Assembly (NCBI GenBank): GCA_030141605.1
Contig: JAQGDQ010000230.1
Location: forward strand, 293,985 to 357,984
DNA from: Tubiluchus corallicola
Lineage: Eukaryota > Priapulida > Priapulimorpha > Priapulimorphida > Tubiluchidae
Length of the DNA: 64,000 nt
Direction of reading: 5' to 3'
The notes under the pieces are model-generated. The model saw nothing but the letters and a program-made list of their open reading frames with translations, had not been told where the DNA came from and searched no databases. Position numbers and translations under genes: made by a program. The stretch's first letter is position 1. Every line of letters begins with the position of its first letter. Of this stretch, positions 1 through 64,000 are shown in pieces.

Positions 1-246
1 TGCATTAATTCAAATTGAAAGTTTTCATGATCCAACTGAGCTGAAATGTGTGGCATGATGATTAGCTAGGATCTGTGCTCTATTCACAAAAATTTAATGT
101 TTACTGTAAGGTGGAAAACATGACTACCCAGTTAGGGCAGCGCCCCGGAAAGTAATGTGTTTTAGTGAATTTGAGGGCACCTTTTGAGCCCTCTTAAGAA
201 CAGTTTTTCCCTTATTTTATTGCAATTTTTGTCAACAATAAAAGTA
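1..246. other. Left edge, no gene seen
   Basis: AT-rich sequence without a credible reading frame or recognisable repeat. The reverse transcriptase fragment begins abruptly at about 247, so this is probably host DNA flanking a 5'-truncated retrotransposon insertion. Confidence 0.4.
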
Positions 247-1326
247 TGTGAACTAAAGTATGTTAAAGCATTTGACAAAGTCCCATATAGAAGATTGCTG
301 CTCAAACTTGAGGCATATGGTATTCAAGGACAGCTGTTTAACTGGATAACAGCATGGCTAAGTGACAGATTCCAATATGTCGAAGTCGAGGGTTGTGCTT
401 CTACTGTCCCAGTTCTATCAGGAGAGCCACAAGGAAGTGTCCTCGGACCTCTGTTATTTCTGATCTTCATTGACGACACGGATGATAATGTAGCTAGTCG
501 ACTTCTCAAGTTTGCTGATGATACCAAATTAGCATATCCAATATGTTCTTCTAAGCAAGTGAGACAACTCCAGGAAGACTTGCACCAAATCTGTGCATGG
601 GCTGATAAATGGCAGACGGAATTTAACACACTTGATGGTAAATGTAAGGTGATGCATCTGGGTAATCAGACCAATCCAGCCACATACAGTTTTGGTGATG
701 TTGACTTGCCTGTAGTCACTGAGGAGGTGGATCTTGGACTGTTAGTAGATAGCAAACTAAATTTTCACAGTCATGTTTCTAAGAAAATTACTAAGAGTAA
801 CAAGATCCTTGAATAAATCAGTAGAACTATAACTTCCAGAACAGCTGAGATAATTCTCCCACTATACAAATCTCTTGTTTATCCTCATCTCGAATATGTC
901 GGTCAGGTATGGGACCCTTACTATCTTAAGGGCATCCATGCTCTAGAACACGTACAAGCACGAGCTGTGGACATTATCATAGGTCTTGAAGGACTCCCAA
1001 ACTCTCAAAAACTGCAAAAATTAGACCTGTATCGACTCTCTGCAAGAAGACGTAGGGGGAGACTTACTGAAATGTTCAAGATTCTTAAGGGATTTACTGC
1101 AATCAATGCAAACCAGTTTTTTACACTCAATAGAAGCATTACAGGTGGACACAGTGTTAAATTGTTCAAGCATGGGGCTAATACTGAAAAGTATCAGCAT
1201 AGTTTTTCACAAGCCAAAGTAATACTGTGGAACTCATTACCGGAATCATTAGTGAGTGCAAATAATGTAAATAGTTTCAAACATGAACTCGATTTAGAAC
1301 TCTGTGCGAGAAACCTCCTATTTTAA
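247..1326 (+). pseudogene. CR1/Jockey-like LINE reverse transcriptase, 5'-truncated and nonsense-interrupted
   Basis: The frame encodes the central and C-terminal part of a non-LTR reverse transcriptase. It opens at the palm A motif (KAFDKVP, near 262) and continues with a form of the SGxPQGSVLGPLLF motif (416-460) and the catalytic FADD box (511-522). The thumb-like tail follows, with the family pattern LYKSLVYPHLEY, RRRRGRL and WNSLP. A single in-frame TAA at 814-816 interrupts it, and reading continues in the same frame to a stop at 1324-1326. The usual valine of SGVPQG is glutamate here. Endonuclease, ORF1 and the N-terminal RT are missing, as is typical of incomplete reverse transcription at insertion. 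Only one nonsense change is visible, so the copy may be fairly young. It cannot be autonomous. The clade is inferred from motif style, not from a tree. Confidence 0.85.
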
Positions 1327-2091
1327 TAGCAGCCGGTATATTAGGAGAGTAAACCAACAACAAACAACTGGACAAGGGTGTGCTTTGACAGCTATTCAGT
1401 GGATGAGAGATTGGTGCAAGAGACGGAAATCAGGGTTTACTCACCACAAAGGTGAGAAATCTAAAAATCTTTGAAACTAGTCTGAGCAATAACTCATTTG
1501 AGATTTTTGTGAGTAACTGATTATTGCCATTTTCGCTTTCTTCTTAATTTGAAACTTCTTCCCCACTGCGCTGTAACAAACTGTACTTTGGCATTTCACT
1601 TTTGACTTATCTGTCTACGTAAGCCCGTACAGATTGCAGATTATCCTACCTAGCTGACTTCGTATTCTATCCATCGCAGCTTTAAAAACTGCTAGCCTCT
1701 GCACGTCATTTTCTTCTAAAGTATGTATATTTTTGCATTCATGAACACGCATTTCAACTTGATCGTTTTCTTTATTTTCTTGTAAACACGCGCTATCCAT
1801 TTTTCTTTCTAGCTTTTTGTTTTAGCGCCAGGCGTAACTAATCACAGCATCGATCGATTATTCGACACTAGCGACACGCACGTTCACAACCACATGCTCC
1901 TTTGGTAGCAGTTATTATGTGTCAAAGTTGTGCAACGATGTATATTATAAAGTAGATAAAAAATATAATTATCACTAACTACATATAGTCGTGTAGTCTG
2001 TAATGATTAGTTTAACGCTTTTAATCGCTCTTTTAACGTATTTTTATTGAGTTAGATTACTTTCTGATGAGTTACCTTGATAGCAGGTTTT
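1327..2091. other. Non-coding stretch between LINE fragment and transposon
   Basis: It probably includes the LINE 3' untranslated tail just after 1326. The rest is AT-rich, with only short shadow reading frames. I see no exon, tRNA or promoter that I can support. Confidence 0.35.
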
Positions 2092-2150
2092 GCATGTGTT
2101 GGGAGCCGTTTGGACCACTGCGCCAAGTAGACCACTTGATGCGCTAAAAG

Positions 2151-2185
2151 TAGTGTCCTACATGGGCAGCCCAAGTAGGACACTA
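2151..2185. repeat. Hairpin in the left arm of the MITE
   Basis: Sixteen-base arms beginning TAGTGTCCTA pair with one mismatch around the loop CAG. The arm is made of the same CCCAAGTAGGACAC module that recurs at 2569-2604 and at the right end. Confidence 0.8.
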
Positions 2186-2568
2186 GCGATTTTTGTCGAG
2201 ACACTTGCTCTGGCAAAACTTGTTTCCAGTTTATATTACCATTGTTTATAAGTATTGTTATGACATAATAAAGCATAAAACAAAATTTCTTTTAGAAATG
2301 GATATTCCTTGGCAATTTACAAATGCATTTCTTACAATAATTTCATCATTATGATTAACTCCATTAATATATCATAACATTAAACCTAGTATCTAATGCT
2401 TTAAAGAGAGAAATTCTGCACACTGTTATTACAGAAATAATTGCAAATTTAAAAATGAGACAGATGCTGCTGAGCCTTCACAAGACCAAAAAGTAATTTT
2501 TAACATTTAAGAAAAGCAAGGATAATTAGTTTTAATATTATCAGTAGTATTGTAACATGTAGGGCACT

Positions 2569-2604
2569 GTCCTACATGGCTCGCTAGCCCATGTAGGACA
2601 CATA
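2569..2604. repeat. Central hairpin of the MITE
   Basis: TGTCCTACATGG and its near-perfect complement are separated by a short spacer rich in GCTAG. It is a third location of the same palindromic module, in the middle of the element. Confidence 0.7.
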
Positions 2605-2945
2605 GATCGCTAGAACGTTTACTTATAAGAAAACAATTATTTGCCCAAGAGGTAGTGAAACGGATCACCTGTTTGTGAAGTGAGACAAAATCAAAAATGA
2701 TATACCTTAAACAAATGTTGAATTCGCAAAAAAGTGGGGTTTTTTCACTTCAACAACATTAATATCAAAATCAAATTTAATATTGTCCGTTCTACCAGCT
2801 CAGAATAAAATTCTTTTATTTTATTAGATGTATAATAAATTATTCAACGTGTATTAACGTTTTTAATTATTATTATTACATAAATAAGCACAACGGACGG
2901 TGTCAGTACACTTAACGACTGAATTCACGACCTGTCTCTAGTGTC

Positions 2946-3014
2946 CTACTTGGGCAGCCCAAGTAGACCGCGGTCTACTTGGGCTAGCCCAAGTAGACCA
3001 ATTGGTCTACTTGG
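2946..3014. repeat. Two adjacent perfect palindromes plus a hairpin at the MITE right end
   Basis: 2946-2966 is a hairpin with 9-bp arms. 2956-2985 is a perfect 30-bp palindrome centred on CCGCGG. 2989-3014 is a perfect 26-bp palindrome centred on CAATTG. They share the half-unit CCAAGTAGACC. The second palindrome runs into the terminal inverted repeat, so the right end looks like stepwise duplication of an inverted end module. Confidence 0.9.
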
Positions 3015-3071
3015 CGCAGTGGTCCAAACGGCTCCCAACAGCATGCTTGCACTGCTAGGCCTATCAGTATC

Positions 3072-6000
3072 ATGGCACATATAACAGTCTCTCCAAAATG
3101 TGCACTAGTTGATGAATTACTGGAAATTGTTGTACAAGGCACTCTTCCAGGTAGGATTAACAAGGATACCATAGGTTTCATAGCAATTGCTTTGTAATAA
3201 TTTGTTCAGGGTTTCAGACTTACTTAGTTATAATTAATACTAATAATACTAGGTAGTACATAATTAAAGGTTATGATTATAGTAATAAAATATGTAACTT
3301 TTAGTTCAACTACCACAGATTTATTTATTGTTGACTGATGTAGTTTGGTGATAGCCTATCGCATTATTTCTGCGAAACTGCTGCTTATTATTACTTGACT
3401 ACAACCTGTAAACTCGAATTATTTTAATGGGTAAAGCATAATAATCATTAACACAAAAATATTAGAAATGTCTGTGCATTACTGGTTATAATAATAGTTT
3501 TAGTTTCTTCCCAATTGCACACAAAACATATCCTTGTGCGACCTTTGCTATCTGTACTAAAATAAGTTCAGATAGACAGAAATCTATACCAACAAACGTG
3601 TACAACACCATAATTATTGTTGGTGCAGTATATCAAATGCTTCCTTTTGGTTTCTTGTTGTCTCATTAAGGATTTATTTTTCACTTTCAGCCTTCTGGAA
3701 AAAACATGGAGCAAAAAACCACATTATTTTTGGCCATTTTTTTTTACAAAAGTTGTGATTTTATATTGTAGAGAATATAACTGTGTTATGTGGCTGCTAT
3801 GCAATTAAAAAAATTCATTCAGCTTGACATTGGGGTGTTAGTAGACATAATTTGGTTTCCAGTAATGCCTAGTGAAAGTGTGAAAGTTGTGCTTCAAAGT
3901 TCTTAACTTCCAGTGCTGCATGTGTGCATCTATTTGCAAGTCTGCCATCTTTTTGCTCAGAAAATATGTGGGTATTTAAGGTTTAGTTTGTAACATTAAT
4001 GCATCTGTGATCATTTTTGTTGTTATTGATGCGTTGATAATGATGGTGTCAATCATATCGATGTCAGTCATAACGATAACGATGTCGTGATGGTGATGAT
4101 AATGGTGTCGATGAAAGTTGATAATTATATTGTTCATTCGTCACTTTTGCTGCCTCATGAAAGCTTCACTTTCCATAAGATGTAAGAGTAAGTCACAATT
4201 TCTAGATATTCATTCGGTTTTTCATTCTGTTTTGGCTAATTACATTCATAATATTCGTGTTTCTTTACTCCATTATCAGATCAATAAGTTTTAAATGGAG
4301 AGTAATATAACTTTCAGGTAGCAAAAAATTTATCCAACAAAACAAGAATAAAAAGAGCTAAAGATACTTCATTCTCATTATTGTCATCTTCATCATCACC
4401 ATCATCTTCGTCGTCATCATCATCACCATTATCATCATCATCATTAATTTATCATCATCAACTACTTATTGTCTGGTTTGCTTCAAAGCAAAATAATTTC
4501 TTTACTTGCCACAAACTGGCAAAAACAGTTGTCAGCCTATCTGTTTTAAAAGGTGGTTATGCATATTTATAATAAGTATGCCAATAAAGGGATAGAAACA
4601 TTAACAAAGCAGCTGTTTATTGTTATAGGGCAAAAGATTAGTGTTACAGCTGAGATCACAGAGGGAGGTCAATGCTTTTTCTCTTGTGCTCATTACATAT
4701 CAGATGAAAGAGGGGAAGCCAATTTAGCATTATTAAATTCTTTAGGTGGATCATATACAGGTAAAATGCAATGCAAGGATGGAGTACAAATTTATTTAAT
4801 GGTTTGATACATTTTGTAATGGGTGTACAATTTCATTTTATTTTGTGAAATTTAGGTATCATTAATCGTTTTATTTTTGCTGTGTAGTACTGTCGTCCTG
4901 GTGTTGTCTTCTGCCATATTGAATTGATTGTGTAATGTTTTATCTTGCCAGCGTCATTGTGCATTGAAATTATACATATACTTACTTTAATAAACAAAAA
5001 ACCGATTTTATATACATACATAGGCCTATGTGAGCTCCTAAAAGGGTCTACTATTGAGTCAATGTCGTTGTTGTTTGTTAGTGCAGTAAACTTCATTATA
5101 AGAAACTAGTTGGGGAAGATAGACCATAGTAAATGATAGTCTTATAATAACCAGGTGATACGTACTTGGCACGTCTTCTTGGAGAAAATAACAACCAATA
5201 AAACTATTCAAGACACAGAAAAATGTAATGTGTGAAGTTAATATATTATTGTTTTAAACAATATATAGAAAAGTGAATGAATAATAATAATGCACTGCAA
5301 ATTACTTCACATTGCCCCACTTTCACTGCTGGGCACATGATGCACAGTGTGCCACCTGGCATCCTGGATCCTAATCTGGACACATGTCATCGTTAGTAAC
5401 TTATGACATACTTGTCCATTGTAACCAAAATGAAGTGAACAGCAGAAATAGTCCATTATATCCGAAATCAGTTAAAACGAAGTTTACTGTTGTTGCAAGA
5501 ACTCTAGTTTTCTGGCTTAGATCCATAAATGAGGTTAGTGCATGAATAAATACTCAACGTGTATTTAAAATTGGTGAATTTATTTAATCTCTTAAGAAAT
5601 GTTATTTTCCTAACCAGGAGTGATGCCTATGGGATTGTTTTCGTCTTTGGTGGCCATGCATGGTAAAACGAATAACCAGCTGCTCATTCAAAAGGATACA
5701 TCAGAACCTTTGACATTTTGTCTAAAGGTATTTGATGGCTTTCTTAGGCTGGAAGAATTATGTAACAACAAAAAACTGCCTATAGCAACAACAGCAGTCA
5801 AACGATGGTATCGATCAATAGGAGTCACCTCAATAGACATCAGGGATGGATCACTTCGTGGGAAGCTGTTCTTGCCAAAAGGTGAATTGTAAATTAGAAG
5901 TTAATTATGATATGCATATCACTTATTTCATTATTTTTTAAGTTTTTAAATGCTTATAAATGAAGTGTATGGCTAAGTGGAAAGGCAGTTTTTTAGTCAC

Positions 6001-9000
6001 TATACTTTAAACGAGTATTATGCCTTTGACATCAAGCTATATCATTCCTATATCTTGGCTGTTTGCCTCGTAAGGGGAGGATACATGCTGGTTCTTTGCT
6101 ATATCTTAGTTGGATATTTCATTTATTAGTGAGTTAAACTCTGGTTGTGCCACAAAAAACATATCGCTTTGCAGGCTTTTTTTGATGCTGCTCTTGCTGG
6201 ATTATGGATTGGGCTGTCCAAACTATATAAAAGGAAATTTCATTGACAATCAGATAATCACTTTTTAAATTAATTATACGCTATTTGAAAAAATAGTATG
6301 CTAACTGACAAGTGGTAGTTGATGAAATCATATATGAAATCACAAGAGATTTATGGGAAGAATTGTCACTTTAAGAAGTTATTGGATTTCATATTTCAGT
6401 TGCTTTCTCTGCAAATATTTGCTCAGAAAAATAAAGTATTTGAATGATTTCTCAATCTGATTTTTTAACAAGGGATTAATATTTGTCAGTAGTGAAATAG
6501 CAGATAAATACCAAAATTGAAAATAAAAAACATTTTAGTGTTTTATAGGTCTACATCTATAACTTTGTTAATCATTAGCTTGTCACATTGTTAATATTGT
6601 GTAAACTACATTCTTTTTTGCCTATTGTAGTTTTTTAGATGTAGGTTTATCATGTAGCCATTAGCCTGGTGTATCACCTTAAAGACTTAGTGCTTTTTAC
6701 ATTAGCCACTTCATGTGCATCTACTGTAAAAATTTGCCTAAACTATGATGGAAACTGTGATTTTAAGACAACTAAGAGCTAACAAGTTTTTTTTCATAAA
6801 CGTCCTTGAAAAAGTCTGTTTACTGTGCAGAATTTTGTTCATTTGTGTCTTGTAATTTCAGTGCCTGTTGACAAACAAGCAGACAAACCTGACTAATTTC
6901 ACATAATAATATATGTACGATTACATTTCAATTTCTGATAGGACCTGGTCCCTTTCTCGGTGTGATTGATCTTTTTGGCATTCATGGCTTAGTCGAACAT
7001 CGGGCAGCATTATTTGCTTCTCGGGGATTTGCCTGTTTAGCTCTTGCTTACGTCGGATATGATGATCTACCCCGTGACTATCAAATAAAGTTGGAGTATT
7101 TTGAGGTGAGATTTGAAATAACAGTATACCGTTTAAGTGCTAGTTACCTATCGCCTTCTACTTTTCATTTCATTTCTTGTGTGTTATAGGCTGTCCACAC
7201 GGTCATTCAACACACTGTCAGTCAGTGTTGAAGGGCCGTGTGGACAGCAAGAATGACAATAAAATTTGAATGTCATTCATATTTGACAATATCAAATTAT
7301 CAAACTGGTCTTGATTCTCGTTAGTGGTGACTCAGTTAGAAGATCCCATTTACAGCAGGTGCCAAACTGCTTGATGTCACTAACAAATTATTAACAAATA
7401 GAGATTGTCAAATTTTTTGTCTCTTGAGGTCAGAAATTTCTGGGACTGTCTGAAGATGGGGTCAGGAGTAGGGAATGTATAATACTTTTTTATAGACTGG
7501 TACAAGGAATTGTATAGGAACTTGCACTTGTATTGCCACGACTAATTAATTCACGAAAACGCTGTCCATGATGCTTTAACAACCTGGTCTTTCTGCATTA
7601 GGTAGCAGTAAAAATTTGTTTAGTAATCGCTCATCATATGAATATAGTTTAAAAAGTCATTTGCACTTCTAATCTTAATTCCTGAAAAAATTGACAATAA
7701 TTTGTTTCATTTCTTTACTACAAACACTTTTTTATCAAAAAGTTCTTTGATTTCATTTTCCCTTTGCAGCACATTCTATAGCTTTTGTAAGCTGTTTCAT
7801 ACAAGCTGTTTTGGCAAAAAGAACAGCCCTTCAACAAATAGTTATGTGCAGAAGTAACCATCAGTGAAAACTAACCGTGTGACCACAGTTCAGTGTTATG
7901 AATGTCATTTTTTGAATTAAGGATTATATGTAGGAAAATGTACCAGTCTGTAATCACTACATCGTGTAACATACTATTGAATTTGCAGTGTTGGTTGATG
8001 TTACGTCATGCCTGTAAATCTATGAAAATTTTGAATTTTTGAGGTTTGCATGTGTTTTCTATGTGTCATAAGTCCAGTTGGAACCAGTGACATAATGTGT
8101 GCTTGTGACAATACTACTTTAATAAACCCCTTTTTCATAGCTTAAGTTTTAGTAAGCACTTTGCAATATTAATTTCAACTTTGATTTGCTGCAATGATGT
8201 GACTCTATCTTTTGTGTGTGTGTGTATAATCTGGTAATTTCTTTACTAAAATAAGTTAAGTTTCTGTTACTGGTTCACGAATAAACAACACTTCCAAGTT
8301 AAAAGCTTCAGGAACAGTAAAGCAATAGTAAATTTTTACATGATAAATTAAAAAGAATTTGCTGTGCTGCATACTTTGTGCAATTATTGTAGATATGCTG
8401 CTTTGTTTTGTGGTTGTGTTGTGTATTTCTATGGTTGACCTTCATAAAGGCGCGCTACACATTAAAAATTTATCGTATAAGATTGGATTACCAATACTGT
8501 CCTTTATGCCATTAATCAGGAATGTTAGCCTTGATAGCAACACAAACCCGTCTTTCAATGGTAGCTCACACAGATGCAACAGATTTTTTAGTCTTTGTTG
8601 TCGACGTTTGACCTCTAACAATATTTGCACCGCTCTGTGAATTATAAACTGCAAATCAAACTTAACAAGTTGCTACACAGTTTGTAGACATGAATAGCAC
8701 ATGATGCTGTGCAAGTTTCAGCTTTCATTTCCATCCCATATGTACTTGGTACTGTTTGCTTTGTAGGAAGCCATAGAGTTTATGACACATCATCCAAAAG
8801 TCACTCCTGGAGGTGTTGGCATCCATGCTACATCCTTTGGAGGTGAAATTGCTTTGGAAATAGCTTCATACTGTGGAAACAAAGACAAGGTGGGTAAGCT
8901 TTATAAGGAACATTCTAAATACACTTTTTTGAATGGCAAATCAGACTGAATATGCACATTTTCACAATATTTCATCAAATGAGTGGTTTCAGTCTCATCA

Positions 9001-12000
9001 TGATCACATATCATAAGAAGGACCTACAGTTTAATGCTGGACACTGGCTTGCATTGTTCCCAGCTGTTCACTAAAAATGGTTATTTCTGTCAAATGGTTT
9101 TTACAAAGTATTTAAAATCTTTATTTTTTATGCCTATGTTCCTGCTATAAATTAAAACTCGTACTTTTGCATTAGCCACACCTGGGTAAAAAACGAGTGT
9201 TCACAAAACTCCAGACAAATTTTAGTCTTTTTATGCCATCAGTTGCACATACATTATTACATCGTGTTAAGTGCTTCCGTTAGTTAACACAACACCACCT
9301 GAAACTTGAGCACTTAGTTTTATGGTTTTCTGTCACCTTATTTGTTCCAGTGTCAGTGTAATGCTTTCAGGTGAAAGCGCTCGTTTGTGTTAATCCCTAC
9401 ATTCGTTCTACAACATTCGTGTCATATAGAGGACAACATTTGCCAAATTATTTGGTAATGTAAGTATGCTGTTTCTCGTATGTATTGATTATTTCAATTT
9501 CTTGTATTTTTAAAAAAGTTTTCAAGTAAAAAGTCAAAATGAGGCTTATTTTGTGTAGAATTTTTTACTTTTATGGCTACAATTTTAGCCTATAATAGTA
9601 ACTTCTTTGGCGGTGATTTACAGTCATTGCATTGTGTTACAGTAGTATTATTTTTTTATTAATTTTATTTATTTTATTCGTATAAAAATTTTTTATACAG
9701 CAATGTAGTTTTAGTACAAATAATTAATACAATGAAAAATTTTTCTTAGTAATTAAAAATACAACAAAAGATGATGAAATCCTTATATACATCACCATCA
9801 TGCTACAATCTACATGTAGTTGCTTACACATTCATAAAATGCTTTTCTAACATTTCTTTTCACATTAAAATTAAAGCAAAGAGTACAAACGATACTTTAT
9901 TCTTAACTCAACATCTGAATCACCATCAACATAAAATACAACATTTTTGGTATAACAAGTGATTTGGAATTTTGAATTCTTCTTAAAAGTCCCAATTTAT
10001 GACTGTCAAAAAATTTGCTGGCATGGTATCACAATAGTACACGAGTGGTTTTATACTTTCGTTTTGTTTAAAGTCAAATATTTTTCTATACTCACAGTCC
10101 CAACTTACTCTATTTACATTTGCATCTATAGTGGAAATGCCACCAATTTAACTTCCGTTCAACAAAATAGGAAGACAATGAGAACTAATTAATTTTTTGC
10201 CACTATTGGTTTGCGTTTGGGCTCCATTGTCTGTGTAATACTTATTAAGTACGGTGTTACAATTTGTTCATTTAAACTAATGCTCATTATTATTTTAGGG
10301 AAGATTACAAAATTGCTCACTATAAGGATGGTTTCGCATACGAATATCTAGATTTGCAAAACCAAATTTCCACAGAGAAAATTATTCCTGTAAGTTCTAG
10401 TGTGAATTATAGCTATAGCAGAATGTTCTAAATGACTTTTGAAAAAAAACTACAATTTTTTATTGTCATTCATTTTGAAAATCTACTACAATTGTAGCAG
10501 GCTTTTCTTGTAATGTGTTCGTATTACACAGGCAGTTTCTGCATTAATTTTTAATGCTATTTTTTCCATTAATGCTAAACAACATGACTGAAACCCCGAC
10601 AGTACATTAAGTATTATGTAAATTAGTATGAATTGTGTGTAATGATAAATTTGAAGTGTTTATTAGTGAATAATCTATAAAAATAGCAAACAAATTCAGT
10701 TATGTTAACAATTTTAATCATTGTACTACATGAGTAAGATCATAAATATATTCAGATGAATTCTATGACATTAATTTATGTAGAACATTTGATGCAATCC
10801 AATTTGTCTCTTTTAAATAAGGTACATATGTAGTACATATAATACATAGGACAGTTATTCAGCAGATGATTAGTACAACATTATAGAATATTTAGTACAC
10901 AATAATGTTTTTAAATTTTTTATGACAAGAAGAATATTGGTTTTGTAGGGTCCCGTGACCTCCACAGTCATAATAGTTAAAAATATTTGGTATATTGCGG
11001 TGGAAAATGTATGCCGCCAGTTTCTGTTCTTTGTTTCTGATATGCAGAGGTCCTGTGATAAAATGTAATAAAATTTAGTACGCAATTTTTTGTGATACCA
11101 TTGTTATTGTTTTAATAGATAAACAAAGCTAGTGCACAATTACTGTTTGTCATTGGAGGTGATGATAAAACTGTACCATGCGCACGAAATGCTGAAGTTT
11201 TGACTCTTCTCATGGACAAACATAAAAAGCGCAATTATGAAATATTGTACTACCCAGGAGCAGGGCACATGATAGACCCTCCACATTCGCCCTTGTTTTG
11301 TTCATCATGGTACCCTCCAGCAGGTATTCAGTGCTAGCATAAGATTATTGCATATTTAGCTTTCATTAATTTTATTAAAAATTCTTAATAATTTTTCTCC
11401 GTAAAATCTGTTTCGTATGATATGAAATTAGATAAAAATATTCTGTAACATTTTTTATATATTATTAATTTTAATTAAATATTGTACCCTAATCTATTTC
11501 ATTTATTGTAAGTAGCACAACTTTAATAGACTGCTATGCTTCATTTCTTTGCAAGTCTTTAAATGGTTCAAATTGTGATATTTTTTAATAAAACCTTTAT
11601 AACAATTACAAAATTTTTGAATTGCAGTGATAATTTTTGGTGAACTGTTCCTTTCTAATGTAAAAATTCAAACGAGCAACCAGACGTGTAAATAGAAACC
11701 ACGCAGATAAGCAGGGACTCACTGCATATGAAACTATTCAGAAGTTTTCCTTGCTGTAACCCTTCCATGTGCTGCATAGGTTCTGTATTGCCTGCTTTTA
11801 TAGCAAGCATACATTGTGACCAGTCAACTATTCTATTGCCTGATGAATGAATGCAGCGTTTCTAAAACAAATTCCTGAAATTTTCGCAATTGCTATAAAT
11901 AAATATTGATTTCTCTTTTATTTTTGAAGCCAGGCGCTGCATTTAAATGTTGTAATAGTTTACTAACAACTGCAATAGAGCATAAATAAACGAGTTCTGA

Positions 12001-12548
12001 GTGGTTAGTGATTAATAAATACTCTAGCTTGACTATGTTTGTACCATTTTTTTCTTTTCGTTAGAGTTACCTTAATCATAATCAGCATTTCAACCTATGC
12101 TTTATCTGGTAGTATGTTGTATGTTGAATTTGGTCACGTCCTCTACTTCTGAAATTAAAGTGGCTCAAAAGAGTAAGTGTCTGACCTTGTCCAGATTTTA
12201 TAAAAATAGCTGACTAACATGTATGCTTAGCAACTAAAGTTAAGTAATCCTGAGCCTAGTAATTAAATGGATGGTGACAAGCAGAAAAGTACTTATAAAC
12301 CGTTTATCCGTAATAACTGCTCTCACCAGTTTACATTGTTGAGGGAATTTTTTTGTTCTTTTTGGGTTTGTCAACATAGGGCAGACTCCTGCTAATGCAA
12401 GTTTGTGAAAATGAACAATTGTTTTTGTTTTCTTTAACTAGAAATGGTAATGGTTCACGGAGGAAAACTAAAGGAACATGCATTTGCGCAAGAGGATTCT
12501 TGGCGAAAAATCTTGCAGTTTTTTCTAGCAACATTATGCAAAGATTAA
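3072..12548 (+). CDS. Acyl-CoA thioesterase / bile acid-CoA:amino acid N-acyltransferase family protein (nine exons)
   Basis: Exons: 3072-3150, 4629-4760, 5618-5881, 6942-7105, 8767-8889, 9371-9459, 10299-10389, 11119-11323, 12442-12548. All introns are GT-AG with matching phases. The product is 417 aa; human ACOT1 and BAAT are about 420. Residues 3-130 form the N-terminal beta-sandwich ([12 protein letters not shown], then LGGSYTGVMPMG). The rest is an alpha/beta hydrolase with [10 protein letters not shown] and [11 protein letters not shown]. The catalytic triad is visible: Ser236 in ATSFGGE, an Asp at 329/330 in GGDD, and His364 in GAGH. Serine as nucleophile is the ACOT state; BAAT uses cysteine. 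The family hydrolyses fatty acyl-CoA or transfers the acyl group to glycine or taurine. The C-terminus (TLCKD) has no peroxisomal SKL-type signal and there is no leader peptide, so a cytosolic enzyme is likely. The start has a good context (A at -3, G at +4). Confidence 0.9.
4020..4115. repeat. Degenerate GAT/GTC trinucleotide tract
   Basis: GATGATGGTG-type words with many substitutions lie in intron 1 of the thioesterase gene. Similar degenerate GAT tracts recur elsewhere in the window (4381, 23070, 34780, 43440, 45526, 52340). Confidence 0.6.
4381..4460. repeat. (TCA/TCG/TCT)n microsatellite
   Basis: An almost uninterrupted run of TCN triplets, mostly TCA, in intron 1 of the thioesterase gene. 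The serine-rich translation through it is not a gene. Confidence 0.9.
7190..7248. repeat. Hairpin with 13-bp perfect outer arms in thioesterase intron 4
   Basis: GCTGTCCACACGG (7190-7202) pairs with its exact complement at 7236-7248. An inner arm TTCAACAC (7206-7213) pairs with GTGTTGAA (7225-7232). It could be a very short foldback element or a paired TIR remnant. I found no clear target duplication. Confidence 0.8.
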
Positions 12549-12646
12549 AATTAATACATATCGATAGATACTTGTGGTCTGTATTTATTGCAAAGGGAAA
12601 AACAGTTTAACTTTTATTTAGCCAAAAAATATATCATTCTGGTTTT

Positions 12647-12652
12647 AATAAA
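12647..12652 (+). terminator. Polyadenylation signal AATAAA of the thioesterase gene
   Basis: This is a canonical hexamer 99 bp after the thioesterase stop codon, followed by a T/G-rich stretch from 12655. It is placed correctly for a short 3' untranslated region. Cleavage was not observed. Confidence 0.5.
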
Positions 12653-13543
12653 ATTTGTTGCAACTTTTGTAGATTATAGTACAAACTTATGTTAGCGACG
12701 TTGGCAGACAAATGTGTGTTTAACTTTCGATTCTCCTGATTTGTTTTTAATATTGTTTGGCTTATAGAAAACAGACCACTTTCCAAGGTATTTAGTGCAA
12801 ATCTAAATGCAAGTAATAACTAGTATACTGCAAGTATAATTAGTATTAGTGTAAACTCTAGAATGTTTGCAAATAATGATATTATTGGCTATTTGAAATT
12901 GGTAAGAAGTGTTCATGCTTTTTGCAGGCACAAATTCGAATTGTTATTTACAAGTCAACATGATTACATTTGCCCATTGTCTTTCGAGCATTGATTAAAA
13001 TTTAGGTGTTTTGTCCATTAGCATTGTTAAGTGTAACTGTCACCTCGATGTAACTTTCTCGATGTCTTTCAATTGATTAAGAAATTTGTATTTTCTGTTG
13101 ATCATTGTTGGAGTTGTTTTCTTTGATTTGATGAAAACTTATTTACAAATACAGCTAAATCTTGACAAATTTTTGTTGAAGTTATATTTCACCATATTAC
13201 AAGGTCTTGAATCATCAATGTCAGCGTACAATTAATCAAATCAGTATTTGAATAAAAGTGTTCCTTTTTCTCCACATGGTCCTGTATATGATTTTTTAAT
13301 TATTGACTTAATTGATGTTATCTTTTAATTAAAGGTTGAACTGATTAAAGTAAAAAAGAAATTTTTTAATCAACTTCACTCTGATTCAGTTGCCCATGGC
13401 AGATGAGTAAAAGTTGTAAAGTTCTTGGTAGCACCAGTATAGGTGTACAAGATCCACAGATAGCAAAACTGATTTTGAAATAGAAAAACTACCTTAGCAT
13501 GCAGCTTTTGACAGGTTAAAATTTAGACTCCCGCAGTTGTTTC

Positions 13544-13665
13544 GATACCTACCCAATGCTGAGCCTGCAAAGCTGGTGTATTAATTTCACAAACAATAAA
13601 AAGTTTGATACCTACCAAAAGCTGAGCCTGCAACGCTAGTGTATTAATTTCACAAACAAAAAGTT
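13544..13665. repeat. Two tandem copies of a 63-bp unit
   Basis: The unit starts GATACCTACC at 13544 and again at 13607. The copies differ by a few substitutions and small indels. I see no other copy in the window. Confidence 0.85.
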
Positions 13666-14829
13666 CGCAGTTTGATTTGTGTTATTTTTCTTGTCCTTGT
13701 GTAGTGAGACTCGGTAATTCTTCTTTATTTCTCAAAGGAGTTACAGCAGTTAGGTTACGGGTACTGAAAAAAAACAAATTAACTGTTTAATGGAACTTGC
13801 ACAAAAATATGATGATTTTAGTAGTAACGTTACATTTATGTTGTTGGTGGCAAAAGTAAAGATAAGACATGGTTAAAACGTGCACAGAAGTTAACAATTA
13901 ATCACCAGTTAATTTAGTGACTAACTAAATAACTCATATTAACATAGTATAGTGACGATGATAACATTGTGGAATATGGAATGACTCACATTAAGTGTGC
14001 TGAAATTGCGTTCTGTGAAACATCGCGATGCATACTTAATTGTGATGGTAATTACTTGTACACATAGAATCTTGAATTTGGTGTAAATAACACATAATAT
14101 TCATAAAGGAAAAACGCTGTTTTGCAAGCTTAGATACCTTTAAAATAATTGTTAATTAGACTGTCATTCAGTATCACCTTTTATAGGATTTTAATGCAAA
14201 GGCTGTTCAATTGGTAAGATTTAAATATATAACGCTCACTTAGCAGCCATTATAACTAAAAAACAAACAAAACGTTTGCTTTTTTGTCATTTCATGTTGA
14301 GATTGATCATTTATTATTTCCTACACGTCCTTCCAGGTATTTCGTGTAGGTGTCCTTCTGATTGGTTTCACGACCTTCCAGCTTTAAATTCTAACGTTTG
14401 GCTTCTCTTGCCTTAAGAGTTACATAGTTACGAAATTTGTTCCGTAGTTTTCGCGTTTGTACTTCTGCAAGTAACGGACTTTTTAGCGATGCCCTGTGAA
14501 TAAGAGCCAGTGTGTTGTTCAGTAGGATGTGTGTAGGCTGCTGCTTGTATACCGTAAAACTGGACTTGGTTTATTCTTTCCCCACGTGTAACGTTTAAAT
14601 TGTCGTAACATTTCATTTTGACCGACATTTATAGGCTTGGTGTTTAAACATGTCGGCATCCCCACAAAGGTAAAGACTTTTAATAGAGCGCGGTAACCTG
14701 ACAATTAGCACTTGCGTGGGCGTGCTAATGGACGCTGAAAAGGAGCCGCTAAGGTGAAAAATAATAACAGTTGACAAATGAAAAAAGTGGGTTTTTTGAG
14801 TAAGCCACCCGACAGCCCGCATAGCACTA

Positions 14830-14990
14830 AATTCATCCTTTTCGACATCGGCGCGCTGCTGTTCTGCTGGTGGTGCTGCTGCTGTCGCCGCTCTTCTGTT
14901 GTTGCTGCTGCTGCCACTGACTTATCTGCTTGTCACTGCTCTGGCGCTGCTGCTGCTATTGCAGCTCCTGTCGCTTCACTGCCACTGATG
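14830..14990. repeat. Degenerate CTG/GCT trinucleotide patch
   Basis: Runs of CTG and GTT triplets with interruptions keep reading frames open on both strands, giving cysteine/alanine-rich on plus and glutamine-rich on minus. The open frames (such as 14778-15179) are best explained by the repeat. Confidence 0.7.
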
Positions 14991-16962
14991 ACGATATCGT
15001 TGTGCATTTTCAGCAGCCCAATGTACCACTCTGTAACGATTATTAATACACCACCTTGTTTAGCAAGTTTAATAGTGTACTTACCTTTAAAACAGTGCTA
15101 TAGGCCTACTTATAAAGCTAGCTGTAACGTGTTAAACAGAGTGATTTATAAAAACCATTTTCATACGTGTGTAGGATAACTAAAGCATTATACCTCCTAA
15201 GTGGTTGTGCAAACCTCCTACATCGGTTTATGAGTTACACGACTTGTTAACAAAGTTACCGAAATGTATGAATTCTCACCTTCAGTGTCTTTAATAGCTA
15301 AGCTATTACTAAAGTCAACATAAAATGACGTTGAATTTTGCTAAATTCGTTATAATTATTATCTCAATAGTAGAAAATACGCTTCCCTCCTGCTGTTCTA
15401 TTGCGCATTTTTATAGCAACTTCATCGTCATGTCCGGAGAAGCAAAATGCGACAAGAATAGTAGATGGATTAATTGGTATTCTTATGACAAAACCAGCTC
15501 TTTGAGTGGTGTTAAATTTTACCACCATTTTGTGTGTTTTATTGTTAACGGCCGGAAACTAAAACGATGTAGCTCTCTATACTGCAGCTCAAACACAGGG
15601 TTTTACTTTCAAGTTGCAGTATAGGCTCGGAAATTGAAACTTAAATAAACCTGTCCGGAGAAATTCAAATCAGTTCTTGAACTATCAGTAGTTATTATTA
15701 TTAATAGTTATGAAACATCGTGATAACATTAACTGAAGATTGTTTGTATCTGTTTTAAAGGTGTGGTGTACAATTATGAAAACTTATCAAGTGAAACTGC
15801 ATCGGATGTAGATATAATATACGATTGCATAACGTACCTGCGTGTGCATGTACGTGCGTGCGTACGTTTGTTTGTGTGGAGCACGAAGGCTTTAGAAAAG
15901 CTGATAGTGCATTATTGCATCATCTTGGCATCACATGTTTTATCCAAAATTGCAGTGATAGCGAATAACTCAAGATTTTTCTCTGCATCCCCAAGAAGAC
16001 TGTGAGGTGATTTAAGCGTTTTTAATGTCTTTTTCAAGGCCCGCGTTTCTGTGCTGTCAATCAAATCGTGCTTTTTGGTGGAGCGATACTAGCTGCTATT
16101 CTATCAAAAAGAGCTGCATGCGCTCCAATTCAGCCATACCCGCTATCTTGCCTTAGACGTTTATGGAAATGTTAGAAAAATATACTGTTGACCAAACCGT
16201 TCTTACCAAAAATTGTCGAACTGCAAAAAATTCCATAAAATAAAATATTGAATGCTGTTGCTAATAAATTTATTGTGTTTAACACCTAAACTTCTATTTC
16301 ATAAAATTTTTAATAGCAATAAAAACACGTTCCACCATGGCAGGGAGTATTTTCATGCTCCTAAATCTGATTTCTCTGTTTTGGGTTGCATAGGTGCAGT
16401 TCACATACTTTTCATATCGTATAGCAACCGTTTGCAAAATGCTGGTGGCAGTTATAAAAGTATGCGAACAGTCGAGCAAAAGCTAATTTAGATGCTGAGA
16501 TCTATTTAATTCATCATATCTATCAGGGAATTTAATTTGTTCAAAAAAGCGATAAAGAAGAGCGTTAATTTGTAAAGCCATTGCCTTATTCACAAAACAA
16601 TTCGCTGATGCAAGATTTGAAACATTCGTTTGATTTCTTAAAAGAAAATGAACATACCTTTTGCCTTTTGAATAAATGAGACCTTTTGTACAATATTTAC
16701 TTAGCTACTTATTTGAACGTAAATGTATGATTTGTGCGTATAATACAGTCCTTTTTATGTCTGCCTACTTCAACATAAAACAAATTAGATTTTTTAATGA
16801 ATGAATAAATATGCACACCGTAAGTTTTCACTAACACCAATTCTAACAATTGCGGATTTGTAACTGCTAGAGAACGTCTGTTCGACTTTCAGTTTGCAAA
16901 AGATCAGCAGTTCATCGCGTTTATTAGCAAATTGCAAAATGTAAATGTATTTTTATGCGGGT

Positions 16963-17120
16963 GATAATAATAATAATAATAATATCTTTATTCGCACATT
17001 AATTTTGCATACAGGAAATTTAAATTAATTACAGCATCAAATAATTAGGAGCAAGTGTTTTGCAACAAATCAAGGGCTTCATAGAACCGATAGATTCATT
17101 TGACTTTTAAGTTTAGTTGA
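16963..17120 (-). mobile_element. 5'-truncated LINE 3' end with (TTA)n tail
   Basis: Read on the minus strand, an AATAAAGATATTATTA end is followed by about seven TTA units. It closely resembles the 3' terminus of the LINE in the MAM-gene intron (AATAAAGATTATTA plus TA repeats near 52604). The upstream limit is uncertain and no coding part is left. Confidence 0.55.
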
Positions 17121-17123
17121 TTA

Positions 17124-17647
17124 TAGGGTGTCTTAAAAGTCACTATAATGTGACTTCTGTTTTCTAATTTCCTTTATCTAATCTCACCAAACTTTTACAT
17201 ACATTAAAAAGGGCCTTTGGGGATTCTTTCAGTTTATTTTTTGACTGGAACCTTGTTGCTATGGCGACAACAGTAACGTTAGAAATGAGGTGCATTATCA
17301 GCCTGGCTGGAGGCCCTTCGATCTCCAACTGAAATTCAGCGGAAATTCAGACTATCATGTTTGTCACACTGTTTTCTCACTTTAACAATATAGTTTTCAA
17401 GAAGGTGCAACCCTTCCTCACATATCAGACTCTCTCAATGCAAGATACCCGACTTTCCATTGGATTGGTGTCTGAAGCTTTTGAGGTCCCTGAAGGAAGT
17501 AGCAAAACATAGCAAAGCCAGTAGTTAATTTCTAAATTTCGCTGAATTTGACTAAAACAATACTAATGTAGCAATTTTCAATATTTTCCTTTTTTTATCA
17601 AAAAACGTCGAAAATGTAATGTGTATAGTGGCTTATGAAGCACTCTG
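17124..17647. mobile_element. Decayed mariner/Tc1-like element with imperfect TIRs and TA flanks
   Basis: The left end TAGGGTGTCTTAAAAGTCAC and the complement of the right end (CAGAGTGCTTCATAAGCCAC) match at 17 of 24 positions by hand count and are flanked by TA on both sides. The end motif resembles the CAGGGTGTCCCAAAAGTC terminus common among mariner-superfamily elements. The 524-bp interior has a short open stretch after an ATG at 17260, then stops, so no functional transposase remains. Confidence 0.6.
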
Positions 17648-17880
17648 TATAGCGATTTAAATCAATACCAACTAGCAAATAGTTTTGTTTGATTCTGTTA
17701 CTTCCACGAAACAATAATAAGCAATCAGAGATTATGTCATCTGATGTATTAAAATATTTCATATAATTTGAACTGATGTCGCGTAGCCTACATGCACTTA
17801 AAACGCGCTGTTTGACATTTCGTTATGTCTCTGGCCTATTTACGAAGCCAAATTCGTAGTAATAAAATCAAAGATGGATT

Positions 17881-18360
17881 GCGCATGCGTTTTACCTGGC
17901 AAACTTCTGATTGGCTGTGCGGCCTGTCATTTCGCATTAACCCTCGAAATACCAACTGCTGCTCTCAGATGGTGTAAAAGTTAAATGTTATCTTTGCGCG
18001 TTTTGAACTACTGCAGCTAATTTTTGGTCAGTTTTGGTCTAATTGTGTACAGACAGTGCCACGTGAGAACAGCTTTTACGTGTAAGAAATAATAGGATAT
18101 CTTTGCAGAGTTGTGTTTCAGCCATTTACACGTTACGGATGGTTTACGTGTGCAAAGTGAATTACCGCACCTGTGTACCACACGCCAGGTACTAATGATA
18201 TGAGATGAAATCATGTAATTACCGGCTTTATAGAAATGTGTGTAGAACTCTGCGTTGTGTTGTGTGGTTAAGTAAAGTGTTCTTAGCGTTAGTGACAACA
18301 TAACAAGTTTCGGATACTATGACAGAGCTGGCAAGTCAACACTTTTCAAACCATACGAAG
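17881..18360 (+). promoter_or_regulatory. Possible promoter and first exon (NRF1-like and CCAAT-type motifs, then a splice donor)
   Basis: A GCGCATGCGT word at 17881-17890 differs from the NRF1 consensus at one base. ATTGGCT (reverse CCAAT) follows about 40 bp later, in a patch that is CG-rich for this window. Downstream an ATG at 18319 opens 14 codons that end exactly at AAG followed by GTAATA (donor at 18361). The next known plus-strand gene is BMP2/4, whose coding exon begins after a 3' splice site at 26200, so this could be its 5' non-coding exon. This is inference only. Confidence 0.25.
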
Positions 18361-21300
18361 GTAATAATTGCAAATAATAATACATTTTACGATTTGTGTT
18401 TGTTTTACTAATGTTTAACTCTTTTGTGTTTAGTTCTTTGGAGTTGAAATGACTTTTTTGTTGTGAAAGTGGTTGTTCATTTTTACACTCCTAATAAAAA
18501 CGGGTCTCGCAAAAGATTTAGTTAATTTCTGCGACACTAATTACGCATATACAGGCAGAGTGTAATTCCGTAATACATTTCTAGAAGGTTTTATTTGCAA
18601 TGACGATTCTGTGACAAATATTGTAAGATTTTTTATTAAAAAATGCAAAGCGTGCAGTATATTTCCGCTTAGTAAATTTCTTATCGTTCCGCGAATTAAA
18701 AAAATCTTTGTAAACCTTTAAAATGATTATTTCTAATCTATAAGAGGTTTGTAAGGAACGGAAGCTGCATATGACCCAAAGAAATACATTTTGTAGCACT
18801 ATATAAAATATGTATGAGTTTATTTTTGTATAATGAATAATGACCACTATACAATTTATTGCAACAGAGTAAAAATATTTACTCCAGCTTTTTTATGCTT
18901 GCAAATGAGAACACATTTTTTCCCTGTATCAGAGGTTGTTTTTAGTAGTCGGAAATGTATTTGAAGTGGGAACTTAACAATTCTCACCTGTTTTTAAGCG
19001 TCATACAAATGATATATGGAAGCTCGTTAATTTGGCACAAAAGCGACTAGCCGTACTGCAAATTCTCAAAATAATTTATTTACAGTGAATTAAGGACTCC
19101 GGCCCTTGGGTTGAAGTTCTACGAAAGTTTCGCATTGCTGTGGTTGCTTTAACACCTGTCGGCAATAACAAATTTATGAAGGACGCGCGTGCACTGCTGA
19201 CATTCATAGGAGGATGCTGTTGAATGTTTGGAATTTCAAGTCAAACTTTTCGCTTTTGTGATGAACGGAATCTGGACAGGATGGGGAACAATCCCTGAAA
19301 AAATCGGCAAACTTATCGGAAATTACACAGAAATGAAATGGCAAAGATTGGGAAACTGGTAATCTCTTGAGTTATCTTGAAATCGGAAATACTTCGAAAA
19401 AAGCCTTAGCATTCTTATAAAGATTGTTAATTTCATAAAAGTGCATAGTAAATCAGCAAAGTAATTCCTCAGGGGTAGCGTCTATTGCTCAGTATACAGC
19501 CATTAAATATTTTGATTCGCTCTTAAAATCAATTTAACAAGTTCATTTCTCACGCATTGCGGATATTAACAATTAGCCAAAATTACGCAACATGAGTTGA
19601 CTTCCGAGCTTTGCCTTGAGAAGGTGGGATAATCCACGCTTAAGCGGCTAAACCCGGGTCGCTTATCGGGGCTCTTATCTTGAAAAGCCACTTACACAAG
19701 AAACGGGTTTTAGTTGTACCGAGGTGAACATTTTTCGTCGGAAAAGCGCGCACTATCGGTGGATTTACGTGGGGAGGAACAGTGCACACCACCATCTCTT
19801 TGAGGCTCCTTAAGCATCTCACAGTGCAATATATTTAAGCAGAATTTTCATAGATTCAACACTACATGAATTGTAATTTCGTAAACTTGCTAATATCCAC
19901 GAGATGTGAACGACATTTTCATATAGCCTTCATCTCATTTCTTACACACGCCCTCAGGTGAGTAAATGTCACCATTAAGACGTTGTTTGTCAGGCCGGTC
20001 ATTGTTTATAGATTGCTGATAACAATAATAACTCGCGCCTCCCACACAAATTGTCCTGGGCAGCTTTTGTCAGTCCATCTTTGTCTCTTTGCTGTAAGAA
20101 GAATGTACACTGTATTAGAGGAGTCAAGTCCTGAGTAAATTTACTGTACTTTTGTCAGGGAGAATCATCCTGTCCAAGGAATGTTCCTGTATTCCCGTGT
20201 GGATACGAATGTCTGCTCACGGACTACCCAATTGCTGTTGTTCACTAGTACAACAGTAGCCTGACGTATTTTAGCTGAACATTACTTTCTGATGGTCTCG
20301 TAATGATTAATGATTAATGCTATTAATCATTTAATTATGGGCAACAACTCCAGAATCAATTTTACGCAATAAAATTTTATTTTATTTGTTTTGAATAAGT
20401 GAGCTACTAAAAAGTGATTAAAAATTACTAAAACAGTTTCACATTTTTGTTGACAATCAATATTGGCACATTATGAATGATCCGAAATTTGTGACTAATT
20501 CCTTTTGATTATTGCTTTTGTCCTTATACCATGACACATGTGACTGATGTTACTCTGATAACTTCGAAAAATCCTGAAAAGTCTTTCAACAATTTGATGT
20601 TTCATTGACCAACAAATAATCTGCCCACAAAACTTAGACGACCAATCTTCCCATGCAACATACACGTATGCAACTTTTGTAGATTAATCTTTAATTAAAA
20701 TAACTCGTACAAACCTCTTGCCCAAGCCATATTTTTTCTCGCGCTTTCAGTGAATTCGATGGTACTTCAATTAGGATGTATTGATTTATTTTAGGTTATA
20801 ATTGGGTTAGGACAAATTTCATGCGTCAAAGATACACAGTCACGCTAACAAAGTTTTCACGGAGTAATTATTGTCACATTATCATGAATAACATAAACTT
20901 CACAACTACAATAATGATTTTATCATATTGACATGAAACACTATGTTCTAAATTTATTATGAACTAATTTTCTATTGCGCGAGTTAATCCTTGTCGTTAT
21001 TGCGCGGGCAAAAATAGTTATACTGCCTCATAAAAACGTCAAATGATACTGTCATTTACTGTCAAATGTAAAAATTAGATTTCACTATAGCAACATGCAA
21101 TAATAAGAACAAGAGAATAATCGCTGCTGTTCATAGATTTTTAGAGTTCATAACCGTATCAAGTTTCAGTATAACTGCAGAACAGATTTTTCTTCGATAA
21201 AAGAACTAAATCACGTAATAATTACGAAAACATATATTCCTTATTTTAAAACTCATTTGAAATCTGCCAAAGAATAACATCTATGAGTTGGACTTCTAGA

Positions 21301-24300
21301 CTAGCGCCCCGGATTCCTCTTTAGCATAGTGAATCGCAGGCCGAGCATTGAACATGAATGGCATGAAGCCTAGTCCAATATGGCTAGACTATATGGCTGT
21401 TTTCTGTTGTAAACATAAATGCGTGCACTTCCTCAGTCTATTTTACGTCATATAAACATTTTGTTGCGTATTTTCTCAGAAATCGAGTGAGTGAACTTTT
21501 CGCTTACATATTCTTGCAAAACTTTTGTATTTATAGACGATTTACGTTTTTGTTGGCGTTCTTAATTCTTGCCACTATCATTACAGTGAATCTTCTCGCA
21601 TGTAAACAAAAGTCCTGTAAACATCATCATAAACGTCTAATTGACGTAACTAAATTTTCCGATAAATGCAAGCTCACAAAAAAACAAACATTTGCTTGAT
21701 TTCTTTAACTTTTGGTCAATTATGCAGCTGAATATAATAAATTATTTTTAGACTCAATTCAATGGAAAAACTTGACTTAAACTAACACAATTATATTTGT
21801 TATTTTGTGAAATGAGGAAAGTTAGTCAGACAAGCAAAACCACACAATTTTACCCTTCGTGCCTGAACCACTGTTATCAATATGTTTACATCATAATGCA
21901 GAACTATTCTATATATGAATAGTGAATAAATAACCACTGTTATTACTTTAAAATTATATATTTTTTCAAAAAAAATTTGCTATGGAACGTTTGAAGCTTT
22001 TGAAGTCGTCTGGTATCTGTTTTAAATCATATAATGTTTTAACTCCATTATTATACAAGCCCACAAAGTCTACATGATATTTCAAACAAGGAAAAAAGGT
22101 TTAGCAAACATATTTTTACACTAGCGGAAGTTAGGAATAGTTAATAATGATTATGCTACAATTTCAAAACTTCACTTTCTTTGCATCTAACTTTACTTTT
22201 GTGCTTTTGAAAAAGCTTTCTTTACATATACTGTCTATAGAATCCAAACTTGCGGCACTAAATTTTCACAATATTGTCAAAGATCCTGCCACAGAAACTG
22301 TTGCTGCACTATTGTAGCTATGCCACCCGTTTGATTTGCCATGTTAATTTTGTTTGATTATAAAGTAATTTGCAGTCGTTAGTTCACGTATTTCCTGCAT
22401 TAACTGGAATAAAATGACGAATAAGTTAGCATTGAATGTATAATTCTGTTTGTTTTATGTCCTTAATGCCATGAGCTGTTTTTAAAAAAATTTACGTTAG
22501 TAATAGTGTTACAAACGTGCCACATGCTTTCATAATTTTATTTCACATCCCTTTTTACAGTCCAGTAGTTCCAGTTACAACAACTATGACTTGCTTTGAT
22601 TTCCCTCCAGCTTTAACAGAGTTGTTTATATAATAAAATGAAGTTGTCTGATTTATGTTTGGCTCTTTAACTAGTGTTTAGAGGTGTTGTGTTGCACTAC
22701 GAGGCGAAGTTTGTTTAAACCTAGTTTGTTAATAGTCACTAGAAAATCTATAAACAGAGAGAATAGTTTTATAACAAATAATAACAACTCTGGCAGCTGT
22801 TGGGGACGCGCAAGAAATGAGAAACTGCAAATCTCAGCGCACATGCATGAATGTAGGCGGGTTAGCAAAGACGAAATATTTTACCAGATCAAACAAAAAA
22901 ACACCTTTCTGTGACTATATTATGAATCATGCTAACACAAGAAAGATGATCATGTTTTCAGTAAATAGCAGATGAGTTTTAGTAAGCTATATAAAGTACA
23001 TAAAATGCTTGAGTGAAGGCCAAAGCATCTATGTAATTTGCATATTAGTAAGCCATTGAAACTTTATAATAGTCATCGTCATCATCGATTTCGACACTGA
23101 GCCATCTTCACAATTTTATCATCATCGCCCGTTATTATTTTTGTGCGTACAATAATAACATTGTCCATGTTACTGTGGCAGTCTAAATTACACTTAGTTT
23201 GTTTAAAGACTAAAACTATAACTAAGACTATAACTAAAACAATTTAAAATGTATTCTTACTGAGGTCAGCATAATAGCATATAAATCGTTGAGCTTACAA
23301 ATAAAGCTTTCACATTTTGTTGAACATTACTTTTGCACGTGTGCATTTGTAAATGTGGCATTGCTCACATTCATGCCAAATAGATCTACATCAATAAGCC
23401 ATATAAACTACAATCAAATTTTAGCAAGCATTTATAATACCCTTAAAGGTAGCAGGCAAACTTGTTATCTTTCTGCCCGTGGCGGCCTTTCGTGATGTGG
23501 CTCCGGTTAGTCTAGGATGAATTTTGAACTTTTTGGCTAACGTATTTACTAAGGGCATCCCGGCGAAAATATTGTCAAGGTTTCGATGCAAAGCGGTTCC
23601 CTTACAAAGTCAACATTTTCTAGATCTGTAATGAAGTTTTACAATTTAAGAAGCAATTTATTTGCTAAATCTTGACAAATTGTGACTTAGCTTACTTAAT
23701 TTTAGTGGTTAAGAAAAGAAAAGGGTAAAAAATACTTTTGCTGTCAAATGTAGTCTTTGACTGGCTCATACATAGATATTTGTGAGCATGCGCACATGTG
23801 TAACAGCAGCTTGATAAAATTGGTCTGCCAAAGCATTGGTGATTGCTAGATCTGTTTTGCGTTATGTGGGACTGCGTAGTACTCACATTGTTGTGTCCTA
23901 TTGTGCATGAAATTGATGAGTAAAAGATAAAATTCGATAATCTATAAACAATCTTGCACTTCCTCGGTTTAATCTTACCAAAGCCGCGCACCTGCACGAT
24001 TACCTTGGCAAACGTCATTCAAAGGTATACAATACAAACACCTGCATTCCTAAGTAATAACTATAATTATCTTCTATCTATGTTAATGACGTTATACGGG
24101 CTGTTAATGTGATCCAGGTAATATCCGTCCAGCAATTACGAAGTTTCCGCTTGGCTGTTTAGCCCTGGGTGCTAAGCGAAGGTGTTAGAGTGCATATCCT
24201 CCACCGGCCCCAATACAACTATAAGTCCAAATTAGGCAGTTATGTAAAGGTAACCTGTGAACGTTAGGGTTGACAAACGCACAAAGGCACGCAATTAGGG

Positions 24301-25774
24301 TGAACTTATAGTACTTGATTGTGGTCCAAATTGATGGCCTGTAGTATCAGCATCCATAACAATCGTGAGGTTGGCGTTCAAGTGACAATAAAGAGAAGGG
24401 CAAGAAAAAATAAAGTATCAGTAGCAATACATAACTAAATCAATTTGGTAGAATTCCAGTTAGTTTCCCCTGTTGCAGGCATAACACGTGAAAAGCTGCA
24501 ATGAATCAGAGAACACTTGTGTTAGTCACAACCTGCATCCAAAGTTGTTTAGGGTTTATCTCTACATAAGAGATCAAGACATCAAGTGCCTGATTCAAAA
24601 CCTCATGTTCCTGCTTCAGATATTCAGGCAGAAATCGTTCTTTACATTTCTTTCTTTCAGCCAAATTGTGGGTTATTCAACCATTAGCAACAGAGTATCT
24701 CCTTACTTCTCTTCATTCTGTGGTGCCTATAATTACAAAGCATTTTGAGCAAAATTCTGTTAAAAACTAAATTTACAATTGATATATTTTAATAGAAATA
24801 AACCAACTATTTTTGCTTAGAAACTAATTGAACTGCATGAATCACGAATATCTGTATTTCCTCACATTTTTGTACAAATTACCATAATTGTATAATGTCA
24901 TAAATTTACCGGTGATAATTCTTGTATATTTAACTAATTGCCTTGTACATTTTCAAAAGCAATATACGCATATGAAATGCTTTCCATAAACATATAATGC
25001 AGAAATAAATATACTCAAATATCCACGATGCTTTCATGAAGACCTCTCCATTAAATTAATCCATTTTTATAATTTCGGTAAAGCGTTTCAAGTCGCATAT
25101 TATCCTCTGCGCATCAGTCATAAATCAGGCTTTCTCTATTATGTCATCTGTCATGTAGTTTATTTTATCTGTCAGGTGGTTAGCTTAGTGCAATCAACGC
25201 AGGTACATTAAGATAAAATGGTACATAAATCAGTCAGCCCGGGGCTATTACAAGGCGTATCTTCATCTGTTGAATGGTAATATTTTTTGGTTCACATTAA
25301 TAAATGTTTTCCAGGGTCTCACAACGCCACGCCATGTCCCGCCATTTTGGCCACCATGTACATATGTATTATAAAAACAACAATTATTGCGTTTAACTGA
25401 AAACAAGAAATTGGTCAATTTGGCTGAATCGCGCTACCTAATATAATACAACAATAAGCCCACTGACCGCTATAAAATAACTTGAGCATTTTAAAAGTTT
25501 AATTTTGAACAATTAAGTGATGATCCTAATCGTCCAATCACTAACCCAAACTTATAGGTCATATACCTATCAATCTTTTGTGTAAGATATTAGAAAACTA
25601 TGCAGTGACTAATTTTGAAAATCAGCTGGCTTTATTCAGTAATTTTTGTTATGTAATTTATCAATTTAAACAAGTTTTCATATATTGTCAGTAAACATCC
25701 TCATTTTTGTACATCTGATACACTGGAATTTTGCAAGCTACAAATTAAGCTAAACAATATAATATACTGTTTTC
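18361..25774. other. Long non-coding region upstream of BMP2/4
   Basis: No coding exon is supported. Patches of higher GC and motif density appear near 19640-19830 (GATA- and T-box-like words) and near 19995-20110 (two Sox-type words, CATTGTT and AACAAT, within 35 bp). Another patch at 25080-25350 contains a YY1-type word, CCGCCATTTT, at 25339-25348. These are candidates for developmental enhancers but only by position and motif. A degenerate TCATCG tract lies at 23070-23125. Confidence 0.35.
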
Positions 25775-25925
25775 AAAAAAACTCTAAAATGAAAATTCGA
25801 GTGTTAATATCATTATTTGTTTGTGTAAAAAGCTCTAAAAGAAATATTCGAATGTTAATATCATTATATGTGTAAGGGCTCTACTAGGAAAAATCGAGTG
25901 CTAATACTATTTTTTATTTGCGTTA
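25775..25925. repeat. Three imperfect tandem copies of a ~50-bp unit
   Basis: The units begin near 25782, 25833 and 25879. They share the order CTCTAAAA, then ATTCGAGTG, then TTAATATCATTAT, with growing divergence toward the third copy. The array ends about 280 bp before the first coding exon of BMP2/4. Confidence 0.8.
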
Positions 25926-26205
25926 AAAATTTGTGTTTATGAAAGCGGGTATAATAACGCAAAGTTGAACTAATGATTGGTAAACATCGAAACTAGACTT
26001 AGATTTTTTACCTGGTCTAGTTTGGAAGATTATAACCACACTAGACCCGGGATCATAGCATTGGATTGTAGTTTTAGGAATGAAAAAACTGTCTGAAATC
26101 TCTAATGTTTTAGCCCATTTTCGTCTATTGTAATTCATGAAAAAACTATCATTTAAATGAATGGATTTCAGAAATGTAGATTTTATTTCTTCTCTTACAG
26201 GAACG

Positions 26206-29200
26206 ATGACCATCAGCCGAAGCGTGCTGTACTCGTTGGTCCTGATCACTTCAATCTGGGAAATATACGGAGACCTGCTTCCTACGAAGAGGTCTAGGAA
26301 AACTTCGCCGGAAATCACGCCGGAAATAGCCGATCACTTCGAGCATCACCTGCTAAACGTGTTCGGAATGACAAACCGACCGCGGCCGAATAAACGTCCG
26401 ATAGTGCCTGATTACATAAAGGGTTTGTACAACAGACAATTGCGAGATTCAGATAAATTGGACATGGTTTTTAATGTGAACAACAAGAAGATGTGGAACG
26501 TAAATACGGTGCGCAGTTTCTTCTCAGAGGAGGAGGAGGTGGATGCTCAGGAAATTTATGGTGGGTTTTAATCTGTTGACTTTTTCATTAAATTTTTCTT
26601 CACTGTTTTTAGGTGCTTTACTATAACCTCAGAACGTCATTTTCAGTAAATCAAACATACCGGTCTTGACCGATATCATATGTTTGGACTTCTAACAGAA
26701 GAAGCTTATTATTTATACATATAAACTTTATTTATTTTAGGTGGATACACGTACAGTAATATTACTGATACACGTTTTTCCACTGTGCAACGAATACATT
26801 TTAGTTGAGAAAACAGATATGCAACTGGTTATCAAGAATGTAGTTACATAGATATTTGGTTCAAAAACACGTGTAATACATTAGTTAACACTTAAAACTA
26901 AAATATACAAAGCCCACAGAAAACAGAAGCGATGCCAAAAACAACAATTATCAGTGTACATAGGCTTATTTATAGATTGCAAAGCTAATACATGTCAACT
27001 TGTAAGCTTTGAAGAGAATTAATAATGACCTTGAAAACAATACACGATTAATAATATTAAGGGAGGAAGACTACTTTATCATTTACTGTTTGTGCGGAGA
27101 AGCTAGCTGAAGTAAACTTTTCGTCCACAACACGGTAAGCCTTGTCTATGTGTGACAGAAACACCTGTGGAAGGTCAACCTCAAATAATCCGGGACCTAG
27201 TCCAACTTGTCATGTATAAGTTCTTCTCTGCTACGCTTTGTCATGTAAAACGTACGAAATTATTAAACGAGACTGGCTTACTTGCAGGTAAAATAATGGG
27301 AGGTTTTCTTAGTTTTATTTTCTGTCTATTAACAAAACTGCCTGACTGGTGTCAACAGAACTATTATTAATTTTGCCTATTTATCGAATCATTGCTTGAT
27401 CACTAACTATATATTGATCTTTAAAAGTCTATAAGCAATTCCCATGTGTCTTAGGTAGGATGTATTTTATTTTATTTATATGTGCATTATTATTAAACGA
27501 TTATCAGTAACTTGCAGAAATACATAGATCGCTCGCGTGTGCTTATATTTCAGCCCGGGTCACTTTACTGAAGTATGCTGAGTTAAAATGATTCAAAAAT
27601 CGGATTCGAAAAGCAAAGAAAAATGACTCAAAAGCACTTTAGTTACTTACAAATATAGATACCCCTCTCTAACGATAAAATCTGCGCCAGAATACCTAAA
27701 CCGCTACTAACGCAAATTGCGCAATACATCAGTAAAACAGACAGAAAACGCACCGAAAACACAAGATCACGGATGTGTTTCAGCAAAATGTAGTACGTTC
27801 AAAGGCAAGACTCGCCAAGGCACACAACAGGCTTACAGCTATAGGAGAAAGTTTCATCTTTTGGTCCTAAACTGTAACACGGAAAGAGCTCGCACACATT
27901 CTAGTACGCTACCACCTGCTGCAGCTGCTGATTCTTGCGGTCTTTCACAGCTTCTAAAATTTAATCAGTATTCCTAAAATGTTAACTAGAGTCATAAATG
28001 GCCGTGCTAACCTCAAGGCAACAGCTGGCAATGACTTTGGCTGCTTACCAGATTAGAACGGTGTGGTGATGTTGCTATCGAAAAACTTGATACGTGCTTG
28101 GCGTATTCAGTATTTGGCTGCTTGAAACAGTTCTGTTCACCAACTAGATTATATATTTGAGACCTGATATACACGAGTTTATACTGCAACTTTCAGGATG
28201 AATACTGTTCGCCAGGTTAGCACTTCCTATGCCAATCCCCATATATATCATGGAGTTGTCTGCTAATCTTGTATCTTCCATATCCATACCAAGCAAAGGA
28301 CATGAACGCAAACAGTACCACTATGGTTCCCTAGGCATCAGCTATTTGCAACTGTAATTTCAACCTGTGATCATTAGCCTCTGTAGCCATACTCATTCTA
28401 GATATTAATCAGGAAACAAACTGATTTTGGAATTACATTTTCAGCGTCACCCTCTAACCTTGATTTCACCATTGACCTTTCATTCTCTGATATATCAACC
28501 CTTATTAGCCATTTCGATGAATTTGACCTGTAACCTTGAACCTTCCATATGCACAAAAAAGCTCAGTAAAGAACAATTCTAAGAATAACCTTACCAGGTT
28601 TGATAATATTATATTAGTTGTTAACGGCAATCACACATGCTTATGAAATGGCCACTGAAATTAAAGAATTTTATAGTTAAAGACTGTAGATAATAAGCTG
28701 TGACATAAATAGCAACGGTTACCTGTTGCACGTAGCATGGACTCGAACATGATTGCAAGACAAACTAATCAATACACTGAACTGTGATAACTACATTTCT
28801 ATAAACTATATTCCTATATTCTAACTGTGTTTCTATAAACCACTAAAAGAGATATTTCCTATTTTCAATTTCTGTCATTACACCGCAAAAATGCGAGGGG
28901 TAGGAAAACTAGTGTATTGGCCTATAGAACAAGATTATTTCGCTCTGTATTGTGTTAACAACTGCATTTTATTGCCACACAATAAATGCTTGCCAGACGA
29001 ACCAACAAATCCAATGATAACTTCTGTTTGAGAACTCTTGCGGGCACAAAAGCTAGACAAGACTTCAGAAACCAGACTAATTTCTAATTGTTTGTTTCCT
29101 TTGTTGCAGGTGAAGTAGCAGACAACCCCAGTAGGACACTCAAATTTGACGTCGGCAGTATTTCTTCTAGTGAAAAGCTATCAGGAGCAGAGCTCCGATT

Positions 29201-29987
29201 GTACAGAGCACGATCCTCGTTTGAGAAACAGGGCAAAATTAACACGAGTGAGAATTACGTTAGAGTAAGTGTTTTTGACATTGTAAAGCCAGCTGAGCAG
29301 CAGTTAGACTCCATTGAGTGGTTGTTAGACACACAGTTAGTTCATGTAAATAGTAGTGGCTGGGTATCGTTAGACATTTCATCCGCAGTGGCAAAGTGGA
29401 CAAAAAAAACTCATGCTAATCATGGCCTCCGTGTAGTAATATCATCAGCGAATGGGACAGTGTTGGACAATGCGCATCCACACAGAGATCACGTGCGATT
29501 GCGACGATCAGCAGATATGGACGCCACCCGGTGGAAACAGAAACAGCCTTTTGTTGTGACGTATAGTGATGACGGCAAACATTCTGTCCGGCGGCGAAGA
29601 GGGCGCTCTAGAACTCGCCGGAGTTCTGGCCGACACACAAAACGGAGACATCGGCGAAAAGGATCACATAGAAATATATGCCGACGTCACGACATGTATG
29701 TAGACTTTACGGACGTCGGCTGGGACGACTGGATTGTAGCTCCTTCAGGATACAGTGCCTACTACTGTCAGGGCAACTGTCCCTTTCCCCTTGCCGACCA
29801 TCTTAATGCAACAAATCATGCCATAGTTCAGACATTAGTGAATTCTGTAGATCCTACAGCCGTGCCACGCGTGTGTTGTGTGCCCACGGAACTTAGTCCA
29901 ATCTCTATGCTCTATTTAGACGAGTACGAGAAGGTGGTACTCAAAACGTACAGAGACATGGTCGTAGAAAGGTGCGGTTGTCGGTGA
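26206..29987 (+). CDS. bmp2/4: BMP2/4 (decapentaplegic) family TGF-beta ligand
   Basis: Coding exons are 26206-26560 and 29110-29987, joined in phase 1, giving 410 aa (human BMP4 has 408). The ATG lies five bases after a 3' splice site (AG at 26199-26200), so a 5' non-coding exon exists upstream. A signal peptide covers about residues 1-22. The prodomain has the BMP2/4 hallmarks [17 protein letters not shown] and NTVRSFF at the exon end. From residue 279 to 306 lies a very basic linker with several RxxR convertase sites. The ligand domain (309-410) has all seven knot cysteines, [10 protein letters not shown], one N-glycosylation site (NAT), [17 protein letters not shown] and the terminal CGCR. 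The protein is secreted, dimerises and signals through BMP receptors and Smad1/5 to pattern the dorsoventral axis. The two-exon structure and intron position match BMP2/4 genes in general. Confidence 0.95.
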
Positions 29988-32900
29988 AACAAACAGGCAC
30001 GTTTATGCATGTGATAGTATTGTACCTCAGTAAAATATATAGATAGATTGAAATGGTTGCAACTGGAGTTTTTTGATCTGACGTGCAGACTCGCGTTTCT
30101 GCTATACTTGCAGACATTGCAGCACTTTCAAGCCAAAGCAAAAACTGTATAAGATTTGGAATTTGTAAAGTTAACGCGAAAAACCTTTACGGTGTATTTT
30201 CTGTCTTAATTGTTGTATATTTACACTTAAATATTTCTTTATTGAAAACTTTATGACGCTGAAAATTTTAAAATAAAATCTAATCTAAAAATATATGAAA
30301 CTTTATGATTTGTCTATTAAAATTTATATTTTTCACTTTTGTAATGTTCTAGTTTCCCAAGTCTCATCATACATGTTTCATCTTAAATTTAAATTCATCA
30401 AAGATATTTTGACTTTGTGAGCAAAATTAGTCTTGCATGATTCAAATTGCTTGATATAACAGAACCTTCGGAAAATTCTTACTAGGTAGTTAAAGTAGGC
30501 GGATTACGTAAATTGCCGAAAAAAGTTATAATTGTACAAACTGGTAATTTAGCAGATGTTTATGCTGCATTTTGGAAAATGTGGAGGCAATATGGCGGAA
30601 GACTAAGTTCAAATCTAATCATTGACATCATGAACTCTAGAGTAGCAGCAAGGTCAAAGGAACGTGAAGTGATTTTAAAATTTTGAACTATTCTATGTCA
30701 GGCTCGTTAAGTAGTTCTCGCATATCAGAAGTTTTGAAAATATTAAAATATTCATATTAAAATATAGTCTTTGATATTTCCTGATATTTACCATGTTTCA
30801 TCATAGAATTCAAACTTATCCATAAAAACCCTTAGAAAGTACATCTTAGAAACTACATAAACGACAAGTATTAATTGTTGTAATATATTTGTTATAGATA
30901 ATTTTCATTACTAAATTATATGATCGTTCTTAATTATTATTCAATACGTCTCTGTGTACATGCACTTAGCACTTTTATTGTTATTATTCCAGTGCCTAAA
31001 TATTATTTTCTTGTTTTTGTATATTGTACATTTTGTTAAATTCTGTAATAAAATTGCGTAATATATTTATTGACACATTAATGTATTTGCACGAACGTTA
31101 CATGATGAACAGTAATTAACTTTATGGTGTTGACAACTAAATTACGCGTGTATACGTAGACGAATTATTAACTAAATTGAACATCGGCCTGTTAAATAAA
31201 AGGTCCAAATCTCGCCTATCAAAATAAAACACGTGCATGCACCTGCATTAATATAACTTATCCAACTAATCTTCGTTTCCTAGATAATTCAGATTATTTG
31301 TCAAAAACTACAGATTCTTTTTTAAAACAATTCGGACTTTTTTTATATTTATTATTGGTAAATGCATTAATTTTTCATTTTCTGACTTTTTCTTAATTTC
31401 GTTGCCTAATGTTCTGGCGTTCCGATGTTCTGCTTCAAATAAACAATTACTTTGCTAAGTTATATATAATATAGATAAGCCTAGCGACAGGCTAATGTTT
31501 TAATATAATTATAATCATTACATTTGTACATAAAGTACTTAGATTTATATAAATCTGTATAATGTATATGTTATATATAAATTATAAATACATAAATTTA
31601 CACTTAGAACTGTTTCTTATTGTTATTGAATTTTGGTGTACAATTTTAATACCCTAAAGAAAAATAATTTCATATACAGTTTATTAAATCAAAATAGTTA
31701 ATGCTCTAGACTTTAACATGTGCGTAAGTATTATTATTGTAGTAATAACATTCGATCGTATTTGTGGCACTGTTCTACAGAGACGAAACAATATTAGTCC
31801 TAATAGTAGGAAGTCTATAGTTTAATACCTACTGCTGGGATTCTTTCTGGAACTGTGGGAAAATATTTTACTTCTGTATTGCCGGGTAAATAGTGATCAC
31901 TGTCCATTAAGATACCAAAAATGTGTCAACAGAATTTAGAATAAAGTTCTCCTCTAGGCCTGGTTTTCGTTGGAACGAGTCGGCAGCCTTTTTACCATAT
32001 TGAGATGAAAGGATGGTAAACTATCCAAGCTATTTTTCAAGAATTTCAACATTCTTGACACGATATGTGCTATTGTGCTCTGCCGCGTAGAATTCGCCAT
32101 GAAAACTCTTTCTCAATCTCTCTATGTATATAATTTTCAGACAGGACCCATGACTTTAGCGGGGGTGAGCGATTTCCTGAATGGGCGTTAAGCAAAGAAG
32201 CGACATACTCGGAAAATGGGCTTCTAACTAGGTACCTGGTTACTTACAAGACAGTAGCTTCAACACTTTCGTTTACGCCTCAAGTTCCCCATGGTTTTGG
32301 AACTGCCACCATTTCATAATCGCATTTTCTCGCCACTCCAGAAGAACAAATTCTTTCGTAAATCTTCAGCTATCTGCGCTATTGTATGAAATAAATATGG
32401 GCACCGAGATAAAGCCGAAATTTCCTTGACAATAGTGCTATGTGTACAAGCACTAAAGAGAATCATGCGCTAAGCTTGACGATATCTTTCCTAATCCACA
32501 TCTCAGCATTCTCAGGTAACAGGTGGGCTGACATACACCAACTTTCAAAGCAGCTAAAAGGACAAACAAAGCTCTGGCACTTAAGAAATCCTTTCAAATT
32601 TGCTCTGAGCCTGAGGGTGTACAGCTCTCTGGTGACCGATAAACCGTGCAGGTATTTTCGTGGAGCAATGTCAGACCTACTGACGGCGACGGTGATGATG
32701 ACTTCATCCACATGATCTTAAAGGAAATATGATTTTTCTTAATTAGTAGCACCTTTGTAGATTGCAAACAAGGTTCAAAATAAATGAATGAATAACGCTT
32801 CAGAAATTGTTACGTGAAGAAACTAGTGATCAGTATTTTGCAGACTTAAAGCTCAGATTTGTTATAACGACTAGCTCTTCGCGCAGATGTAGTACTATGA

Positions 32901-35219
32901 TATATTGGCAGACACTGTCCAGGGAAAGTATAGATGTTACAGTAAAGACCAGTTTCAATTAACCATTTCAAAGAGACAGCCAATCAGAAACGCCAAAATT
33001 GCTGGCTTTCTGCAAAAATGCGTGAATGGTCAATAGTAGCCAGCACTTTTGGCACGGACTTGTGGCCATACCTTGGACACACGGTTGAGACTCGGTTCAG
33101 TCTATTTAATGTACTTGACTGGCAGCCGTGTTGATGCTGCCGCATTGTAGCTAATCTCTCTTGGAATAAAAATTCGTCACTTTAACTACGTGTGCCTTCA
33201 GGCCGGCACGTTCTATAGCTATATCACCGTGCTGTGGTAATTCTTTGCTTTTTAGTTATGACTTTATGGCACATTTCACAGGTGCTAGCTATGTGGCCAG
33301 TCTCTCTGTATTAAACATGATCTCTAATGTCAATGTTCTTCTCCTGGTTAAAACAGGCACTGCAAGGTCTCTGCAGAGTTACGTGAATATGTGCTATAAT
33401 CATAAAGTACAGGAGAAAAAGCAATCTGTAAACAATTATGAACTGTAATGCTGTGATTTTATTCCTGAGGAAAAGCAAATTTATACTGATCATTAATAAA
33501 TAAATAAACACGGACGCAAAAAATAAATGGTTGTAAAATTATTTTTTGTTTTTTGTAACTTTTTATGTCTCTAAGCAAAGTAAAATTCCGTTAGCCACTG
33601 ACTGGGAACCTAAAAAATTAAATAACAGTTACATCAGAAACCACAGAAATCATATTTCTGTATGTTTCTGCCCCAAATTTATGCACACTAATCTCAAGTT
33701 TTAATACAACACACACTCAGTAGCCACTGGGGGCCATCAAACTGCAGCCTACGTTTTCAACCTTGGCACTCTCTTAAAGTTTTTGCGTTTGCTGTGATGC
33801 AAAGGCTTTCGTATAGTTACACGTTTTAGCTCACTAATCTCACTAAAGTGCAATTGCAATTTTTCCAAATTGTAATTTCTTTTTGAAACATTAGTCATCT
33901 ACCTCCCAAATAGGTAAAAATTTAATTAATTTTTTCAAAAAAATGTATGTTCTATATTCGATTTTACATTTGTTATTTTTACGCAGGTTATCGTTTGCAA
34001 ATATGTAATTTTTGCTCAGTTTAATTTTCTTTATTTTAATGTAAACACTCGCAGAATTTCCATATGTAGCTTAAAACTAGATACTCTGTAGGCCAGCCGT
34101 TTCAGCGTGTTTCATAAGTCACTACTAATTTGATTTAAATTTTCTTTGCCCCTAACAGACAAGCCACGCTCATGTTGTACTAACCTCTTATTTAATAGTT
34201 GACAATTGTTTTTAGTCTGCATTTAATGTTTTGCGCCCCTCTTTACTGACTCTAAAGCAGAGGTGTAAAATCGCTGAGTGGCTATATAAAGAGCGTGCTA
34301 TGTACAGTTTTGATGTAAACTAAAATCACTGCAATAGACTCGCGAAGCCAAATTTAATGCCACTAAAATTCTCATGGATCGGCGATTCAGCCGCCATTTG
34401 GCTTTTGTTGTAATTGCTGTTAATTTTTAAATAATTTTTTAAAACTAATCAGTGAGTGACTTTTAAACACGCATGGATATTTTATTTTGGCCGAGCATGT
34501 TGCCAAAAATGGCCAGTATGGTTTGTACTTTATCCGGTGGTCTTTTCACTTTGCACAGGTCTCCCTGGCCAGTTTATAGTGTTGTATCTTTTTTATTATT
34601 GTGTTAATTTGTTATGGCTAAAACAAATAAATAAATATCTAATATCAAATACAGCAAACAAGTGGTAAGCATAATTTGTCATTTACAGCAAATCATTTTT
34701 GCACAATTTAGTCTAGTAAACTGAAATCCAATATTCTATAGAGCAACTAAGCAAACATTGCTTACTTCCACAAGTGATGACGGTAACCACAACAATGACG
34801 GCGATGACACAGATGTCGATGATAGAGGACAGAGCGTAAAACGAGGGAAGCCCAGCTAGCAGCTACCCAAGTTGCTAATTTGCCAAACATCGCATGCAAG
34901 GTATTGGCTACTCTATTAATCTATTAATTGAAGTGTTGACATGTGACAAACATGCGATATGATTAGCTGATTTAATTAAGCTTGTAATGTTTAACTGAGT
35001 GTGGCACGCACACGAGTGAGACATGTCTTTTGTTCTGAATTGTGACATGTCTCTAAATTTTGCTAGAAATAATTCTTCGAAAATTATTTTTACTGGAAAT
35101 ATATTAAACTGTAATAGGTAAGGTGTAATTATCAATTCAAGGATATCACGGTTGCCAGAGTTAGAAGTTTAATAATTTGAAAATACGTATTATAGATACT
35201 ATGGAAACTGCCGTATAGG
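29988..35219. other. BMP2/4 3' region and AT-rich intergenic DNA
   Basis: The 3' untranslated region of BMP2/4 starts here. AATAAA hexamers lie near 30276 and 31048, but I cannot say which is used. The rest to 35 kb is AT-rich and free of supported exons. Open frames on both strands at 32440-32715 overlap each other and resemble nothing known to me. Confidence 0.4.
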
Positions 35220-35275
35220 GTATAGAAATAGAGTATAGAAATGTCAGAGTATAGAAATAGCATGTAGAAATAGTA
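35220..35275. repeat. Short tandem repeat of a GTATAGAAATAG-type unit
   Basis: Four to five imperfect copies with variable spacing. Confidence 0.75.
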
Positions 35276-35873
35276 GTAACTCGACAATTAACTTTATAAC
35301 TAAACATACGTTATATGACGTAAACTTAATAATAGGTTTCAACTTGTATAAAACTGTTACAGAAAATAATGTTACCCTGAAAGATGTGTTTTCGTGTAGT
35401 ACCTCGTAAGATTGTAAAAGGATGCGATTTAACTTCTAGGCAGCTAGCAACAATAAACATAGCAAAAGATTGCATGATTTATATAGAAAATAGCAATTTT
35501 AATTTTTATCAATGTATCGATTGAAAAAATGTTAAAGTATGGTGTCTGTTTTAATTAATTGCTTTGTCTTCTTGTATGTAAATAACAACTCCATGCTTTT
35601 TTGTTATTGTCAGTGTTTAATATTTGTTTTACTTTTCCTACTAGTCAACTAATTTTTATTAATCGGATACTTATGTAACTTGACTGTACGAGTGTGTTCG
35701 AAAATAAATGATATTAATAATAATTGAAAAAAGTACTGCCTGGAAACACGTCTTCGGGTAATATTGGCCCAACTAGGGTTATACATAACCTTTTGCTAGG
35801 GGGATACAAAACAGCGAGTAACATTACAGAACATTTTGTTACATCAAGAGTACTGCTGAAACAATAGTGAATC

Positions 35874-35918
35874 TAACTTGACCTCAAATAACTTTGACCT
35901 CAAGTAACTTGACCCTGT
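35874..35918. repeat. Three tandem copies of a 15-16 bp unit TAACTTTGACCTCAAG
   Basis: Copies start at 35874, 35889 and 35905. Each carries a TGACC(T/C) word, the complement of the nuclear-receptor half-site AGGTCA, so three half-sites lie in the same direction at about 16-bp period. It may be a simple minisatellite. Confidence 0.75.
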
Positions 35919-38900
35919 ACTGCAGCAATAATGAACCAAATACACGATCTATACATGCGTTCTACTAAGTTTGTGTCAAACTTTTTGCCAAAAATAATCA
36001 ATTTTTCGCATTTCGGCTTATTTGAAGTGTAGAAATATTAAAAACGCATATTAGAAATAAAGCTTGTACACAATTTGTGGGCAGATCTTCTTTTCATTTA
36101 AATAAGCGTTTGTGCAAGTAAAAGTGGAAATAGCGGTTTCCAAGATAGCTTATACTGTGTAATACCTAATGTAGTACCTGTGCACTCTTCCCAAGCATCT
36201 AGGCAGTATTCTTTTGTCGGATACCAAAAAATACCTTTGTCGGGGCCACGCGTGTTTGTAATTTAATAAACCCTATTAAATCCTATGGAATCTGGATTTC
36301 CTGGGTTTAAATTTTACTGGTGGTCGCACCTGTCTGTTTGCTCGTGACCACATGTCCTCTCTAATGTCGTCCTGCACTTAGATTTATTGCGCCTTTTGTT
36401 CCGGTAAAGGCCCTCAAATCAACACTAATTTTATTAGCGTCATATAACAATTTTAGTTTGGCTAATGTGTACACAACAATCCAATATCCCTAGTTGGAAA
36501 TTAGCGGTTTATAGCTTGCAATCTGATTTAATTTATAGTTACTTGCCCGGCAAATTTTGATAACCTACAATAATTGCTCGCTAGTAAATCTAAAAAAACA
36601 AGATTCCCTGCATTTGATAAATCTTCTTATGTATTTAGACCTAAGATTCTCACTAGAGTGAGAAGTTAGCTGAACAGATATGGTTTCTCCGTATCAGCCG
36701 CTGACAAGTGGGACAGCTGGGTAGTTCAGGTTCAGGATGCGTGTTTATTGACAAGGTTAATCAACGTCGAGTGTAGTCAGTAAATGGATAGATGACTATC
36801 TCCCGCCTGCTTGTGGAAGATCTCATCTTCCAGTACTGCCTCTTGATATTTACCTCATTGTGGGGGGCTGTTTAAGCTCAGATACCTCTGCCAACCCAGT
36901 GGCTGTATAAAATACTCACGAGTTTTCTAAAGAACAGTTTCTGAACCCGTTTTGGGCAAATAAGGGCTACTTCTGTTAAATTCATTGAGATGACGGTGTT
37001 ACCTTGACATGGTATTTAAAAGTTAACGAGGTAACTGTAAATTAAACTAGCAAGAACTAAATTTAAATTTAATCACATTTACATTGACTGGATGGTAACA
37101 AAAGCCAGCAAAAATTAATGATTTTACATTTTTGTCACTTTTACTTTCAAGATTATCTAGACAATTCTGAGAAGCTTGCTTTTCTATAGATTTTACAGAT
37201 ATGTATTTGCCAAAACAAGTTTCAACATACAAAATTAATTTTAAAATACAACTTTAGATTAAAGAAAATATTTACTCTGTATCAATGAGTTTAAACTGGG
37301 AGCCAAACTAGGACTAGTTATGCCACGTAATCAACTTGTACAAAAGGCAGAGACACGGTCAGAGGTCCTCTGTCGGATCCGCAGACGATAGTTTAAAAAA
37401 CTTTCCATATTTTTCTACCAAGAGAGGGAAAGCGTGTTTATATGTGGAGCGCACGATTGTTTATTATTTTATAACCTAAATAAAAGAATCGCTTGAAGTT
37501 GGCAAAGAAAACGAGTTTGGGAGCACTGTTAAGTAACAGGGGAGCTCCATCTTACTAGGAACATGTATTCAAGCGACAGATGGTTTTTCATAGCTAGGTA
37601 ATCTCCTCTTTTAAACCTTAATTTAATCATTATTGTATTACCAGAATTCTAACGGTTATCAAAATTTGATAAAGGTTAAATTCAGAATTTTTAGGTGTCA
37701 CATTCGCCATCTATCGAGAACCGACTTGAACCTTTTCCAATTCATTTCTGAGAACGGAATCGAGGTCTGAAAGTTGGGACTGGTTCCAGTGAGTGACGTC
37801 ACGCGTTATCTTTGGGCACACGTGTACTTCTGGGAAGTTGGGATATTATAGACGTTCTAACGACCTTTTGCTGATGATTTTCGGATTTTTGCAGAAGTTT
37901 TTCTGGTTTATAGGGCCCAATCGTCTGATTAAAGCGAGTAAAAACTAATTGAGTCAATGGCCCATTTACTTTTTTAACAGCTGTGTCTGTTCGATTAGAA
38001 CCTAAAGCTACGAAAGTTATCTACTTTTATTAGAAATTGTTTGCTATCACGTTTTTACACATATATAATTGAATGATACCAATTTAGATAAATATACCTA
38101 CTTATACAAAATACCCTATATACGTTTACACTCTTATCATGAAATTTTCAGGAGTGAAACACATAAGATATTTTGCGCAAGTAGATTAAATTATAGTTAT
38201 AATATGATGTTTTTAATAATATAATAAAAAAAGATGTTTATATAATTATAAGACAGCTTAATTGCGATCTTAATTGCGAAACATTTAACTTTTGATATAC
38301 TACAAAGCGAATACTATAGACTAAGCACTATAATAGAGAATGCACTTTTCTGGATTATAGCTTAAAGTTATAAGACTAAGATAAATAAAAACTTTTCAAT
38401 TTTTGAGCTGCACCTAAATACAGACTAAAAATACGAGGCCACATTTTGTAAGATTGTGCTGCCTCAATAATAAAAAATTTTAATAATATTTTATGAGTAT
38501 TTAAATGACTGAAATATCTCTGTCTTCATACATACAAGACCTTCTACCTACTGACTCCCTGATCTGACGTCCGCTTAGATTTCGCTTAGTTTAGTAAACT
38601 TGTTAGTTGTTTGCAAGGGACCACCTAAAACAGCATATATGTATATTTCAAGAGGCTCCTGATGTAATTCGTGACCGGGTTCTGGTCTGCCGATTGTACG
38701 TGTAATAGTTATTTTTCTAGGTAAGTAACGAACTCAACGGAAAATAGACCTGTTAAAGTCAATTAGGCTAATTTCACGGAGAACGCTTATCAAAGAGCTT
38801 CTAATACATTTGATACATTTTGAGGCTAGGCAATTTTGTATTGAAACAATAACGATATTTGTTACTTCCCTAACTTTATCGATTTCTAATAGCAAATCTA

Positions 38901-39772
38901 TACCAGACTAAAGCTTGTTTCTTTTTAATCTAACAGATGATACTAAAAACGAACTCAGACTTGATCCAGACTTGTGTAAGTTGTTGTATAAATAACCAGC
39001 TCCGTCCTATTCTAGTTGTCAAATTCACTCGTCCTATTCAATTAAGTGAAAAAACTTCAAGTAAATGTTTCGGCATTAGCTCAGCCTTTTGGAAGAAATG
39101 AATAGCAGACTGTCACGTTTTTGTAATGTGGCACAAACTTCTTTCGGCTCGTACACAATTTAAATTCATTCTCTGTAGTTTAAACTATTGTTTTTACCGA
39201 AAATTTCGGCGACAACGTTATCTATCACAATGGCGCATTGTCACCGTTCAAAAAATGTGTGGTATGAAGTGGTTCCTTCAAACTCTAAAAATGGAAAACG
39301 ACATATACAATAGGTTTCCGCTCGTTTCATGACACCTCCCTCTCCAGGCTCTCTAACTTGCTGACAGATGCTCTTTTGCTTTTACGACCAAGTCATATTT
39401 ATTCTACTCAAAGAACGTCATTACCTGTGCCTACAAGCAGTCTGTTGCCTTTGTACTTAGGCCGATCAGGTAGGGCTAAACTGTCTTTTAAGTACCGATG
39501 GGGCATTCCCGAACAAAAGCCCGTTTACTTAAAACCGTGTAATTAGACTACTTGGCTTTAACTAGAGTCAATATTGGTGTAACGCTGGCATTATGGCTTT
39601 CACTTATTGTGGAATGGTTAAACTTCACTGTGTGAGGTTTATCTTCCGTTTGCATGGGCCCGGTCTACCGGTTTTTACCACATCAGTTCAATGCCAAATG
39701 ATTCTTTAAAATTTCTGATCAAAGTTTCAACAGCTCGAATTGGATGTTCTGGCTCTCCCTGCATCTCTCTCT
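35919..39772. other. Intergenic stretch with scattered small hairpins
   Basis: No supported exons. Small hairpins occur at 36649-36666 (8-bp arms) and 36815-36833 (8-bp arms). At 37794-37824 a perfect CRE (TGACGTCA) is followed by CACGTG; such words occur by chance in a window this size. Confidence 0.35.
37794..37824. promoter_or_regulatory. CRE palindrome with nearby CACGTG E-box
   Basis: TGACGTCA at 37794-37801 and CACGTG at 37819-37824 sit in a locally GC-richer patch. No transcript start is visible nearby. Weak candidate. Confidence 0.2.
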
Positions 39773-40315
39773 CCCCTCTCTTTCTCTCTTAAGTTTACTG
39801 AAAAGATTTGTTTCCAGTGCGAATTTTATGTGCCAGAAAATTTCAGCAAACGATGTTAAATTTATATCTCACATAAATGGTGGAGATTATTACTGTAATT
39901 TGTGTGTTTATGTGCGTTTCTGTCCGTTAGTTTGTGCTGTTTTTTTTGTTTTTATGGTGTTTTAACAAGTTAAAAGACAATTCATTATAAGAGAACATTT
40001 TGCATGAGATTTACAAAAAATAATTTGCTTAAATTAGGGTATTTAATTTGGTGAGACAATTTTGAGAAAATTGTTGTTCGTAAAACTATGCAGATAGTAA
40101 GAACTGATCGCCGTCATCACATCTTTCCGTGTATCTATCTCTCAACTATTTTAATGCATGCGCCATGAACATTTCTCGGTACCACGCTGTCTGTTGAGAA
40201 ACGCACAAAAATTCTGCGTATACTTCGAGTCTGTGAAGCCCACTCTCTCTCTCGTCTTTTTGTTTATCTATCTGTCTGTCTGCCTGCCTTCTGTCTGTCT
40301 GTAATTCTGCTACAA

Positions 40316-40380
<65 letters not shown>

Positions 40381-41138
40381 TCTTTCTCTCTTCTCTTAAG
40401 TTTACTGAAAAGATTTGTTTCCAGTGCGAATTTTATGTGCCAGAAAATTTCAGCAAACGATGTTAAATTTATATCTCACATGAATGGTGGAGATTATTAC
40501 TGTAATTTGTGTGTTTATGTGCGTTTCTGTCCGTTAGTTTGTGCTGTTTTTTTTTGTTTTTATGATGTTGTATGTTGTAAATATGTAAATTACATATACA
40601 ATATAATAAAATACAATATGAACATAAGTTAGAAAAAGAATTAATTGAAATCAAAACAAATCAAATCTCTTTCTCCCCTTCCCTGTTATCTCCCTCTTCT
40701 ATTAACCAGAAAATCTTGAAACAAAGTTATTGCACCTTCATATAATGTTGAACAACATAGTATGTAACAATGAAAATAAACTTTTAACAAGTTAAAAGAC
40801 AATTCATTATAAGAGAACATTTTGCATGAGATTTACAAAAAATAATTTGCTTAAATTAGGGTATTTAATTTGGTGAGACAATTTTGAGAAAATTGTTGTT
40901 CGTAAAACTATGCAGATAGTAAGAACTGATCGCCGTCATCACATCTTTCCGTGTATCTATCTCTCAACTATTTTAATGCATGCGCCATGAACATTTCTCG
41001 GTACCACGCTGTCTGTTGAGAAACGCACAAAAATTCTGCGTATACTTCGAGTCTGTGAAGCCCACTCTCTCTCTCGTCTTTTTGTTTATCTATCTGTCTG
41101 TCTGCCTGCCTTCTGTCTGTCTGTAATTCTGCTACAAG

Positions 41139-41204
<66 letters not shown>

Positions 41205-41205
41205 A
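39773..41205. repeat. Recent tandem segmental duplication ending in (CT)n
   Basis: The segment starting at AAGTTTACTG (39791) recurs at 40398 with near identity. Both copies run to GCTACAAGCC and a long CT tract (40321-40376 and 41141-41203). The offset is 607 bp at the left and 822 bp at the right, because the second copy holds about 215 bp (about 40565-40781) that the first lacks at 39953-39960. Open frames in it, such as 39744-39965 and 40435-40632, are the same sequence twice and have no gene support. Confidence 0.92.
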
Positions 41206-41475
41206 ATTGCCCAGAATAAGGAATGGAGACAAAATGAACAGAAAATGCAAGAATGGCATGTATTGTAATTGTATTTATGATGGCTATATGAATTTTTACT
41301 ACCACTATATACCACTAATACAACTAATATCACAGATTTAAATGTCATTATTACAAATTCTTTTTCATAACTCACGCTTGACACTGCAGAATAATGTTTT
41401 TTCTCGTAGCACTCCCTCTCTCCCTCTCCTGTTTTATCTTTCTTTCCTGTCTCTCTCTTTTTCATTCTGCTTCTG

Positions 41476-41481
<6 letters not shown>

Positions 41482-41570
<89 letters not shown>
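41482..41570. repeat. (CT)n microsatellite, about 89 bp
   Basis: A pure CT run in a pyrimidine-rich neighbourhood. It keeps serine/leucine and arginine/glutamate frames open on both strands. None of these are genes. Confidence 0.97.
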
Positions 41571-41573
<3 letters not shown>

Positions 41574-42277
41574 CCTCCCAATCTTCTTCCATTCGTCTGT
41601 TTTTTGCATTCATTGAGCAATTCATTCGTTACAATGCATCTCACCCCTTACTAACAAATCTCAAATTCTGAATGGAATATTGCGAAAAGCGCCGCACACG
41701 TGCATCTCATCTCAATCAAACCTCGGTTTACATGAAATCAGTCATAATATTTACAACTTGAAATACTTTAAACCGTTCCTGGATGGCAAAATATTGGAAC
41801 ATTTGGTAAATCAGCTCAAAGACCACACATTGACGTTAGACTAACACTTTGGGTATGTCGGCTTATTTCAAACGCCAATCAACTCACTCAGCCTGCCAGA
41901 AATATGCAACACCTGTGATGATCTAGCAAAAAGCTTTCAAAGGTAGCTTTATTTTGGCAAAGAAATATTTAGAAAACCTTCAGACATATGGCATGTAATG
42001 ACATAATGTTAGATCACTGAGTTGATGGATTAATGTCTGTCTAGGTGCTGATGGAGTTAAGCATTACACGAGGGTTATGTCATGCTTGTGCAGTTAAATG
42101 TCACCTCTAAATTGTGAGTAATACCTATCAACTTTCACAGCTTGATGCCTTCCGTATCCACCCTCCTTCTTAGTCATGAAACAAAAAAGAAGGACCAAAA
42201 TAAAGGGGTGAATGGTAGAAAGAGACAAAAAGAAAACAAAAATAAAAAGAGGAAGGAAAAGACGAGAAAAAATAGCA

Positions 42278-42533
<256 letters not shown>

Positions 42534-42778
42534 TAAGAGAGAAACGGAGAGGGAGGAACAAGAGCAAGAAAAAGAGGGGACGACACATCGGCTGTATTAT
42601 TAGATAGCTCACTGATGCCATGCTGGGTTGAAAAGGTAATTCTGTTTACTCTAACTTAATTGGTTTTCTGTGCTTAAAAGCTTCAGCCGCATGAGGCACA
42701 CATCTGTTGCATGGCGAGCCCAGCTGATGGTGAGTGGTTGTTAGGTAGCGACAAGTTGTCTGCTAAACCCAAGGATTT

Positions 42779-42792
42779 CCACTAGATGGCAG
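42779..42792 (+). promoter_or_regulatory. CTCF-like insulator motif (14 of 14)
   Basis: CCACTAGATGGCAG matches every position of the vertebrate CTCF core consensus CCASYAGRKGGCRS. That consensus carries about 22 bits, so a full match is unlikely by chance in 64 kb of AT-rich DNA. It lies between the BMP2/4 gene and the MAM and ADMP-like genes. Occupancy is unproven. Confidence 0.5.
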
Positions 42793-43439
42793 CTCTAGAC
42801 ATTACTAGCTCCCTGCTTTCTTTACTTTGGGCGCGAAATGTTATTTTTAGTTATTGTAAAGTGGTGCATCATCACCGAAACACTATGAAATAATTAAGTC
42901 TGTTCACATTAGTTGAAAAAACTTGTCAGTTTTATATGATTCTCGCTCGCTGGGTTATCTTTGATGCGTGCCCTGCAGCCCTGGTGCTTCCTACAAAAAC
43001 TGCATGCCAGAGCTCGAGAGAGCTACCGTATTTAGATTAATTATATCCAGACCCCTTCGAGCGCAAAAATTTGCCACCGTTCCGAAAAGTTGAAACGAGC
43101 TTGCAAGCTCTCATTGATGATCGTATGACAGTAAAAATGCCAGTTTTTGTTTTTTAGGAAAAAAAGGTGTGAAAATACAAATATGGGTTAGGACACTGAA
43201 GGGCAAATATCATCTTATTTTAGTATTGATGGCTGACAGAATACGTAGCGATTAGGACAATACTATACTAGAACTTGAAGTACTTTATACAAGATTGATA
43301 CTTGCGTTTATAATGAGAATGGTACCTGGTGCTCACCACTGGGTAGACCTCAATTTCACGTCGGGGTAATGTGTTTTCTTCGGTGAGTCTGGAACTCCTT
43401 ATATAAGTTTAATGCCAAATGTTATTGTTTTAGTTAGTT

Positions 43440-43735
43440 ATAGTGACAGTGGCGAAGGAAATATTGGTGGGGTATGGGAACTTTATATAGCAATGACAAT
43501 TGTGGTAGCGATGACAGTGGTAATGACAGGGCTGCAGAGTAGCAGGAATATAGAGGCGACGGCGATAATTGTAGGTGGTGGTCAGTAATGGGAGTGATGG
43601 ACATGGTGGTTGCTGTAGCTGCCTACCTGCCCTCTGCTAGAGCGTCACTTGTGATAATGTGATGGCAACTGTGACGGTTAAACAGTTATTGCAGCGATAA
43701 CGGCAACAACTGTGTTGATAAAAGAAAGAATAAGC
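43440..43735. repeat. Degenerate GAT/GTG trinucleotide region
   Basis: Words such as GATGACAGTGG, GGTGGTGG and GATAACGGC recur without a strict period. Similar to the other GAT tracts in the window. Confidence 0.5.
43627..43640 (-). promoter_or_regulatory. CTCF-like motif, opposite orientation (13 of 14)
   Basis: The minus strand reads CTAGCAGAGGGCAG, missing one base of the CTCF core consensus. It faces the plus-strand motif 835 bp to its left (convergent pair). Confidence 0.4.
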
Positions 43736-45525
43736 GTTAATCTTGTTAACATTGAAAAGCAAATTAGGGATTTCATTAAATGTTTACCGTTTCATAACCG
43801 CGAGTAGTCTTTTATTAATTTGCTGTAACATTACCAGAAATTTGGTTTCATTATAATTCTTAATAGGGAGCCGAGGTCAGCCTGTTTACCTTAATGCCAC
43901 GTGCCTAAAAATATCCGGATTTGCGTCGATTTGTCGCTGTTTATTCATTCGTCGATCGTCGACATCTGGAAAAACTAAAGCGGAGATAGAGCCACGCAGT
44001 CTGCAGCGTTCGGAAAACCCTACAGAGGACCGCCGAGCATACCTTGCATAGCGCTTTCCTCGTTAATAAGGAAGTGAGCAGCCAAGCAGGATGCTAGGAT
44101 TAGTTGATGCCTGTAGCGGGGGCCAGTGCTGGAACATGTGCTGTTTCAATTAAGAAACAGATCGAGAATGTGCCTCATCTTTGCAGCTGAAATCTAGATC
44201 AGGGGCGTGTTTAGAATTGGGGGCTGTTAAGTCAATAAAGCTTGAACCACCTCGGTACTTACATAACTGCAGAATTTAGAAATCAGGCTGAAAATTTTTG
44301 GAAACTTTGCAGTTGAAACACTTAACAACATTAGCTTAGCTTTCGCTATGTAACTTTTAGGGCTTGCCTATTTTGAGGCCACTATATGTGACTTTATAGC
44401 ATTACCTTACAAAACGAAGTGGAGTGGCGAAAAAAGAAATGTGTCTGTACACAACAATGTTATATCCATATTAAACCGTCAGAAATCCAAGAATTTATGT
44501 TTACTAGCAAAGCATTGGAAAGCATTTTGCACAAAGTCGAAACCAAAACCGTATGCAACTCTGGCAAATCCTATGCCCATCAACGATCAACAATGCGCGA
44601 ACATTCCAGGCAGTGTCTTACTTATCCAGGAATAATTGATATCGCAGTAACAATAGGCATGATAGCTACGTAACTAATGATTCAGCATTCTAATTTGGTA
44701 ATTTCGTGTTCAGAAAATTGGAATTACCCCTTTCTCATTTAGTTCACTTAGTGGTTTTTATATTTCATTTGCTTCATCTTTCTACACTGCTTTTCTTCTT
44801 CCCAGAAGTGTGTTTGTTTATTTCCTAGCACAGCCTAACAGTTGCATAAAAAATTTTGTATTTTCTATTTTGAGCGTTTTCATTCTTTTTCTCTGGCGGC
44901 TTCGATATGAAGATTGAACTCACTAAGAATAGATTAAAACTCTGTCCCAGATATAATTCTTCTCACTTGTTCGTATAGACTTAGGCAATGTTTTTGTCAT
45001 CCCGGTTTCTGCACCATTGCTCATCCTTCCTACATATTCAATCACATCGCATTCCGCTGAGGTAAAACCTATATACCTGATGTCTTATCTTAGAAAATTA
45101 TCCTTGATAATCATCTAAGCTCTTGTCCATTCACCACAACCATTCAATATTGGCAAGTTGATCCCCTTTTGAGTGCTGGGTTTCGGTTTCCAGCTGTTGA
45201 ACTTTAAAAATTCTACTTAACTTCTTATAATGTCTCTTCTGTACTTGCGCAAATCACAATAAATCAATGTGCCATAATGCTGATTCGTCTTCTTACTGTA
45301 TTCCCTTACCTTATGTGGCCAGTGGTCTTCATTGGGGCCATCTGTATAAAAAGTCGAGTCCTGTCATGCGGAATACTTTATTGTGGCGTCTCCTGCGAAG
45401 CAAGTATAGCTTGCAACGCTAATCTTTTCGTACAATACAATGCAGAACTTTTGCAACACAAAGCGTCATCTCGTTAAATAAAAAATCAGCTTCTTGTTTT
45501 AAGAGTTACCTAAACATCGCGACTA

Positions 45526-45598
45526 CCCCCACCACCACCATCATCATCATAATCATCATCACCTCACCATCACCATCATTAGCATCTTCTTCTTCTTA
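45526..45598. repeat. (CAC/CAT)n and (CTT)n microsatellite
   Basis: CCACCACCAT and CATCATCATAATCATC runs are followed by TCTTCTTCTT. It directly precedes the minisatellite block. Confidence 0.85.
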
Positions 45599-45779
45599 AA
45601 TTGACTGAGGTTGTCATTTTCAGAGAACCAATTTTATAGTAGGAAAATTCATAGATTAGAATTACGGGAATTTCTAAGCAGCTGTTCTACATCTAGGAAT
45701 GTCCAGAGTAAGGCTACGAGAAGCAATAGGAAAACCAGACTAGCGAATACTACGAAGAAACTGCCGGTGTATAAGAGAA

Positions 45780-46570
45780 TCCATGTAAGTCACAGGAAAA
45801 AAGTCACAAAAAGAAGTCACATGAAAAAAATCAAAGGTACAAAAGTAACAAGTAAGAAAATCACAGGAAACAGTCACAGGTAAAAAAGTTACATTTAAAA
45901 AGTCACAGGTAAAAAAATCACAGGTACAAAACAGACAGAAAAAGTCACAGGAAAAAGACACAGTAAAAAATAACCTAACCCCGTAACTGTAACTCTTAGC
46001 CTAAGCCTGACCCTAACACTAACTCTAGCCCTAACCCTAGCCAAAAATAATCGTAACTTTTTCTTGTGACGTTTTTCGTAGCCAAAATTGTGATTTTTTT
46101 CCCGTGACTCTATTACCAGTCACCGTTTAGGAACCAGTGAGCAAAGATCCTAGAGTATCTTCCATAGAAGTAGCGATAAAAAGTGCTTAAAGAATTCAAC
46201 ATCAAACTGCAGCGACAGGGACTTTTGAAGGACAGGAGACTGCACTGCGTTACAGAAAATGAAATGATATTGCATTGCAGCTTGTGAGACATGAATGATT
46301 TTATATTGCAGTGGATAAATTTGTATATACAACAAGTTAGTTTGTGTTGCAAGAAAGTACATGAGGTTCTGATAAAACGATGTTGCTTTGTAAGAAGATA
46401 TCATTATATTTGTCTGGAAATAATCTTTTGTTACAAGAACTAAGCACATGTACCTGCAGATCACAGAGACGACAGTAAATGAAACCATATGCTTAGTCTC
46501 AACCTGGATTTTCACTGCATTGTAAACACATTGTGGTGTAATTAGAATAAAGTCACAGAGTAAAAAGTCA
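45780..46570. repeat. Minisatellite block (AGTCACAGGTAAAAA-type units) with telomere-like core and inverted right flank
   Basis: About ten degenerate units of 14-20 bp (GTCACAGG plus an A-run) fill 45784-45970. A degenerate telomere-type CCCTAA array follows (45974-46043). The unit's complement then appears twice (TTTTTCTTGTGAC near 46058, TTTTTTTCCCGTGAC near 46093). One more direct unit lies at 46551-46566. Between them, 46230-46450 shows loose ~43-bp repeats around a TTGCATTGCAG word. The minus-strand frames at 45740-45961 and 46150-46515 are products of these repeats. Confidence 0.7.
45974..46043. repeat. Degenerate interstitial telomere-like (CCCTAA)n
   Basis: CCTAACCCC, CCCTAACACTAACTC, then CCCTAACCCTAG: about ten imperfect copies of the animal telomere hexamer, C-rich strand on plus. 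Confidence 0.75.
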
Positions 46571-48343
46571 TCTAATTACTCATTTGTAATTTGGCACCAA
46601 TGAAAATACTTCATATAATTATATGTAATATCAAAGTGGTTAATATAATAACAAAGACTTTGCTATAGTGAACCGAAACCGCACTTATTTGATCTGGTTC
46701 TCTTTGTTTGACTTATCACGGATTGTTTATGTATAAAGTAAAGCCAGCCAATGCGGTTCTTCATTGTTTATTAGCAATCATATCACCAACACATGTACCG
46801 CGCCAATGTTATTAAGCCAATTTACGTTATGTTATTGCACGTGTATTCAGCATCTGTTACACTTATACATCAACCGTTTTCCGGGTGTGTGAACTTTACT
46901 TTACTTCAAGCTTATTGCGTGGCTTCACGCATATGCGTGTGTGCGTGTTTCGGTACGTAAGCAAGCTTATGCATGCAGCAAAATGCTCGCAACTCCACAA
47001 AATATCTTTACAGATAGTGGGACAAAGCAACATACACAAAACTTACCATTCTGTGCTTTAAATTGTACCGGAAATTCAGTAGTTTTTCTTTACTCACGTA
47101 AGCAAAAATATATCAATTTCCGGCTTGCGACCTCTTTGAGTATTCGAGATAGTTGCTACTAGAGAGATCCCACAGGGATTTGAGAAACCACGCAAGACGA
47201 AAAAGATAAAATTATCGGAAGATGTGAAATACAAAATCCTGTTATTACCTGCATTTTTTACTTAACTGTTTTTGTACAAACGTTATCAATTAATTGTTGA
47301 CTGTGTTGATACGTCGCTATCACAGTATAATGATCTAGAATTACTTGATGATAAAGTATTGTAAAGTGAGTTTTCTCGGATAATATTGCTATTCTGTAAA
47401 CATCAGATGCTAGCGTACTTTGTTTAAATAAATAACTTGTTCAAACAGTAAAGGATTTTTTTGATTGCGCTTATGTGTTATAAGATTTTAAAGGAGTGTT
47501 TTTGTACGTATAGGTACTACGATTTCTAAACTTGCACTGTTGTAGCAATTGACGCGAATAAACTATTTACTAATAAACGAAATTATTCGCTAATAAACTA
47601 TAAACTTACATTTTATTTTATTTTAGTGTGCCACCGCGTTAGTTATACATTGTGGCCGTATTAGACTGTCACAACAGCTGATTTAAAAATAACGTAAACT
47701 TTTGCGCACTGCCAGTACAAATTTTTTTTACCATAATAGGATGTTACAGATCCACATAAGTATATATATACACTTATATAACGACAATGAGCGGTAGCAC
47801 TAAAACCATATTGGTATGTAATAAAAAGGAAATGTCTAAAGTCTGAAGTAAAAGTCGTTTTAAAAATGGCACATAAAAAGGTAATTAGTAAAATACCACC
47901 AGCCTTAAATTAAATTAAATTAATTTCACCTTATGTAACTGCTGTTACTCCAGTTAGAACTCATGTCTGTGTATGTGTGCGCTCGTGCGGTAGTGAGTGA
48001 GTCTTAAGCTTGTGTAATATTTTCTTGCGCCATAGGCATATGTATTCAAGCACAGTTTATTAGTTCGCAGTGCTAACAAAAATCCCAGCAGACCTCTTGA
48101 TGACCAATAACTGACCTCCGTCTTTATACCGTATCATTGCATTTCATTGGAATAAGATTTGCGGCAATTTCGCCAAATTATCGTAGGACCAAATTTTGCT
48201 CGAAATTTGAATAACATCGAGTTATTTTTACGCGGTTTGAATAAAAACGTTGATTCTCAAACAAGCAAACATTTTTGCTTACGCTGCTGCGGTTTTCGCA
48301 TTTAATAGTGTCCAACGTGATTTTTCGTGCTTCCTTTTGGAAA

Positions 48344-51300
48344 ATGTCCGCTATAAATTTGTTATTGTTCCTTTTGCTTGTGTTTATCATCTCACCACCT
48401 GGAGTTCGCTTAAATCGTATAGACGAGGTAAACATTGCAAACGAGACAGACTCTTCTTTACTAGGAGAAAAAGAAACTAAATTTAAACACAATGTGAGTT
48501 ACAGACGAAGTGACATACATCCAGGAAAACAAACTGATACTACAAGAGATCGCGTGAGTAACAGCTTGAAGAAAGTAGGCAGCGTTAACGTGGATAATTA
48601 TGATATAGTGGAGGAAGAAACTAATGTTATAAAAGAAAGCCATGAAGAAATAATCGATAATGTCGACACTGCATATACCGAGCATGGCGAGGAGCCAAGT
48701 ACAACAGCTGACAATGAAGATGCTACCAAAAACGAAACCACGATAACAAACAAGAGCAATCAGACAATCAGTTTTACACCCGCCATTGAAACTAGTGCAG
48801 AGGATACTCATGCCAACGAAACAGATAATAGGTTAAGTGAAGATGCCATAACGACTTACAGCAGCAAAAATACAAATGCCGAGAATTTGACTAACAGTAC
48901 AGAATTGATTTCGATTGAAAACAATAGAGATGTAAAAGAAAATGGATCAGATAGTAGTGGTTACTCGTTGTTGAATTCTGTTGAAACATCAGTCATAAAA
49001 GAAAATGCTACAAAGCAAAATTATTCTAGTTTGAGAGACGTTAATGTTACAAACAGGTTTACCATAGGAAATTATAAGAATACTTTTAATAAAGATAACG
49101 AAGCAAGTAACAGTGTTGAGGTTGTCTACAAGAAAACGTACTCTGTTTCGAATAACTTGCCAGAAACTGATAATCTGCAGTTGTCGAATTCTTTTGATTC
49201 TCTTAAAAACGCTAGCCCTGATGCGGAGAAAAACATACCTAACGTGTCTGTATCAAATGTGGAAGTCAGTGTAAAAGGTGGCAAAGAAAAACCTAGTGAT
49301 GTGGAATATATGCTGGGAGATCAGCCCGGCCGCTCCAGAAATTATCTTACCTCCAAAGAAAAACTGAAGGACGATAGCAAGAAATGGAGTAAATACTTCC
49401 AAGAAGGTTGGAACTTTGGTGAGTGGAATGCCGAAAGTGCTTTAACAGTTAATATTAAATTTATCTCATTGATAACACAAAATACATTTTTTTTCGGTAT
49501 GACGTGTAACCCATAGATTTTTTCTGTTGTATTGTTTTTTGTGTTTGATTGGATTTGTTTAGACGTTTTTGCAAAAATGGTAGTGTATATGTCTTCCCGT
49601 TCTATTATAAGGGCCAACAGTTTGATTACATTAAAATGTATTTAGTATATTCTTAATAGTGAGGCACCAATTGGCTGGATCCCAGCTTGCAAAGTACTAT
49701 AGTACTAAAACAAAAAGCGATTAGCTTTTTGGAGTGGGTAGTTGGTACAGTTTCTTTATTGGAAGGTAGAGAATATTGAACAAAAACAGTGAAGATTTTT
49801 TACAATTTGTTGTTACATCACTCACTTTAGTAAAATCTTATTTATTAGCCAAATTGCCAAGTAATTGTTTTTTAATCCACTATTGAATATCTTTCACATT
49901 TTCAGAAGATAATGGAAATGTTAACAAAACACAGACCACCTTAGAAATGGAAAAACAATCTCCACAGCTTAGTGGAAAATTTTGGTTACAATCTCCAAAT
50001 ATTAACATTCACAACTATTATTATGGTAAGAATAGTTATGCTTAAGCCTAGTTATATTAGCTTGTTATTATAACCTAAGTTATATTAGGTTATATTATAC
50101 TACATAATAGTATAGTGCAGTACAGTTGTAAAACGTACAGTATGTTCTGAAAATGAATCGGGAAATCGAATGTGAAACTACGGAGGCTCACAAAAACTGT
50201 TTTTTTTTCGTAATAGCTGGTGCCTCAATACCTGCTTCGCCAAATGATGAAAACAAGCAAAAGAACTTTTATCAGAGCACTGGTGCCTCAAGAACAACCA
50301 AAGGGCCACCTGTTATCATTGACCGAAAAGTGGAACAAATAGAAAACAATATAAAGAAGAAAGAAATGGAGATGGACGAAATGGAAAGTGAAGTAAGAAT
50401 TGTTCTATGGCAGCAGAAGCTACACAGCTCTGGTAATATTGTTTACGGATGATGGTGGCGATAATATTAGGCTTGTCCTCAGAGCACATAACTTTTCATT
50501 TCTAAGTTTGTACGATGTAACAGATTTAAAAAAATTCTGCTGTTGATCTTTTTACCGACCTTTGCTCAGTTGACCGTTTCTTCTGCCGCTAACCCAGCTC
50601 CAGTAGCCTAATGAGTATTTAGTTATCTCAAGTAGAGAAAAGGAGTAGAGAGAAACTAACCAGTCGCTTAACAGCTAAAATTATATCATTATATCTTGTA
50701 TAACGTTGGCTTACGTTGGCTTATACATTATAAATTCACGGTTTTTATTTCATTGCGTTGCCTATTGTTATTTTAACTAAGCTGTATTTTATAGTAACGA
50801 GGCTTCTATAAAATACGTAGGCTTAATTAGCTTTCTGCGAATAGAAATCCGTAACACCATAAGCGGAGTTTTCTCCGGTGGTATGTAAGCCTGAGTGCAG
50901 GAATTAGAGAGTAAGAGAAGTACGAGACTTATGAGTGTCTAGGTGTTGAGCGTTGAAACTAATAATGACGCATTCTAAAAGTACTCTTTCTTTAGTTAAT
51001 AATTACAAAAAAATATTTTTTCAAATTCCATTTTCTCGAACCGTACAAGGCACGTGTAAAATTTTGCCCAACAATTCGCAATTTTATATGAAAAATACGT
51101 CAGAAACTTTGCACTGCAGCCTAATGGATCGCCCAGCAGACTGAAATTATGCAGTTTTATTTTACAATGTCACTTGCACATCCTTTTTTAACGTTACTTT
51201 CACTTGCAGATGGGAACACTGAGAAGCGAATTGGAACATGAAATGTTAAGGATATGGGATTATATGAAAGAAACTATGCCCAGGCAGAAAGAAGGCAATA

Positions 51301-54300
51301 ACCAAAGGCAAGGATCGTATAAAGAAGTGAGAGGTCGAAAACGTACGTTTGGTGAGTGTTTGGTGTAGGCCTACTTAAAGTTCAGTTTTAGTATATAAAG
51401 CCCGGACCTGTTTAACACATGGCAAGCATTTTAACGGAATAAGTGCTTTTAGTGTAACCACACTGCAGTATTGCTCTCGAGATGGCGCCACCCTACAGTA
51501 TAGAATAAGTTGTGAGGCTGTCGATGAAGTTAATACAACAAGGTAATCCAACTCTTTTTAATTACTACAAAAAAATCCGGCAATTAACTCACTTACGGGC
51601 TCATTCTTTTCTCGACACCCCGTCACACGTTTTTCAACTCCAAATGTTTTTCCGTGAGTAGAAGTTTGGTAAGATGATTAGTTATTGTTATTAAAATATA
51701 TTGAAATACCTTTGCTGACATTTTTTCAGTTTCTCCGTTACTCAACAAAGTAAACCGGCCTTTGGACGGTCCTTTGGTCTGGCAATGTGACGTGGAAGAC
51801 AGTCAGATGTGTGGCTTCGAACACACCACCTATCGGCAAGTAATTATGAAAGCCTGTTGGACCCGACGACGGGGCTGCACTCCAGTGGACAACACTGGGC
51901 CTTGCATTGACCACACACTTGGCACTGCTGCTGGTAATATAACGTAATGTAATATAACATAATGACAAGACATTACATGACATAATTTAAAATGTGCAAA
52001 TGCCTTTAATAATTGCTATTACACGTAGTTATCAGGGGCAGCATTTCGTATGAAAATGGCGCCATCTTATCCTATTCTCTTAACCGCCAGATAGGAGGCT
52101 TATGTTCAAGCAATCTAAAAAGTAATATAAAACTCAGTGGAAATGGGTATACATGATTATTCTTGGATTTAGCATGGCATACGACAAAACTTGTACAACT
52201 TTATTGCTAGAGGTACTAGCATTAACAATAACATTAATCATGATTTTTGAAACATTAAAATCGCGTGTCAAGGTTTGTAACCGACTAAAGTTTTGTGAAA
52301 ACTGTCCTACATATATAACTGATTTATGTAGGAAGCCTACGATGATGGTGATGGTAACAACGAAGATAATTAGTAGTCACGAAGGTGGTGGTGGTGATTT
52401 GGCGATGATGCTGAACTTCTCTGTTTTTACAGGCCATTATCTGTACATGTCTTCATCCTACTGTGGAGAAGAAGAATACTCAGAAATCAAGTCGCCTGTA
52501 TTTGTTGTCAGACATGGCTCAGAAGGGCACTGCATGGAGTTTTATTTCCAAATGATGGGAAGAGACACAGGTATATAAACTTAAAGTACGCAAATTTCAG
52601 GACATATATATATATATATATAATAATCTTTATTTGCCATTAAAAACATTGATAATCACTGATAAAAACTTTATAGAGATAATCAATCAGTGTTAGTTAA
52701 TAAAAACTTACACTGCTGAAGGCAAATGCGTCAGTGCAATCTAAACTACTGTGCAGTAATGACGAATAAAATCAAACATATTTACAACTATACACAAAAA
52801 ATATAAAAAAAACTATGATTTAATTAATATGGCCGTGGGTATATGAATTCGGAATTAGTGTGTATGTTGTCGTACTGGTGTGATGGTATTTCATATCTGG
52901 TTAATATTAGTGATTTTAATTTTGTTTTAAATGCTGATAGGGACTTGATTTGTTTAACCTGTAATGGTAGAGAATTCCAAAGTAAAATTGCTTGTTTGAT
53001 TACAGAGTTCGTTCCATAGTGGGTATTTGTCCTAATTTGTTTTAGATTGAATGTTCTGGAATTAACGATAGGATTTGGAAAAAAGGTAAATCTGTTATTC
53101 TTGAATGGTTTGCTGATGTTGTTAATGTATTTAAATATAAAAAGCAGAGTAAAATATTCTTTGTGTGCTTCAATGATTGGGAATTTTAAAGTTTTTCTCA
53201 GGTTAGTTGTTGAAGCTTTGAATTTTTGTCTACCTGCCTTGTGTTTGTATGAGTACCCAGCTATCAATCTCAACGCATAGTTTTGAAGGAGATTTAATTT
53301 TAAGTAATTTTCTCTTTTGGTTTTTTGAAGTAGCGTACATCCATATGAGAAGTGTGGTAGAACTAAAGTTTTATATATTAGTGTTTTAGTTTCCTTTGTT
53401 AGTTGCCCTTTAACTTGTCGGAGATATGATGTGCTAGATGCCATTTTTGTGTATATGTTATTAAAGTGATCATCCCCTGAAAGATTATTGTCTACTTGTA
53501 TGCCCAGGAATTTAACATTGTTAGTTTGTTTGATTACAGCATTATCTATTGTCAAAGTGGTTGATGATGCATCATTAGTATTTAATGGGGGTGACAGTAT
53601 CATGAATTCTGTTTTGTCATTATTCATTTTTAGCTTGTAATGACTAAATGCCATATTTATATTTTTTATATCTTCTTCTAAATAATTTTTTGCAGTTTGG
53701 ACATTTTCATAGGCTATGTAGATTGTAGTGTCATCAGCGTATTGCGTTATTTGTGAGTGTTTTAATACACTGGATATGTTGTTTATATATAGGCAAAATA
53801 ATAACGGACCTAGTAGTGTTCCTTGCGGTATACCTCTGTTTAATGTGGCCCAGTCAGAAAAGTTGGTTGTATCTAACTTTACTCGTTGTTGTCTATCTTT
53901 GAGATAATTTTGTATCAGTTTTAACGATATCGAATCTAATCCGATTTGTTTTAAATTATCGTAAAGTAGTTCGTGATTAATGCTCTCGAAAGCTTTACTT
54001 AAATCCAAAAATGCTGCTAAAATGTATTGCTTGTTGTCTAAACTATGTCTCCAATTTTCTGTTGTGTGTATTAGGGCGTCAATGGTTGAATGGTGTTTAC
54101 GGAAGCCAAACTGATGTTTTGATAAAAGTTCATATTTATTTACATATGAATTTATCTGATCATAAATTACCCTTTCCCAAACTTTGCCAAAACAATGGAT
54201 TACGGAAATTGGGCGATAATTCATGGGATCACATTTTGGATCTTTTTTATGGATTGGAGTCACGTTTGCCATTTTACATACCGTTGGAAATTCGCCTCTC

Positions 54301-57300
54301 ATAATTATCTGATTAGCAATGTAAGTCATATGCGGAGCTATTACAGATGCGCTATCTTTTAGAATTTTGATAGGAATATCTGATGGTCCACTCCCTTTGT
54401 TGGAACTTAGGTTATTTAATATGTCGTTAATTTCTCCTACTGTGACGCTTTTGAATGAGAATACTGTGTTAGACGATTTGTTTTTTAATTTATTAATTAT
54501 ATTATTGCTAATATGAGAAGCCACTCCCTTAAAATTTCCAAGATTCAGGAATATTGCATTTAGCGCGTTGGCAATATCTTTGGGTTTTGTAATAACAGTG
54601 TTGTTGATCTTAATTTCGTCAACACGCGTTAGTTTGTTACGGCATTTATTTATTACATTGTTAATAATTTTCCATTTTTCTTTGGTATTTGTTGCGTTTT
54701 TACATTGTTGTTGTATATGTTTATTTTTCAAGCATTTATTAAGATTATTAAATTGATTTCTCTTTTTTTATAATTGTTATGATTGTTTTTAGTTTTGTTC
54801 TTTTCCCATATATTATACATTCTGTTTTTCGCTATTCTTAGTTTGTCAAGTTCAGGTGTTGTCCAGGTACTTTCGTTATTGAGTTTGCTTTGTTGTGGGA
54901 TTTGCTTTACGTTTTTATATGGTGCATGTACATTAAGGCAATATTCGACATTATATGTCAGAATATTAACTTGTGTATCTATTTTATCAGTCATATATAT
55001 GGAGGTCCAGTTCATTTTTGCTAAGTCGATTAAGTATGAATGTTTGTTGTATTGGGCGTAGTCTCTCATTAAATGCCAGACTGAATTTTGGTTATTATTA
55101 TGCTGTGGGGTCATTTTATCTACTAATATTGTGAAATGATGATCTGAATAATCACACGGGAAAGTATCATATGCTACGAAATTATTGTTACTATTCGAAA
55201 TGAAATGGTCGATTACTGTGGCTGATGTTTTAGAAATTCGAGTTGGTTTATTGTTGTTAAGTATGTGGACATTATATTGTTTTAAAAGCTCTGTGTATGT
55301 TTTGTATGCCAGTGTGTTTGTAGCTAAAATATCAAGGTTGAAATCGCCCATTATAAGAACTTTTTTATTTTCGAAAACACTGCGTTCTAGTTCTTCACTA
55401 AAGTATTTGAAAAATGTTTTGTGTTTGAGATTGGGTGGTCTATATATGGTTCCTATTACATAGTTCTCAATGCTGCACCAAACAGATTCAATCTTGCCGG
55501 TTCTGATGCCTTTCATTTCTTGTGGTCTCAGGTGTGAAGGTATATACATCGCAACCCCTCCACCTTTCTTATTTTTACATCTATCTCTTCTTATTAATGT
55601 GTGATTAGGTAATTCTATAGTGTTGCTAAGTATTTGTTTATGTAGCCAAGTTTCTGTTATGCCTACAATCAGATTTTCGGTGGCGTGAATTGTATCTTTC
55701 AGCAGCCAGTGTTTTTTGACGAGACTTTGAATATTTATATTTAGAAATTTGATGTTCTTTTTATAAGTAATCATGAATTTTTTTAGCTCATCACATGTAA
55801 ACTTAAGGCACAAGAAAACCTCCCAATTACAAAAAGCTTAAAAAACTCGTCTCGAAATTTTGTACCACTCACTGCCTTTTTGCATACAGGACTTGCGTCA
55901 GTAGTAAGGCTGTATAAAACATGTAAATTTAAACTCCCACGATGACCGTTAGACGCAGCCATTTTGACGATAAGTCATTTGAAACAAGTTTAGATAACAC
56001 TGAGTAAAGTTTGAGAAAATAATCAGAGCATTCGTACCGCACACATCACTAACTAAGTAAAATTTTTCAAATTACCATATTTTATCAAAAAGATTAAAAA
56101 TACGTTTTTTGGTTAGTGAATTGTGCACCCTGGAGGTGAGTCAGCGACATTTTACCAATAGGTGAAAGCGTTTTAAATAATTAATAATTTTGTTTTCTAG
56201 TTACATAAGCCTTTCAAGCAGGTAAGCGAAATGCTAAGTAATATGACTTTGCATGGAAAGTTTTTTTGGATATAATTTAACATTTCCTATTCTTCCCCTG
56301 ATTTACAATGCTTAGGTGACGTCATGCAATGGCGCCGTCGGAACAGTATTGCCGAAGATTTAAAATGAAAACAAAGAAAAGATTCTTTCATTGCGAGTAT
56401 GATATACGCATAAAATTGATGTAAAGTAACATAATTTTTATGGTGATTTTTCTGAAACCTATTTCAGGTGCCCCTTTTCTTGTCCTGTAAGGTATGTAGA
56501 ATTGACATGTGTAGACTCTCTTGTCACTCGTCAGGCAATACGCTACAGAATGTATCGCTGTTATAACCATACAATTTCAATGCATTGATGTATTCTTAAG
56601 TATTATTATTAATCTAAATGTTATATAGCACCTCATTGTGGGTGTCCCACAACATTACAGAGGAACTCCATTTTAACAAAGGTTGGCTTGGTCTTTTTGT
56701 TAGATTTTCTTGGCGTTTACATCGTCCCAGAAGGCCGTAACGGTCGACGGAAACGGTGGCATATTCGCGAAAGATACGAGAATCATCTGGACCAAACATG
56801 GAGATATGTTCGTGTTGGAATACCTAACGTTTTCCCAAAGTATCAGGTACGATAACTAGTGATAGAAAAGCAGTTAATCAATCTCCAGAACATTATTATC
56901 ATTTGTATATGTTTAATAATTAATTGGTATAGTTATTCATTGTAACACGACATTTTATTTGTTTTATGACCACCTAATGACTTATGTAAGCTCTGTAAGC
57001 AATTGAATTGAATTGAAACAAATCAGTTTACGTCTTAGTTAATTGGTCAGTTGGCTGGTCACCCGGTAGTTTAGTCAGTCGGTCATTTTGCCAAACAACG
57101 AGCAAAACCTCAACCAGACATTTATCTGTCTAACTGATAAAATTAGTAGTTAACCAGGCAGACCTGGCTAACTGATTATCTGGCTGGTTGACTGACCGAC
57201 CGACCGACTGACTACTGACTGTCTGATTAGCTAATCAACTGAATGAATTAGTTAAAATGAATGGATGGTCAAGCAAGTGAATAAACAACAAACAAACAAA

Positions 57301-57454
57301 CAAACAAACAATAAAATGAGCGAAGAATCACAATGGAAAAATTAATGATTCTTATAATTGTTTATGTTTTTAGATTGTATTACGTGGTCGTGCCTGGGGT
57401 GTAGAAGGCGACATTGCTGTGGACGATATAAAAATATTTGATGGACTTTGTTAA
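48344..57454 (+). CDS. Secreted glycosylation-rich protein with coiled coil and C-terminal MAM domain (eight exons)
   Basis: Exons: 48344-49418, 49906-50025, 50217-50392, 51210-51351, 51730-51933, 52433-52570, 56704-56846, 57374-57454. All splice sites are GT-AG with consistent phases, giving 692 aa. The start is the first ATG in frame and begins a clear signal peptide (SAINLLLFLLLVFIISPPG). Residues about 28-360 (exon 1) are low-complexity, rich in Asn, Ser, Thr and Glu, with about 14 N-glycosylation sequons. Residues about 436-475 form a short charged coiled coil (KVEQIENNIKKKEMEMDEME). A basic cluster RGRKR precedes the MAM domain (about 520-692), which shows WQCDVEDSQMCGFEH, paired cysteines and the typical ending GDIAVDDIKIFDGLC. 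There is no membrane segment, so it is probably an extracellular matrix or adhesion protein. MAM domains mediate oligomerisation and adhesion. I cannot name an orthologue. An additional upstream non-coding exon is possible. Confidence 0.85.
52340..52412. repeat. Degenerate GAT/GGT tract in MAM-gene intron 5
   Basis: GATGATGGTGATGG and GGTGGTGGTGGTGAT words lie just before exon 6, overlapping where a branch point would be expected. Confidence 0.6.
52824..54731 (-). CDS. LINE reverse transcriptase (ORF2, C-terminal part)
   Basis: This 635-aa frame holds the full non-LTR reverse transcriptase. Visible motifs are the finger region GPSDIPIKIL, NYRPISVI, FLDLSKAFESINH (catalytic Asp), RGIPQGTLLGPLLFCLYIN and the catalytic box YADDTTIY. 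The thumb and C-terminal region follow, with WNSLPLQVKQ near the end. All catalytic aspartates are intact. It copies the element RNA at the nicked target. The first ATG lies within what should be one ORF2 together with the endonuclease frame. The two frames overlap by a few bases and are offset by one base, consistent with a single-base indel in an A-run near 54760-54770 (minus strand). I read the copy as recently active but now broken. Confidence 0.9.
   Translation of the reverse strand: MKNKHIQQQCKNATNTKEKWKIINNVINKCRNKLTRVDEIKINNTVITKPKDIANALNAIFLNLGNFKGVASHISNNIINKLKNKSSNTVFSFKSVTVGEINDILNNLSSNKGSGPSDIPIKILKDSASVIAPHMTYIANQIIMRGEFPTVCKMANVTPIHKKDPKCDPMNYRPISVIHCFGKVWERVIYDQINSYVNKYELLSKHQFGFRKHHSTIDALIHTTENWRHSLDNKQYILAAFLDLSKAFESINHELLYDNLKQIGLDSISLKLIQNYLKDRQQRVKLDTTNFSDWATLNRGIPQGTLLGPLLFCLYINNISSVLKHSQITQYADDTTIYIAYENVQTAKNYLEEDIKNINMAFSHYKLKMNNDKTEFMILSPPLNTNDASSTTLTIDNAVIKQTNNVKFLGIQVDNNLSGDDHFNNIYTKMASSTSYLRQVKGQLTKETKTLIYKTLVLPHFSYGCTLLQKTKRENYLKLNLLQNYALRLIAGYSYKHKAGRQKFKASTTNLRKTLKFPIIEAHKEYFTLLFIFKYINNISKPFKNNRFTFFPNPIVNSRTFNLKQIRTNTHYGTNSVIKQAILLWNSLPLQVKQIKSLSAFKTKLKSLILTRYEIPSHQYDNIHTNSEFIYPRPY
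54728..55813 (-). CDS. LINE apurinic-like endonuclease (ORF2, N-terminal part)
   Basis: An EEP-type endonuclease of about 350 aa. LNINIQSL carries the conserved Asn, GITETWL the metal-binding Glu, GDFNLD the Asp-x-Asn pair, and SDHHFTI the Ser-Asp-His signature. It nicks the genomic target so the reverse transcriptase can prime. The first in-frame ATG is at 55774; the open frame extends further to 55813 without an ATG. It ends at a stop a few bases past the RT start, in a different frame, so endonuclease and RT are no longer made as one protein from this copy. Confidence 0.85.
   Translation of the reverse strand: MCLKFTCDELKKFMITYKKNIKFLNINIQSLVKKHWLLKDTIHATENLIVGITETWLHKQILSNTIELPNHTLIRRDRCKNKKGGGVAMYIPSHLRPQEMKGIRTGKIESVWCSIENYVIGTIYRPPNLKHKTFFKYFSEELERSVFENKKVLIMGDFNLDILATNTLAYKTYTELLKQYNVHILNNNKPTRISKTSATVIDHFISNSNNNFVAYDTFPCDYSDHHFTILVDKMTPQHNNNQNSVWHLMRDYAQYNKHSYLIDLAKMNWTSIYMTDKIDTQVNILTYNVEYCLNVHAPYKNVKQIPQQSKLNNESTWTTPELDKLRIAKNRMYNIWEKNKTKNNHNNYKKREINLIILINA
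55783..55962 (-). pseudogene. Short frame at the LINE 5' end
   Basis: An ATG at 55962 opens 59 codons that overlap the endonuclease frame and end inside it. Its tail and the endonuclease frame encode similar-looking sequence in neighbouring frames, so a second small frameshift near 55810 may have separated the original N-terminus. It could equally be an unrelated leader frame. Confidence 0.3.
56317..56336. promoter_or_regulatory. CRE (TGACGTCA) next to TGGCGCC
   Basis: TGACGTCA at 56317-56324 and TGGCGCC at 56330-56336 lie in MAM-gene intron 6. TGGCGCC is the GC-rich core of some vertebrate BMP-responsive elements. A second copy, as TGGCGCCA, lies in intron 4 at 51483-51490. No GTCT Smad word sits at the expected spacing, so this is weak. 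Confidence 0.2.
57040..57312. repeat. Inverted GACT/GGTC-rich arms and (AAAC)n in MAM-gene intron 7
   Basis: GGTCAGTTGGCTGGTC (from 57045) and GTCAGTCGGTC form an arm whose degenerate complement lies at 57175-57215 (CTGGCTGGTTGACTGACCGA). An AAAC run follows at 57288-57312. Confidence 0.65.
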
Positions 57455-58750
57455 AATGAAAGTGAACAATCATGGCATGTCTTTACAAAACGACCAGTTT
57501 TACTATTTGGAACTATATTATTTTGTTGTATATTTATTTACTTAATCAAGCGGTACGCTACACAGAGAAGGCTACACGTTAAGACATCAGTAGTTAATTA
57601 AGCTAGGCAATAATGTACTAAAGGTTTGACAAATTACCGTGTAGTTTTAGTAAATTAATTTTATGAATAATTTTGTTTATTCGATGTTTTAATTTTTCGT
57701 CTTATGCATGCTAGTGAAAAATTGGGATGTTACTGAAAACAATTCAGTACTTGTTGTTACACGTAAATTCATTTTTCTGTGACAATATGATAATTTTTAT
57801 GTTGGGTGTGGTAACTGAAAAAGTTAAAATGAACATAAAGATAAAAACGCAAATGTAAAGGTAAGTTTTAACGATTTTCGTAACGTTCATTAGCAAAATA
57901 CCATTAGCCTGTTTTAAAGAAAAGTCAGTGTACACATAAGCACAATCTAGTTACATATATTATGCAATATATTATTGGTAATAAATTTAAATTTGTATGA
58001 ATTGTTAACCAAGAGTAACAATCTATAGGCAAAACAATGCAGAAACTTGAAAAGATTTTTATTTTCGATCAGGGCATTCATGCAGGGCATAAAGAAAAAA
58101 AACTGTGAAGCAGAATAATAAGTACTGATATTTTTACCCTCAATAACTTTGTAATTTAAAATTGTACATCATGGCTCAAAAATGTATTGTTCAATAATAA
58201 TTATACAATAATTTACAAGGTCAAGTGTACCGCTTGGTACACATAAAACGTCTCAATCAATCAACATGTTTATAGATAAAAATAAATTACTAATAATTTA
58301 CCAATATTAACAGTTTGTTACACACATTATTTACATTATGTACACTTATGACAATACCCTATTATTATAGGCTTTAATTGTTTCTTGAAAACCTATTGTC
58401 TTTTCCTAGAATACTGATTTGTACAGGAATGCAAAACTTACCCACTTTTTGTACGTTGATTTTGTAATTTTTCCTGTTGATTTTCAGAAATAAAATATCT
58501 ATCTGTTTATCTAGTAGTAGGCTTACAGCTTTTGACAATAAGACGGGAAAGAGTGTATAATTTTGGCACATACAAACCACAAAACAGGCATCTTCCATGA
58601 AGCTGCTCTGTGTTGCTCTGCATAATCTTACAAAAGGGTACAAGTCTGAAAAAAATTGACAATGTATACATTTTGCTCAATTGTTCGCTATAAATGCTTG
58701 TCAACAAATTTTACCCTAGTTCCACTGCTACAGATCTTTTGAGAATCTTG
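57455..58750. other. Shared 3' interval of two convergent genes
   Basis: The MAM gene (+) and the ADMP-like gene (-) end tail to tail 1.3 kb apart. The 3' untranslated regions of both must lie here. AATAAA near 57980 suits the MAM gene. TTTATT near 58060 could serve the minus-strand gene, and would imply overlapping 3' ends. No other gene was seen. Confidence 0.45.
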
Positions 58751-60396
58751 CTACCGGCAACCGCACCCGTCAACAATCATATCATCATACTGACGTAACA
58801 CAACGTTGCTATTGCTGTCATAATAGAGCATAGATACTGGTGACAATTTTGTAGGGACGCAACACGCACTCGGAGCTTTTTTATAGTTTACTGAATTAAC
58901 CAATGTCTGAATGATGGCGTGGTTTGTTGCATTCAGCTGCTCGTGTAAAGGAAACGGACATTTTCCGTCGCAGAAAAACGCGTCGTATCCAGGTGGCGCA
59001 ATGATCCAATCCGACCACCCGATTTCATGGAAATTGACGTACAACTTACGTTTCTGACAGATGGACTTCGCGTGTCGACGATTGCCGCCAATGGAGATGG
59101 AATGGCGGCTGCGACGGTTACGGTGTCGCGACCTCGTTGATCGTTTCATTCGATCACTGCGATCACCAACATACTCATCGTTGCTATCACTCGTTAAACG
59201 CTTAACCCGATCGCTGCGACTATCATCATTATGACCATCTTTGCTGCCATCAACAGAAAGTCTATCTTTGCATTTAGATTCGTCTGTTGATTTGATAACT
59301 AGAGATGCTTCCAAGTCAACAACACCGGGGCAAGGCAGTTCCCGACTCTTTCTCCCAGCATACTTGATGGCCACTAGGAGACCATAATTAACAGAGTCCC
59401 CTAATAGCCAGTCCTTTATAGTCTCTGTTGCATCAAATGGTTCCCATTCCTAAAAAAGCGTGATAAAATATATATTTAGTAGGAACTAAAACTAATTATT
59501 AAACAAAGAGTTAGTAAACTAATTAAGCTTTTTGGGGGTTTGAGGCCATGATAGACAGATTTGTGTTTCTTTTTACTGTATCACCTTAACTTTAATCCCT
59601 TTAATATACATCGACAACGATATAGCTATTATAAAAAGACTAGAAGTCATAACTATTAAAACCAGAACCATGGCCAAATTCAAATAAAAGTATTAGCATC
59701 ATAAATAAATTGACTTGAAAGTGCTTGATCTTTTGGTAATAAATACATTATATCTAACCTACAGAAATTCTTCCGAAATTCATGTGCACGTTTTGAAGTT
59801 TAACCACATAAGAAGCAGGCAAGATGTTATTGGAAAAAAACATTAATCATAACATTTAAACTTTCAAAACTTCGTGGAAAGCTACGTCAGGAACCGAACT
59901 CAATGACGCGAAGCGAACCACGCCTTTCTACTAAGGACAGCTACCCTAGTACTTGGAACAAACAGAGCCTACGTCATAATAGTTTTAACACCCTTGTTTC
60001 CGATACATTACTGGAGTATTATTAGAACATAGCATTAACAGATTTTAGCAGCTAATATTTCGAAGGAAGTGGCCTTCACTAAGTAGCATTTAACTAATGC
60101 TGTACGCACCTGTTTCAGTGTTAAAATAGTCCTAGTTGCAATGAGTTCTGTTACTGACGTGAGAAGGGTCAGGTCTCGCTGCGTCTCATCTGCGTTGATT
60201 GGTTGAAGTAAACGATAAATTCGAATCTTGTACTTCTTGGGTACGAAGGGCAAACCGACGAAGTTTCGGGACAATTTTAGTCGAATTTCAGCTGAGTTAA
60301 GTTTCTCTGAACTTGGCATTCCCTCCAAATTAAACAACAATTTTTTCGAGTCACATCGCTGATGTCCTAGCTGTGAAATTGCTCTGACTATTCCGC
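58751..60396 (-). CDS. admp: ADMP-like BMP ligand, last two coding exons (5' part missing)
   Basis: Exons on the minus strand: 60396-60110 (starts in phase 1) and 59449-58751, joined in phase 0, encoding about 327 residues to the stop. The prodomain part contains [21 protein letters not shown], and the second exon opens [16 protein letters not shown]. Convertase sites of RxKR type (DRVKR, DRMKR) lie before the ligand domain. That domain has all seven cysteines, [26 protein letters not shown] glycosylation, CCVPT and ends [17 protein letters not shown] then VDGCGCR. The YYD...NVVLRxYxDMxVD ending is characteristic of ADMP rather than BMP2/4. It is 61 of 102 residues identical to the BMP2/4 domain in this window by hand count, with no gaps. 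ADMP is a secreted BMP that acts opposite to BMP2/4 in axis control. The signal-peptide exon was not found and may lie beyond 64000. A second, diverged BMP2/4 is the alternative. Confidence 0.85.
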
Positions 60397-63300
60397 CTGG
60401 AATGAAAATATACGCACGCATTAATAAAAGCCGTACATAAGTGCATATCAATGAATCATGAATAGGTATAGAATTACTTATCATTTACCGTTTCGTTTTT
60501 TGGGGTTGCTCGCATGACGAAGTAACTCTGTAAGGAGGTTTAATTCATGAAGTTTAGTTCACCATGATGCCTGTCTCGTTCATGTAATAAATTTTTAACC
60601 GTTTTTTACGTTGCGACTTCAAAATCGAGTTACTCCTATTCCACTTTTACGAAATAACGGCAAATGGTGTTACAAATAATATATTCGCGAAAACACGGGA
60701 CATGACAACACATTCCCGACTAGTTATAAGAAAATGCAGTTTATAATAATAATCTGTAATAATCGCAAATACTAATCTGCAAAAATGATTTGGAATACTA
60801 TTGGATTGCCCACTAACGCCTCTTAGCGGTTGTAAGAATTTGTTTTATGGTTAAAGGTTTCTAAACTCCTTAACAGTCTTGCTTAATATATAAACATATA
60901 AACGGAGAAAAACAAATAAATACAATATAAAAAACGTCCTTTTTCGTGTATGCTTTGTCCTCAATTTTTACCACTCATAACTCAGATTTAATTTTAAACA
61001 TGCATCTTTCAAGCTAAAACTCAAACTGAACATTCAACTGCTGAAATTGACCAAGAATTTTATTCAGGTGCAGTTTTGACGTCATGAGGTGGCCAGTCTC
61101 TACGAATCCCTTTTTATATTAAAAGCAGAAAATCGTCAACCAGATGCTGAAAATGTCACCAGATTTTATTATTTCCGTTAATGCCTGATTCAACTGGCAG
61201 TTCATAGAATTCACGTACGTGTACAATGGCTTCATCTGAATGATTGCAACAGGAACCACTGAAGGCAATTAATTCAGGTGAAAATGATTCAGGCAAAAAT
61301 TTCTGAGAAAGCTCATATTGTCAACATCGATGACAAAGTGTGTAAAAGCGCTGAGTAGTCAGGACAAAATTGATAAACGTCAAAGCGGTTGTAAATTTGG
61401 CAAAATACTGCTGCTAAAACAATTGGGTAGTTATTGTTACTCTTTTCTAAACTTCTGCTTGTTTATCAAAGCTAAATACTTGTTTACATGGTACATTAAT
61501 TACATTTTGATTTTAAAGTTGTTTTTCAATCTAGCATTGGTAGCATCCTTGCGTTGCATCAAGACAAACTGGGGTTTTACCATTTTAAGGTTTTGTTTAT
61601 ACACAAGAGAAGTCTTGGATAGTATTAAATTACTAAATAATCTCAGGAATTTTATTATCTGGATAAGAATTTGGATAAGAATAACACACTCAGTATTTAA
61701 TTCCTCCATTATCATATAATTCCGGGGTAAGTTACCTGGAAATGTTTTACCTTTAATACAGCGTTACAGTTACATAATCAAGTTTAACACCAACAAAGCA
61801 GAATAATATTAAAGCAATTTTCTTAAACAGAAGGTGAACAATTAATAGAATCAATGCACAATGTATTCCCTTACATGCACACACACCGTATATAATCTTA
61901 GCTTGACATGGAAAAGCTTACCTCAGTTAATTCAGTTAAGTTCATCTGCCTTACGGCTTTGTTTACCCGCATTAATTACTCTGGGATGCTGATTGTTATC
62001 GTGGCCATAATTACTGACGTTTTAAGCGCATCCGCTATTAGAGCTGATTTAATCATTAACTGGGCATTCATTAGGCATTGTTCTGTGGCATATGTTTACT
62101 TAGCATGCGAACAAACTCGACCACTCCAAAAAGGTGTTAAACACATATGTGCAGCTGTGCTCAGGTACTTAAGTGAATAGATTAAATATAAAATAATATA
62201 GGCATTGCAGTTATTGTGCTTATATAATCACACTGTAATATGATATAAAATTTAAATGCATCAATAATGACGCCCACTCCCAATATTTGAGAACGAATTG
62301 CGATTCAGATGACGTATTATTGCAAATTTACCAATACAACACGCAAGTCTATTAAGTGTTTTATTGGATCATTGCCTATTATACAAATTGCGCACTAGAT
62401 ATAAATTTGATTGTCGCAAATATTAATCTGCAACCATTAAATATGACCTTTTTAATCTGCAGCTATAATTGTCTTGGGATGCCCGAAAATTAAAATACAA
62501 GCATTCTGTATTATAAGGCGTAAATTGAATAGCTTCATAATAATTCTATAATGTAAAAAACAAACAATTATTGCGAACAGACAAAAAGCAATTTGCTGTC
62601 GCATATCGCATTTTTATAAAAAAAAATTCAGTGAGACTTTAAAAAGACAGCGACATTTTCATACATTTTAACGACTGTTATCAATAGCTTTTGTATACAG
62701 TTATTTTTAAATTCACAAACATGTAAAAATTCCGAAAATGATTGGAATTATCAAAAATAGTTTAAGGTAATTAATAAAATATTACTCGAGTTTTATCAAA
62801 ATTTAATCAATGAATGTTTATGCTGACCAAAATCTAATTATGTCAACATTGGTATAAAGATGTTTGAAAAAATGGAAAAACGTGCATGTTTTTAAATTAA
62901 ATTACTGTGTACAGAGTTTCAGCGGGGACAAATGCTTGGCATGGATATTGAATAAACCCACGATTATAAGTTGTAGAAATCAAGTTTAACCAACATAAAA
63001 TAAAAAAAAGAAATTTTAAAAATTCGGGACTCGGGAATCCCGAACTTAGGAGTTTTCAGTTCAGTTACGAATCATTTGTGCCGGTACACGAAAGCACATA
63101 ATCCTTTGTGAGCAAGGCAGATTTCAATATCTTTCCAGTATTAATTAGTGTTAGTTTACCAGATAGAATAATAATTGACTAATTACATTGACTTATGTAT
63201 TTATTTTATAATAATTACAAAATTGATCTATAGATAATGAATTAATTATAATTTTAATTTCGGGATTAATAATTAGTAATAGAATAAACCCACATTTATT

Positions 63301-64000
63301 TAATTTTAAAATTATCAATTTGCTGTGTAGTACCCAAAATAAAACAAAAATCACGCTGTGGATAGTAGTACGAAATTTAGAAATGATCACACAATGTTTA
63401 AAACTAATGATTTTAGATGAAAAATGCCTCGCCAATTTTCATCATTCACTTTTTCGTTAAACTGCAGAGCACTGCATATGCAAAGATCATGATTATTAGC
63501 ATAAAATCATTTGGAAAACATTTGGCGTTTTCCACAAAAATTATTTACTAAAAAGATTAAAAAATGAAAAATTTAGTTTGTATGGTGCTAACATCCTGCA
63601 CTGACTAACATGGAAAAGAGGAAACGTGATTCGGTAACGTTTTTCCTAAATAAATGAATCATGTTAATAAATTTTGACGTAATTTATCTGTAAAAGTAAT
63701 GACACATGGCAATGACGAAAACACGCAATACAGTGTCATTAACTTTTTATGGTTTTCGTGAATTATAGGGAATAAAACCGCTTGTAGATAAAACAACCAA
63801 GTGTTAGTTTATATATTTTGTATGCTCATTGTTTTAATGTAGGTCTGCAACATTGGCTTCAGCCAATGTTTTTTTTAAATACCGACAATTAGAACGTTAT
63901 CAAGCACTGTTAAAAGTAATTACAGTTTGTGGTCTGTTTTAGAAAAGGGCCTTGTCCCAGACTAATTCTGTAATAACATTGTGGATTGCGACATCAATTT
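60397..64000. other. Upstream intron/flank of the ADMP-like gene
   Basis: The first coding exon of the ADMP-like gene should lie in or beyond this stretch, ending in a phase-1 donor. I checked minus-strand donors near 61731, 61925 and 63155 and none follows a suitable frame. The region is AT-rich with few features: a CRE word at 61077-61084 and a motif-dense patch at 61950-62100. Open frames at 61318-61719 and 61908-62180 have no recognisable similarity. Confidence 0.4.
61950..62100. promoter_or_regulatory. Homeodomain/Sox/Fox motif-dense patch
   Basis: Within 150 bp are ATTAATTA (61971), GATTGTTATC (61991), ATAATTAC, TTTAATCATTAA (62048), CATTAGGCATTGTTC and two GTTTAC words. This density in a locally less AT-biased stretch, just upstream of the ADMP-like exons, suggests a developmental enhancer. 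Inference only. Confidence 0.3.

What the first reader, a model, noticed from the sequence alone, without database searches (positions are those of the whole stretch)
26206..60396. BMP2/4 and an ADMP-like ligand are physically linked, about 29 kb apart, in opposite orientation
Seen: two complete seven-cysteine BMP domains in one window. One is clearly BMP2/4; the other has the ADMP-type ending (YYD, NVVLRQY, VDGCGCR). Known: in vertebrates, planarians and some other bilaterians, BMP2/4 and ADMP repress each other and form a self-adjusting axis circuit. Inference: the linkage may be a relic of the duplication that made ADMP from a BMP2/4 ancestor, or may allow shared cis-control of the two opposing ligands.
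Basis: partly seen in the sequence, partly recalled or inferred. Interest (0 to 1): 0.82.

Follow-up and report, generated by a model that had tools for sequence, protein, structure and literature searches.

The report
BMP2/4 gene beside Gdf1/3-like ligand

Summary
A two-exon BMP2/4 gene (+, 26206-29987) and the last two exons of a second BMP-type ligand gene (-, 60396-58751) lie 28.8 kb apart, tail to tail, each with all seven mature-domain cysteines. A MAM-domain gene (+, 48344-57454), with a non-LTR retroelement in an intron, lies between them. The second gene continues 5' beyond the window. It does not look like a recent copy of the BMP2/4 beside it. The ADMP label rests on motifs that GDF1, GDF3, Vg1 and partly GDF5 share. 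Propeptide cysteine motifs and a full-length tree favour Gdf1/3 (Vg1/Univin), but all Gdf1/3 and ADMP references are recalled, and mature-domain trees do not settle the name (ADMP fits slightly better there). Gdf1/3-Bmp2/4 linkage, and origin of Gdf1/3 from Bmp2/4 by tandem duplication, are published for deuterostomes (PMC10794066; next to BMP2 in non-tetrapod vertebrates, PMC6134012). The likeliest reading is therefore a known ancestral gene pair in an invertebrate deuterostome. The search of the animal's own genome, which could have settled the name, did not complete in 16 attempts. What could still be new: the animal may not be a deuterostome, or the gene may be ADMP after all.

The parts
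26206..26560 (+). BMP2/4 coding exon 1: signal peptide (by eye) and N-terminal propeptide
   Evidence: Open frame with donor at 26560 that keeps frame with exon 2; PF00688 25.1 bits, just under its cut-off of 25.8
29110..29987 (+). BMP2/4 coding exon 2: rest of propeptide and mature BMP domain
   Evidence: PF00019 132.6 bits and PF00688 89.9 bits; best PDB match human BMP2
58751..59449 (-). Last coding exon of the second ligand: C-terminal propeptide, two furin-type sites (by eye), whole mature domain
   Evidence: PF00019 131.3 bits; best PDB matches BMP2, then BMP6, BMP7, GDF5 apart from chimeras; acceptor and stop
60110..60396 (-). Preceding coding exon of the second ligand: middle propeptide; upstream exon(s) not found in the window
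   Evidence: PF00688 hit; splice sites and frame; no upstream exon recognised
48344..57454 (+). Intervening gene: N terminus signal-like and rich in N-glycosylation sites (by eye), C-terminal MAM domain; MAM exons 51771-51933 (start approximate), 52433-52570, 56704-56846, 57374-57454
   Evidence: PF00629 60.9 bits over the first three MAM exons; splice sites and last exon; that the 5' exons belong to the same gene is inferred and their limits are approximate
52824..55837 (-). Non-LTR retroelement (endonuclease and reverse transcriptase) inside an intron of the MAM gene
   Evidence: PF00078, PF14529 and PF03372 hits

Best explanation
The locus is most likely the Bmp2/4-Gdf1/3 gene pair described in deuterostomes, with Bmp2/4 on the plus strand, Gdf1/3 (Vg1/Univin) on the minus strand and a MAM-domain gene between them. 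Shown: two open ligand genes in opposite orientation, the second most likely outside the BMP2/4 group in sequence and with propeptide cysteines at positions that match recalled Gdf1/3 proteins. Inferred: it is the Gdf1/3 orthologue; the linkage is a remnant of the tandem duplication that made Gdf1/3 from Bmp2/4; the host is an invertebrate deuterostome. The inferred mechanism is that both are made as furin-cleaved preproproteins. From established knowledge, BMP2/4 signals through BMP receptors and Smad1/5, whereas Gdf1/3 forms heterodimers with Nodal (PMC10794066, passages) and signals through Smad2/3.
For: Both Gdf1/3 propeptide motifs (a Cys seven positions before the F of an F[ND]L-type strand; C..[AT]SL[LVT]..C near the furin site) are in the minus protein and in 3 of 3 recalled Gdf1/3 proteins (Vg1, GDF1 in part, GDF3), and in 0 of 4 controls (window BMP2/4, fish-like BMP2 exon from L001, recalled BMP2 and BMP7). 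Random placement of its 3 propeptide cysteines gives both motifs in 7.5e-5 of 200,000 trials (motifs were chosen after seeing the sequences). A full-length tree of 7 rows groups it with Vg1 and GDF3, 87/95, not starred, with the minus row flagged as a long branch. Not a recent BMP2/4 copy: at 19 sites window BMP2/4 equals human BMP2 and BMP4 while the minus gene differs, against 3 sites where the two window genes agree against human and 6 where the minus gene agrees with human against window BMP2/4; window pair held together p-AU 0.0115 and 0.0409. PMC10794066 (passages): Gdf1/3 linked to Bmp2/4 in many deuterostomes and derived from it by tandem duplication. PMC6134012 (passages): single GDF1/3 gene in a region with BMP2 in non-tetrapod vertebrates.
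Against: All Gdf1/3 references are recalled and unverified (GDF3 letters found no identical PDB chain). Mature domain alone: best match is BMP2 (66.0%), with Vg1 at 60.6%, GDF3 51.5% and GDF1 48.1%. The mature-domain tree does not group the gene with Vg1 and GDF3 (lnL 4.59 lower, p-AU 0.16) or with Vg1 alone (9.28 lower, p-AU 0.0748), while grouping with a recalled approximate ADMP costs nothing (p-AU 0.526). Without ADMP and Gdf1/3 rows it sat weakly with GDF5 (74/56), and BMP6/7 was not rejected (p-AU 0.3); BMP7 was not rejected in the full-length set either (p-AU 0.197). Propeptide BLASTP: BMP2 E 1.9e-10, BMP7 3.5e-10, window BMP2/4 1.9e-7, fish BMP2 2.4e-7, Vg1 only 0.098, GDF1 no hit. It keeps a BMP-like W..FD propeptide strand that the recalled Vg1 lacks. 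No ADMP propeptide reference was available, so the motifs were not tested on ADMP.
Confidence: 0.68

Rival explanations
1. The minus gene is ADMP, linked to BMP2/4 in a lophotrochozoan or other bilaterian; ADMP is a BMP ligand repressed by BMP signalling and expressed opposite BMP2/4.
For: Mature-domain tree with a recalled, approximate vertebrate ADMP: grouping not rejected, p-AU 0.526, and 4.6 lnL units better placed than the Gdf1/3 grouping. At least two coding exons seen with a further one upstream implied by the acceptor at 60396, so at least three, where BMP2/4 has two; scallop ADMP-like genes have 5 exons, BMP5-8-like 6, the others 2 or 3 (PMC10763453 section 6). bmp2/4 and admp present in all sampled Lophotrochozoa except specific annelid lineages (PMC13121700, passages).
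Against: Propeptide cysteine motifs of Gdf1/3 type, though ADMP could not be tested for them; C-terminal NVVLRQY..VD.CGCR as in recalled GDF1; identity to the recalled ADMP only 52.9%, below Vg1 at 60.6%; I saw no report of BMP2/4-ADMP linkage in the listings (titles and abstract starts) or in the passages read from 11 papers.
Confidence: 0.22
2. The minus gene is a lineage-specific, fast-evolving duplicate of BMP2/4 or another unnamed BMP2/4-derived paralogue.
For: Best single match is human BMP2; grouping with the window BMP2/4 was not rejected in the 10-row set, p-AU 0.0885, where the BMP2/4 group without the minus gene had support of only 55/0.
Against: Grouping with the window BMP2/4 rejected in two other sets, p-AU 0.0115 and 0.0409, with the BMP2/4 group at 93/96; 19 against 3 site patterns; propeptide identity 29/125 between the two window genes against 42/120 for window BMP2/4 and recalled human BMP2; an extra propeptide intron.
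Confidence: 0.1

Closest known systems
Bmp2/4-Gdf1/3 (Univin/Vg1) linked pair of deuterostomes (PMC10794066)
   Same: A BMP2/4 gene and a divergent BMP2/4-related ligand close together on one contig; Gdf1/3-type propeptide cysteines against recalled references
   Different: Host unnamed; about 29 kb apart with a MAM gene and a retroelement between; distances, orientation and neighbours in the published species were not seen by me (figure not held)
ADMP
   Same: BMP-type seven-cysteine ligand, most likely outside the BMP2/4 group; gene with at least three coding exons
   Different: Propeptide cysteines fit recalled Gdf1/3; BMP2/4-ADMP linkage not seen in the listings and passages I read
GDF1/3-BMP2 neighbourhood of non-tetrapod vertebrates (PMC6134012)
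   Same: GDF1/3 in a region with a BMP2/4-class gene
   Different: The other neighbours named there (HAO1, TMX4, PLCB1, FERMT1 and others) were not seen: 9 ORFs outside the described genes, of the 36 ORFs of 100 aa or more, had no Pfam match above its cut-off; short exons were not searched

Membership tests
Gdf1/3 (Vg1/Univin) | TGF-beta mature domain with seven cysteines and a propeptide | tested here: met
Gdf1/3 (Vg1/Univin) | Family-type propeptide cysteine motifs | tested here: met
   against recalled Vg1, GDF1 (part) and GDF3; 0 of 4 BMP controls; not tested on ADMP; motifs chosen after the fact
Gdf1/3 (Vg1/Univin) | Groups with Gdf1/3 in a tree | tested here: inconclusive
   Full length 87/95, not starred; mature domain alone not grouped, p-AU 0.16; recalled references
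Gdf1/3 (Vg1/Univin) | Linked to Bmp2/4 (in many deuterostomes) | tested here: met
   literature passages
Gdf1/3 (Vg1/Univin) | Found in a deuterostome | not testable with these tools
   Host unnamed; own-genome search unanswered
Gdf1/3 (Vg1/Univin) | Nodal heterodimer partner | not testable with these tools
   Function
ADMP | Groups with ADMP in a tree | tested here: inconclusive
   p-AU 0.526 with one approximate recalled ADMP
ADMP | Expressed opposite BMP2/4 and repressed by BMP signalling | not testable with these tools
   Expression
BMP2/4 (plus gene) | Groups with BMP2, BMP4 and Dpp | tested here: met
   93/96, not starred, but 55/0 in the 10-row set; 79/103 identical to both human BMP2 and recalled BMP4
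BMP2/4 lineage-specific duplicate (minus gene) | Groups with the BMP2/4 of the same genome | tested here: not met
   p-AU 0.0115 and 0.0409; not rejected in the 10-row set, 0.0885

The most novel reading that the evidence does not exclude
The host is not a deuterostome. The locus would then be either the first Gdf1/3-Bmp2/4 pair outside deuterostomes, moving the tandem duplication to the base of Bilateria, or a BMP2/4-ADMP linkage showing ADMP's origin from BMP2/4.
Probability: 0.2. Interest if true: 0.65.

Novelty: already known. Interest (0 to 1): 0.25.

Why it matters
If it is Gdf1/3, the window is another example of an ancient ligand pair left by a tandem duplication, useful for tracing how the Nodal co-ligand arose from BMP2/4, but the linkage is already in print. 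If the animal is a protostome, or the gene is ADMP, it would date a ligand duplication that is now placed elsewhere.

Tried and rejected
Relatives of the ligand were sought in viral contigs (none confirmed) and in prokaryote contigs (none confirmed; one locus, L001, a fish-like BMP2 exon on a Bacteroides MAG contig, taken as contamination). ARAGORN found no tRNA and Rfam nothing at gathering thresholds. Smad-response patterns: one match to a loosened silencer pattern (expected 0.04, 4 of 100 shuffles) that does not fit the strict form as I recall it, and one one-mismatch match to a BRE-like pattern (expected 0.44); not used. Upstream exon search for the minus gene was negative. An early idea that the two genes share no intron was dropped: the phase-1 propeptide intron may be the same one in both. 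Scallop Table 3 motif 13 looked like an ADMP N terminus, but the text read does not assign it. A peptide-string paper search listed 3 papers, none giving an ADMP sequence in what I read. Left out of trees: activin, GDF1. Trees used 104 mature columns or 336 of 509 full-length columns for 7 rows. Papers opened but not used for the argument: PMC3033397, PMC11521371, PMC4244043, PMC8753366 (passages).
Full report
What is there. The window (64,000 bases, no N; GC 0.348, CpG observed/expected 0.78) holds a complete two-exon BMP2/4 gene on the plus strand (26206-26560 and 29110-29987; 410 aa) and, on the minus strand, the last two coding exons (60396-60110 and 59449-58751; 327 aa) of a second ligand gene. 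Pfam gives TGF_beta and propeptide domains in both. Both mature domains have the seven cysteines. The two stops are 28,764 bases apart and the genes run tail to tail.

What lies between. ORFs at 48.3-57.5 kb on the plus strand appear to form one gene, starting at 48344 with a signal-like N terminus and many N-glycosylation sites (by eye), ending in a MAM domain (PF00629, 60.9 bits over three exons) whose last exon runs from 57374 to a stop at 57454. A non-LTR retroelement (52824-55837, minus) sits in an intron of it. The two ligands are therefore linked but not adjacent.

Not a recent copy. Mature-domain identity between the two window genes is 59.6%, while window BMP2/4 is 76.7% and the minus gene 66.0% identical to human BMP2. 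At 19 sites window BMP2/4 equals human BMP2 and BMP4 and the minus gene differs; at 3 the two window genes agree against human; at 6 the minus gene agrees with human against window BMP2/4. Holding the two window genes together is rejected with p-AU 0.0115 and 0.0409, though not in the 10-row set (0.0885). BMP2/4, human BMP2 and BMP4 and Dpp form a group without the minus gene at 93/96, not starred; the same group had only 55/0 in the 10-row set. Propeptide identity: window pair 29/125, window BMP2/4 against recalled human BMP2 42/120, minus gene against recalled BMP2 33/122 and BMP7 29/116. The minus gene has an intron (phase 0, before EWEPFDA) that window BMP2/4 and the fish-like BMP2 exon on L001 lack.

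ADMP or Gdf1/3. The verified GDF5 has NVVYKQYEDM, and recalled GDF1 ends NVVLRQYEDMVVDECGCR, very close to the minus gene's [18 protein letters not shown]. The minus propeptide (179 residues to the first furin-type site) has three cysteines. One lies seven positions before the F of the FNL strand; the other two flank an ASL strand. Both motifs occur in 3 of 3 recalled Gdf1/3 proteins and 0 of 4 BMP controls; random placement gives both in 7.5e-5 of trials, with motifs chosen after the fact. A full-length tree of 7 rows puts the minus gene with Vg1 and GDF3, 87/95, not starred and with the minus row flagged as long. Against this: the mature domain alone does not group with Vg1 and GDF3 (lnL 4.59 lower, p-AU 0.16) and groups at no cost with a recalled, approximate ADMP (p-AU 0.526); without those rows it sat weakly with GDF5 (74/56) and BMP6/7 was not rejected (p-AU 0.3); BMP7 was not rejected in the full-length set (p-AU 0.197); propeptide BLASTP prefers BMP2 (1.9e-10), BMP7 (3.5e-10) and window BMP2/4 (1.9e-7) to Vg1 (0.098), with no GDF1 hit; and the propeptide keeps a BMP-like W..FD strand. 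No authentic ADMP or invertebrate Gdf1/3 sequence could be obtained, and the cysteine motifs were not tested on ADMP. I put Gdf1/3 at 0.68, ADMP at 0.22, another paralogue at 0.10.

What is known. PMC10794066 (abstract and passages) states that Gdf1/3 genes have been detected only in deuterostomes, are linked to Bmp2/4 in many of them, arose from Bmp2/4 by tandem duplication in the deuterostome ancestor, and form heterodimers with Nodal. PMC6134012 (passages) places the single GDF1/3 gene of non-tetrapod vertebrates in a region with BMP2. PMC4564238 (passages) calls Univin Vg1/GDF1-related and lists GDF1/univin among ligands with seven cysteines. PMC13121700 (section 8 and passages) reports bmp2/4 and admp as single copies in Lingula and conserved linkage-group associations for BMP genes; the text I read does not say whether bmp2/4 and admp share a group, and the main text has no gdf1, univin, vg1 or gdf3. 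PMC10763453 (section 6 and passages) reports ADMP-like genes with 5 exons in scallops. PMC11226491 and PMC4600745 (passages) describe BMP/ADMP circuits and ADMP phylogeny. I saw no report of BMP2/4-ADMP linkage in the listings or in the passages read from 11 papers; most listed papers were not opened, and the library holds open-licence papers only.

Verdict. The most likely reading is the known Bmp2/4-Gdf1/3 pair in an invertebrate deuterostome (host inferred, not shown). The own-genome search that could settle the name did not complete in 16 attempts.

Noticed in passing
48344-57454 (+): Single-MAM-domain, apparently secreted protein gene between the two ligands, with a non-LTR element in one intron; its conservation beside BMP2/4 elsewhere is unknown.
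   Followed up: partly
175-1326 (+): Second reverse-transcriptase fragment at the window's left edge (PF00078 in 175-813).
   Followed up: no
40146-42655: Long (TC)n and (TG)n microsatellites that make spurious long ORFs.
   Followed up: no
32672-32687 (-): One match to a loosened Smad-silencer-like pattern 2.7 kb downstream of BMP2/4 (expected 0.04); does not fit the strict form as recalled.
   Followed up: no
L001 1-2000: A Bacteroides MAG contig (DKPL01000047.1) whose first part encodes a fish-like BMP2 exon: contamination or chimera in a public genome.
   Followed up: partly
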